In this document: piece by piece, positions 1-64,000 of the stretch
Numbering within the stretch: the first letter of the stretch is position 1
How the letters are laid out: each line of letters starts with the position of its first letter
NCBI GenBank assembly: GCA_903813345.2
Contig: CAIIXF020000010.1
Location: forward strand, 30,190,828-30,254,827
Reading direction: 5' to 3'
DNA from: Owenia fusiformis
Taxonomy: Eukaryota > Annelida > Polychaeta > Sabellida > Oweniidae
Length of the DNA stretch: 64,000 bases
Notes under the pieces: generated by a model
What the model was told of the DNA's origin: nothing
What the model saw: only the letters and a program-made list of their open reading frames with translations
The model's database searches: none
Made by a program: the position numbers and the translations under genes

Positions 1-734
1 CCCTGTGCAAAGTTTAAACTTTTCATGGGACCTTTAAGCATTAATCTTCCATACTTACATTTGAGACAGAGACACATCCAGGTTTTCAGGATTGTAAAGT
101 GTAGCGCACCATGATGTCACTGTCATTATGGTATGGATTCCCTCAACAGTTCCACTGTCAATTTTCTAAAATTTGAAAATCAATTTTCTAAAATATGAAA
201 ATCAGAAAACATGGTTAATGTTCTTAGATTGTTTTGAGATAATGTTACCATTCAATGGTCTTCAAAAGTTACAAGGCTTAAGTAGGACCTAGGAATTTCC
301 TTAAAAAAACGAATTGCAGTTTTTATTCATGCGATAAATTACCCTACCTTATCAGTAATGAGTTGTTGTAGCTTGAGAAACAGAGTTTTATACACGGACG
401 ATCTTTGACACATATCTGGTAAGCCCGAACTGAAACACAAATCCACTAATGGTACTGTATTTGTTAGACATGGGGAATATTTGTCTCGTGTACTTTATGT
501 ATTGTAAAGTAATGTAAATATTTTCTGTATAATTCGTGTTAAGTAGTATATTGACTAATATGTCATGTCATGGGGTCTAAGCCAATAGAAGGTAAAAGTA
601 TGTATATATTATATTGAATTAAAAATACAAATTCACCAACATGTTGGATGTAATGATGCAATATATGGTTGCTTTCTTCTTGGGCTATCATATTGTACAT
701 GACTGGAACTTTTTCTTTGCTAGTTGTTCTACAG
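1..734. other. No gene recognised
   Basis: AT-rich sequence without a convincing open reading frame, RNA gene or repeat structure. It probably belongs to the 3' part, or a further intron, of the minus-strand gene whose exons begin at about 735. Confidence 0.5.
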
Positions 735-1851
735 CTACATTTTTAAGGTGAGATAAAGATGAATTTTTTGTACATACGAAGATCTGTACAATACATACTC
801 TACTGAGTGGGCGTCTTGAACTGTCAATTTCCTCTTTCTGTCCCGCCTCTCACTATCATGACTGTCCTCTGATTGGTCAGATGTCTTAGATGGTTGACAA
901 GTGGGTGGAGCTACTTCTACATTCAACTCATGAAGAATCAATTGAACGAGACATTTCACCCAATGCTGAAAAAATAAATTTTAAAACTTCTACTGATATT
1001 CCATTTTAATCATACAGGAGCACAAAAAATGCATAAAATGTTAGAATTCCCACTGACAGTTATCTTGTTCTGTTCATTATAAATTTCTAGATTAATTTTA
1101 GTTTTGGTATATAAGTATTAGTGGTATAAGTTTTGGAAATATTACTGTCATAAAAATAGAAAAATAAAAACTGTTTTGAATTCATCATCAATCTAGTCAA
1201 TATTTGTAATTGTTCTTTAGTGTAAAAAGAAGACTGAAATATATGTGCATATTTATATATATTGGAATATATAGGTCAAGCATTCTTATACTAGTTTCAC
1301 TAATGATCAACACCTGTGTATGGTCCAGGTTTCCCATATCAATCAAGACAGCTTTCATGATGTCCTGTTTTATCTGTGCCATTTTAGGGTTCAACATTCT
1401 GGTGTTAGAGCCTTCAATAAGTTGCTGGATTGTACTGCATACACTTTCTGTCAATTCTGCTGTTTCAAATCTGTGTGCGCCATTTTGCTGAAAAAATCAA
1501 CATTTTTTCATGAGATAATGGGATTCCTATGTTATATACATACAGCATTCTTTTGATGTCATGGCATGACATATTACTCGGAAAAAATAAATCTAGCTAC
1601 ACTAAACTAAACTAGGCTATTGTACAAGAACATTATTTATCAACTCTGCAAAATAATTCTTGTTCAATTCTCCAAAAATCATTAGACTGATAAAGTGAAA
1701 ATAACTTGTTACCTGTGCAAGCACTGAACAACAGGTGGTTAACAAAGCCTCTTTTTGAGATCGGGAGAGCACTGGAACGAGGCCTTCCTTCTCGCATTGT
1801 ATAATCGTGATGAGACATTTTCCAAAACTAAGCTCCAGAGCTGCTATGTTC
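735..1851 (-). CDS. Three consecutive exons of an unidentified host gene (partial)
   Basis: Three minus-strand exons join in phase: 1851-1713 (139 nt; acceptor after ttttccag, donor cag|gtaac), 1487-1314 (174 nt, 58 codons; donor cag|gtgtt) and 965 to about 735 (acceptor after ttttttcag). The first ends, and the next two begin, on whole codons, which is unlikely by chance. The peptide is mostly helical, with Leu/Ile/Cys-rich stretches such as LLTTCCSVLAQ and WVKCLVQLILHEL, then a charged segment (HDSERRDRKRKL). That pattern would suit a HEAT- or armadillo-type protein, but I do not recognise the family. The last exon either ends at the stop near 735 or splices at a gtatgt donor near 770. Upstream exons are missing or lie further right; the exon at 20507-20640 is on the same strand but its end phase (0) does not fit the first exon here directly, so at least one exon would lie between them. 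Confidence 0.5.
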
Positions 1852-2910
1852 CTGGAAAAATTAGACAAATAGGCATATTTTAAGATACATTTGTAATCAA
1901 AATTGACCACTCTAGTAAATCATGCAACCTATATTTGGTATGATATCATTCTTATGTTCTCAAACAATTAAAAATACCTATGACAATATGATATCATAAA
2001 CATATCCAATATACATAATAAGTTTTCTTAGTTCATGAAAAGGGGTCAGGGTTTGTTGTAATTCTTCATAATATATACATAAAGCCATAATACTATGTTG
2101 GCCACGACTATAATAGATGGCATGACTAAATAGCACAAACTACCGTAGGAACAATGGAAGCCAAAACGCCAGTGTGTAGTGTTAAAACGTGAGCAAAAAG
2201 CCTTATTAATTTTCCTATGTTCTTAAGTCATGTTTTCTCATTGTGCATAAAATGTAAAATTAATTTCGAGCACGCTAGCCTAAAGAAATGTTTTTTTGGA
2301 TACCATTTGATATGCTCTATTTTTTCAATAGTACTTTTTTGCTAGGTTTTTGTGCCTCTGTTATCTTTCTAAGCTGGGGCACAGATAAATGACACTTATT
2401 GAAAAATGAAATTAATAAAATATTGAAAGTTACCTTGTTTCTAATACTGTAGAAAATGCAAACTGCAAATCATCATTGCTCTGTTTGGCAAATAATCATT
2501 TAACAGATTGTATTCCCTTTCCAATACGCTTTATCCATGAAAATGGAGCCACTATTGACTATCTTATAAATTCTAAAAGTAAACTACAATTTCGCCAAAT
2601 ATTCGTAAATTGCATTCTCCTATGAATTTGAGAGAAAAACAGTCTATTTCAAAAACTACTTGATGGACACCTTTGTTATCTTTTATGCATGTTCCTAATG
2701 CTTATACAAACTGTGGTATCATAATTATAATGATGAACCTCTTCAAATTTTAGATTATATAATATATATATATTTTTACTCTTCCCTACCACAAACTTTC
2801 TAATTTCACTTATTCGATTTTGAATCCGTTGCTAGGCAAAATCAAGGACCGAAATTATATCGGAATAATAATAAGTCAGCAATTATCTATTTTCTTACTT
2901 AATCATTAAT
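1852..2910. other. No gene recognised (probable intron)
   Basis: AT-rich DNA with short poly-A/T runs and a TA microsatellite near 2760. No exon with good splice sites was found. It may be intron of the minus-strand gene on its left. Confidence 0.4.
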
Positions 2911-3079
2911 TAGAATGCCGGTTTCGAAGAAACGGCATTCTATAGTTTTCGCCTTTTTCTTATTTTTATTATTAGACTCCAGATGTCAATCTGGAGTCTA
3001 TTGTTTTTGCCAGTATTCTTCTTTATTATTCTTCTTATTATTATTATTCTTCTACCTACGTTTTCTCAGTAACTAGAAG

Positions 3080-4740
3080 ACATTGAGTCAAGATCTGTAT
3101 ATGGTCAATTTAGGCTCAGTATCTAGTTCCTCGGAAATTGGGTCAAATTTTTATCTAGGTCAGAGGTCAAGAACTAGGTCAAATCCAGTACTTTGTCACT
3201 TTTTTCGACTTTCTCGGTCGTCCTTCAATATTTTCGATCCGGGTTTTTTTCATTGTGTTCCTTATAAAAAAGTAGGAAATCTAGGGTCGATTTAGTTTTT
3301 TGATATCTCAAACCGATTTCGAGATATCAGTGTCCGAAAACGAGGTCCAAAAAAAATTTCTCCGAATCAAATGTCCAGGATATTAGTCTTATAGGAAATT
3401 TTCTCAGGATTCCGAATCTGAAAACCAAATTCGAATCAGACTTCCAGTTCGGAAGTTATGGCATTTTGAAAACTCAAAAATCGCTAAATTTGGTGCCCAT
3501 GTTAAGTCAATGGGAAAAAAGATTTTTTTGAAGTGAAAAATACGGAATATAGACTGAGTTCAGCTTCATATAATCAAAGCCTTTAAAAGAAGGGGACCTC
3601 AAAAGCCATCTAGCTTGAAAATTTGGACACCAAAATGCCTAGGTCAAAATCTAGGTCAAATTCATAGGTTTTCCTTATTTTTTTGATTCTGACACTACAC
3701 TTTAATTATATTCTTCGAAATTGTGTATACATGTAGCCAAGAATATGCTTATAGTGTTAGCCTTTTGCCGTCAGAAAGTATTTTGACCCACTTTTGAGAT
3801 ATGGTGTCCAAGAAGTAGGTCAAAATAAAAAATTCTCCAAATTTAATATATGAGTTATGTATTAAGGCAAAAAGTTTGTCAGAAATCCGAATCTGCAAAC
3901 CAAATTTTGATCCGACTTCCGGTTCGGAAGTTATGGCGTGTCCGAAAAGTAGGTCAAAATAAAAAATCTCCAAATTTAACATATGAGTTATGAATTAGGG
4001 GTAGAATTTTGTCAGGAATCTGAATCTGCAAACCAAATTTCGATCCGACTTCCGGTTCGGAAGTTATGGCATTTTGAAAGCTCAAAAATCGCTAAATTTG
4101 GTGCCCATGTTAAGTCAATGGGAAAAATGATTTTTTGAAGTGAAGAATACGAAATGTAGACTGAGTTCAGCTTCATATAATCAAAGCCTTTAAAAGAAGG
4201 GGACCTCAAAAGCCACATAGCTTCAAAATTTGGACACCAAAATGCCTAGGTCAAAATCTAGGTAAAATTCAAAGTTTTTTCTTATTTTTGCGATTCTGAC
4301 ACTACACTTTAATTATATTCTTTGAAATTGTGTATACATGTAGCCAAGAGTGTGCTAATAGCGTTAGCCTTTTGCCGTCGGAAAGTATTTTGACCCACTT
4401 TTGAGATATGGTGTCCGAAAAGTAGGTCAAAATGAAATTCTCCAAATTTAACGTTTGAGTTATGAATTAAGTTATGAATTGAGTTAATAGAATTTTCTCA
4501 GAAATCTGAATCTGCAAACCAAATTTCGATCCGACTTCCGGTTCCGAAGTTATGGTGTGTCCAAAAAGTAGGTCAAAATATAAATTCGCCAAATTTAACG
4601 TATGAGTTATGAATAAGGGGTAGAATGTTGTCAGGAATCCGAATCTTTAAATCAAATTTTGATCCGACTTCAGGTTCGGAAGTTATGGCGTTTTGAAATT
4701 TCTGAAAATCAATCTGATGGTATCCTGATAGAAAGTCAAG
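3080..4740 (+). repeat. Internal direct repeats of the inner element (about 600-bp period)
   Basis: Blocks near 3420-3660 and 4020-4270 are nearly the same (shared phrases include 'cttccggttcggaagttatg' and 'gactgagttcagcttcatat'), offset by about 600 bp. Shorter copies of the same phrases recur near 3900 and 4540-4690. No coding potential is evident; the small open frames here are incidental. Confidence 0.65.
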
Positions 4741-4764
4741 AGTAGAGAAGAAAATATTGAAAAA

Positions 4765-4965
4765 TTCATCCATCCATCCTTCCTATCTGATCCTATCCTT
4801 CCTATCTATCCTTCCTTCGTATCCTTTCCTTCCTATCCTTCCTATCCTCTCCTATCATATCCTTTCTTCCTATTCTGTTCTATCCTATCCTTCTTTTTTA
4901 TTCTATCCTATCGTTCCTTCCCGTTATATCCTCTCCTACCTTCCTATTTTATCCATCCATCTTAT
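4765..4965 (+). repeat. Pyrimidine-rich microsatellite (TCCTATCCTTCC-like)
   Basis: Imperfect repeats of tcctatcc/ttcctatc. It lies directly inside the 3' end of the inner Helentron-like element, where such elements typically carry simple repeats. Confidence 0.8.
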
Positions 4966-6727
4966 TCTGAATGACTCAGCTTATTCTGGATGACTCGGCT
5001 TATTTTAGATGACTGGGCTTAAAAAAGTCTAGATCTGGAGTCTGAAATTGAACTTCGTTCAATTTCCAAAGTCTAGTTATTATTATTCCACGCAAGATTT
5101 CTCCGCACACACCGACATGTCAGCTAATTAGCATATACCATCAACCTTGACATGTTCCTGGGCTACAGGGAAATGCCTTCATTTTTTTAATTAGCCCCTC
5201 CCTAATTAGCCAAGGTCAAATCGCAAATTTTTACATTTTTGCACGTACAAGGAGTAACCATTTTTATTTTTTACCCAAAATTTGCATATGCCATCCCTCA
5301 CAATTGCCATTTCACATATATTCCGGGTTTTAAAATTGGGTGCCCCAAATTTGAAAAATGGGGCACCCCAGTGGGGCAAAATTTGAAAACTGTGTATCCG
5401 ATCCCAATTCTGAGCAGATATAAAGAATAGAAGCCCCTGATTCCAAATATGCTTTCGGTTTTGGAATCCGACCTCTGAGTGACCTTGAAAAGGTCAACAA
5501 GTTCAAAAATCAAAATCGCTCAAATTGATTCCAAATTGGTACCATTGTATTACACTGTACTCGGATAGAGTAAATTAGGTCACCATTTTGACCTTGACCT
5601 TTGACATTGACCTTCAAATGACCTCAAAGTTGAAAACTAGGATTTTCATTCCAATTCTTTGCAAGTATGAAGTATGGATGTCCCTGATTCTAAATATGCT
5701 TGTGGTTTTGGAATTTGACCTCCGGGTGACCTTGAAAAGGTCAAAAAGGTTAAATTGCTAAAATTGCTCAAATTGATTCGAAATTGGTACCATTGTATTA
5801 CACTGTACTAAACTAGAGTAAATTAGGTCAACATTTTGACCTTGACCTTTGACCTTCACCGTAAAATGACGTAAAACTTATTTCTTGTTTTACCTGTTCA
5901 AGGAGCCACTGTAGTTATTTTTTGCATGCCTTACTCTTCCCATTTAACATATCTCTAGGGTTTATAATTTGGGTGATTTTCATTCCAATTCTTTGCAAGT
6001 ATGAAGTATGGATGTCCCTGATTCTAAATATGCTTGTGGTTTTGGAATTTGACCTCCGGGTTACCTTGAAAAGGTCAAAAAGGTTAAATTGCTAAAATTG
6101 CTCAAATTGATTCGAAATTGGTACCATTGTATTACACTGTACTTAACTATAGTAAATTAGGTCAACATTTTGACCTTGACCTTTGACCTTCAACGTAAAA
6201 TGACGTAAGACATATTTCTTGTTTTTCATGTACAAGGAGCCAAATAAAGTAAAGATTCTTCCAAATCGCCATTTTTGGTGATATTTGTGGTATTGTGGTG
6301 ATAAAACAGCTTTAATTGCAATAAAAACTAATTTTCTTCGATTAAAGTACACTTCCGGTTTGCTATTGTCTATGTCTATGTCAATAATATCTGCAAAAGA
6401 CTAAAAAGCCCATATAGAGCAGATTACTGTATATTATGACTGCCTAAATGGTATCAAGAAATAACAAGTTTAACACTTTGTTTTCCTAATCTATATAGGG
6501 GGCACGCGACAGCGCTTTAAAGCGCGTCTGGGAGGATAAGGGTACGGGTTTTTAAATTGAGTGCCAAAATTTCAAAAATATGGCAAAATATGATATCAAA
6601 TATGCTTTCGGTTTTGGAATTCGACCTCTGCGTGACCTTGAAAAAGGTCAATTGTGCACCGAATTTGCTGCTGCGGCGAGAAACGGCATTCTACGAAATC
6701 GCCCCCGTGGCGATTTTAAATGTCTAG

Positions 6728-7018
6728 TTGTTATTGAAAGTACTTCTAAAAATATGAATATTAAAGACAAAAACAACTTGGAATTGGTGATTATTCAATT
6801 TTGGCTCCACTGATTTCAATGAGTTTTTGCGATACCTGCTTCAGTTCTATGAATGCTATTACCTGGATTTTTATTTCATACAACATTTTTGACACCCCCT
6901 AAGTCATGTTGACCTCAATTTGACCTTTGAGGAGGAGGGTACTTCTTTGGTCTTGCGAATTAGTGTTATAAAAAGAGTGCAGACATTTGGGTTAATTGTA
7001 TCATTGATCACGAATATA
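6728..7018. other. No feature recognised
   Basis: Unique AT-rich sequence between the Helentron-like element and the mariner-type inverted repeat. Confidence 0.5.
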
Positions 7019-7369
7019 CAGGGTGTCTCAAAAAATGTACCCAAAAGTATATCAAGAGCACAGATAAACCAATCAATATTTTCAGACATTTTTTGCATGG
7101 TCATGTAGAGTAAACATGAAAGTTTTCTCCCCAATACACCATTTACATTTCAGTCTTGCGTTTTTGATGCTTTAATCCTTTACCTTTTACACCACATAAT
7201 CGATGTAATCTTATATTTCGATGACAGCCTGTATCCTTACTGCTACATTGTTCATCACATTTGAAAATAATTCCAGTGGAATGTTTTGGATTTCTCTTTG
7301 GATGTTGCCCTTAAGTTGTTCTAGGTCTTTTTGCTTGGCATTAAAACACTCCTTCAAATAGCCACAGAG

Positions 7370-8118
7370 AACAAGGCACAGGACGTGAATGAGATCACAC
7401 CATCAAATAGGCAGACACTATGAACCAGGAAAGCTGTTCTCCTATTATGTTTACAAATTTCAAGAACAAGAAAACAAGATGGCTGCCCAAAAGTTAATCA
7501 GCTCTAATACTTGATATCCTCTATCATTTGTGTAAATTTGAAGGAAATCCGATGAGCTGTTTTCCTGAAATGGCGATGACAATATTTTTCGAAAAACCTT
7601 CAAAATGGCCACCAGCTTATGTTTACAAATTTCAAGAACAAGAAAACAAGATGGCCACCCAAAAGTTAATCAGCTCTAGTACTTGATATCCTCTATCATT
7701 TGTGTAAATTTGAAGGAAATCAGATGAGCGGTTTTCCTGAAATGGCGATGACAAGATTATTCAAAAAATCTTCAAAATGGCTGCCAGAAAACAAGATGGC
7801 CACCCAAAAGTCAATCAGCTCTAGTACTTGATATCCTCTATCATTTGTGTAAATTTGAAGGAAATCCAATGAGTGGTTTTCCTGAAATGGCGATGACAAG
7901 ATTTTTCGAAAAACCTTCAAAATGGCCGCCAGAAAACAAGATGGCCACCCAAAAGTTAATCAGCTCTAGTACTTCATATGCTCTATCATCTCTGCGAATT
8001 TGAAGAAAATCTGATGAGCAGTTTTCCTTAAACGGCGATGACAAAAAGCGGGACGATCACGATCACGACCACGACCACGACCAGTATGACAACTATATCC
8101 CACCGATGGTGTGATAAA
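7370..8118 (+). mobile_element. ATC-hairpin element 1 (tandem-array carrier)
   Basis: It begins with AACAAGGCACAG, the same left end as the elements at 26 kb, then the end motif ATCACACCATC (7394-7404). It carries four monomers of an AAAATGGCC-containing repeat, then a GACCAC-type microsatellite (8051-8082), then a terminal hairpin ATCCCACC-gat-GGTGTGAT (about 8097-8115). The arm of the 3' hairpin is the reverse complement of the 5' motif. No coding sequence. See the finding on the shared end structure. Confidence 0.6.
7440..8040 (+). repeat. Tandem array, about 147-171 bp monomers
   Basis: Four monomers recognisable by 'cagctctagtacttgatatc' near 7499, 7670, 7816 and 7963, each with an AAAATGGC or AAGATGGC block. 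Long open frames on the minus strand are only the repeat read through. Confidence 0.85.
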
Positions 8119-8746
8119 AATGTTTGAGGATGACAATGGCAGAACAAACACAGATAATCAGGTCAATTATCGGCAAATGATTCAGGAGTTACCTTCCAGA
8201 GTTAGGCAGGCTAGCCTGGAGACCAAATGATATCCAAATGAAAACACAGTGGTCTCAAATTGATACACACAACAAAAACTACACTAGAATACCAACCAAT
8301 GCAGTTTCTTGAACCTCTGACCTCTTTGTATAAGGGGGCTATAAGACATTGTGAGGGCCTCCCTATTCACCATATTTGTCGACCCATACTTTTTTCTCTG
8401 AGGCTATTTAAAGGACCATTTTTATGCTAAACTCAAGTTAAGAGACCTAGAACAACTTAAAACCAGCATCCAAACAGAAATCAAAACATTCCACCAGAAA
8501 TATCAAATATGATGAACAATGTAGAAGTAATGATGCAGACTATCATCGAAATATGACGTTATTGAATATGTGGTGTAAAAGATAACAGGTCAACGTATCA
8601 AAAAGGCAAAACTGAATTAAAATATGTATATAGGGGAAAAAACTTTTATCTTTTATCTACAAGACCATGCAAAAAATGTCTGAAAATATTGATTGGTTTG
8701 TCTATGGTGTTGATATACTTTTGGGTACATTTTTTGAGACACCCTA

Positions 8747-9480
8747 TATATGTTTCTTTAAATTGATTGATCATAAAAGTTTCATTAATCTGTAATGCCG
8801 TTTTGCACAGTACACAATGATATCAGACAATTTTATATGTATCTAAATTCAAATATTATTAAAAATCTCTCATTGTTAATTGGAAATTGGTCAGCTATAT
8901 CGTTCGAGAAAAGTAACATTTACATGAGAGAAGTGAGAATGAGTTTCAAGATTTAAAACATCGGCTTTCCATTGTGATTTTATATGATGAAAAACATTTG
9001 AAACGTATTGCCATAAAATGACGTTTTTACGAGCATAAAATATGCATTTTGAGATAGAAGATCTGACACGATAGTTTCATATTTTTGGTGTGGTGTTTAA
9101 TTTACACCCTCCTACGTCCCTGAACTATTTAAAGAACATTTTGATAAAGAGTTTTAAAATTTATAAGTAAGAAGATAAAATAATTGACAAGATGAAATAT
9201 GGCACTTGAAAGCTGCATGCTGATAAGTATAGTGTATTTATTGCATCAATATTCGTAACATTAATATCTTCGGTTTTTACCCCACAGAGTAAGTTAAACC
9301 GAACTTAAACAAAACCAGTTACAACAAATGGTACCTACTATCCCACATATAATTGACTGTCTTACACAACAAATATGTAAAATGCTTAAAAACTGTGTTC
9401 GACCCGATCAAATATAAATTTGATAAGTATTTTAAATATGTGCGATGCCAAGTACCATTCGTATTGGGTATACATATTAA
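8747..9480. other. No gene recognised
   Basis: AT-rich, no splice-supported exon, no clear repeat. Confidence 0.5.
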
Positions 9481-9499
9481 TTTGTGGTAAACATATTCA

Positions 9500-9940
9500 T
9501 TTGTGGGGTAAGTCACGTGACTTACCGAATGCTTTTATATAAACCAATGTTCACTGTTTTGATGTGGGGTAAGTCACGTGACTTCGACCATGTGACTTGC
9601 ACCATCTATATATTCAAAGAGCTCTGGTGTGATTCTCCAATGGCGAAAACGTATCTTCTTTTAAGAAAGGATCGCTTGTAGCCTCAAGCCTGTTGTAATG
9701 ATCTAATAACTTCTCAATTATCTCTCTGAATTGTGAATATGAATCGTATTCAAATTCTTTTTCCTCGCTTGTTTCATCCATTTTGAAATAATTTCTACGT
9801 CACTGGTCACGTGATTTACCGAATGGTTTTATGCTACATGCAACATGTGTCATTTATGTGGGGTAAGTCACGTGACTTACCCCACATAATTTTATGCGAA
9901 AGTACATGTCATTAATTATGTGGGGTAAGTCACTATATGT
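9500..9940. repeat. Cluster of GTGGGGTAAGTCACGTGACT palindromic sites
   Basis: The block GTGGGGTAAGTCACGTGACT occurs near 9503, 9563 and 9858, with partial copies near 9800 and 9920. The copy at 9854-9889 is a perfect 36-bp palindrome centred on the E-box CACGTG. This may be the remains of inverted-repeat mobile elements or a cluster of bHLH-type binding sites; the sequence alone cannot decide. Confidence 0.6.
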
Positions 9941-10234
9941 CCGTGCTATTTTGTACTCTATGATTGTTCGGTAAATGAACATTGTTTGGTTCTAAAGTGT
10001 ATTTGTATTTGATGCGTGTTCTAAATATATCTGTCAACCGTCTTTGTTCGTGTGTATACATGGACTTAAATATGTGATATTTTACCAAACACTGAACAAC
10101 ATAAACCGCATATACAAGTGCATTTACCGCATATATAGTTACATAAATCAAATATAAATGTGTAAAAACAAACAAATTCATTACGTGTTTCGAACCATTT
10201 TAATAGAGTGGAATATCAATGGTTGTAATCAAAT

Positions 10235-10520
10235 ACAGTAAAACCTGTCTGATGGAATACCTCTCTGTAGGGAAAACCTATGAACAAGGAATGCTTTTCA
10301 AAAGAACCGAATATTTTGCCATTGACTTACATGTTAACGGACCCTCTCTGTAGGGAAAACCTTCGAACAGGGAACAAGGAACACTATTTTGGTGCAAATT
10401 ATGAAAATTCACCTGAGAACAAGGAATATGGAATATTGGTGACACTGTATATTCCATTATTTTTCAGAGGTGTGAAAGTCTTAAGCCAATATCTGATTCT
10501 AAAAAGCTTGGATTAATATG
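10235..10520. repeat. Possible pogo/Tc1-type MITE fragment
   Basis: 'acagtaaaacctgtctgatg' at about 10237 resembles the CAGTAAAACCTGT terminus of pogo-like MITEs. 'ctctctgtagggaaaacct' is then repeated at about 10260 and 10344. No matching right end was found, so it is called partial. Confidence 0.3.
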
Positions 10521-11084
10521 ATTGAGATTAAGATAAGCCAATTGTTTACAAGATGTAGCATCCCACCCACTGTTAATAACCTTGATATATTTTAAAACTA
10601 ATACTAATCTGTTTGTTACTAATTATCATGACACTTATTCTTCCTTTCAACAAACCTAATTACATCTAATCAGTTGTGATAATCTAGGGATTGACACAAT
10701 TGTTAATGGAGATAACAGATAAGTACATGTGTCATGTTGAAATTCGATACAAGTGGCATGAAATTTTGTGTTTTTCTGTAATTTATTGATGCTAGTTTAG
10801 CACAGAGCTGTTTTTTTCTTAGTACCCTATATGGGACTAATTTTTGGGGTCATGGTGCTCAAACAGCATTGATAAGTGCTATCTAAACAGTATTGTGCTA
10901 TTTGGGATTGGTCATATATATATAATAATAATGAGTTAGTTGACATCTTACACTTAACTAGACCCTTCTTCAACATTAAATTACTTTGTAAATCATTAAC
11001 ATCATGTACTCACTTTTTAATCAGTGATTGCATTCATTAACAAGAACACAAATGTGTACAAAATGTCCCCACCAATGGGTGATC

Positions 11085-11815
11085 TCGTCAAATGGTTATC
11101 CTGAAAATGAGTAGACAAGATTTTACCGACACAAATTTGGGATAGAAAATCCAAAATGGCCACCTTTAAATTTACCCAGAATGCCAAAAATTTAGTCAGT
11201 TCTAGATTTGCCTACTAAGAACCACACCTGAAAATTTGAAATTGATTCGTCACACAGTTCACCAGAAAACATGTGAACATTAGAGACTTTACAGACAAGA
11301 TTTTAGGACGGAAAATCCAAAATGGCTGAATGAACGCAGAATGCCAAAAAACTAATCAGATCTAGATTTTAATACTAAGAATCATCCCTGAAAATTTGAA
11401 ATTAATCTACCAATCAGTTCACCTAAAAATGCGTAGACAAGACTTTACAGGCAAGATTTTAAGATGGAAAATCCAAAATGGCTGCCTTGACATTTATCCA
11501 GAATATCAAAAAACTAATCAGATCTAGATTTTCATACTAAAAATCATCCCTGAAAATTTGAAATTGATCTACCCAATGGTTCACCTGGAAATGCGTAGAC
11601 AAGATTTTACAGACAAGATTTTAGGACGGAAAATCCAAAATGGCTGCCTTGACATTTACTCAGAATGCCAAAAAACTAATCAGATCTAGATTTTCATACT
11701 TAGAATCATCCCTGAAAATTTGAAATTGATCTACCAAATGTTTCAGCTGAAAACCCGTAGACAAGACTTTAAAGACAATATTTTAGGATGGAAACATCCA
11801 AAATGGCCGACAATA
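11085..11815 (+). repeat. Tandem array of about 155-bp monomers (AAAATGGCY family)
   Basis: Four to five monomers, each with 'gacggaaaatccaaaatggc', 'agaatgccaaaaaactaatc' and 'catccctgaaaatttgaaat'. The same three blocks form the array at 26-30 kb, so the two are related families. No microsatellite/hairpin end was found next to it, so it may be a truncated carrier element. Confidence 0.85.
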
Positions 11816-12224
11816 AAAAAGTGATTATGAGTTTTTGCTGATTTCTTTTTACGAAATTATCACATATAACTACTGTTAACAATAACATAGTCTTTCACAA
11901 CAAAGTACACCTGAAATTATTTATAAAGCTACTAAATAGTTTAAGTATGAAAACTCAAAAACACTATTAATTAATATACAAAGTATTATCGTGCACTAAC
12001 TTTTCTTAAAATATTCAAAATAGCTGACATGATTGAGCTAACAGGTCCAAAACCTAATCAGATGTAGAATGAAGTGAGCTGAACAAAATTTTAAAGTTTT
12101 AAAAGCAACTGTGAAGCAGTTTTTCTTGAAGTTGCAGACAAATTTCATCCACATCTGTATGCACTCATAAGTTATCCCTGAAAATTTGAAGGTGATATCT
12201 GATATTCTGATGATGACTTTAACT
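11816..12224. other. No gene recognised
   Basis: AT-rich flank of the array, with degenerate array-like phrases near 12000-12060. Nothing else seen. Confidence 0.4.
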
Positions 12225-12344
12225 ATGGAATAATATAGGAATATCCTATGGTTTTGAAAAAATATCACTTATATCCATGAGTGGATATTGATATCTTCGC
12301 GAGTGAGCGCAGCGAATGAGTGAAGATACTGATATCCATGAGTG
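12225..12344 (+). repeat. Direct repeat flanking the Crypton locus (left copy)
   Basis: About 115 bp closely matching 14782-14902 in the same orientation. Shared blocks include 'aggaatatcctatggttttg' and 'gtgagcgcagcgaatgagtg'. The tyrosine recombinase gene lies between the two copies. A related inverted copy lies at about 15380-15417. Confidence 0.75.
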
Positions 12345-12643
12345 TCCGTTTATCCCATGGGGAATTATTATCCAGCGAACACTGAATAGTCAGATAAATT
12401 TCAACAAGATTTATTTCAACATTAATATTCACATCAATAAAATACTCATACAAAATATAACAAGAAATGTGAACAACATTTTATGGCACAACGTTGCCAT
12501 ATGTCTCTGAGATGATGAAATCATGTTGCTGCCTGATTCTAGCGAAGATGTTAATGGTGAATTGGGTCCTCCTGAAATGGTTCTGTTACGCATTAGTTTT
12601 CGATTTAAAGAATCAAATCAATAACACTGTTTACACCACATTT

Positions 12644-14437
12644 TTACTGAGATAATGAAATGTTTTTGGTGCCAGATTCTGGTGCCATGACGTTAATAGT
12701 AAATGATCCTCCAGTTATGGAACTATTATGAAATACTGAGGTTAGACACTTTTGTGCAACATTAGCTGTATTAGAGTGACTAGATGCACTGCTAGCAGTG
12801 GTGACACTGCTCCCAGGATTTGCTGATGTTGGCTCAGTATTTTTCTGATATTTACTTAATATATGGCTGACATTTTCGTGCTCCTCTGTGTCAAGCTCAT
12901 GGTAGTTGACAATACTGTTAGGATCTTTCCAACCAGTTATCTGAGCAACGGTGTCTGCATCTTGTCCTGCTTTCTTCAATTTCTTAACAAGTGTTTTCCT
13001 AGCAGTGTGGTTTGCAATCTTGGCCCCACATGCTCCTGTGATTCCAACTGCAACATAGAAAATTCCAAATGATCATCCTTACAATGTATGATGCATTAAG
13101 AATACACTGAATAATTGGGACAATTTTTGGGAGCTCGACTTCTCAGGTTATTTCACACATTTACTATTAAAATTTGTGCATTTCACCTTATAAAATTATC
13201 ATTTAAAATTATAGCACACTACCTAGGGAGCAGGCATTTTTCAATATTCCACCGAGATACCCTTCACCCATTGGTTGGCTCAGGAACCATGCCCCCTGAA
13301 GACATTTCATGTTGCGCACACCAAGGAAGAATGGAGCTTCTTCGTAGTTCATGTCGCATGGCCTCACATCTCTGAATTTTTTGAATACACTAACTGGGTC
13401 CCTTGCATCTGTAATTTCCCCACTTGTCGAAAACATTCGAGGCGGCACCTTACGAGTGTCAGACACATCACCACCTGAAAAGAACATGCGTGTAGTTTGA
13501 GACAATACACTCATTTTCATTATATTTAAATATCAGTAATACATGTGGTACAAGTTATATATGTAATACATTTATCTACATTAACATAGTTAGCCCTTTG
13601 CAGCCTACTGTATAGTACATTTTAGTACATACGATACAGTGAGTAAGATTATTTCTAAGTTTATTTACAAAATAAAAGTATTGGCATAGCCCTAAGTCTA
13701 AATCTTATAAATAATGTGCCCCTACCCGTTCGTGTCTTTGTCTGTCTCTCAGTAAACTGGATGTATTCCCTCCCTTCAGCATTTTTCATCAGGCTTAAAT
13801 CTCCCCACCTCATTCTTCTGCATTCTGTTCCTGTTCTCATTCCAAAATAAGTACAGCAGTTCCACCACATGAGATTCACTAAGGACCTTGGATTGTCCAT
13901 ACTGAAAATGTTCTTTGCAAACATGAGTTCTACTTCTTCATCTGTCAGAGGCCTTGTTCGGTTAGGTCGGTTACCTTTGCCTTTCGCTTTTAGGTTTTTC
14001 TGTTTGTCCCTAAGTGCTTCCCTCGCCCTTCTGAAACACGCATCTTTGACGATAGATTTTGAATATTTTTCCGTGGTAAGATGGCGTTCAATACTGGCCA
14101 TCAAACACCTTAATGACACCGGTTCATATTCCGAACCATCACGTTTTCTTACGTTTATAAACAAATCGGCCAAATATCCATTAAGTTCATTAGCATCTAT
14201 CTGCTCGATCTGTCTGAATTCGCCTCTAGACCCAAGAAATTCGTGGACAATTTTCATATCCAGCCTCGTCTTTTTTAACGTGTTTGGATTTTTCATCCCT
14301 TTCATAAACTGGTCCACATCTTCATTTGCAAATCTACCTCCTTGAGTGTCTTCATCCAGCTCTTCCTCGGAATGGATTATGTTGTTTTTTTCAAAGACAT
14401 GTAAGCCTACGCCTTCCAATGGAAGTTCGTCTGACAT
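12644..14437 (-). CDS. Crypton-type tyrosine recombinase (DUF3504-like), three exons
   Basis: Exons 14437-13726, 13474-13223 and 13047-12644 join in phase across GT-AG introns to give 455 residues ending at a TAA. The tyrosine recombinase catalytic set is present: Arg201 in FGMRTGTE (exon 1), the H-x-x-R box His335-Arg338 in NHTAR (exon 3), and Tyr370 in SIVNYHELD. An N-terminal SAM-like core-binding region precedes the catalytic domain. A Ser/Thr-rich, glycine-poor tail follows. This matches the recombinases of animal Crypton transposons and the related DUF3504 domains of ZMYM-type host proteins. Direct repeats on both sides (12225-12344, 14782-14902) favour a mobile element. The intact frame suggests recent activity or domestication; the sequence cannot tell which. 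Confidence 0.75.
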
Positions 14438-14582
14438 TTTGATTGCAAAAATTCAACGAACGTCATAAACGTGACGTAACAGGGTGGTTTGTATTAATGC
14501 GAACGCCGTAAAAACTATGATCCAAAAAAATATATATATTGTAAAGAATCGTTTTGCTGAATTAATAAAAAAAAAATGAAAA

Positions 14583-14902
14583 AATTCCCAAACCATCGAA
14601 TATCACTTTTGAAACCATCGAATATCACTTTTAAAACCATCGAATATCACCTTTCAAAAAGTGATATTCGATGGTTTCAAAAGTGATATTCGATGGTTTG
14701 GGAATTTTTTGCTAAAATATGATATCTTCATCCACGTATCAATTATATCTTCACGTGATATTCGATCTATATCCTTATAACCATGGGATAATATAGGAAT
14801 ATCCTATGGTTTTGAAAAAATATCATTTATATCCATGAGTGGATATTGATATCTTCATGAGTGAGCGCAGCGAATGAGTGAAGATATTTGTATCCATGAG
14901 TG
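14583..14902. repeat. Inverted repeat plus right flanking repeat of the Crypton locus
   Basis: 14583-14710 is a strong inverted repeat made of several copies of ACCATCGAATATCACTTTT facing their reverse complements. It is followed by a block beginning 'gctaaaatatgatatcttca' that recurs at about 15174 and 18252. The direct repeat 14782-14902 matches the left flank of the Crypton gene. Confidence 0.7.
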
Positions 14903-15064
14903 GATATAATTGATATTTTTGATTGATGGGAAATCATCATCAGTCAAAAAAGTTGAAAAATATAATTTGAGAAAAAATTTGAAAATATAATTGAAAAAAT
15001 TGAAATTTTGAAAATCTTTTTAAATATTTTTGAAAATAATTAAAAAATGTAAAAATATTTTTTT

Positions 15065-15420
15065 TTGAAAAAATTCCAAACCATCAAATATCACTTTTCA
15101 AACCATCGAATATCACTTTTTAAGACGTGATATTCGATAGTTTAAAAGTGATATTCGATGGTTTGTGAATTTTATGCTAAAATATGATATCTTGATCCAC
15201 ATATCAAATATATCTTCATGTGATATTCGATCTATATCCTTGCAACCATGGGATAAAAAAAAACATCCTATGATTTACTTGTGATATAATTTTTATCCAC
15301 TCATGGATATTGATATCTGCACTCTTTCGCTAGGCTCACCCGTGCAGATATCATACCCATTCATGGATTATAATCATATCACTCATAAATCATAGGATAT
15401 CCTCTATTTATTCCACAATG
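15065..15420. repeat. Second copy of the ACCATCGAATATCAC inverted repeat
   Basis: A degenerate copy of the 14583-14790 unit: inverted ACCATCGAATATCAC blocks, then 'gctaaaatatgatatcttg' and 'ttcgatctatatccttg'. The end at about 15380-15417 is an inverted version of the flank GGAATAATATAGGAATATCC. Confidence 0.6.
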
Positions 15421-18211
<2,791 letters not shown>

Positions 18212-18335
18212 TGGTTTCAAAAGTATTATTCAATGGTTTGGGAATTGTTCGCTAAAATATGATATCTTCACCCACTTATCAGTTATATCTTCACCTGATA
18301 TTCGATCTATATCCTTGTAACCATGGGATAAATAC
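18212..18335 (+). repeat. Third copy of the Crypton-flank MITE block
   Basis: It shares 'aaaatatgatatcttca', 'cgatctatatccttg' and 'aaccatgggataa' with 14700-14790 and 15170-15255. Confidence 0.7.
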
Positions 18336-20506
18336 ATATACAGTACATGAATGTAACCAAGTAACATTATATTTTTTCTCAATAGAAAATTGGGCAAGAA
18401 TGTTTATTTATGCCCTACTTTAACTACTTCAATGTGCAGCCTGCTGACATTTTTATCTTATGATATAGTACAATACTTAAGATTCAAATAAATTTAAATT
18501 TTCTCATATAAGTGTAAGTACTCAAACATGGAGATTGTGTCTTTAGAGATAGGATATCTGGTGTAAGAAAGTTGGAATCATCTACCAACATTATATGATA
18601 ACGGGAATAAGTAATAGTAGTAAAAGTAACATTAGTAGTCATATTTGTTACAGACCCCAAATGCCCCAACACACATGTTTCCACAGCCAGAAAAAATAAT
18701 GGCTGCCTGTAAGTACGACATCTTCTTGGTGTTGACATACACATATGCGTACCACCTGCTATTACAGATCATTGTTACAGATGCCAAACAATGACTGCTG
18801 GATGCCAAACGCTGAACACTGTTCACAAAAAAGCTGGAAACTGTAAAAATATGACACTAATTCTGGTGGTGACAAAATAAACAAACTTATACATCTTTCG
18901 ACAAAATATTAAGAAACTCTGTCTACTAGTATTCGAGTTATCTTCCGGACGGACGTCTTGTTTATATGCTGTTCATGTCATCATTATTCAGTCCAGCTTG
19001 AAAATCTATTTGTTGTTGCTGTTCATTCCTTCTTATTCTGATTTTATTTGTCTTTTCCTTTCACTCTTTGTCTTCTTAGTTTCTTCTTCTTTTCCTGTTG
19101 TTGTTACTTTCTTGTCTTCTTTAGTTTCTTCTTTCTTGGTCTTCTGTCTCCCTATTCCTATTCTTCTTTGGTCTTGTTTGGTGTCGGGTCTGCAGACTTG
19201 TGACTACACATCGGTGGGTTAAAGCTTCTTCTACCGGTAACACTCCCCTTCCCCTTTGTCTTTATCAATGTTTGTTTTTGTTGCTGTTTTTCTTCAATCT
19301 ATAGTTTACCCTCATTTCGGAGGCATACGGACGGACAAACAGACAGAGGGCTTCACTATATCCCTACTGAACTTTGTTCGTTGGGATAATAATGTGACGA
19401 ATTTTAAGTGTCTCTTATCATATCGCAAAAACACGAAACCAAGTTTGTCTGAAATTCTATTTATTTGTCAAAATCCAAAGTTCCGAAAATATGCTTCTTA
19501 CAGTTTTTGTCTGACTCCAGTCCATGCAACGAGGTTCTGAATATTTAATGTAAAATTGCCTTTTTTATTCCCAAATTTTGAGCCAAAATAAGAGGTCTTG
19601 TCCAATCAAATCTCAAAAATTACCATTTATAAAAATTGGCCGAAAATATGTGTGAAATAATTCTCTAGATACAAATATAAATATTATAGATTTCTGCCTA
19701 CATTGTTTAGAAAAAAGGTTGAAGGTTTCCCATAAATCCCACTTTTGTTAATATTTTGTGATTGCAAGAATTTAGTGTTTACATGGACCAGAGTCTGTAT
19801 GACATCATGCACGTGAACTATTCACCGTTCTCATTTACGGTAAGCTATGAAGTAATTAGGTCCATAAAATACCCTTTTTATAATCATTCAAATGCTAAAA
19901 ATTACAGAATAGTTTTCACAATTGTATAAAGATTATATAGGTATAATGATATAGAATATATGTCCTCTAAATATTGATAATTGGGTAATTAGCACTGAAA
20001 CACACCATCAATAATTCATATTTCTTTGTTGATTTTGTTCTGTCAAAATGTAATGTTGCATCCGGGAAATATGAAAACATATCACCACCTCATTAATCCA
20101 AGATTACAATTCTTCACATTTAGGTCATAATTTATCCCATGTCAAAAGTCGCTAGGCCCAACCGCCAAAGCTTTTCTCATTACTATTGGTTACATTAAAG
20201 AAACATCCATAAGCAGCATCAGCTCTTGTATTCGGTTTTCATGTCATGTTGATTTTAGAAATGTTTTGATGTTTACAAATCACTACGTTAATTGCGGAGA
20301 TGTTGATTGAAACAACTGATATCATAACAAACCAAATGGTATCAGAATCAACAACAATAAATCAATACAATCCAAAGTTAATGTAACCTTACTTTTTCCA
20401 AGCTGAACACAAATATATTAGATCATAGTTCATTATTAAATAAGGCCAATTGCAACTTTGTCACAATAACTCATAAGTGGTATTACCATAAACTGTAAAG
20501 ACATAC
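18336..20506. other. No gene; relics of array-element ends
   Basis: Near 18925-18960 and again at 19318-19400 are 3' ends of the ATC-hairpin type: 'cggacggac' microsatellite, then TATATCCC, a GAAC-ttt-GTTC hairpin, then GGGATAATAA. A T-rich, TTCTTCTT-rich stretch lies at 19015-19190. No exon with good support. Confidence 0.45.
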
Positions 20507-20640
20507 CCCTGTAGTATATCCTTCCTCTGGCCAAGGAGTTCTAGGAGTCCTGTGATACAACTCAAGAAGTAGTCCAAGACTTCCATATCTGCTATTAAAC
20601 CAGAATGTTGCATCAAATAGTCCAAGGCATCCAGAGAAAC
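20507..20640 (-). CDS. Isolated exon of an unidentified host gene
   Basis: A 134-nt minus-strand exon with acceptor 'gtgttttag' before 20640 and donor ggg|gtatgt after 20507. The peptide is rich in Gly, Leu and aromatic residues (LFDATFWFNSRYGSLGLLLE, then TPRTPWPEEGYTTG), which looks like real protein. It enters in phase 1 and leaves on a whole codon. A degenerate copy lies at about 20895-21010. Family not recognised. It could belong to the same minus-strand gene as the exons at 0.7-1.9 kb, or be a fragment. Confidence 0.45.
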
Positions 20641-20894
20641 CTAAAACACAAAACAAGGTATTAATATGCAAAATGTCAACACCTGCCATTTGTTACAGAT
20701 GGCAACCGCCGTAAACAAAAAAATTGGAAAACTATAAAAAATATGTCACCCTATCTGTAGAATACAGGGTTAGTTTTCAGAAGCTGACTTAATAATAGTA
20801 TTATCCATCCTGAACATAGGAATATGCTTTGTGTTCAAACATCAAACATGTGTTACTCATGTCAAAATTGTCAAGCTAGTGTTTTGTTTCACTA

Positions 20895-21010
20895 CCCAAG
20901 AAGTTTTTAGAATTCTCTGATACAACTCTATCAATACAATTGTACAATTCTCTGATGAAGTTGTTTTGGACCACTGTAGTTGCTACTGGTCTGAATGTTG
21001 CATTATAAAT
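20895..21010 (-). pseudogene. Degenerate duplicate of the 20507-20640 exon
   Basis: It shares 'ccaag.agtt.tagaa', 'ctctgatacaactc' and 'tctgaatgttgcat' in the same order as the exon at 20.5 kb, but the frame is broken and the splice sites are lost. Confidence 0.45.
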
Positions 21011-21779
21011 TGAAATTTACATAACACAAAAATATAGAATGGCATAGTTTAGGATACTGGACAAGTGGTAATTTTGCCTAATCATTTGATTTGATTATTG
21101 CCTAATTTTTGTCAGGTTTGGAAAATTAAATGTCGGAAATATCATCTTCATAATGTTATCCAATGGGATGTTTCTCGTCATTAGGAAAAATAAAATTTGG
21201 AAAATGATAAAATTTGACAATTCGGCAAATTAACCACTCAGATTAAATACCACTTATACAGTATTAAGTAGGTTGAATATCAATATAAGTCTAAACCTAT
21301 GTACTCTATATTATCGTATATTGCATTTTTTGTGTAAATACAATCGAACAAAAGACAAAATAACATATTTCACATTAATTGTTAAGATAATGTACTCAAA
21401 TAAAAGTATCTGAATTGATTGAATTTTATATCACACAGCCTTTGATTTCAATGAATCAACATTAAAAGCTCATCATGAACATTTTTCATTTCTAATTAAT
21501 AATACTTATACAATTAAGTGCAAGTGCACCTGTACTAATGCAAAAGGTGCAAATGCACCTTATACTGTATTTGTGCTTTCACATAATTCATTAAAACGTA
21601 TCTAATCCAACATGAATTACTGAAATAAATACCTTCCGAATTATATAAGTATAATGACAATGTTGTTGACACAGAACAAGAAACAATCTTATTTATCTTT
21701 TGAATTAATAACTGTGTGAACTGAAATTCAATATAAAGCATATAAACAAAAAAAATGTTTTTTATGATAGGAAATAATT
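21011..21779. other. No gene recognised
   Basis: AT-rich sequence; nothing supported. Confidence 0.5.
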
Positions 21780-22153
21780 TTAATCATAGGCTGTACTAGA
21801 ATATGCCCTCCAAGGACGATGATGTCAATATATTCTCATGATCAAGAATAAAGATCATTTATCTAAAAAAAAATGAGAAGTGCTAAATCAGACATCGAGC
21901 AAAGTTTCAACAATCCCTTGGTTATTTATTTATGTATGCCCCAAATAAAGTACTTGACTCCTGCCTTAAATTAATGACATTTTTATAATATGATAAATAT
22001 CGCTTATGAACTGAATGACTTAAAATTCAAATTTCATCAGACAGACATAAGTGCTCAAACAAGCAAATGCGTCTTAAGACATTAAAGATTTGGAGCAAAA
22101 AACTTGGAATTACAAAATAACAGTTCATTTCACTCACTATTCTTTATATAAAA
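21780..22153 (+). promoter_or_regulatory. Conserved upstream region of sensor gene 1
   Basis: It matches the regions upstream of the other two paralogues (32364-32708, 53320-53639), starting with 'ggctgtactagaat' and including 'cagacataagtgctcaaac' (22042) and 'gtcttaagac', 102-112 bp before each start codon. It probably holds the promoter and 5' leader. No TATA box could be assigned with confidence. Confidence 0.55.
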
Positions 22154-24145
22154 ATGAAAGCAGGTAATAGTAATAGTAACAGTAGTAGTAATAGTGGAAA
22201 TGGATCAAGTAGAAGGAGACAGAAGGTAATCACATCTTTAATCAAGAACACTCTCACTGCAACTGAAAAACAACAACTTTCTCAACATGTAACTGAAATA
22301 CACAACTTGGTTAAACTGAAACACAGCCAAGAAGACATAGACAGCCATGTACAGTATATCAGGACTCGTGTTATACAACCAATCCTTGATAAATTCAACA
22401 AAATGCACCCAGCACTAGCAGTGGATGATGTACTACTGAATGGAAGCATGTCAAATAAAAGTAAAATAGAATCTCCTAATGAGATTGATTATATTCTCCC
22501 AATGGCTCTCTCCAGATATGTAGTGATCTCAGAAAGAGGTCTATATAGAGGTCAGTTAGATGTAGGAATACCTGATGAATGTCACAATGATTTACTAAAT
22601 CTCACTAAGAAACATCCAGATTTAATAGAATTAGGCAATTCACTTAATTCAGGATATTTATTTTGGGAAATTATACATAAAGCTGTTGCAGAGTGTTTGT
22701 CACAACTACACACTGAGGGTGTACTGATCTACAAGGGAATGGAATCTCTATGGAGGAAGCCTGTAGAATCATCTCAGCTGGAAGAGAATGCAGTCATCCT
22801 GCATAATGAACCACATGGTCCCTGCATCCAACTCAGGGTATGGGGACCATTGTGTGTGACAGACATAGACATTGCATTCTGTCTGAAAATACTCAATATG
22901 CCTCAGCTGCCTCATACAGAGGATAATTTCTTTATGGCATTGCCTATGAGATATAAATGGGAGAAATCATTCTATGAGAAACCAGACTTGCGAGCATCCA
23001 GGATAGATGAACATCATAGGATTATACTGAGAACACTGAAATATATTCTATCACAGTATGAGAAGACACTTGATAAAACATGGTTACATTCACATGCACT
23101 ATTCACCATAGTAAGATACCATCAGGATCAATGTGATAACAATGCAGGTTCACCATCTATTGCTGAATGTTACAGTGACATCTCACACAATCTATATAAG
23201 CTGTTGCTAGAATCTGTAGAGAATACAACACAGGTTGAAGTAAGTTATAAATTGCTTGAAGATCTCTTTGATAAAGACTGTCCTGATATGTATATCTATC
23301 AATCAGGTGGTCTTATTGATGATGAAAGTATTGAAACAAGAGTATTCCTACTTGCTGTGTACATCCTACCAGAACTTCTGAAATCATCACATATAAGTTC
23401 TCCTGAGATCTCCTGTGAATATCTGCAGCTGATGTTTGAAGAGTGTGAGTTAGAATACAAGAGACAAGTGGTACTGCAGAATCCAAGCAAAACACTTACA
23501 TTTAGTGAGAAGGAAGAGATCTCATCTGTAGAGAATGTGATGGGATTAGGAAAATATGATTATTATAAATATGATTTAGGTGATTTAGATGATTTTTATG
23601 GTTTTTTTGATTATGATTATTATGATGATTATGATGGTTATGATGGTTATGATTATAATGATTATTCAGTTATGGTTGATACAGAGGTAATTCTGTCAAG
23701 ACTGAAACCTAAGATAACCTCATTGCAATCAAACATTCATTCTCATAGTGACCCCAGTGAATGTGAATCTGATACTGAGCCAAATAAGACACACTTATCT
23801 CAAACAGGACTTCACCATGTTATATACCAGGATATGCAAGCTGAACATTCCTTCCATGTTATATACACAAAAAACAAGGCAGGATTCCTGCAGCATATGG
23901 TAGACTTGTTTAAAACTCAAGGCATTGAGTCTGAGCCAATTTACAGAAATACTGAATTTGAGGAACAATGTAATAGTCATCAAAAGTGCTCAAAATGTGG
24001 GGAAAGTAACCATGTGACTAGTTCATGTTGGTGGCTTAAACCTGTGAGATGTTTCCGATGTAATCAGCTTGGACATAAGAGGAAATTATGCCATCATAAA
24101 ACTGAATTAAACATTCAAGTTGTGAAAATTGCAAGATTAACTTAG
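22154..24145 (+). CDS. cGAS/Mab-21-like nucleotidyltransferase with two CCHC zinc knuckles (paralogue 1)
   Basis: A single-exon frame of 663 codons starting at ATG. Seen in the sequence: a polar Ser/Asn N-terminus with a basic patch (SSRRRQK, 18-24); a helix leading to the nucleotidyltransferase signature Gly97-Ser98, then Glu110-x-Asp112 (PNEIDYIL); the third acidic site Asp237/Asp239 (CVTDIDIAF); a Mab-21-like helical lobe (about 260-440); an Asp/Tyr tract (486-504); and two CX2CX4HX4C knuckles, Cys612-Cys615-His620-Cys625 and Cys633-Cys636-His641-Cys646. Known for the fold: two-metal synthesis of cyclic or linear oligonucleotides after ligand binding, as in cGAS and animal cGLRs. The triad looks complete, so an active enzyme is likely. 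The knuckles suggest nucleic acid binding; that is inference. A one-base difference from paralogue 3 extends the C-terminus by about 17 residues past the last knuckle. Substrate and ligand are unknown. Confidence 0.85.
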   Translation: MKAGNSNSNSSSNSGNGSSRRRQKVITSLIKNTLTATEKQQLSQHVTEIHNLVKLKHSQEDIDSHVQYIRTRVIQPILDKFNKMHPALAVDDVLLNGSMSNKSKIESPNEIDYILPMALSRYVVISERGLYRGQLDVGIPDECHNDLLNLTKKHPDLIELGNSLNSGYLFWEIIHKAVAECLSQLHTEGVLIYKGMESLWRKPVESSQLEENAVILHNEPHGPCIQLRVWGPLCVTDIDIAFCLKILNMPQLPHTEDNFFMALPMRYKWEKSFYEKPDLRASRIDEHHRIILRTLKYILSQYEKTLDKTWLHSHALFTIVRYHQDQCDNNAGSPSIAECYSDISHNLYKLLLESVENTTQVEVSYKLLEDLFDKDCPDMYIYQSGGLIDDESIETRVFLLAVYILPELLKSSHISSPEISCEYLQLMFEECELEYKRQVVLQNPSKTLTFSEKEEISSVENVMGLGKYDYYKYDLGDLDDFYGFFDYDYYDDYDGYDGYDYNDYSVMVDTEVILSRLKPKITSLQSNIHSHSDPSECESDTEPNKTHLSQTGLHHVIYQDMQAEHSFHVIYTKNKAGFLQHMVDLFKTQGIESEPIYRNTEFEEQCNSHQKCSKCGESNHVTSSCWWLKPVRCFRCNQLGHKRKLCHHKTELNIQVVKIARLT

Positions 24146-26021
24146 ATACAATGTACATAGAATGCCAACAAGTGAATAACAGTGTGATTTGCAGTCCAAT
24201 ATAACAGGACATTTATGCAATTATTTCCTATTAGGATACATTTTGCACCTGCCCCCTTCTTTGATATATGAAATATTTGAAACTATGGCATAATTTCAAT
24301 GATAGCAGCACTGATGAAAACCCAAGCAGAGAGGATAATCAAACAACTGTTCGTTGGGATAATTAGCACTCATGGCATGAGTGCTCATGAGCGTGCTTTT
24401 GCCAGAGTGCTAATTTAATACTAATTTTGTGCTAACTGAGTACTCTGCATATCTCCCTGTGTACTTGTCATAACTGAAAGGCAAGTATCAATGTTAAGGC
24501 CATATCATGATATACTTATTGTTAATTAATAAGTATTAAAGTCTTCAAATGTACATGTATCTTGTAGGGTAGAACACCCCTAAACTTTCATCTTTTTTGA
24601 AGAAAGAGGAGCTATCAACTCTATTTCATTAAGAAACTACTGTAGCTGTATTCACACCATGAAAAATTCTTAAAATGTATATAAAAAGAACACATGGGAG
24701 TCAAAGAATAAACAGATTATCCTATGATCTGCTAATGTATCTACTACTCAGATTAGTGGTGTCAATTAACCGCTTGAGCATTAACCGGTTAACCGGGGGT
24801 TTTTATCGGTTAAAGTCGGTTAACCGGCGGGAAATTTGAACTGATAATTTCAAATGAAATCTTCATCTTCGATCTTGAAAGTTGAAAAAAATTGGAAAAA
24901 TGATATACCGGCGTTTATTCGTCAAGCTTTACTCTGTTCTATGTAAGCAAGCGCGGGAAAGCAATGTGGCAGGAATTAAAGTTGCTGATTGGATGTTTGT
25001 AAGGAATTATCGGACCTATCACATGTATGAGTAGCTCACATGAAACTGACGCTTGAAAAACAAACAGATTAAAATGCAAAGTAAGCGCGGGAAAGCAATG
25101 TGGCAGGGATTAAAGTTGCTGATTGGATGTTTGTAAATAGTTATAGGACTTATGACATGTATGAGTAGCTTACGTGAAACTGACACCATAAAACCAAACG
25201 GATTAGCATGCAAAATAAGCGGGGGAAATAACAGAAGTATACACGGTCAACTAACCGCCCATAAAAACACAGACCGGTCAAGGCATTATCGGCGGTTAAC
25301 CGGTTAACCAGTTAATACTTGACACCTCTAACTCAGATCATTAAATAAATATTTCTAACATATATATACTTTACTGTACTATAATTTATTTAAGTTTGTG
25401 ATGGCAATTCAAATGTCAAATGTTTTACAGTGTTAGTGGTAGCCATTGAAGTTTCTGGTTCCAGGGATGCAGCTTAGTTAAAAAATTTGAGCCCCATCTA
25501 TTTTTTGTATCTCATATTTAGTTTCAGTTTTGAGTTGTTTAGTTTTTTATATTTCGCATATTTGTAAATTCATGTGAGAAGCATTCGTGAAAAGTATCAA
25601 GCAAAAACCTGAAGAAAAAATTTAGGAGTACCTACATAACTGTTAGAACATAATTATGTGCTTATAAATATGCCATGAGATATTTGAAGATCCTAAACCA
25701 TGAGCACAATTGGTAAAAGGTACTTTGATTTATTTTCAAAAACTTGTGTTTGTGCATAATACATGTCCAGGTATCCATATCGATTTCGAAATATTTCTAA
25801 ACACATTGGAGCCTATCAAATTTTGCTTCAGACAACAAAACATGATTCTTTGGTAGCCAATCAGATTTGCTGATATAAACACACCCAGGTCGAGTAACAG
25901 TGACCTGAATGTGATGTTAAATCTTTGCATTCCAGGGTGTAATTTATTTCTGATTTTCAGGTTATTAAAATCTTTTTCTTGAATTCCTGAGAAAATGAAA
26001 CAAGGCACAGACATGAACAAT
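24146..26021 (+). repeat. Downstream flank of gene 1, shared with 49.3-50.9 kb and partly 62.6 kb
   Basis: 24146-24340 matches the 3' flank of gene 3 (55660-55905). From about 24350 the sequence matches 49330-50080 and 50540-50880 almost base for base (for example 'ggcaagtatcaatgttaagg'), apart from inserted elements. This is part of the segmental duplication carrying the sensor genes. The first part may be the 3' UTR. Confidence 0.8.
24754..25330. mobile_element. hAT-type MITE with 8-bp target duplication
   Basis: A 577-bp element with termini TAGTGGTGTCAA and TTGACACCTCTA (inverted, one mismatch). It is flanked by actcagat on both sides (24746-24753 and 25331-25338). The duplicated copy at 49725-49732 has the empty site (actcacat), so insertion came after the duplication. 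GGTTAACCGG-type subterminal repeats and two internal direct copies of about 110 bp (from about 24950 and 25085) are present. No transposase. The 8-bp duplication and TAG-type ends fit hAT. Confidence 0.85.
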
Positions 26022-29000
26022 ATCGTACCTAAAACACAGCATTATGGTCTCGTTGACCAAGAAAGCAAGATGGCCGTAGAAAAGTTAATCAGCTCTAGAA
26101 CTTATCACTGTGTAACATATGTAAAAATTTGAACGGTTTGGCTGGAAACCTGTAGACAAGTCTTGAAAGTGAAGATTTTAGGACGGAAAATCCAAAATGG
26201 CCACCTTAAATTTACCCAGAATGCCCAAAAACCAATCAGTTCTTGACGTTGATATGGAGAAACATCCCTGAAAATTTCAGATGAATCCCTCAAATGGTCT
26301 GGCTGAAAATCTGTAGACAAGTCTTGAAAGTGAAGATTTTAGGACAGAAAATCCAAAATGGCCACCTTTAAATTTACCCAGAATGCCCAAAAACTAATCA
26401 GTTCTTGACGTTGATATGTAGAAACATCCCTGAAAATTTCAGATGAATTCCTCAAATGGTTTGGCTGAAAACCTGTAGACAAGTCTTGAAAGTGAAGATT
26501 TTAGGACGGAAAATCCAAAATGGCCACCTTAAAATTTACCCAGAATGCCCAAAAACTAATCAGTTCTTGACGTTGATATGTAAAAACATCCCTGAAAATT
26601 TCAGATGAATCCCTCAAATGGTTTGGCTGGAAACCTGTAGACAAGTCTTGAAAGTGAAGATTTTAGGACGGAAAATCCAAAATGGCCACCTTAAGATTTA
26701 CCCAGAATGCCCACAAACTAATCAGTTCTTGACGTTGATATGTAGAAACATCCCTGAAAATTTCAGATGAATCACTCAAATGGTTTGGCTGAAAACCTGT
26801 AGACAAGTCTTGAAAGTGAAGATTTTAGGACGGAAAATCCAAAATGGCCACCTTAAAATTTACCCAGAATGCCCAAAAACTAATCAGTTCTTGACGTTGA
26901 TATGTAGAAACATCCCTAAAATTTTCAGATGAATCCCTCAAATGGTTTGGCTGGAAACATGTAGACAATACTTGAAAGTGAAGATTTTAGGATGGAAAAT
27001 CCAAAATGGCCACCTTAAGATTTACCCAGAATGCCCAAAAACTAATCAGTTCTTGATGTTGATATGTAGAAACATCCCTGAAAATTTCAGATGAATCCCT
27101 CAAATGGTTTGGCTGGAAACCTGTAGACAAGCTGAAAAGTGAGACGCCGCCCGCCTGCCGCCCGCCCGCCGCCCGTCAAGCTGACTACAATATCGTACCT
27201 TTTGTTAGGTACGATAAACAAGGCACAGAAGTGAACAATATCGTACCTAAAACACAGCAGTGTGAAAGTGAAGATTTTAGGACGAAAAATCCAAAATGGC
27301 CACCTTAAAATTTACCCAGAATGCCCAAAAAGTAATCAGTTGTTAACTTTGATATGTAGAAACATCCCTGTAAATTTCAAATGAATCCGTCAAATGGTTT
27401 GGCTGGAAACCTGTAGACGAGTCTTGAAAGTGAAGATTTTAGGACGGAAAATTCAAAATGGCCACCTTAAATTTTACCCAGAATGCCAAAAAAACTAATC
27501 AGTTCTTAACTTTGATACGTAGAAACATCCCTGAAAATTTCAGATGAATCTGTCAAATGGTTTGGCTGGAAACCTGTAGACAAGTCTTGAAAGTGAAGAT
27601 TTTAGGACGGAAAATCCAAAATGGCCACCTTAAAATTTACCCAGAATGCCCAAAAACTAATCAGATGTTAACTTTGATATGTAGAAACATCCCTGAAAAT
27701 TTCAAATGAATCCGTCAAATGGTTTGGCTGGAAACCTGTAGACAAGTCTTGAAAGTGAAGATTTTAGGATGGAAAATCCAAAATGGCCACCTTAAATTTT
27801 ACCCAGAATGCCAAAAAACTAATCAGTTCTTAACTTTGATACGTAGAAACATCCCTGAAAATTTCAGATGAATCCGTCAAATGGTTTGGCTGGAAACCTG
27901 TAGACAAGTCTTGAAAGTGAAGATTTTAGGACGGAAAATCCAAAATGGCCACCTTAAAATTTACCCAGAATGCCCAAAAACTAATCAGTTCTTGACGTTG
28001 ATATGTAGAAACATCCCTGAAATTTTCAGATGAATCCCTCAAATAGTTTGGCTGGAAACATGTAGACAATACTTGAAAGTGAAGATTTTAGGATGGAAAA
28101 TCCAAAATGGCCACCTTAAGATTTACCCAGAATGTCCAAAAACTAATCAGTTCTTGATGTTGATATGTAGAAACATCCCTGAAAATTTCAGATGAATCCC
28201 TCAAATGGTTTGGCTGGAAACCTGTAGACAAGCTGAAAAGTGAGACGCCGCCCGCCTGCCGCCCGTCAAGCTGACTACAATATCGTACCTTTTGTTAGGT
28301 ACGATAAACAAGGCACAGAAGTGAACAATATCGTACCTAAAACACAGCAGTGTGAAAGTGAAGATTTTAGGACGAAAAATCCAAAATGGCCACCTTAAAA
28401 TTTACCCAGAATGTCCAAAAACTAATCAGTTCTTGATGTTGATATGTAGAAACATCCCTGTAAATTTCAAATGAATCCGTCAAATGGTTTGACTGGAAAC
28501 CTGTAGACAAGTCTTGAAAGTAAAGATTTTAGGACGGAAAATTCAAAATGGCCACCTTAAATTTTACCCAGAATGCCAAAAAACTAATCAGTTCTTAACT
28601 TTGATACGTAGAAACATCCCTGAAAATTTCAGATGAATCTGTCAAATGGTTTGGCTGGAAACCTGTAGACAAGTCTTGAAAGTGAAGATTTTAGGACGGA
28701 AAATCCAAAATGGCCACCTTAAAATTTACCCAGAATGCCCAAAAACTAATCAGTTGTTAACTTTGATATGTAGAAACATCCCTGTAAATTTCAAATGAAT
28801 CCGTCAAATGGTTTGGCTGGAAACCTGTAGACAAGTCTTGAAAGTGAAGATTTTAGGATGGAAAATCCAAAATGGCCACCTTAAATTTTACCCAGAATGC
28901 CAAAAAACTTATCAGTTCTTAACTTTGATACGTAGAAACATCCCTGAAAATTTCAGATGAATCCGTCAAATGGTTTGGCTGGAAACCTGTAGACAAGTCT

Positions 29001-30507
29001 TGAAAGTGAAGATTTTAGGACGGAAAATCCAAAATGGCCACCTTAAAGGATGTGTCTGGGTATATGCCCTTTTGGTCCCTCAGTCAAATGTATGTGAAAT
29101 ATGCTTTTTATTACTGTCAGTTATATTTGATAAGTATATTTACTTTTTTCACGAGTTTTGATGCATAATTAACCCCCTGCTGAGAGTCAGAATAAGTATC
29201 TTAACAAAAAAAAATAGTCATTATCATAGAAAAAACACCAATGGCAACATGTATGACTTACAAAGAAGAAATAACTTAAAACCCATGAAGAATTTAAAAG
29301 AAAACCATATTTTTGAAATAAATTTAAGGATTAAAATATTTTTCAAATTTTTGAATTTCCCGCCAAATTAATTTGAAGGGGGAAAAACAAGATGGCTGCC
29401 ATTTGATGTAAGAAATATCAGAAAAAAAGTTGCTTCACTTTTAGTTTTCACAATGAGCACAGTTTTCCGGTTTAGGTTTTTTGACTGATTCTGACTCCTC
29501 ATCACCAGGGTCATGTATAGAGATTATAAAATTGAAACCAAAATGTTGTGCTCAGCATGAATTTGACTGAAATATGCGTAACTTCACCAACACAATTGAA
29601 GTCTCAAAACTTGATGCTCAGTAACTTTGAGTGACTATAATCCCTTGATTACCCAGATAAACACCAATTCACTTATCCAGAAATACCATTCAATGTCTAT
29701 ACAAAGAAAGTAAGCAATGTTTTGGAGGATATGTTTCAAACCTTTTGTATAAATAATTCATTTAATATTTGCCATTGATTTTTTTTTCAAATCTGACAAA
29801 GTCGTATGCACTGTCTTTGATGCCAATATTCTTCATTAATTGTGATACAAATTGATATTTTTGTACTCTCAGAAGAAGGATACGATATTGAAGTTTAATA
29901 ATATGTGTGATTGAGTTGGTTTTTCAGACATTACAATTTTCAATATTTTCGAAGTCGATACCCAGACTCATTCCCAGACTCATCCTTTTACCCAGAATGC
30001 CAAAAAACTAATCAGTTCTTAACTTTGATACGTAGAAACATCCCTGAAAATTTCAGATGAATCCGTCAAATGGTTTGGCTGGAAACCTGTAGACAAGTCT
30101 TGAAAGTGAAGATTTTAGGACGGAAAATCCAAAATGGCCACCTTAAAATTTACCCAGAATGCCCAAAAACTAATCAGTTCTTAACTTTGATACGTAAAAA
30201 CATTCCTGAAAATTTCAGATGAATCCATCAAATGGTTTGGCTGGAAACCTGTAGACAAGTCTTGAAAGTGAAGATTTTAGGACGGAAAATCCAAAATGGC
30301 CACCTTAAAATTTACCCAGAATGCCCAAAAACTAATCAGTTCTTAACTTTGATACGTAGAAACATTCCTGAAAATTTCAGATGAATCTGTCAAATGGTTT
30401 GCCTGGAAACCTGTAGACAAGCTGAAAAGTGAGACGCCACCCGCCGCCCGCCCGCCCGCCGCCCGTCAAGCTGACGACAATATCGTACCTTTATTAGGTA
30501 CGATAAA
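26000..30507 (+). repeat. Three tandem ATC-hairpin elements carrying about 162-bp monomer arrays
   Basis: Each unit starts with AACAAGGCACAGA...AACAAT then ATCGTACCT (26022, 27240, 28330). It runs through 162-bp monomers (spacing of 'aggac' measured as 161, 162 and 162 bp at the left), then a GCCGCCC microsatellite, and ends in the hairpin ATCGTACCT-loop-AGGTACGAT (27192-27215, 28282-28305, 30482-30504). Monomers contain AAAATGGCCACC. The duplicated copy near 50880 lacks all of it. Size and layout recall bivalve satellites of about 160 bp, but identity is untested. The small open frames are repeat read-through. Confidence 0.85.
29048..29985. mobile_element. 938-bp inverted-repeat element inserted in the array
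   Basis: The array breaks exactly between 'ccaccttaaa' and 'ttttacccag'. The inserted piece starts GGATGTGTCTGGGTAT and ends with AGACTCATCC preceded by GATACCCAGACTCAT, giving short inverted ends (GGATGWGTCTGGG). No target duplication is obvious and no transposase is present. Confidence 0.65.
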
Positions 30508-32363
30508 AAATGGTATAACTGGGAACACCGAGTGGTTTCATCTTTATCAGATGCTTTAAGTATCTACTACACAGTTATTCTACAATTATTGAGTTATCTG
30601 TACAATAACACCCAGTAATATTTCCGATATTATGGAGATCCGTGTTATATTTTTCAGAAAATCTTTTATCAGCCACACGTATAGCTGCCACATGTCTGTA
30701 TGATAAACAAATTTGAATGTTTTGGATGTTTTTGAAATTTTGATTGTATCATAGGTCAAGGCATTAACATGACAAAATGTCACTACCTAGTCGCTGAAAA
30801 CTTGTAGATGATTTTGAAATAACTTGGTCAACTCGAAGCAAGTTGAAAAAAGATCCGCTTGACCTTTTTTGACCTTGAGAAGCTCAAAGACGGTCAATCT
30901 CTAAAGTCAGATTTGAACTTATGATAACTTGTAGATGATTTTGAAAAAAATTGTTGAAAAAGTTGAAAAAAGACCTTTTTGACCCTTTTGACCTTGAAAA
31001 GGTCTTTGAAGTTCAAATCTTAAATATAAAGTCAGATTAGAACTTCTGAAAACTTGTAGATGATTTTGAAAAAAGCATTTCTTAAGTTATTGGAAGTTCT
31101 AAGAATTTGTTACAGAAGCCAAACGCCAACCACCAACCACCATCCACTGATCACCAACCGCCAATCACCAACCACTGCCACAAAAAACAGAAACCATAAC
31201 AATATGTCACCACTTTTTGATGGTGACATAATAAACCCAACATTAGATCATTTCTAGTGAAATCATTTTATTCCCTTGTAGATATCAAATATCAACACTC
31301 ATATGCTTTGATCACTTGTGTTGATATTTAATATCAACTCATCCATGAAAATGATATCTCTCAAAATGATGTGATATATGTATTTATCAACATTTTGATT
31401 CATTTGAAAAGTTTCTATGTGTAAAGTTATTACTTAAATGTGTCTTAAATGTGTCAAATATCCTAGGCAAAACAATAGTACAATAACGTCATTTTGAAGG
31501 GCAATATAGCGAAATATTGGACCAAAGGCCGAAAATTACCGGTCATTAATGCATTCTTGACCGGCAATATTGACCGCCACTATGATGGCACATATTGCTC
31601 AGGTCGATATAGTAAAATGAATGCCTTCTAAACTAGCACTAAAACCCCTAGAACTGGCCCGGCAAGGTGGTAAAAATCCCTTTTTACTTGAGATAAAATT
31701 CTTAACAGGAAAGAACAAAATGAGTGTCAATGCCTAATGCCTATGAGCATGACAATACCTAAAACATGTTTCCCGTATTATACTGTAGGTTTTTGGTTGA
31801 TATATAATGATAAAGTATAAATAAGTGAACTCAGTTTGATTGTCCTACTCTTTATATTTAAAATTTTTTCTATCACCCTTCAGCCTATGTATTATATGTA
31901 GAATCAGCTAACGTTTAAAATGTGTTTGTTCAAGGACTTTTATACGTGAGATCAATACAACAAGAAACATTTCTCAATAGAAAGGGGATTCCCCGTTTCA
32001 CTAATTGGAAATTCCAAATTTGTTCGAAAAACAAAACGAATAAAGTGATTAATATTGAAATAGGATGTAAACTCTTAACTGCTTGGTATAAAAGTCATTG
32101 GATAAAGTGGAAGAACATTGATTGATTCTACAAATTATAGGATGTAAACTCAGTATAGAGTCTATCTATTCATAAAAATACAAATAGCTATATGTAGATA
32201 TCATATACATGTGTACATTTTAAACAACTTCTATTAGTTGGATAACTATATAATAATTTCCTGGCACCTGTTTGAATGTGAAGGTCTAAATATCATGAGG
32301 AAGGTACCTGAATTAATAAACAAAAGAGAACAGGCTTCAACATAAACAATTATTTAATCAATA
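30508..32363 (+). repeat. Upstream duplication block of gene 2 with GACCTT-rich repeats
   Basis: It matches 50881-53319 and 62820-64000. 30780-31240 contains repeats of 'gaacttctgaaaacttgtag', 'gatgattttgaaaaa' and 'tttgaccttgaaaaggtc', ending in 'aatatgtcaccactttttga'. About 31468-31675 is a 200-bp segment absent from the 52.7-kb copy and is probably a small insertion. No gene seen. Confidence 0.75.
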
Positions 32364-32708
32364 CAGGCTGTACTAGAATGAGCCCTCTAAGGATGGTAGG
32401 ACTGAGCCCTCTAAGGATGGTAGGACATGGTGATGGCAATATATTCTCAAGCCAAGTACATAGTACATTAAGATAATTTATCTTATTAAATAAAAATGGG
32501 ATATGTTATTCCTGATTGTTCCTGTTGACTTTGCCTAATTAATATCATCATAATAGTGTGATGATATATAATGCTTCAGACATTATTTAAATTTCATCAT
32601 ACAGACATAAGTGCTCAAACAAAGCAAATGCGTCTTAAGACGTTAAAGATTTTGAGTAAAAAAATTGAAATTACAAAATAAAAGTACATTTTACTCATTG
32701 CACATTAT
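32364..32708 (+). promoter_or_regulatory. Conserved upstream region of sensor gene 2
   Basis: Homologous to 21780-22153 and 53320-53639. 'cagacataagtgctcaaac' at 32602 is 107 bp before the ATG, followed by 'gtcttaagacgttaaagat'. Likely promoter and leader. Confidence 0.55.
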
Positions 32709-34511
32709 ATGATAATGGGAGCAGGTAGTAGTAATAGTAACAGTAGTAGTCATAGTGGAAATGGATCAAGTAGCAGTAGTAGCGATAGTTCAGACTCAGA
32801 GAGTCCTGTGGTAAACACATCGTTAATCAAGAGCACTCTCACTACAACTGAAAAACAACAGTTATCTCAACATATAACTGAATTACACAACTTGGCTAAA
32901 CTGAAACACAGCCAGAAAGACATAGACAGCCATGTACAGTATATCAGGACTCGTGTTATACAACCAATCCTTGATAAATTCAACAAAATGCAACCAGCAT
33001 TAGCAGTGGATGATGTACTACTGAATGGAAGCATGTCAAATAAAAGTAAAATAGAATTTCCTAATGACATTGATTTTGTTCTCCCAATGGCTCTCTCCAG
33101 ATATGTAGTGATCTCAGAAAAAGGTTATAGAGGTTGGTTACATGTAAAGTTACCTGATGCTCCTCACACTGATTTACTAAATCTCACCAAGGAACATCAA
33201 GAGTTAATACCATATGGCAATTCACTAAATACAGAATATTTAACTAAGAGTATTATACATAAAACTGTTGCAGAGTGTTTATCACAACTACACACTGAAG
33301 GTGTACTGATCTACAAGGGAGAGAAAGATCTAAAGTATAAGCCTGTAGAATCATCCCAGCTGGAAGAGAATGCAGTCATCCTGCATAATGAACCACATGG
33401 TCCTTGCATCCAACTCAGGGTGTGGGGACCATTGTGTGTAACTGACATAGACATTGCATTCTGTCTGAAAATACTCAATATACCTAAGCTGCCTCATACA
33501 GAGGACAACTTCTTTGTGGCATTGCCTATGGGATTTGACTGGGTGAAATCATTCTATGAGAAACCACACTTGCGGGCATCCAGGATAGATGATCATCATA
33601 GGATTATACTGAAAACACTGAAATATATTCTATCACAGTATGAGAAGACACTTGATGTTTATGATAAAACAGAGTTACATTCCCATGCACTATTCACCAT
33701 AGTAAGATACCACCAGGAGCAATGTGATAACAATGCAGGAGAACCATCTATTGCTGAATGTTACTGTGACATCTCACACAATCTATGTAAGCTGTTGCTA
33801 GAATCTGTAGAGAATACAACAGAGGTTGAAGTAAGTGCTAGATTGCTTGATGATCTCTTTGATAAAGACTGTCCTGATATGTATATCTATGAATCAGGTG
33901 GTGATGGTATATATATGAGCATTGAAACAATATTATTCCTACTTGTCATGTACATTCTGTCAGAACTACTGAAATCATCACGTATAAGTTCTCCTGAGTT
34001 CTACTGTGAATATCTGGAACTGGTGTTTAGAGAGTGTAAGCTGGAATGCAAGAGACAAGATATACTGCAGAATCCAAACAGGAAGCTTACACCTAGTGAG
34101 AGGGAGGAGATCTCAAATGTAGAGGATATGAAGGAATTATTGAAATTTTATAATGATGATGATTATTCAGCTGTGGTTAATACAGAGAGAATTCTGTCAA
34201 AACTGAAACCCAAGATAATTTTATTGGAATCATTGACTTGTAGAGGTTGTTTTGAAATTAACCATATAAGGACCAGTGCATGCTGCTTTTGTGACTTTGT
34301 ATTATGCTATAAGTGTAATTCAAAATGTAAATATATGCTGTGTTCATCATGCTTAAGCAACCTAGCAAGTTCTGGTGTATCTGAGGACACATTTGAGTTA
34401 TATTCTTCATACAACCTTACAATCCCATCAGGATCAAAGGAACCCCCAACATCAAATGAATCTGAGGATGCACCTGCACTAAAAAAAAAAAAAATGAAAA
34501 AATCAACATGA
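32709..34511 (+). CDS. cGAS/Mab-21-like nucleotidyltransferase with a distinct Cys-rich C-terminus (paralogue 2)
   Basis: A single-exon frame of 600 codons starting ATG ATA ATG, as in gene 3. The core is close to paralogues 1 and 3: Gly107-Ser108, Asp120-x-Asp122 (PNDIDFVL, so the first metal ligand is Asp rather than Glu), Asp246/Asp248, then the helical lobe. Both ends differ. The N-terminal basic patch is replaced by a Ser/Asp stretch (about 20-33). After the shared LKPKI (about 502) the tail is new: Cys511-x2-Cys514, Cys525/526-x-Cys528, Cys533-x2-Cys536, Cys540, Cys545-x2-Cys548, then a Ser/Pro-rich region and a lysine-rich end. The CCFCDFVLCYKC stretch loosely resembles ZZ or treble-clef fingers; that is a guess. 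There is no CCHC knuckle and only a vestigial Asp/Tyr tract. It is probably an active or recently diverged sensor with altered localisation or ligand. Confidence 0.82.
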   Translation: MIMGAGSSNSNSSSHSGNGSSSSSSDSSDSESPVVNTSLIKSTLTTTEKQQLSQHITELHNLAKLKHSQKDIDSHVQYIRTRVIQPILDKFNKMQPALAVDDVLLNGSMSNKSKIEFPNDIDFVLPMALSRYVVISEKGYRGWLHVKLPDAPHTDLLNLTKEHQELIPYGNSLNTEYLTKSIIHKTVAECLSQLHTEGVLIYKGEKDLKYKPVESSQLEENAVILHNEPHGPCIQLRVWGPLCVTDIDIAFCLKILNIPKLPHTEDNFFVALPMGFDWVKSFYEKPHLRASRIDDHHRIILKTLKYILSQYEKTLDVYDKTELHSHALFTIVRYHQEQCDNNAGEPSIAECYCDISHNLCKLLLESVENTTEVEVSARLLDDLFDKDCPDMYIYESGGDGIYMSIETILFLLVMYILSELLKSSRISSPEFYCEYLELVFRECKLECKRQDILQNPNRKLTPSEREEISNVEDMKELLKFYNDDDYSAVVNTERILSKLKPKIILLESLTCRGCFEINHIRTSACCFCDFVLCYKCNSKCKYMLCSSCLSNLASSGVSEDTFELYSSYNLTIPSGSKEPPTSNESEDAPALKKKKMKKST

Positions 34512-34839
34512 TGAAGATGATCAAAAGAGTAAATGAAAGCCATGGATTTATTATGACACATATTTGCAATCAGAAAGATTGTCTATATTGATACAAAGGT
34601 TATCATCACATGACTGAATATTCATATTGCAGTCAAAATGTAAACACTGTGGTCATGGTGACTATGTTAATCTATAGCCATTTTGAGAGCAGAATCAACA
34701 AAAGCCAAGAGGAAGATAATTCTATTCATGTAAGTAACATTTCTGTACATTCAATGTTTCCTAATGGTTATCTATCAAATAGGTAACTGCATCACTTTTG
34801 ATATTTCCAGAGTATTGAATTTATATACACAACTGTTAA
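34512..34839. other. 3' flank of gene 2
   Basis: No further gene. A canonical AATAAA signal close to the stop was not found. Confidence 0.4.
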
Positions 34840-35513
34840 CTCCAACTCGTAATACAAGGCCTATCTTTATCTCATGACAGGGCTTAACTTCGCCTAGTGA
34901 CATGTAATGGCCCAACTTTATGTCATGGCCCAACTTTACCTGGTGACATGGCCGAACATCATGAAATGGCCTGACTTTCCCTGGTGACATGGACTAACTT
35001 CATGACATGGCCTGACTTAACCTGATAACATGGCCTAACTTCATGACATGACCGAACTTTACCTTATGACATGCCCCAACTTCATGACATGGCCTAACTT
35101 TTACTGATGAGATGGCCTTACTTAACCTGGAAATATGGCCTAACTATATAACATGACCTTTACAAGATGACATGGCCTTACTTTTCCCTGTGACATGTCC
35201 TAACTTCATATCATGGCCTAATTTTACCTGGTGACATGCCCATGCCCAACTTCATGACATGGCTTACCTTTACCAAGTAACATGGCCTCACTTAATGTTA
35301 TGGCCTAACTTTACCTGATGACATGATAAAACTTCATAACATGGCATTTCTTGAACTTGTGACATGGCCAAACTTCGTGATATGGCCTCACTTTACCTGG
35401 TGGCATAGCCTAACTTTATGTCATGGCCAAATGTTACCTGGTGACATTGCCCAATTCATGACATGGCCTAACTTTCCCTGATGACATGGCCTTAGTTCAT
35501 GACATGGCCTAAT
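34840..35513 (+). repeat. Minisatellite (GACATGGCCTAACTTTACCTGGT-like)
   Basis: Imperfect units of about 20 bp (catgacatggcctaactt / tacctggtgacatggcc), in pairs of about 40 bp. It runs directly into the 86-bp exon-like array. Confidence 0.85.
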
Positions 35514-36728
35514 TTACCTTTACCCCAAAGAGCACTACCTCACTATCTCCCCTCAACACCTCCAAGAATGAATGGCAAGTCCCTGGCTCAACAAAGGTAT
35601 GTTGAATGTTGATGTGGTGTTCTAATGTTGAGATTGGACTCTATTATTACAATATACAAACTGTACTTAAATGAGGAATCATAACTTCATGTATTTTAGA
35701 GTGGATGCATAAGCCCAAAGAGCACTACCTCACTATCTCCCCTCAACATCCCAAGAATGAATGGCAAGTCCCTGGCTCAACAAAGGTATGTTGAATGTTC
35801 ATGTGATGTTCTAATGTTGAGACTGGACTCTATTATATCTACAAACTGTACCAAAATGATGAATCATAACTTCATGTATTTCAGAGTGGATGTGTTACCC
35901 TAAAGAGCACTGTCCCACAATTTCCCATTAACATCCCAAGAATGAATGGCAAGTCCCTGGCTCATCAAAGGTATGTTGAATGTTGATGTGATGTTCTAAT
36001 GTTGAGACTGGACTCTACTTTATATAGAAACTGTACTTAAATGATGAATCATAACTCCATGTATTTCAGAGTGGATGCATTACCCATAAGAGCACTACCT
36101 CACTCTCTCCCCTCAACATCCCAAGAATGAATGGCAAGTCCCTGGCTCATCAAAGGTATGTTAAATGCTGACCATATTATAATCTTTATCTTGAGATATA
36201 AAACATACATTTAAAGTGAAAATTCCAGAAAGAACCAGGTGCTGCAAGTAATTCATAACTTCATGTATTTCAGAGTACTAGATGCATTACCCTAAAGAGC
36301 ACTACCTCACTATCTCCCCTCAACATCCCAAGAATGAATGGCAAGTCCCTGGCTCATCAAAGGTATGTTGAATGTTGATGTGATGTTCTAATAATGAGAC
36401 TGGACTCATTTATATACAAACTGTACTTAAATGATGAATCATAACTCCATGTATTTCAGAGTGGATGCATCACCCCAAAGAGCACTACCTCACTATCTCC
36501 CCTCAACATCCCAAGAATGAATGGCAAGTCCCTGGCTCATCAAAGGTATGTTGAATGTTGATGTGATGTTCTAATAATGAGACTGGACTCATTTATATAC
36601 AAACTGTACTTAAATGATGAATCATAACTCCATGTATTTCAGAGTGGATGCATCACCCCAAAGAGCACTACCTCACTATCTCCCCTCAACATCCCATGAA
36701 TGAATGGCAAGTCCCTGGCTCTTCAAAG
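35514..36728 (+). repeat. Tandem array of seven 86-bp exon-like units with splice sites
   Basis: Units at 35514-35596 (5' truncated), 35700-35785, 35885-35970, 36070-36155, 36274-36362 (89 bp), 36460-36545 and 36643-36728. Full units are preceded by gtatttcag or gtattttag and all are followed by gtatgtt, with about 100-bp 'introns'. One frame is open in several units and reads HYPKEHYLTISPQHPKNEW; units 3, 4 and 5 have a stop or an extra insertion. As 86 is not a multiple of three, joining two units would shift the frame. Three further units follow gene 3 (56390 onward). Product unknown; possibly alternative last exons, UTR exons, or just amplified exon DNA. Confidence 0.6.
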
Positions 36729-36806
36729 GTATGTTAAATGTTAACCATATGATAATCTTTATTTTGAGATATAAAACATGCATTAAAAGTGAAAATTCCT
36801 TAAAGA

Positions 36807-37629
36807 ACTAGACATTAAAGCAACGCCAAAGCGTAGTAAATCCCATTGAACAGCCATGGCTGGCATTTTTACAAACAAAGTATATGGCCACCTTCTACCA
36901 AAAGTGTCATTAGACAGTGTGCCATGCTTATAGTATTCAAATAGGAACAAAATTGCTCTACTACTTTTCGACTTATAGTAAAATACGTAAAAATGGTGAC
37001 CATTTTTCAAAATGGCCAGCTTCTACCAAAAGTGTCATTAGAGAGTGTGCCATGCTTATAGTATTCACATATCAAAATATTAACAAAATCACATTTCTTC
37101 TTTTCGAGTTATAGTAAAATACGTTAAAATGGCGGCCATTTTTCAAAATGACCATCTTCTACCAAAGGTGTCATTAGACAGTACGCATGCTGACAGTATT
37201 CACATACCAAATATGAACAAAATCACTCCACTACTTTTCGAGTTACAGCAAAAATTGAATATAATGAGTAAAGGCCGCCATTTTTCAAGATGGCTGCCAA
37301 GTGCCTCTTTAATATCTTCATTTCTAGCTTTATTAATGTCCCATTTAATATTTTTACATTTAAAAAATATTACAGTTTTACATATTGCACCTCAATTACT
37401 GTAAAATCAGCTATAAAATAGCCACCATTTTTAAATGAGTTGCCATTTTGAAAATCTGCTTTCGATCAGAACTTCTACTCCCATAGGGTATATGTGTACA
37501 AAATATGAACAAAATCAGGCCAACGGTATTTGAGTTATTGCCCGGACAGACAGATGGACGTACGGACGCACGTACGGACAGTTGGACTGACAGAGGCGTT
37601 CCCTATATCCCTCCGAACGAAAGGGATAA
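36807..37629 (+). mobile_element. ATC-hairpin element 2
   Basis: Left end ACTAGACATTAAAGCAAC, small hairpin ACGC-caaa-GCGT, then ATCCCATTGAAC (36840). The body has several AAAATGGC blocks, each with 'ctaccaaaagtgtcattaga', then 'gagttattgcccggacagac', a GGACG-type microsatellite, and the end TATATCCCT-ccgaacga-AAGGGATAA. Non-coding. Confidence 0.55.
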
Positions 37630-37678
37630 CCAGGTGCAGCAAGTAGTTTTTAGACAAACAGTATATTTGACCATAATA

Positions 37679-38472
37679 ACCAGAAAAACAGCAACTCCAC
37701 GGAGTTGCAAAACCCACCAAACAAAACATATTTTGATTATTAGTGGCCATCTTGAAAATTTCTTCTTGAGCAGAGCTTATTTGTCCCTGGGCATCAACAT
37801 ATTAAAATGTAAACCATATCCATCAGTTAGCATTTGAGTTATCAAAGATTACATTCCCTCTTTATGAAATATTGCAGCCATTTTGAAATTTAGCCACCAT
37901 TTTGAAAATCTTTCTTGTACAGAGCTACTGTGTACCTTAGGCGTCAGCATATAAAATTTGAACCAAATCCATTTACTGCTATTTGAGTTATCAAAGTTTA
38001 CATTTTTACGAAAAATGGCGGCTATTTTGATTTTGAAAGTCAGCTGCCATCTTGAAAATTCTTTGTCAAACAGAGCTACTGTGTCTCTAGGCATCATCAC
38101 ATAAAATTTGATCCAAATCAGTTCACTGGTATTTGAGTTATTGAAGATTACATTTTAAAATTCAACTGCCATCTTGGAAATTCTTTCTTGAACAAATCAG
38201 CATTGTCTCTAGGCATCATCATTTAAAATTTGATCCAAATCCATTCACTGGTATTTGAGTTATCAAAGATTAAATTTTGAAATTTAGCTACTATCTTGAA
38301 TATTCTTTCTTGAACCAATCAACATTGTCCCTAGGAATCAAGTTGGTCAACCGGTATTTGAGTAATCGGTCTGACAAGCAAACAGAGGGACAAATGGAGG
38401 GATGAATCGATGAACTAATGGACGGATGGACAGCTTTCTATATCCCCCTCAAAATTCATTTGATGGCATAAT
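37679..38472 (+). mobile_element. ATC-hairpin element 3 (degenerate 3' end)
   Basis: Left end AACCAGAAAAACAGCAAC, hairpin ACTCC-ac-GGAGT, then ACCCACCAAAC. The body repeats 'ccatcttgaaaat' and 'caaatccattcactggtatt'. The right end, after 'ggacggatggacag', reads CTATATCCCCCTC... with a decayed hairpin. Related to 51923-52514 and to the partial copy at 60.5 kb. Confidence 0.55.
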
Positions 38473-38489
38473 TAACCAGGCAGATTTGA

Positions 38490-39870
38490 ATTTTTTAGAA
38501 TGTGTAGATGATTTTGAAGTAAAAATTAAGTCAATTTGAAGCAAGTTGACAAAAGACCTTTTTGACCTTAAGAAGGTCATTGAAAGTCAAATCTTAAATC
38601 TAAAGACAGATTTGACATTCTGTGAACTTGGAGATGATTTTTAAAAAAACATTTGGGCAATTTGAAGCAAGTTGAAAAAATACCTTTTTTGATCTATAGT
38701 CAGATTTGAACTTTTGAGAACTTGTAGATGATTTTGAAAAAATGGAAGCAATTTGAAAACATACCTTTTTGAGTTTGTCCTGTAGATGATTTAAAAAAAA
38801 GAATTTAGTCAATTTGAAGCATGTTGAAAAAATACGTTATTGACTTTTTTTACCTTGAGAAGGTAATCAAAGGTCAAATCTGTTTTGATCTTAAAGCAGA
38901 TATGAAATGGTATTTTTAACCTAAAGGAATCAATATAATTTTTTGATAGATGTATTTGGACATGTTTTCTAATCAGTAGTGTGAAAACTATTTCACTCTA
39001 ACGATCGTTATAGCTGCTTAATAAGCAATATTCGAATTGGTTGTGACGTTATTGGCCCCCACGTGATCTCTCACTGGCCCCCACGTGGACCGTTTTGGTC
39101 CATTAGATCATGACGTCATAATGCCAAAATGTTTTGTTATTTGTTTACACAACAATCCTATGGTTGCCGTGACGTTGTGATTACTATGGAACCAATAAAC
39201 CAAAGCTATAATTTGTATATGACGTTACTAATCACGTGGGGGCCAATTTGATTTATCAGTTAGTTTTATTTCGTTATCTATGACCGTTAGCAGTTATCTA
39301 ACATTTATTTTATAATGGCTATCGCAAGAACTCTACAGTGGGCTTACAATAGAGAAAACCGCATTTTTGTAGCTGCAAGTTGAGAAAAGCTATTTCATTT
39401 GTCCTTTAAGATTCATTGAAGATCAAATCTCAAATCTATAGTCACAAGAATTTATTCAATTTGAAGCAAGTTGAAGATCTTTTTGACCTTTTTTGACCTT
39501 CAGAAGGTCATTGAAGGTAAAATCTCAAATCTAAAGTCATATTTGAACTTCTGAGAACTTGTAGATGATTTTGAAGAAAAAAATTGGTGAATTTGAAGCA
39601 AGTTGAAAAAAAACCTTTTTGAACTATTCTAACCTTTTTGGACCTTGAGAAGGTCATTGAAGATCAAATCTTAAATCTTAAGTCAGATTTGAATTTCAGA
39701 AAACTTGAAGATGATTTTGAAAAAATTGAAGTGCAAGTTATTAGAAGTTGTAAGAATTTGTTACAGACACCGTGCAATTGCCAACCACTAACCACAACTG
39801 CAATGACCAACAGCCGTTACAAAAAATGGAGACCACAACAATATGTCACCACATTTTGGTAGTGACATAA
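38490..39870 (+). repeat. GACCTT/AAGGTC-rich tandem repeat family
   Basis: Repeats of about 110-130 bp with 'cttgtagatgattttgaa', 'caatttgaagcaagttga' and 'tttgaccttgagaaggtcat', ending in 'caatatgtcaccacattttg'. The same family lies at 30780-31240, 51180-51922 and 63130-63820. An inverted-repeat insertion (about 38985-39330; TTGGCCCCCACGTGAT and ATCACGTGGGGGCCAA near 39051 and 39232) interrupts it. Confidence 0.75.
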
Positions 39871-39899
39871 AAAGTTGTCATTCTGAATATTAACAAGTA

Positions 39900-40343
39900 C
39901 AACTTTTTGTTTTCTCAATAATCCCCTAAATCGTAGAAAGGAAAAGTAATGTTAACCATGTATACAATTTTACATAGTTTTTAGTTTTGTATGTAAAATA
40001 ACTATTTGAAATTTTGTTCCAGTGCATCAACAATCTGCGATTGGAGTTGAACAGAAATGCTGAACAATATAATGACCTTTTATAGTACCAGTCAAATTGT
40101 CATGCGGTGAGTGTAAATTTAAGGGTTAAATTAAGTTTTAATAAATGTATTTGTCAACTTTGAAAATTTTATTCGAGAAGTTTTCCCATACACCCCATGT
40201 CATAAAATCACAAAAAGTGAGATATAATATTTTCTATTACTGGACATATTTTCATTTCTTTAATTATTATATACATAAGGGTAATATGAAAACTGATCCA
40301 CTTTAACTGATGAATATTAAAAATTAAGGGAACTTTCTACTAT
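39900..40343 (+). repeat. Left part of a MITE interrupted by ISL2EU
   Basis: From about 40180 it matches the uninterrupted copy at 50290-50480 (for example 'aagggaactttctactat'). The right part continues at 47142-47216 after the two inserted elements. Confidence 0.6.
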
Positions 40344-40470
40344 TGACCCTATGCATCAGTGTGACGTCATGCCTTTGTCCGGCCAGAAAATATTGCTGGC
40401 CGTCTAGAAAACGTCATAAGCAACCAGTGCTCAAAATGGCGACGAAGTGATGAGAAAAAATTAAAAGAGT

Positions 40471-42359
40471 ATGCCTAAATGCTGCGTTGCTGTTGAATGT
40501 TCGAATAGAGAACAAGTCGGCATTACGTTTTATCGCTTTCCGAGTGACAAGAAGTCACCTGTAAAAAGAAAGCTATGGATAAATGCTGTAAAAAGGCAAA
40601 ACTGGGAACCAAAAGAACACGATCGACTTTGCAGCGCTCATTTCTTGTCAGGTACAGTGTAGTAATCGAAACAGACCTGGTTTTCTAAATAATAAGTAAA
40701 ATAAAATTTTATTAATTATAAAGTTATCAGTAAATAATGCACATTTAAATACCACGCATTGTGTTAATACCGCTATCATTAAACACGAGGGAAGTAGGCC
40801 TATGTAAGTAATATTATGTGACTGTCGGTGAGCCACGTTGATTTTCACGGGTATTTCTGCATGTACTTTTTATGGAGAAAACTAAGAACTTAAAATAAAC
40901 CTTTGTAATATTTGTTTGGATATTGATGTGCGCTTCACTCGAATATCAATCATAGTGTTTCCACCCCGTTTTAATTTTTAAAATTGAGATCCCTTTCTAA
41001 CATTGATATTTCACACAGAAAAAAATGATTGAGACCATGGCGTACATGACATGGGTATATACAAATCCACTTATTTATCAAACACATATTTTCAGGACAA
41101 AAGTCAAATATTGAAGATCATCCCGACTTCATTCCCTCTGTCTTTTCGTACAAATCTAGCAAGGAGATCGAGAGGAAGCGAAAGAGCTTACATGCATATG
41201 AACGTCATGCCTCAAAGAGATGCAGAGTCACGAATATTGTTAAGTGTGAAACATTCGACACGTTCACTGGTACGAGTGTTGGTACACAGACCGACCTTTC
41301 TTGTTCCGAGTTGGATAATATTATGTGAGAAGTGATGGACCTAAAACGTGAAAACACGGAATTAAAGGAAAAGAGCAGACTCTGTACTACATTAAGAAAT
41401 GAACTTGAGACACTCAAATCCGAGAACAACCACTTACAGCAAGAGATTCGAAACCTAGAAATTAACGAGGAAACGTTTAAAATAACGAAAACAAACTGAA
41501 ATATTATACCGGGTTGCCAACATTTGCAGTCTTTTTGGCTCATCTTAACATGATAATTGGACACCTGGTCCCCAGAGCAACCATGAGTAAATCTTCCCAA
41601 TTCATATTAACCTTGATGAGACTTCGTCTAAATCTTGGCACTCACGATTTAGCATACCGCTTTAACATCGATCAATCTACAGTTTCACGAATATTCTCTC
41701 ACGTAATCGATGTTTGCAACGCAAGACTTGTACCTGTACTTGTTAAATGGCCGAATGACTTATTGAATCTTCGGGCTACACTACCACGGTCGTTTTTAGG
41801 GGCATTTAGTAAGTGTGTTGGTATCATAGACTGTTTTGAAATTTTCATTGAAAAGCCAAAGGACCTTGATGCTCGAGCAACAACATATAGTCACTATAAA
41901 TCGAACAATACAATCAAATATCTTATCGCAATTGCACCCCAAGGCGTTGTGACTTTTGTTTCCAAAGGTTGGGGAGGACGTGTTAGTGACAAACATTTAA
42001 CTGATAATTGTGGTCTTCTAGAGAAGCTTCAGCCAGGAGACTTAATACTTGCAGACCGTGGTTTTGACATACAAGATCTTGTTGGACTTCATGGTGCAAA
42101 AGTAGAAATCCCAGCTTTCACAAGAGGAAAATCGCAATTAAGTTTGTACGAGGTGGAATCTACCAGAGGATTAGCCTCTGTTCGAATACACATTGAGAGA
42201 GTTATTGGTTTAGTCAGGAGCAAGTACACAATGCTTAGTGCAAAAATACCAATATCACTCCTTCAAACAGATGAAACAACTGGGCTTACTACTCTAGACA
42301 AGGTGGTTTTTGTTTCCAGTGCCCTGTCAAATACATGTGAATCAGTTGTACCATTTTAA
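40471..42359 (+). pseudogene. ISL2EU transposase (THAP, coiled coil, HTH, DDE), disrupted
   Basis: Exon 1 (40471-40651) encodes a THAP zinc finger: Cys5, Cys10, Trp36, Cys54-x2-His57. It splices in phase to an exon starting at 41096. That exon encodes a linker, a coiled coil (ENTELKEKSRLCTTLRNELE), a helix-turn-helix (STVSRIF) and a DDE_Tnp_4 domain with the acidic triad in IIDCFE, LADRGF and HIERVIG. Two lesions break it: an in-frame TGA at 41326-41328, where CGA would fit (a CpG transition), and a -1 shift in the A-run at about 41479-41482 that puts the DDE part (readable from 41514) in another frame. A small extra intron hiding either lesion cannot be fully excluded. As read, the transposase is dead. 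Confidence 0.8.
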
Positions 42360-43137
42360 TAAAATATGTTATATTTCGGATTGAATTACACAATTCGTAA
42401 TATACGTTGCAGTCTAGTATAAAATCAGTGTCTAGTATAAACTGATGAGGTTACACAGTGTCACTTCATACAGAATATTTACTAATTCAAACCTGGAAAA
42501 AAAATTCACGTCCTTCCTAACATTGGATCTATGAAGTCGAGAGATTTATTTTAGAATCCTTAAATTGACAGTTTCTACACCATGTACACTGGTCTTAATT
42601 ATTCCTCTTATCAATCAATGAAAACCTCATCATTTTTTCAAACGTTTCATGGTTCCAATAAATTATTACAAGACGGGAATATAATGTTCATAGACTCTAA
42701 TATGTACAATATATACAGTAACAGTAACTTGTCAAAGGTTTGATTTGTGCTAAATATGGCTGGAGGTACATGTATTTACAATTTAGTGGAGGGCATCTAC
42801 AATGCCTAATTTGCATCACCACTTTCAGACTTTACTGCTGACATTTTTCACATACCTCTAATGATAAAACACTTATTAACATTTTATGTGTTTACGTGGT
42901 ACTTAAGGATGTATCTTTCTTCAGCACGAACTGTAATTTTGTAACATGGAGTAATACATTCAGAAAATCAATTCTCATATTCATATCTACAATTACAAAA
43001 AAGGTATGCAGTTTGATGCTACTGTAATATAAAATGTGGACTTTTTGACCCACCCTGTATTTACATGAGTATTAGTTGACATTCGCTTGTAACCAATACA
43101 ATAAAATTCCAATTTAGCAATCACTTTTCTGTTCAAA
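42360..43137. other. Convergent intergenic region inside ISL2EU
   Basis: Lies between the stop codons of the two transposon genes and is presumably both 3' UTRs. No other feature. Confidence 0.6.
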
Positions 43138-46008
43138 TTATATGTTGATTTTCTTTGCTTTTCTACATTCTGGACAAACCCAAGACTTCCTTGATGTTGT
43201 GAGTTTCATGCACTTTAAGTGAAATTTTGATATCGCACAATTTTTATTCTTGCAAATAATTATCTCGCCATTTCCAGTTTCTTGCCTGCACATGCAAATG
43301 GCATCAAGGGTTAAGCTTAGATTATTTGATAAATACTGTTGAGTGGTGTCTCTGGTGAACCATTTGCAGCATAATTCAGGCATTATCGAAGTGAGGTACA
43401 CATGCTTGACTTTGATAGTGTTTTCCTCATAAAATTTAAGGTCTGGAAGCAATCTCTGATAATAAAATTCTTTTTCAGTCCACACAACTATGTCTCCATA
43501 GCTAGCTTTACATGAAAATATCTGGAGTTGCAACTGGAAGTAGTACTGGTGATCTGTTTTTAATCCAATAATCTCACCATTTGCATTTCGAACTAAGCAG
43601 CTAGAGTCCCTGTCAGCTTCATCTGACAAAGTACCATGGCAAGAACAATATGGACATTTGATCTCCAACACTCCCTTCCCACAGCAATTGCAGCTAATGA
43701 CACCGTCAGGTGAGGCACCCATATATGGGAACTCATGATTGATCACAAATCCAGATTGTAACACGCTGAAGTCCTTGTGTAAGGGCTTAGCATGATTGAT
43801 GAACTGTTGCCTTGCTGTTTCCTCGTGCTCACACCCCCACCTGGAAGAGATGAAGATAGCATTTTAATTTAACTTAATTTGGTGATGTTTCATTGAATTT
43901 TTCTTACGATTCTCAAATGACAAATATTGGCGAAGTTTTATCTGCATGAATCAATACATATATCCTATCTGATATTTTAGCTAACTTGATTTTATTGATT
44001 TAGACATGATTCTCTACACAGGTGCATGATTTAAGGTTAAATATTACATGTATTTGTCTGTTAAAACATGGAGCTGCTAAATGTCTCTAATACATTGTGT
44101 ATTAAACAAGAACTTGTGGAATATATGGGATACAATTCATCAATCCTTAGAAACACGTTAATTCTATTATCATTCATGTAATATTTCAAATGGTCTCACC
44201 TCGTGGCCTTAGAATTAAACTTCATCTTCTCAGGGTAGCACACCTGCTTGATTAATGACATTGCAGGGCAGTCTGGGTTGGTACGGGCAGCCCGTTTAAA
44301 TATTGATGCTGTCACCCTTCCCGCTCGATGACTGTACCATGTACTGTTTGATTGGCATCTTGTGGTCTCTTCTAAAGCTGCAGCCTAAATTTAAATAATC
44401 AAAAGTGCACAGTCTTTGTATGTCTGCATGAAATATCAATACCCATACATTCATTTCATTTATATATTTAGGAGGATTAGATACATTATTGATAAGGTCG
44501 CCGCAGACGGATTAGGTGTGAACGAAATCGAATACCGGTACATTATTTGTATGGTCAGACATATATACTTGTAGTTTTGTGAGAAAAAATCTGATCGTTT
44601 GAATCTGAAATTAAACATTACATACCTGGATGGGATCATAAGTTATTTTCTGCAATAGATCCTCACACTTAACCAACAGGTCGGGAAATGTCAATGGCTG
44701 CAAATCCGGGTCAAATAATAAGTCAGGTATCGTTTTAGGCAAGTTTACCAATACAGGACGTGGGACAAATGACTTGGAGTATTCTGGTATCAGGCTGAGT
44801 ATGGCACACTTAGTTCCACTACTGTTCAAATCACTGTAGAATTTATTAGTCTCTTCTTCTGTGGGTCCTGGTATTTTATCACTTTTGCGAGTCTTGCGTG
44901 TTGGTGCTGTTGATGGAGCACACATTGCTGTTCTTTTGTGGGATGGGCTTGAAAACTCTATGTCACTCCCTGGTCTGTATGAAACAGGTTTGTCAGATAC
45001 GCTGCTCCACTCACATGGAACTGAGGTACAGGACTGACGAGCTACATTTATGACTCTTGTCTCCAACGCAAATAGAGTTGCTGCAATGTGTGAGCATGCC
45101 TCCCCTAGACCTGCCATGCAGGTACAATGAGCACATATCACCTCCCCACTAGGATGCACAGCTATCCACGGTTCCAGTGGTGTTTTATTTAGTGCCTGAG
45201 AATGGTATACCTGTAATCATATAATTATTATTCGATGATACCAATTCTTCACGACATGACCTCGTAGGCCTAAATATGGATACAATTTAATTTAAATCTA
45301 GCTAACGTGTAAGGCAATTGATACACTGGATCGCAATCGAAAGTTGGTTATTTGTTTACAACTAGATGTACAAAAACATCTGTACAATAAATCAGGTCAG
45401 TATACATCGACCACTGTCCGACTTAGTTGTTTACTATGTAGCAACTTTGACCTGTTGAAAGACAAACTGACATATGCAGTGCAGCCCACACTGACTCGAT
45501 TTTCAAACGGTAGTGACCGTGAGGAGTGGAGAGAGGACGTTGGTTACATTTATCAACAATTAAAATCATTCAACAAAAATCGTAGAGGAGGCTTTGGACC
45601 GAAGTAAACTTAGAAAAGTGAGATAACATCTTGGCGTACAAACCTTACCTTAGCTAGAATAACAAGAGATCCCGATGTACATCTATATGTAAGTACATTT
45701 CTTACATAACCAGCAACAAGGTACTGATATCCCTCAAGCGATTTGTAGGCCTTCAAGGTCTGTCCGTTGAACAACTTGCTAGGCGTATTGATCAGGTACT
45801 GGTAAATATCTCCAAAACTATAATCCGGGAGATTCTTTTTTGAAAGTGACATTAATCCAATTAATTTATTGCGATCAATGCTATACGGGTCAACCCCGTC
45901 CAAAGGTTCAATTTTTGTTATATATCGATTCAGACTTTCATGATCTAACTTAGATATTTGAGACGATTTCCTCGTAGAAGAAACAGTTGTTGTTTTGCTT
46001 TCCGCCAT
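43138..46008 (-). CDS. ISL2EU accessory protein: SWIM zinc finger, YqaJ nuclease, PHD finger (four exons)
   Basis: Exons 46008-45649, 45210-44626, 44384-44200 and 43840-43138 join in phase over GT-AG introns into 610 residues with no lesion. Domains: N-terminal region (1-120); SWIM finger Cys149-x-Cys151...Cys159-x-His161 (HCTCMAGLGEACSH); YqaJ-like PD-(D/E)XK nuclease starting about 330 (YSHRAGRVTASIF), with Asp422 in GASPDG, Glu436-x-Lys438 in LEIKCP and a Gln-rich motif (YYFQLQLQIF); C-terminal C4HC3 PHD finger (about 560-605). It is the known partner of the ISL2EU transposase, thought to process DNA ends during transposition, but its exact role is not established. That it is intact while the transposase is broken is notable. 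Confidence 0.85.
45344..45607 (+). other. Unexplained small open frame in an intron of the YqaJ gene
   Basis: An 87-codon frame beginning at TTG rather than ATG, on the strand opposite the YqaJ gene and wholly inside its first intron. The composition looks protein-like (SDREEWREDVGYIYQQLKSF). It could be an exon of a third transposon transcript, a leftover of captured DNA, or chance. No family recognised. Confidence 0.25.
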
Positions 46009-46132
46009 ATTTGATGTTTTGATTTTCCCGGGCTTTTCTAGACGGCCAGCTGAACTGAGCTAGAAAAATGTGTATTTGTGACGTCACTCGTGCATAGGGT
46101 CAATATCTGCCATGTTATCTGAATAGCTAAAT

Positions 46133-47136
46133 CACGGGGTACCATCGAATAATTTTGGCAACGTACCGGAGAACGACATTTTACTAAGAAATGGCAATAA
46201 TTTAGCACAATATATTTTTTAACTAGAGTTCTACTTTGATTTTGACAAAAGTAAGTATTCCATGCAATGGCTATTTCATTCATGGGTTTGTAGGAATTCT
46301 GTTGGAACCCAGTTCTGATCAAGTACGAAGTTATTGAAATCAGCGCAGACGGACTTTACTCCGAAAGATGGTTTTTCGATTATAACTTTTCACAACATTT
46401 AAGTATAGACTTTTGAAAAAAAGTACAGAATAGTCCTTATTCTATTGAATAATTCTGTTATTTCTGATTCACACGACTCTGATTTGTTTAGTTAAAAAAA
46501 AAGTTTTAAAAATATTACTTAGGAACGTAACCGGAGCTGGGAACGTAACCGGAGCAGATCAGTTGAATTATATAATTTAAAAAAATAAAATATATGATTT
46601 AAAGCATATATATTAATAAATACGCATTCGAACAATCCCGTATGTTTTTAAATTAGTATATGTGCTTTAAATCATATATTTTAGTTTTTTTGATTAAATA
46701 ATTCAACTGATCTGCTCCGGTTACGTTCCCAGCTCCGGTTACGTTCCTAAGTAATATTTTTAAAACTTTTTTTTTAATTAAACAAATCAGAGTCGTGTGA
46801 ATCAGAAATAACAGAATTATTCAAAAGTATAAGGACTATTCTGTACTTTTTTTCAAAAGTCTATACTTAAATGTTGTGAAAAGTTATAATCGAAAAACCA
46901 TCTTTCGGAGTAAAGTCCGTCTGCGCCGATTTCAATAACTTCGTACTTGATCAGAACTGGGTTCCAACAGAATTCCCACAAACTCATGAATGACATAGTT
47001 ATTGCATGGAATACTTACTTTTGTCAAAATCAAAATAGAACTCTAGTTAAAAAATATATTGTGCTAAACTATTGCCATTTCTTAGTAAAATGTCGTTCTC
47101 CGGTACGTTGCCAAAATTATTCGATGGTACCCCGTG
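46133..47136. mobile_element. 1-kb fold-back element with about 480-bp inverted arms
   Basis: Ends CACGGGGTACCATCGAAT and the reverse complement, with arms that are near-perfect inverted copies up to a short centre at about 46615-46650. It is flanked by a 5-bp direct repeat taaat (46128-46132, 47137-47141). Each arm carries two copies of GGAACGTAACCGGAG(CT)G-like sequence near the centre. The two outward-reading open frames are mirror images of each other and probably meaningless. It inserted 30 bp beyond the right end of ISL2EU. Confidence 0.85.
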
Positions 47137-47216
47137 TAAATAAGCCACCAGGTGGTGAAACTAGTAACTACCTAATGGTATCTGGACCCTACCCTTACAC
47201 ATATAAACTCATGAAT

Positions 47217-48348
47217 CAATAGACTAGATGCAATTAGAAATAATCTTAATTTACCTCATTCATATTGAAAAGGGGGAGGGAAATTAGCGCAACAGATTTT
47301 GGACAGTCATATGTTTGATTTTGGCCATTTCCTGGTGATTTAAACAGGTGCATATGTTAGGCTAATGCATTACCTCCAGGAAAATCACTTCTAGAGATGA
47401 TAAAATAATTTCGACTTTGACACAGGGTAGATGCAAACAACCCACCCACATGTTTTTTCTAAAATGTTTTCCTGATTTTCAACCCCTTCCATCCCTGCTT
47501 TTTTAATTTTTCTTGCATCAATATGTTGCGTTTTGACACACAGTTAATCCCTTAAAAGGAATAAATGATTCCTTTTAGATAAAGTGGAAAACAATATTTC
47601 CCATGTTATTTTCCCATAGGAAAAAACATTGCTTTCAGCTAAGTTTGGTCACCCAAAATGGGTATCTTCAAAACCCCTGAAGGAATCACTTATTCCTTTA
47701 CAGTGGTAACTTCCCTCCTCCTTTGGTCAAAGGTTATATCATATTTGAAATCAAAATGTACAATTTAATCTAGAAATGTATTTTTAAAAATTGTTTATAG
47801 ACATCTAGATCAGATTCCCTAAAGACCCCAAATTATGAAATTACAGTTTCACTTGGTCAACAGCATCATGCCAATAGATTCTTCGAATCAAAACAAAGCT
47901 TTAAAAGTAATTTATTGCCTCCTCACTTTTAAGTAATCCTCATCTATGAGGATTTCACTAACTGTGTTGCACTGTATAACAAGGGACAAAAAGGGCAACA
48001 ATTGAGAGACAAAACAGAACAAATGACAATATAGAAGAAATAGCACACACACCCATAAACCATATAAACTGTGTTAGAATTGATAAATGACAATGGAATC
48101 TATCATGTGCAATTTTTTTCTATACAACTTGAAAATCAGCAAATTGTATATGTTTATTGATTAATAGTCTTGCTTAAGACCCCGGATCTCCCCTTTCCTT
48201 CTTCACCTGTTTAATGGTGTTGACAAGGTGAATTGTATCCCTCCTTGTAAAATTAAACTTTACTGTTGACCTCCACATGGGATTTCTCCATAATGTATAA
48301 TGTAGTATTAGTAAATATCAATATTCTCTATTTTCATATTTTGTAAGG
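47217..48348. other. No gene recognised
   Basis: Starts with 'caatagactagatgca', the left end of the MITE family seen at 50107. The rest is AT-rich DNA without coding support. Confidence 0.5.
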
Positions 48349-49020
48349 TTGTTTTCAATTCTCCCAGTTCACTTCTAAAAGGACTATTCTCAGTTTGGAG
48401 AACAGTTTCCTGGGTTAATAATTTTTTATGAAAAATATAGAAATATCACCCAAATTAAATTATAAATATTCAAAAGAGGCCATCTAAATCTACAAGATGT
48501 AAAAATATCACAATTGTCCGAAGCAGTGTTTAAGTGTGCAGTTGACCGATTCAATAAAATACAAGTCTCAATTAGGAGAAAGAAGTTTATCAGTGTATTG
48601 CGCTAATAATCTTTTGATGAAAAATCTAGAAATATCACACAAATTAAATCATGACTATTCAAAAGAAGACATTCAAATCCATATTATGTAAAAAAAAGTC
48701 CAAAGCATTGGTAGCGCTTAACTAGAGTGATGAACTCTCCTAACCGAGAATAGTCCTTTAGAAATGTGTTATCATTAAACTAATGATTTTGTTTTTCTAT
48801 ATATTTCAGAGAGGTCACTTCACTCCATCCTTCAAGATCGCTCCTTCACTGCTTTCATGCAGCTCGTGTAATGTAATGCAACTAATCACTCTTGGGTAAA
48901 AGTTGACTTCACTCTGGAGTGAACCATAAACTGAACAACACTGTTGTATCAAACATTAATCAATTCCTCTGTAAAAGTAATAGACCTAAGATGCGAGTAG
49001 AAATCATTTTGATTTATTTA
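48349..49020 (+). repeat. Duplication block shared with 61626-62230
   Basis: Shared phrases include 'caattctcccagttcacttc', 'aaaagaagacattcaaatc' and 'cttcaagatcgctccttcac'. The copy at 61.6 kb differs by a few percent and carries a new element at its left edge (60810-61619). Confidence 0.85.
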
Positions 49021-49054
49021 TCTCATTTACTCCTGGCAGTCTTAGTGCATTGTT

Positions 49055-49440
49055 TACACAGGGAGATATGCCGAGTGCTAAAATAGTACTCGGCATATTA
49101 GCGCTCATTGAGTAGTCATTTCAGTAAATATTAGTACTTAATGAGCACTCATGACATGAGTACCCCTTTGTTGCATGTTTTAGGACTAAATGAGTACTTA
49201 ATGATAAGTCACAAAATAGCAATTATTTCATTGATTTTTTAGCGCTAAATTGGTAATCATATCATAGGTGATAAAATAGTACTAATAAGATTGATTTTTC
49301 AGCACTAGATGAGTACTCATATCATAAATTAGTAATTAATTAGCACTCATGGCATGAGTACTCATGAGCGTGCTTTTGCCAGGGTGCTAATTTAGTACTA
49401 ATTTTGTGCTAACTGAGTAATCAGCATATCTTCCTGTGTA
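49055..49440. mobile_element. 386-bp MITE with TACACAGGGAGATATGCCGA ends
   Basis: Left TACACAGGGAGATATGC and right GCATATCTTCCTGTGTA are inverted. The interior is a series of AGTACTCAT / ATGAGTACT words, giving internal dyads. A right-hand fragment of the same element lies at about 24363-24463. Confidence 0.65.
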
Positions 49441-50880
49441 CTTGTCATAACTGAAAGGCAAGTATCAATGTTAAGGCCATATCATGATATACTTATTGTT
49501 AATTAATGAGTATTAAAGTCTTCAAATGTACATGTATCTTGTAGGGTTAGAACACCCATAAACTTTTGTCTTTTTGGAAGAAAGGGGAGCTATCAACTCT
49601 ATTTCATTAAAAAACTACTGTAGCCGTATTTACACCATGAAAAATTCTTAAAATGTATATAAAAAAGAACACATAGGAGTGACAGGATAAATAGATTATC
49701 CTATGGTCTGCTAATGTATCTACTACTCACATCATTAAATAAATATTTCTAACATATATATACTTTACTGTACTATAATTTAATGTTGAAGTTTGTGATG
49801 GCAATTCCAATGTCAAATGTTTTACAGTGTTAGTGGTAGCCATTGAAGTTTCTGGTCCCAGGGATACAGCTTAGTTAAAAATTTGAGTCCCATCTATTTT
49901 TTGTATCTCACATTTAGTTTCGGTTTTGAGTTGTTTATTTTTTATATTTCGCATATTTGTAAATTCATGCGAGAAGCATTCGTGAAAATTATCAAGCAAA
50001 AAACTTCTAGAAAAAATTTAGGAGTACCTACATAACTGTTAGAACATAATTATGGGCGTATAAGTATGCCATGAGATATTTGAAGATCGCTAAACTATGA
50101 GCACAATAGACTAGATGCGAGTAGAAAAAATCTTGATTTACGCCATTAAATATTCAAAATTCAGTCAAAGCGATGTTATATTTGAAATCTGCATGTAAAA
50201 GTTCATCTAGAAATATGGTTTCGAAAATTGTTTATCAAGTTTGAAAACTTAATTATTTTTGAAAGTGTGACTTCTAGTTCGGGTTGATTCTCCAGAAGAG
50301 ACCATGTTACAAAATCACAAAAAAATAAATATATTTTCCTGTATTGGTCAGATAACATATTCCTTTACTGGACATATTTTGATTTGCATAACTATTAGAT
50401 AAATAAGGGTTATATGAAAATTGAACCACTAAAACAGATGCAATTTAAGTTAAAGGGAACTTTCTACTATACCCGCCATGCTATCTGACCCGAACGAGCC
50501 ACCTGGTGGTGAAACTGGTAACTACCTACTCGCATCTACGTTATTGGTAAAAGGTACTTTGATTTATTTTCAAAAACTTGTGTTTGCGCATAATACATGA
50601 GGTATCCATATCAATTTCGAAATATTTCGAAATATTTCAAATACCGTTTCAGACAAAAAACATAATTTTTGGTAGCCAATCAGATTTGCCGATATAAACA
50701 CACTCAGGTCAAAATATTAGAAAACATTGTGTGTTTGAAAATCATGATAAAGCATGTTTCTTTACTACTTTGCTGCAGTAACAGTGACCTGAATGTGATG
50801 TTAAATCTTTGCATCCGGGGTGAAATCTATTGCTGATTTTCAGGTTATTAAAATTTCCTTTTCTTGAATTCCTTAGAAAA
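49441..50880 (+). repeat. Duplication block homologous to 24464-26000
   Basis: Near-identical to the flank of gene 1. It lacks the hAT MITE (empty site at 49725-49732) and contains an extra MITE (50107-50543). Confidence 0.85.
50107..50543. mobile_element. 437-bp MITE with TAGATGCGAGTAG inverted ends
   Basis: TAGATGCGAGTAG at 50112-50124 and CTACTCGCATCTA at 50526-50538. The gene 1 copy near 25706 lacks it ('gcacaattggtaa'), so it is an insertion, probably at TA. The copy interrupted by ISL2EU (about 39900-47216) and fragments at about 47217, 48980 and 62226 belong to the same family. Confidence 0.75.
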
Positions 50881-51922
50881 TGAGAAAAAATGGTGTTACC
50901 ATGAACACTGAGTGGTTTCATCTTTATCAGATGCTTTAAGTATCTACTATACATTTATCCCACAAGTATTGAGTTATCTGTACAATAACACCCAGTGATA
51001 TTTCTGATATTATGGAGATCCGTGTAATATTTTTTAGAAAAATGTTTATCAGCCACACATATAGCTGCTATCATTTATCAGCCACATATCTGTATGATAA
51101 ACAAATTTGAATGTTTTGGATGTTTTTGAACTTTTGATTGTATCATAGGACAAGGCATTAACATGACAAAATGTCACCACCTAGTTGCTGAAAACTTGTA
51201 GAAGTTTTTGAATATAAATTGATCAATTTGAAGCAAGTTGTAAAAATACCTTTTTTGACCCTGAGAAGGTCATTGAAGGTGAAATCTCAAATCTAAAGTC
51301 AGATTTGAACTTCTGAGATTTTGTAGATGAGTTTGAAAAAATGGTCAATTTGAAGCAAGTTGAAAAAAGACCTGTTTGACCTTGAGAAGGTCATTAAAGT
51401 TAAAAAGATTTTTGATCTTGAGAATGTCATTGAAGGTCAACTCTATAGTCTGATTTGAGGTCTTTTGAGAACTTTTAGATGATTTTGAAAAAAATTGGTC
51501 AATTTGAAGCAAGTTGAAAAAAGACCCCCTTGACCTTTTTTGACCTTGAGAAGCTCAGTGAAGGTCAAATCTCAAATTTAAAGTCAGATTTGAACTTCTG
51601 ATAACTTCTAGATGATTTTGAAAAAATGGTCAATTTGAAGCAAGTTGAAAAAAGACCTTTTTGACCTTTTTTGACCTTGAAAAGGTCTTTGAAGTTCAAA
51701 TCTTAAATATAAAGTCAGATTAGAATTTCTTAAAACTTGTAAATGATTTTGAAAAAACTGAAGTCAGTCTTAACAGTATTTGTTAAGTTATTGGAAGTTC
51801 TAAGAATTTGTTACAGACGCCAACCGCCAACCACAACCCCCGTTTGCCAACCGCCGATCACCAACCGCTGCCAAAAAAATGGAGACCATAACAATATGTT
51901 ACCACTTTTTGATGGTGACATA
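50881..51922 (+). repeat. Duplication block with GACCTT-rich repeats (copy B)
   Basis: Homologous to 30515-31230 and 62820-63820. 51180-51922 holds the GACCTT/AAGGTC repeats, ending in 'ccactttttgatggtgacat'. Confidence 0.8.
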
Positions 51923-52514
51923 ACTAGAAAAACAGCAACTCCACGGAGTAGCAAATCCCACCGAACAAAACATATTATGCTTCTTTATAGCTAGTGTAAA
52001 TGTTGAAATGTTTGTGCAATTTGTGATAGAAGAATGAAATTTGGCACAAAGTTAGTTTATACCATTGTGAACTAGGCATCATCATATAAAATTTGAACCA
52101 AATCCGTTCACTGGTATATGAGTTAACAAAGATTACGTTTTTTTACGAAAATTGGCCGCCATCTTAAAATTCAGCCGCCATCTTGAAAATTATTTCTTGA
52201 ACATAGCTACTGTGTCTCTAAGCATCATCATATACAATTTGAACCAAATCCGTCAATTGGTATTGGAGTTATCGCCCGGACGGAAGGATGGACAGACGGA
52301 TGTCATTTGTTATTGCTGCATTGGTTTCTTCATTCGTTGTCTTCTTTCTTTGTCTTCTTTCTTTGTCTTGATTTGATTGTGATTTTGGTTATCTTTCTTC
52401 AGGGTCCACAGACTTGAGACTGCGCGTAGGTGGGTTAAACGTTTTGATATGGACGGACGGATGGACGGACGGACGGCTTCTCTATATCCCCCTCGAACTT
52501 CGTTCGGTGGGATA
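51923..52514 (+). mobile_element. ATC-hairpin element 4 (complete, with empty site)
   Basis: 592 bp inserted in the sequence 'gacata|ataaaccc', which is uninterrupted at 31225-31236 and 63820. Left end ACTAGAAAAACAGCAACTCC with hairpin ACTCC-ac-GGAGT, then ATCCCACCGAAC. It holds AAAATTGGCCGCC and CCATCTTGAAAAT blocks, a GGACGGACGG microsatellite, and the terminal hairpin ATCCCCCTCGAAC-ttc-GTTCGGTGGGAT. Any target duplication is at most 3 bp (ata). Non-coding. Confidence 0.75.
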
Positions 52515-53319
52515 ATAAACCCAACATTAGATCATTTCTAGTGATATCAATTTATTGCCTTGTAGATAACAAATATCAACACTCATCATTTGCTTCGATC
52601 ACTTGTGTTGATATTTAATAACAACTCATCGATAAAATTGATATCACTCAAAATGATCTGATATATGTATATATCAACATTTTGATCCATTTGAAACGTT
52701 TATTTGTGTAAAGTTATAATAGTTATCACATCTTAAATGCGTCAAATATGCTAGGCAAAACATTCCCTTTTTACTTGAGATTAAATTCTTAACAGGAAAA
52801 AACAAAATGAGTGTCAATGCCAAATGCCTATGAGCATGACAATACCTAAAAAACATGTTTCCAATATTAAACTATAGGTTTTTGGTTGATATATTACTAT
52901 TGATATATTACTATGAAGTAAACAGTTCGATTGCCCTACTCTCTTTATTTAAAATTTTTTCTATCACCCTTCAGCCTATGTATTATACTGTAGAATCAGC
53001 TAACGTTTAAAATGTGTTTGTTCAAGGACTTTTATAAGTGGGATCAATACAACAAGGGACATTTCTCAATAGAAAGGGGATTCCCCGTTTTACTAATCGG
53101 AAATTCCAAATTTGTTCGAAAAACAAAGTGATTAATATTGAAATAGGATGTAAACTCTTAACTGCTTGGTATAAAAGTCATTGGATGAAGTCAAAGAACA
53201 TATAATAATTTCCTGGCTCCTGTTTGAATGTGAAGGTCTAAATATCATGAGGAAGGTACCTGAATTAATAAACAAAAAAGAACAGGCTTTAACATAAACA
53301 ATTATTTAATCAATACAAG
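52515..53319. other. Duplicated upstream DNA of gene 3
   Basis: Homologous to 31240-32363 with indels. No gene. Confidence 0.7.
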
Positions 53320-53639
53320 CTGTACTAGAATGAGCCCTCTAAGGATGGTAGGTGATGTCAATTATATTCTCAAATGCAGCCAAGTACATAGTACATTAAG
53401 ATAATTTATCTTATTAAATAAAAATGGGATATGTTGTTCCTGATTGTTCCTGTTGACTTTGCCTAATTAATATCATCATAATAGTGTGATGATATATAAT
53501 GCTTCAGACAGAATAACTTTATTTGAAATTCATCATACAGACATAAGTCCTCATACAAAGGGATTGCACCTTAAGACGTTAACGATTTGGAGTAAAAAGT
53601 TGGAATTAAATACAGTACATTTCACTCATTGCACATTAT
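53320..53639 (+). promoter_or_regulatory. Conserved upstream region of sensor gene 3
   Basis: Homologous to the other two upstream regions. 'cagacataag' at 53538 is 102 bp before the ATG and 'ttaagacgtta' follows. Likely promoter and leader. Confidence 0.55.
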
Positions 53640-55649
53640 ATGATAATGGAAACAGGTAGCAGTAATAGTAACAGTAGTAGTCATAGAGGAAATAGATCTA
53701 GTAGAAGGAGACAGAAAGTAATCACATCTTTAATCAAGAACACTCTCACTGCAACTGAAAAAAAACAACTTTCTCAACATGTAACTGAAATACACAACTT
53801 GGTTAAACTGAAACACAGTAAAGAAGACATAGACAGCCATGTACAGTATATCAGGACTCAAGTTATACAACCAATTCTTGATAAATTCAACAAAATGCAC
53901 CCAGCATTAGCAGTGGATGATGTACTACTGAATGGAAGCATGTCAAATAAAAGTAAAATAGAATTTCCTAATGAGATTGATTTTGTTCTCCCAATGGCAC
54001 TCTCCAGATATGTAGAGATCTCATATGGTTATAATGAAGGCTGGTTAGATGTATGGTTAGCTGATGATGAACCTCACATTGATTTACTAAATCTCACTAA
54101 GAAACATCCAAAGTTAATACTATATGGCAATTCACTATCTTCAAAATATTTAACTGAGAGTATTATACATGAAGCTGTTGCAGAGTGTTTATCACAACTA
54201 CACACTGAAGGTGTACTGATCTATAAGAGAAAGGAATTTCTGACATGGATGCCTGTAGAATCATTTCAGCTGGAAGAGAATACAGTCATCCTGCAAGAGA
54301 GACCACATGGTCCATGCATCCAACTCAGGGTGTGGGGACCATTGTGTGTAACTGACATAGACATTGCATTCTGTCTGAAAATACTCAATATACCTCAGCT
54401 GCCTCATACAGAGGACAGCTACTTTATTGGATTGCCTATGGGATTTGGATGGGTGAAATCATTCTATGAGAAACCAGATGTGCGAGCATCCAGGATAGAT
54501 GATCATCACATGATTATACTGAGAACACTGAAATATATTCTATCACAGTATGAGAAGACACTTCGTGATTATAAAACAGCGTTACATTCACATGCACTAT
54601 TCACCATAGTAAGACATCACCAAGAGCAATGTGATAACAATGCAGAAGATCCATATATTGCTGAATGTTACTGTGACATCTCACACAATCTATGTAAGCT
54701 GTTGCTAAGATCTGTAGAGAATACAACAGAGGTTGGAGTAAGTGACGATTGGCTTGAAGATCTCTTTGATAAAGACTGTCCTGATATGTATATTAATAAA
54801 TCAGTTGGTGATTATGTAAGCATTCTAACAAGAATATTCCTACTTGTTGTGCACATCCTACCAGAACTACTGACATCATCACATGTAAATTCTCCTGAGT
54901 TCTACTGTGAATATCTGAAGCTGGTATTTAAAGAGTCTGAGCTAGAATACAAGAGACAAATTATACTACAGAATCCATACTGGATGTTTACATCTAGTGA
55001 GAGGGAAGAGATCTCATCTGTAGAGGATGTGGAGGAATTAAGAGAATATGATAATGATGATTATGATGATTATGATTATTATGATGGTTATGATCGTGGT
55101 TATGATTATCCAGTTATGGTTGATACAGAGAGAATTCTGTCAAGACTGAAACCTAAGATAACCTCATTGCAATCAAACATTCAATCTCATAGCAGTGAAC
55201 CCAGTGCATGTGAGGCCAATACCAAGCCAAATTATACCCACTTTTTATCTCAAACATCCTCATTAGGATCTCACTTCACTGAACTAGTGCCTGCTGTCTC
55301 ACACCATTATTCTAACTCTGCTCCCATAACTTATCAATCATCCCAGACCCAAGCAGGACTTCACCATGTTATATACCAGGATTTGCAAGCTGAACATTCC
55401 TTCCATGTTATATACACAAAAAACAAGGCAGGATTCCTGGAGCATATGGTAGACTTGTTTAAAACTCAAGGCATTGAGTCTGAGCCAATTTACAGAAATA
55501 CTGAATTTGAGGAACAATGTAATAGTCATCAAAAGTGCTCAAAATGTGGGGAAAGCAACCATGTGACTAGTACATGTTGGTGCCGTAAACCTGTGAGATG
55601 TTTCCGATGTAATCAGCTTGGACATAAAAGGAAATTATGCCCATCATAA
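53640..55649 (+). CDS. cGAS/Mab-21-like nucleotidyltransferase with two CCHC zinc knuckles (paralogue 3)
   Basis: A single-exon frame of 669 codons from ATG ATA ATG. Layout as paralogue 1: basic N-terminal patch (SSRRRQK, about 20-26), Gly99-Ser100, Glu112-x-Asp114 (PNEIDFVL), Asp239/Asp241 (CVTDIDIAF), helical lobe, Asp/Tyr tract (about 471-490), a longer linker (about 512-575, Ser/Thr/His-rich) and two CX2CX4HX4C knuckles (Cys633-Cys636-His641-Cys646; Cys654-Cys657-His662-Cys667). It ends two residues after the last knuckle because of one extra C relative to paralogue 1. The putative catalytic residues are all kept. Residues 127-150 and 197-206 differ strongly from the paralogues, while the flanking stretches are nearly identical even at the DNA level. 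Likely an immune-type nucleotide second-messenger enzyme; ligand unknown. Confidence 0.85.
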   Translation: MIMETGSSNSNSSSHRGNRSSRRRQKVITSLIKNTLTATEKKQLSQHVTEIHNLVKLKHSKEDIDSHVQYIRTQVIQPILDKFNKMHPALAVDDVLLNGSMSNKSKIEFPNEIDFVLPMALSRYVEISYGYNEGWLDVWLADDEPHIDLLNLTKKHPKLILYGNSLSSKYLTESIIHEAVAECLSQLHTEGVLIYKRKEFLTWMPVESFQLEENTVILQERPHGPCIQLRVWGPLCVTDIDIAFCLKILNIPQLPHTEDSYFIGLPMGFGWVKSFYEKPDVRASRIDDHHMIILRTLKYILSQYEKTLRDYKTALHSHALFTIVRHHQEQCDNNAEDPYIAECYCDISHNLCKLLLRSVENTTEVGVSDDWLEDLFDKDCPDMYINKSVGDYVSILTRIFLLVVHILPELLTSSHVNSPEFYCEYLKLVFKESELEYKRQIILQNPYWMFTSSEREEISSVEDVEELREYDNDDYDDYDYYDGYDRGYDYPVMVDTERILSRLKPKITSLQSNIQSHSSEPSACEANTKPNYTHFLSQTSSLGSHFTELVPAVSHHYSNSAPITYQSSQTQAGLHHVIYQDLQAEHSFHVIYTKNKAGFLEHMVDLFKTQGIESEPIYRNTEFEEQCNSHQKCSKCGESNHVTSTCWCRKPVRCFRCNQLGHKRKLCPS

Positions 55650-56389
55650 AACTGAATTAAACATTCAAGTTGTGAAAATTGCAAGATCAACTTAAATACA
55701 ATGTACATAGAATGTCAACAAGTGAATAACAGTGTGATTTGCAGTCCAATGTTACAGGGCATTTATGCAATTATTACCTATTAGGATACACTTTGCACCT
55801 GCCCTCTTCCTTGATATATGAATACATGTATATGATATTATGGCATAATTACAATGATAGCAGCACTGATGAAAACCCAAGTAGAGAGGATAATCAAACA
55901 ACTATACCCTAGACAGAAATGATTTTGCACAATCATGTAAGTAGACCAATCTTTTCTATCAAATGTCTATAGAATCTGTTAAATGTCAATTATTTAAGAT
56001 TTCTAAAATTAGATAATTTGATGTACACTCTTTTACCACATATTTTTTTTCAAAACTAATTAATGGAATTTACCAATTTTGCATGTTAGATTTAACCGGG
56101 CACACCAAAAGTTTGAAGTTCTAAGATTATGTGGACTGATCTTTACATAAGATTGTTGCTAATATACTATAAGTTTTCTATTCACATTTTAACCCTTCCT
56201 AACACATTGGTGACAAAAATATGCACAAAATGACTCTGTCATTCCTGAAAAATTGGCCTGAAAATTGATACGATGTTTTATCCATTTCCATAGACAGCAA
56301 GGTTATCGCAAACAATTACTAACAATTCTAACTTGAATTATGAATATTTTCTGTCCTTAAATAATGAATCATAACTTCATGTTTTTCAG
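55650..56389 (+). other. 3' flank of gene 3
   Basis: 55650-55905 matches the flank of gene 1 and is probably the 3' UTR. The remainder is AT-rich, with no gene. Confidence 0.5.
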
Positions 56390-56880
56390 AATGGATGCAT
56401 CACCCCATAGAGCACTACCTCACTATCTCCCCCAACATCCCAAGAATGAATGGCAAGTCCCTGGCTCATCAAAGGTATGTTGAATGTTGATGTGATATTC
56501 TAATGTTGAGACTGGACTCTATTATATACACATATACAAACTGTACTTTAATGATGAATCATAACGTCATGTATTTCAGAGAAAATGCATTACCCGAAAG
56601 AGCACTACCTCACTATCTCCCCTTTACATCCCAAGAATAAATGGAAAGTCCCTGGCTCAACAAAGGTATGTTGAATGTTGATGTGATATTCTAATGTTGA
56701 GACTGGACTCTATTATATACACATATACAAACTGACACTGGACTCTATTATATATACAAACTGAACTTAAATGATGAATCATAACTTCATGTATTTCAGA
56801 GTGAATGCATTACCCCAAACAGCACTACCTCACTATCTCCCCTCAACATCCCAAAAATAAATGGATAAACAGCACAGGTA
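56390..56880 (+). repeat. Three more 86-bp exon-like units
   Basis: Units at 56390-56474 (85 bp, one base lost), 56580-56665 (86 bp, open frame) and from 56800 (with TGA, and cut by the next element at 56881). Splice-like edges are as in the 35.5-kb array. Both arrays lie 0.7-1.0 kb after a sensor gene. Confidence 0.6.
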
Positions 56881-58158
56881 GTATCTAAAGCCCCGCTATG
56901 ATTTAGAAGTCGCGAGCAAATACCCGCTGAAATCGCGAGCAACTAAAAGAAAAGAAGGGTTATCTTTTGTTTACTAAATTGTATGTTGTAAAAAGCGTTT
57001 TCATTTAATTTTACTCAATTATTACATGGTATTGATACTAAAAAGCAACTTCTGCAAAAAAGGATCACGAGCTGATGTTCTGAGTTTTGTTATTCGATAA
57101 TTGGAGAGAGAATGTATCATCTTGAATCTTTATCTATATATTTCTATATTTTATAGCTGAAGAAGGTCATTGCCCTTCAGTTGAAATGGTCATAGTAATA
57201 TGAAATGAAGGTATTGTGAGTTTCACTTCCTAAAGTTTCACAAAAAATTATATATTTCAAATTTAGCATATCCCTTGAGGCCCCGCTTCTACCATGAGCA
57301 ATAAACTAAAGATCCCGCTGAAAACATGAGGAGGCCCCGCTGAAAACATGAGGAGGTCCCGCTGAAATCAGGAGCAAGTGGCTCTCTAAAATGGAGTGAA
57401 GACCGATTTGACTTTGCAAATCTGCCACGACTGTAGCCAACGTCATAAATATATTTAATTATTGATACTCTCCATAGCATATATATATCATATATCATTG
57501 TCATTGTTATTATCGGTTCGAGCAACCCCCCCCCCCTTACCAAAACCTGGCTACGAGCATGATTCCAATAAAACCATTTCACTTAATGTATTTCGACCTG
57601 ACTCCATCGAGAAATTTACCAAGAGAAGATTTTTAATCCATTCCACAACTTTTGACAAGTTTCAAATAGACTAACTCGTTCTTCTTTGTATGCAATATAT
57701 ATTTATATTTCACTGAAGTTACATTATACTGTAGTTCAGTATATTACTACCTTAGAGGATTCAGCACCAATGGCGCACACGTTTGAAAAGGCAATTTATG
57801 GATCAACTGCTAGATGTAAGTAACAAAGGAGTACATCATCCGATTATGAGTCCGAAATAATAATAATCAAATAATTTCATCATTAACAATTAATCGTAGG
57901 TTATGTTAAACGCACGTGTTGCGCGGAAAACATGATGCAAATATGTGTCATATTCTGCACTAAATATGGCATATTCACTTGCGGTGTATGACAGATTCAG
58001 CTGCAGTATATTGCATACCCACTAAGCAATGAGAACACGATTCGGAAGTACGCAATTGTCAATTGCATTGATTGAACAAACGGGTAATCATTGTGTCATT
58101 TTCACCTGCGGTATATGACATATTCGGCAAGTGAGTATGACATATTCTGCAGGTGACT

Positions 58159-58490
58159 ATCAGGTATTCACTGAAATAAATGTATCGCATATTCACGGCG
58201 GAATATCACATACTCACATACTCATCTGCGGAATATGCCATAAACTGCAGATGAGTATGGCATATACTGTATACCTGTATCACAAATACCACGCAACCAT
58301 AAATGTATGCCATACTCCGCGTAACATCGTATCTGTTACGCGGAATATGGCATATATTCATGGTTGCGTGGTATTTGTGATACGGGTGTATATGCCATAT
58401 TCAGCTGTGGTATATGGCGTATTCCGCAGGTGAGTATGGCATATTCCGTATTGAATATGTGATACATTGATTTCAGTGAATACCTGATAT
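58159..58490. repeat. Imperfect 330-bp palindrome (GGCATATTC words)
   Basis: 'atcaggtattcactgaaat' at the left pairs with 'atttcagtgaatacctgat' at the right. The centre is near 58330 (CCGCGTAAC / GTTACGCGG). Words such as CATATTC..CTGCGG recur inside and just upstream (57950-58140). A fold-back MITE, or a source of a hairpin RNA; not coding. Confidence 0.7.
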
Positions 58491-58817
58491 TTTAATAAAT
58501 ATTTAAAAACAAAAACTTGAATATTATTGTTAAATGTTATTGTTAAATTATAAAAGTAGAACCTGAATTATCATGGAGACTTTGTGGTTCTCCTTTCTCT
58601 CTAAATTTCATCTTCTTGCAACTTGGGGTGTCTTTGTTTAATACAAGACTCATTACCCTGAACCTCAGGCTTCAATTAAGTTCATTCTTGAAATGATATC
58701 CACCTTTCTTCTATACATTTTGATATGGATGCAACTCTATAAAATGTTTGACGAAATCTCTGGTGGCTTGAAGTTGGAATGGAAACATTAGAAACCTGGC
58801 CCTAGAATGAAACAGTA

Positions 58818-59909
58818 TAGTAGCCCGGACAGAATTGTTCAATGGTCACTTTTTCTTTAATAACTTTTTCAATTTTCAGTATTATCAAAATTCGATTACA
58901 TGTTTGAAAACTAGAGTAAAATTCTGACATACAAAAAACATATTTAAGGAACATCTCTAAATTTATTGATATTATAGGCATTCAAGGTATGACTGGCGCA
59001 AATACATAATTCATCATTTTGCCTCATATTTGTCCAAATGGCGGCATATTTTGTGAATTTGAATGTTCATCAGTTGAAAGGTAATATTTAACGATTGTCA
59101 CAGGACTATAGGGCCATGCTGCCACCATTACAATCCTGATGTAATGCAACAACTGACCAATCATCAAATACAAGAAGTCAACTCCCTCCAATGGTATATG
59201 AAATCAACTCTATTGAAATGTTCGGGGTTGTGTTCAAGAGGATGTGAAAAGGTGGCGCCCCAATGTGTGGGGTGTGGCGAGAGTAGGTCCTCAATCTTTT
59301 CAAGAGCTCCAAACAGCCATCTCAGAGGCCACTGAAAAGCTCAAGAACAATTCACATGCATGCCAAGGATGGGTTAAGGGGCGTGTGACTGGGAAAGACA
59401 TGACAGACTGTGGTAGTATGACCCTACAGTTGCACAGGTTAAACGATCTAGGGTTGCTAATTCACTACGAGTAACAATGGAATGGCCAAAAAACTTAAGT
59501 CCTACGACCTTACCAATATACTGTACATACAATGTACAAGTACTGGTATACATACAAGTCAATTTAAAGGTTATAAATGCAGCTATTACCTCATACCAAA
59601 GCAGCAGTCTACATGATTTTGTAGGCCTATGCCATTTCTTAAATATTAACTTTCAACTGAACATTCAAACCACTAAATATGCCGCCATTTTGAACAAATA
59701 TGAGACGAAATGGTGAATTATGTATTTGCGTCACTCATACTATGAACACCTATAATATCAATAAATTAAGGAATGATCCTTAAATATTTTTTTTGTATGT
59801 CAGAATTTTACTCTAGTTTTCAAATATGTAATCAGATTTTGATAATACTGAAAATCAAAAAAGTTATTAAAGAAAAGGTGACCATTGAACAATTCTGTCC
59901 GGGCTACTA
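58818..59909. mobile_element. 1.09-kb element with about 275-bp inverted ends
   Basis: TAGTAGCCCGGACAGAATTG at the left and its reverse complement at the right. The arms extend to about 59095 and from about 59635. The 540-bp centre has a + strand frame (59244-59474; RWRPNVWGVARVGPQSFQEL) that may be a decayed coding remnant, not recognised. Nested inside 56881-60494. Confidence 0.7.
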
Positions 59910-60494
59910 TATACAGTAATTATTAGGAGTACTTAACTTGGTCTTTCGTGTACGTTTATTTGAAGAACCTCAATATTTTATGTAATAGTAATGAGCTTTC
60001 CTCGTGATCGAAGCGGGTACTCGTGATATCTGCTCCTGTTTTCAGCGGGACCTCCTCATGTTTTCAGCGGGGCTTCCTCATAACTTCAGCGGGGCCACTG
60101 GCACACCTTCAATGATGTATTTCACCCCCACAGTGGATGTTTTTGAAAACAAACTGATCAATACATACAATGTTGGTCAAATATTCATAATGAGGTATGT
60201 ATATCGTAGTTCGTGTCTCTATTTTAACCATAAAAGTAATATGTTAACAGTAAATTATTCAAACGTGCATATTGACGCCCGTTTCTTCCGTGCCAGTAAA
60301 AATAGTTATCTTTCATGTCATTGTTTGTGAAGATATACCTGTTCTGAAAGTATACCTAAAGTATCAAAGAACAGTAATGCGTATTCTTACCTTTTTGGTC
60401 CACATTTCCAGATGAATTAAATAAAAAGGACTTTGCTCGTGATTTCAGCGGGAACTTGCTCGCGACCTCTCAATTATAACGGGGCTTTGGATAC

Positions 60495-60780
60495 AACCCG
60501 TGAACAGTATATTTGACCATAGTAACTAGAAAAACAGCAACTCCACGGGGTATCAAATCCCACCAAACAAAATATATTTAGACTATTAGTGGCCATCTTG
60601 AATTTCCTTCTTGAGCAGAGCTTGTTTGTCCCTAAGCATAAACATATAAAATGTAAACCATATCTCTCAATTAGCATTTAAGTTATCAAAGATAACATTT
60701 CTTTTTTATGAAATATTGCAGCCATTTTGAAATTCAGCCACCATTTTCAAAATCTTTCTCGAACAGAAATATCATTTCTT
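60495..60780 (+). repeat. 5' part of an ATC-hairpin element
   Basis: 'taactagaaaaacagcaact', 'ccacggggt' and 'aaatcccaccaaacaaaat' match the left end of the 37.7-kb element, and 'agtggccatcttgaa' follows. The right end is missing. Confidence 0.65.
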
Positions 60781-60809
60781 TACTTTCATATTTTGTAAGG
60801 TTGTTTTTA

Positions 60810-61619
60810 GCCTTGCCCAAGTTGGTCTCTTTTACTTATCTTGATTTTGTATTATGACCGCCTTGTACCCAAGAGAAGGCCATGTGCTTTACCGACCAAA
60901 TGTTTATGATGGTAAAATTTGACCAATCAATGACAGCCCTGACGCATTCGCTCATTATTATGCACGGTCAAAAACAAGTACACTTTTCACCGGGACTTTT
61001 CACAAACAAATCTTGCACAAATTCATCATGAAAATACAAATATTTTATCAGATAAATATCAATAAGAGTTAAGTGGATGCTGGGGCATCGATCGGATTTG
61101 ATTCGATAAGATTTCAACAAGAAACGTTGAAACGATCGCTGAATTCAAATGATCGAACATCTGGTCTGAGATTCAATCACTTAATCAGATTGACGATTAC
61201 ATGGCCGGACCGGACCAGTGCATTTTCACCACGAATTTAGTTTTAAATCAAAATTGAAACGCATGATTTAATTTATATTAATGACCCCTTACATTCCAAT
61301 GTACATTTAATTACATAATATATTGTAACTCTAAAGAAATACTCAATCAGATCATTGAATTTCAAGTTGTAGACAGGTAGTTTGCTTTGTTTATGCAGAT
61401 CAACCTGATAACGTTTTGATTGGTCAATCAGCCTGAAGTCACACATCGTGTCCATGTGATGTTCTAAATCAATAAGGTTTTGCGATACCCCTGACAGCGT
61501 AGGTATTATGGAAATCTCGATACCGCTGAATAAATAATATCAGCAGAGATGTATTGGATTGTACAAGGCGGTAATAATTCAAGATCAGATAAGTAAAAAA
61601 ATACTGACTTGGGCAAGGC
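60810..61619. mobile_element. 810-bp element with about 60-bp inverted ends
   Basis: GCCTTGCCCAAGT... and ...ACTTGGGCAAGGC with inverted continuation (CTTATCTTGA / TCAAGATCAGATAAG, ACCGCCTTGTAC / GTACAAGGCGGT). The copy at 48340-48360 reads straight through ('aaggttgttttcaattctcc'), so this is an insertion. The target duplication is probably gttg(t/c)tt. No transposase. Confidence 0.75.
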
Positions 61620-61625
61620 AAAGTT

Positions 61626-64000
61626 GCTTTCAATTCTCCCAGTTCACTTCTAAAAGGACTATTCTTGGTTTAGAGAACAGTCTCCTGGGCTAATAATTTT
61701 TTTATGAAAAATATAGAATTTTTACCCAAATTAAATTATAAATATTCAAAAGAGTACATTTAAATCTACAAGATGTAAAAATATCACAATTGTCCGAAGC
61801 AGTGGTTACAAGTCTCGATTTGGAGAAAGAAGTTCATCAGTGTATTGTGCTAATAATCTTTTGATGAAAAATCTAGAAATATCACCCAAATTCAATCATG
61901 ACTATTCAAAAGAAGACATTCAAATCTATATTATGTAAAAAAAAGTCCAAAGCATTGGTAGTGCTTAACTAGAGTGATGAACTCTCCTAACCGAGAATAG
62001 TCCTTTAAAAATGTGTTATCATTAAACTAATGATTTTGTTTTTCTATGTATTTCAGAGAGGTCACTTCACTCCATCCTTCAAGATCGCTCCTTCACTGCT
62101 TTCATGCAGCTCGTGTAATGTAATGCAATGAATCACTCTTGGGTAAAAGTTGACTTCACGCTGGAGTGAACCATAAACTGAACAACACTGTTGTATCAAA
62201 CATTAATCAATTCCTCTGTAAGAATAATAGACAAGATGCGAGTAAAAATAATCTTCAAAGTGGTGTCATATTTGAAATCTACATGTAAAAGTACATCGAG
62301 AAATATGGTTTGAAAATTGTTCATCAACTTTGAAAGTTTTTTTTTAAATGTGACTTCTAGTTTAATTTTGCATAACTATTAGATATACCTATTGTTACCT
62401 ATCTTCAAATGAAACATCTTTGAGTTTTAAGTTTTAGATTTTATGGAAACTTTTGACAAGTTTGGAAAATGTTGTATTTGCAAAAGGGACATAAACTTTT
62501 GTCTTTTTGGAAGAAAGGGGAGCACTATTATTACCAAATGCAACTTTAGTAGGTCCTCATGGCCTGACCTAAATCTCTGACTTTTATTTTTGACAACAAA
62601 AAACATGATTCTTTGGTAGCCAATCAGATTTGCCGATATAAACACACCCAGGTCGAAGTAATAGAAAACATTGTGTATTTGAAAATCATGATAGCATGTT
62701 TCTTTACTACTATGCTGCAGTAACAGTGACCTGAATGTGATGTTAAATCTTTGCATCCCAGGGTTGAATGTTATTTCTGATTTTCAGGTTATTAAAATTT
62801 CTTTTTCTTGAATTCCTGAGAAAATGAGAAAAAATGGCATAACCGGGAACACCGAATGGTGATTTTATCTTTATCAGATGATTAAAGTATCTATTATACA
62901 TTTACCCCACAATTATTGAGTTATCTGTACAATAACACCCAGTGATATTTCTGATATTATGGAAATCTGTGTAATATTTTTCATAAAATCTTTTATCAGC
63001 CACACATATAGCTGCTATCATTTATCAGCCACATATCTGTATGATAAAAGAATTTGAATGTTTTGGATGTTTTTGAACTTTAGATTGTATCATAGGACAA
63101 GGCATTAACATGACAAAATGTCACCATCTATTGCTGAAAACTGGAAGATGATTTTGAAAAAAAATTGATCAATTTGAAGCAAGTTGTAAAAATACCTTTT
63201 TTGACCCTGAGAAGGTCATTGAAGGTGAAATCTCAAATCTAAAGTCAGATTTGAACTGCTGAGAACTTGTAGATGATTTTGAAATTGTTTGACCTTGAGA
63301 AGGTTATTAAAGGTAAAAAACTTTTTTGACCTTGCTAATGTCATTGAAGGTTTACTCGATAGTCTAATTTTTTAAAGTCTTTTAAGAACTTCCAGATGAT
63401 TTTGAGAAATATTGGTCAATTTAAAGCATGTTGAAAAAGACCCCCTTGCACTTTTTTGACCTTGAGAAGCCCAGTGAAGGTCAAATCTCAATTCTAAAGT
63501 CAGATTTGAACTTCTGATAACTTGTAGATAATTTTAAAAAAATGGTCAATTTGGATCATGTTGAAAAAAACGTTTTTGACCTTTTTTGACCTTGAAAAGG
63601 TCTTTGAAGTTCAAATCTTAAATATAAAGTCAGATTAGAACTTCTGAAAACTTGTAGATGATTTTGAAAAAAACTGAAGTCAGTCTTAACAGTGTTTGTT
63701 AAGTTATTGGAAGTTCTAAGAATTTGTTACAGACGCCAACGACCAACCACCAACCATCAACCACTGCTACTAAAAACCGAGACCATAACAATATGTTACT
63801 ACTTTTTGATGGTGACATAATAAACCCAACATAAGATCAATTCTAGTGATATCAATTTATTGCCTTGTAATTATCAAATATCAACACTCATTTGCTTCGA
63901 TCACTTGTGCTGATATTTAATAATAACTCATTGATAAAATTGATATTACTCAAAATGATCTGATATATGTATATATCAACATTTTGATCCATCTGAAATG
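61626..64000 (+). repeat. Fourth segmental duplication unit, cut by the window edge
   Basis: 61626-62225 matches 48349-49020, 62580-62830 matches 25800-26000 and 50640-50890, 62820-63820 matches 30515-31230 and 50890-51922 (GACCTT repeats), and 63820-64000 matches the DNA found about 1.1-1.4 kb upstream of genes 2 and 3. Confidence 0.85.

Follow-up and report, generated by a model that had tools for sequence, protein, structure and literature searches.

Candidate cGAS-like nucleotidyltransferases of Owenia fusiformis with zinc-knuckle tails most likely derived from a LINE ORF1

Overview of the candidate gene family

There are three intact single-exon paralogues, here called A, B and C, on the forward strand of a 64,000-nucleotide stretch of the Owenia fusiformis genome (hereafter the window), and they form a tandem set spanning positions 22154-55649. 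We lean towards the view that they are members of a lineage-expanded group of nucleotidyltransferases in the cGLR/Mab-21 superfamily, and that one subclade of this group probably acquired its double CCHC knuckle from the C-terminus of a LINE ORF1 protein. The union of a cGAS-like core with a double CCHC tail is plausibly a new architecture. The features of the three genes are listed in Table 1.

Table 1. Positions in the window of the three paralogues, their active-site motifs and their tail modules
Feature	Position	Strand	Description
Paralogue A	22154..24145	+	cGAS/Mab-21-like core, linker, two CCHC knuckles; 663 aa, one exon
A, Gly-Ser and E-x-D motif	22439..22489	+	NGSMSNKSKIE..PNEID, residues 96-112
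A, third Asp	22856..22879	+	D239, in VTDIDIAF
A, double CCHC module	23987..24091	+	LINE-ORF1-like; residues 612-646
Paralogue B	32709..34511	+	Core as in A, D-x-D for E-x-D, most of linker gone, remodelled Cys-rich tail; 600 aa
B, Gly-Ser and D-x-D motif	33024..33074	+	PNDID
B, third Asp	33438..33461	+	In VTDIDIAF
B, tail module	34239..34352	+	Cys-rich
Paralogue C	53640..55649	+	Core, linker, two CCHC knuckles; 669 aa
C, Gly-Ser and E-x-D motif	53931..53981	+	G99, S100, E112, D114
C, third Asp	54348..54371	+	D241
C, double CCHC module	55536..55640	+	

Gene copies and reading frames

An earlier note on this DNA had proposed three intact single-exon paralogues, and open reading frames running from ATG to stop were indeed found for A, B and C. 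B and C are 73% and 80% identical to A, respectively. A fourth copy, D, lies about 2 kb outside the window and carries its tail in a different frame. In a simulation of neutral drift (480 codons, 6.5% change), the probability that a copy stays free of stop codons was 0.02, and because all three copies are intact, their open frames appear to reflect more than chance. Every alignment gap within the first 1600 coding nucleotides has a length that is a multiple of three. Beyond this region, the tails of A and C differ by one single-base gap located immediately behind the last cysteine, and thus their C-terminal residues are not the same; A continues for 17 amino acids past this cysteine. Rfam and tRNA scans of the whole window gave no matches.

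Homology of the core to cGAS and Mab-21 proteins

Evidence for the identity of the core comes from a family profile built from 38 members, all from the same genome as the window. When compared by hhalign with cGAS, cGLR1 and MAB21L1, this profile aligned over 263 columns (98.3%, E 1.4e-14), and the homology spans the nucleotidyltransferase core and reaches the helical lobe. A search of the PDB with the same profile yielded 41 matches (best E 1.8e-11), every one of which is a cGAS, cGLR or Mab-21-domain protein, including two that carry the title 'Uncharacterized' and one that we take to be pig cGAS. MAB21L1 (5eog) is missing from these 41 matches. The relationship to cGAS and Mab-21 that had been claimed for the core is therefore supported by this profile, and we assign the core to the superfamily on the basis of sequence comparison.

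Individual searches reveal less. Pfam Mab-21 matches are present in 11 of the 38 family members (E up to 0.1, best 9.4e-10); the 32 places in the genome that exceed the Pfam cut-off for this domain include none of the window genes, and scans of the window proteins or their cores with Pfam, NCBIfam and PADLOC gave no Mab-21 or CD-NTase match. With an HMM made from cGAS, cGLR1 and MAB21L1, the window cores took ranks 1-3 among 3006 sequences, the others being shuffles and reversals. A profile restricted to A, B and C gave results that are superseded by those of the 38-row profile: the top two PDB matches of the restricted profile were cGAS (E 0.26 and 0.66) followed by an unrelated ligase (E 1.8), and hhalign gave 2.9% with a score of 25.8 that was reached by 2 of 200 shuffles. 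An AlphaFold2 model made from only three alignment rows had a pLDDT of 34. Among 152 pattern matches in IMG/VR there was no confirmed relative.

Putative active-site residues

The claim that the nucleotidyltransferase residues are kept is borne out in all three paralogues, each of which carries Gly-Ser, an E-x-D motif (D-x-D in B) and a third aspartate. NGS and VTDIDIAF are common to A, B and C, and PNEID is found in A and C where B has PNDID. In a 44-row family alignment, the columns hold G in 42 rows, S in 42, E in 40, D in 41 and the third Asp in 43. The E column contains Asp once, in B, and the remaining cells of the motif columns are gaps in fragments. Gly-Ser together with all three acidic residues is present in 41 of the 44 rows, the other three being gapped fragments.

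Li et al. 2023 (PMC9980059) give the cGLR motif as h[QT]GS X8-20 [DE]h[DE]h X50-90 h[DE]h. In its strict form it fails in A, B and C, which have N at the Q/T position and a spacing of 123-124, and a relaxed form of it matches all three. The structure 8gjy, named cGAS-like receptor 1, has KGS at the Gly-Ser site, and the first position of the motif is therefore not fixed.

The zinc thumb of vertebrate cGAS has the pattern H-x5-CC-x6-C. This pattern has no match in the window cores and is absent from 43 of the 44 family rows. Its lone occurrence, in B, lies by reading inside the tail and was taken as an accident rather than a zinc thumb, because the tail is rich in cysteine.

Tail modules and their probable source

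As had been claimed, two of the copies (A and C) end in paired CCHC knuckles. B ends in a different cysteine-rich module. All eight zinc ligands are retained in open frame in A and C. The C tail scanned alone matches zf-CCHC (C-x2-C-x4-H-x4-C) with 26.1 bits against a Pfam cut-off of 20.8, and in the full-length proteins C (15.6 bits) and A (8.2 bits) both fall under this cut-off. The B module has no Pfam match and has copy D (42%) as the sole match found elsewhere in the genome. Given an abrupt change after position 34232, we initially saw no relationship between the B tail and the CCHC tails; this was dropped after alignment with D and with L010, a relative that, like B, has its cysteine-rich version in frame. 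In B, D and two distant relatives, the tail appears to be a remodelled form of the CCHC module. Among loci L001-L050 and the window, only seven genes carry the tail module, and it is out of frame in D, L005 and L013. The cores are acidic (pI 5.2-5.6) and the tails are basic (pI 9.1-9.3).

A genome-wide search with the tail matched dispersed copies (E 1.3e-9), and the seven that were identified comprise six LINE ORF1 ends (L051-L056) and one Gypsy Gag. Esterase matches of the GDSL or OSK type were found in all five ORF1s scanned, two of them exceeding the Pfam cut-off, and endonuclease matches over the cut-off were found in all four neighbouring ORF2s scanned. The knuckles of C share 54-60% identity over 38-42 amino acids with four of these LINE ORF1 copies, and 46% over 61 amino acids with a fifth. 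When scored against a comparator set made up of five LINE ORF1s, a single Gypsy Gag and the nucleocapsid of a single lentivirus, the C knuckles reached 136-149 with the LINEs versus 93 with Gypsy and 92 with the lentivirus; the respective values for A are 125-134, 76 and 86. The B tail alone is weakly LINE-like (39-54 versus 32 and 37). Beyond the zinc ligands, the tails and the LINE ORF1 knuckles have KCGE, CW, VRC and LGHK in common. Thus, among the seven places examined, the best tail matches outside the gene family are the C-terminal knuckles of LINE ORF1, and it is most likely, judging from these alignments, that the tails are derived from this source.

The recognizable ORF1 portion is only the last 40-60 residues or so. 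No match to four partial ORF2s was seen beside the genes, and A, B and C have no Pfam match to the esterase or capsid domain that a whole LINE ORF1 or Gag would bring. By the terms of the earlier note, its proposal would be undermined if a retroelement Gag or some other non-nucleotidyltransferase family turned out to be the closest match; the core is clear of any such match, and the tail shows one in part, by way of its LINE-ORF1-like knuckles.

Divergence among the copies

Averaged over the core, dN/dS comes to about 1, a value that relaxed constraint would also fit. Alignment segments of 60 columns containing Gly-Ser and the third Asp have values of 0.23-0.64, versus 1.76-1.94 for the segment after the E-x-D motif (P 0.0065 for the contrast, with blocks picked after the data were seen). 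Between A and C, the last 82 shared tail codons differ at 2.4% of sites, which is less than the 3' flank (7.1%, P 0.022), the core (11.8%) or the 5' flank (23.5%). Four of the six nucleotide differences in the tail alter the protein, and therefore this comparison does not establish purifying selection on the knuckles. The low divergence of the tails could be due to gene conversion. With copies that change fast in some segments and tails that differ, the overall pattern may be likened to that of rapidly evolving immune receptors.

Possible function and alternative explanations

The acidic core alone would presumably be a poor binder of nucleic acid, and the basic tail might bind RNA or single-stranded nucleic acid, as is thought for the knuckles of ORF1p in element RNPs. 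The tail would then concentrate the enzyme on nucleic acid and license synthesis of a dinucleotide, which could be read by STING; there are 14 exon matches over the cut-off for STING_LBD in the same genome. Recruitment of RNA or DNA by the knuckles, as the earlier note suggested, would fit with a LINE origin, the acidic core and the basic tail. For the CCHC knuckle of one LINE ORF1, a role in RNA packaging is described in PMC4120745. A bolder and rather doubtful extension is that the LINE-derived zinc module serves as bait or as an address label, recruiting a cGAS-like enzyme to RNA-protein particles of retroelements (or viruses) for STING signalling, and that the tails of B and D are recognition modules diversified in an arms race.

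It is also conceivable, though we consider it somewhat unlikely, that these proteins are catalytically dead Mab-21-like scaffolds that retain the fold and act as nucleic-acid-binding adaptors or in development. The departures from the strict motif and the Asp of B at a near-invariant Glu position are consistent with this, and there are precedents: shrimp Mab21 proteins are said to be antiviral despite lacking essential nucleotidyltransferase residues (PMC12928593), and a figure legend of PMC9980059 gives Mab21L1/2/3 as having no predicted functional active site, whereas the text of the same paper counts Mab21L1/2 with the human proteins whose putative sites are complete. However, the near-universal retention of Gly-Ser and the three acidic residues, the lower dN/dS around Gly-Ser and the third Asp, and the KGS of 8gjy all speak against a dead scaffold. 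Alternatively, the core might be that of an ordinary cGLR sensing some other, perhaps positively charged ligand, with the knuckles as a passenger on the way out. Acidic cGLRs have been proposed to answer to ligands other than nucleic acid (PMC9980059), and the scarcity of the module and its three out-of-frame occurrences point the same way. We regard this as unlikely given the eight intact ligands in A and C, tails that differ less than their 3' flanks, and the in-frame versions in B and L010.

Finally, the tail could have come from the Gag of an LTR retroelement or from a host CCHC protein rather than from a LINE. Knuckles of the CCHC type are short and generic, a lentiviral nucleocapsid comes first among the PDB matches of C (E 0.0065), and the origin was judged from seven identified places and from comparators that do not include host proteins. 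The score gaps of A and C and the shared residues outside the zinc ligands nevertheless make such a source very improbable. Capture from a LINE ORF1 by a putative enzyme remains our preferred explanation. cGLRs are a large family of animal receptors with few ligands known, and it has been proposed that the acidic ones do not sense nucleic acid (PMC9980059); a basic zinc module taken from a LINE would supply that ability. If true, immune enzymes can take parts from the mobile elements that they may guard against.

Comparison with known systems

The main cGLR survey names fusions with ankyrin, TPR and death domains and multi-cGLR proteins in the passages covered; its main text, the domain table aside, makes no mention of 'zinc'. 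Among open-library papers, none was found that joins cGLR, cGAS-like or Mab-21 proteins with a zinc knuckle or a fused invertebrate zinc finger; in the accessible text of those that treat Mab-21 and cGAS, CCHC means ZCCHC3 (PMC7905024, PMC8660693, PMC7080523).

Like cGLRs and cGAS, A-C have Gly-Ser, E-x-D (or its variant) and a third Asp, with profile homology into the helical lobe, and they belong to a large lineage-specific expansion in a genome with STING-domain exons. Expansions of over 200 cGLR genes in some bivalves are given in PMC9980059. A-C differ from these proteins in the longer segment between the second and third Asp, NGS, the acidic core, the LINE-like zinc tail and cores that lack the cGAS zinc-thumb pattern. 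The window genes share a superfamily with Mab21L1 and the Mab-21 family, and 11 relatives are recognized by Pfam Mab-21; in contrast, the window genes escape this model, and the MAB21L1 chain, by reading, has no Gly-Ser where they show the Gly-Ser/E-x-D/D pattern.

The double CCHC signature of A and C is common to the C-termini of LINE ORF1 proteins that pair an esterase with CCHC knuckles. L1TD1 is a domesticated LINE-1 ORF1 and hence offers a partial parallel as a host gene built from a LINE ORF1; unlike A and C, it is not known to be a nucleotidyltransferase fusion. The arrangement proposed here would be a fused counterpart of human cGAS with ZCCHC3, a CCHC co-sensor that aids nucleic-acid binding by cGAS according to PMC7905024, PMC8660693 and PMC7080523. 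ZCCHC3 is a separate protein, whereas the knuckles of A and C are fused to the core and resemble those of LINEs.

Gene copies and genomic setting

The three intact single-exon paralogues claimed in the earlier note are indeed present as A, B and C, which are intronless open frames, and two of them, A and C, end as also claimed in paired CCHC knuckles (two copies each of C-x2-C-x4-H-x4-C). Relative to A, identity is 73% for B and 80% for C. A fourth copy, D, begins approximately 2.1 kb past the right edge of the window, wherein the core (the nucleotidyltransferase part) is open as a 577-amino-acid frame and the tail (the Cys-rich C-terminal part) lies in a different frame of 251 amino acids. 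With C as query against its own genome, there are at least 77 matching pieces on many contigs, with identity down to 23-25%. A large single open frame is found in most loci read, and stops break several. Relatives and counts are drawn from this one genome, whose assembly comprises 498 Mb in 525 contigs, some 12 of them chromosome-sized (C1-C12; 11 of these span 31.9-62.2 Mb). On this assembly the window occupies C10:30190828-30254827.

Arrays of a 162-bp tandem repeat lie between A and B (26135-30432), and relatives of these repeats are located at 11100-11807. The transposon-like genes at five window places include a DDE_Tnp_4 transposase, a YqaJ exonuclease-like gene and a zf-RVT fragment, together with QRICH1/DUF3504 and phage-integrase-like pieces below the Pfam cut-off.

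Paralogues and transposon-like genes in the window
Feature	Position	Strand	Basis
Paralogue A, intact intronless ORF	22154-24145	+	ORF reading
Paralogue B, intact intronless ORF	32709-34511	+	ORF reading
Paralogue C, intact intronless ORF	53640-55649	+	ORF reading
Transposon-like gene	41550-42359		Pfam
Transposon-like gene	13661-14437		Pfam
Transposon-like gene	12647-13072		Pfam
Transposon-like gene	43138-43863		Pfam
Transposon-like gene	17663-18229		Pfam

The core and its conserved residues

Single-sequence Pfam, NCBIfam and PADLOC scans of the window proteins did not recognise the core, and a three-row profile of A, B and C gave cGAS as its top match with an insignificant E of 0.26. An HMM of cGAS, cGLR1 (chain 8gjy) and MAB21L1 ranked the three cores 1-3 of 3006 (E 0.001-0.006), wherein the other sequences were shuffles and reversals (best E 0.31). 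A 38-row family profile (A4) that includes same-genome relatives matched the alignment of these three proteins at 98.3% (E 1.4e-14), and a PDB search with the family profile reached a best E of 1.8e-11. All 41 PDB matches are cGAS, cGLR or Mab-21-domain proteins, two of which carry the title 'Uncharacterized'; they include what we take to be pig cGAS, and MAB21L1 itself is absent from them. By homology, these same-genome relatives settle that the core is cGAS/Mab-21, which upholds the assignment made in the earlier note, and we infer a bilobal fold on the same basis. Of the Gly-Ser, (E/D)-x-D and D-x-D residues that the note described as kept, G99, S100, E112, D114 and the third Asp, D241 (C numbering), are near-invariant columns of a 44-row alignment (A5); at the first acidic position, B alone carries Asp instead of Glu.

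Pfam Mab-21 is reached by 11 of the 38 members at E <=0.1 (best 9.4e-10), and 32 genome places, none of them a window gene, exceed its cut-off. Clusters of such places at C4:22.3-24.9 Mb represent another branch of the family that has expanded.

Selection and divergence

Judged by their coding sequences, A, B and C are not pseudogenes. Every gap in the first 1600 aligned coding nucleotides has a length divisible by three. In simulation, a neutrally evolving copy with 6.5% change has a probability of 0.02 of containing no stop. There is one single-base gap, immediately 3' of the last Cys in the A/C tails.

Mean core dN/dS is 0.99-1.02 across the three pairs and is unevenly distributed. Where 60-column windows contain Gly-Ser and the third Asp, it is 0.23-0.64. 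Every pair has 1.76-1.94 in the window following the E-x-D motif; one helical-part window is mixed (1.07-1.91), and two of three pairs reach about 2 near the core end. Non-synonymous to synonymous changes are 55:9 in A 129-204 versus 38:21 in conserved blocks (P 0.0065, with blocks picked post hoc). This pattern fits a conserved catalytic site accompanied by fast-changing segments; relaxed constraint is also a possible reading. After the core, dN/dS is 0.48 (123 aligned codons), and across the last 82 shared tail codons A and C differ at 6 of 246 nucleotides, four of which alter the protein. Divergence between A and C rises from 2.4% in the tail to 7.1% in the 3' flank (P 0.022), 11.8% in the core and 23.5% in the 5' flank. 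The low tail divergence may reflect either constraint or gene conversion.

Tails resembling LINE ORF1 proteins

Scanned alone, the tail of C passes Pfam zf-CCHC. It has 88 genome matches, comprising paralogues and many dispersed places, with a best E beyond the gene family of 1.3e-9. Seven dispersed places (L051-L057) were identified; six are C-terminal parts of LINE ORF1s, and at L057 a Gypsy-type Gag is accompanied by a protease. All five scanned ORF1s match GDSL or OSK esterases, solely L054 and L056 above the Pfam cut-off (the L052 ORF1, nearly identical to that of L051, was left out), and all four scanned neighbouring ORF2s have endonuclease matches above cut-off. Identity of the C tail to L051, L053, L054, L055 and L056 is 60% over 42, 46% over 61, 54% over 41, 55% over 42 and 58% over 38 amino acids, and that of the A tail, in the same order, is 46% over 50, 31% over 127, 45% over 47, 53% over 40 and 61% over 36. 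Against a small non-LINE panel (one Gypsy and one lentiviral sequence, host CCHC proteins left out), the C knuckles score 136-149 locally with LINE ORF1s versus 93 with the Gypsy element and 92 with lentiviral nucleocapsid, and the A knuckles 125-134 versus 76 and 86. Four partial LINE ORF2s found no match within the window, nor in four further loci of this genome (L002, L005, L010 and L013). Because the module is widespread in LINEs and a single section of the gene family carries it, it appears to have moved from a LINE into the gene.

L051-L056 encode ORF1 proteins that join a GDSL/OSK-type esterase to two C-terminal CCHC knuckles. This is of possible interest because PMC3905857 describes esterase ORF1 proteins as being without structural RNA-binding domains.

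Cys-rich versions that align to the A/C module are found in D, L010, L013 (in another frame) and B. In pairwise comparisons of A, B, C, D and L010, none of 1000 shuffles holding Cys and His positions fixed matched the observed score, except for C-B (6) and D-L010 (2). B is the least certain of the remodelled tails; its local scores are 39-54 with LINEs versus 32 and 37 with controls, and elsewhere in the genome its version matches D only (42%). Scanning L001-L050 together with the window identified seven carriers: A, B, C, D, L010, L013 and L005, where the module is decayed and out of frame; other matches are marginal (E at least 0.035). A 43-row core tree sets A-D apart from the rest (support 0.96), with L010 and L013 more distant, where several supports are low. 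The simplest reading would be that the module was captured once, before L010 split off, with timing that is not firm, and was then repeatedly lost or remodelled.

Other family members have different additions. There is a long repetitive Ser/Pro/Glu tail at L005:559-3201 (-), and the decayed zinc module of this locus is located downstream of it in other frames. L015/L030 (C10:36335949-36337592) lies within an 1817-amino-acid open frame with many Ser-rich repeat copies of about 35 amino acids, ending ..PIIPEWLFT, N-terminal to the core. L047:1522-3603 has, by reading, several hydrophobic, membrane-like segments C-terminal to the core.

Possible function and comparison with known systems

The cores of A, B and C have a pI of 5.2-5.6 and a charge of -17 to -23, which makes them acidic and places them low in the pI range of the 41 family cores measured (4.7-8.7); the tails of A and C are basic (pI 9.3 and 9.1). 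A survey of cGAS-like receptors (cGLRs; PMC9980059) ties pI >8.5 to nucleic-acid sensing and proposes that acidic cGLRs respond to other ligands. The basic knuckle tail could supply nucleic-acid binding. There are 14 STING-domain (STING_LBD) exon matches above cut-off in the genome, two with an internal stop, which suggests several STING genes; because of these matches, a dinucleotide receiver is likely present. They lie at C7:10.96-12.83 Mb, C5:30.33 Mb and elsewhere, and some are clustered. Catalysis, ligand and pathway of A, B and C are predictions.

In earlier reports, the mammalian CCHC protein ZCCHC3 binds dsDNA and raises cGAS binding to dsDNA (PMC7905024, PMC8660693, PMC7080523), mRNA packaging by the LINE SART1 involves all three of its CCHC motifs (PMC4120745), and Gypsy element activity in locusts accompanies induction of cGAS-like receptors and STING (PMC13299631). 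Set against the strict cGLR motif of PMC9980059, the window genes have Asn in place of Gln/Thr ahead of Gly-Ser, and 123-124 residues rather than 50-90 precede the third Asp. Given these departures, the three genes are filed under the cGAS/Mab-21 superfamily and named cGLR-like. Gln/Thr at the first motif position is not absolute, however, since the cGLR1 chain 8gjy carries Lys where the window genes carry Asn.
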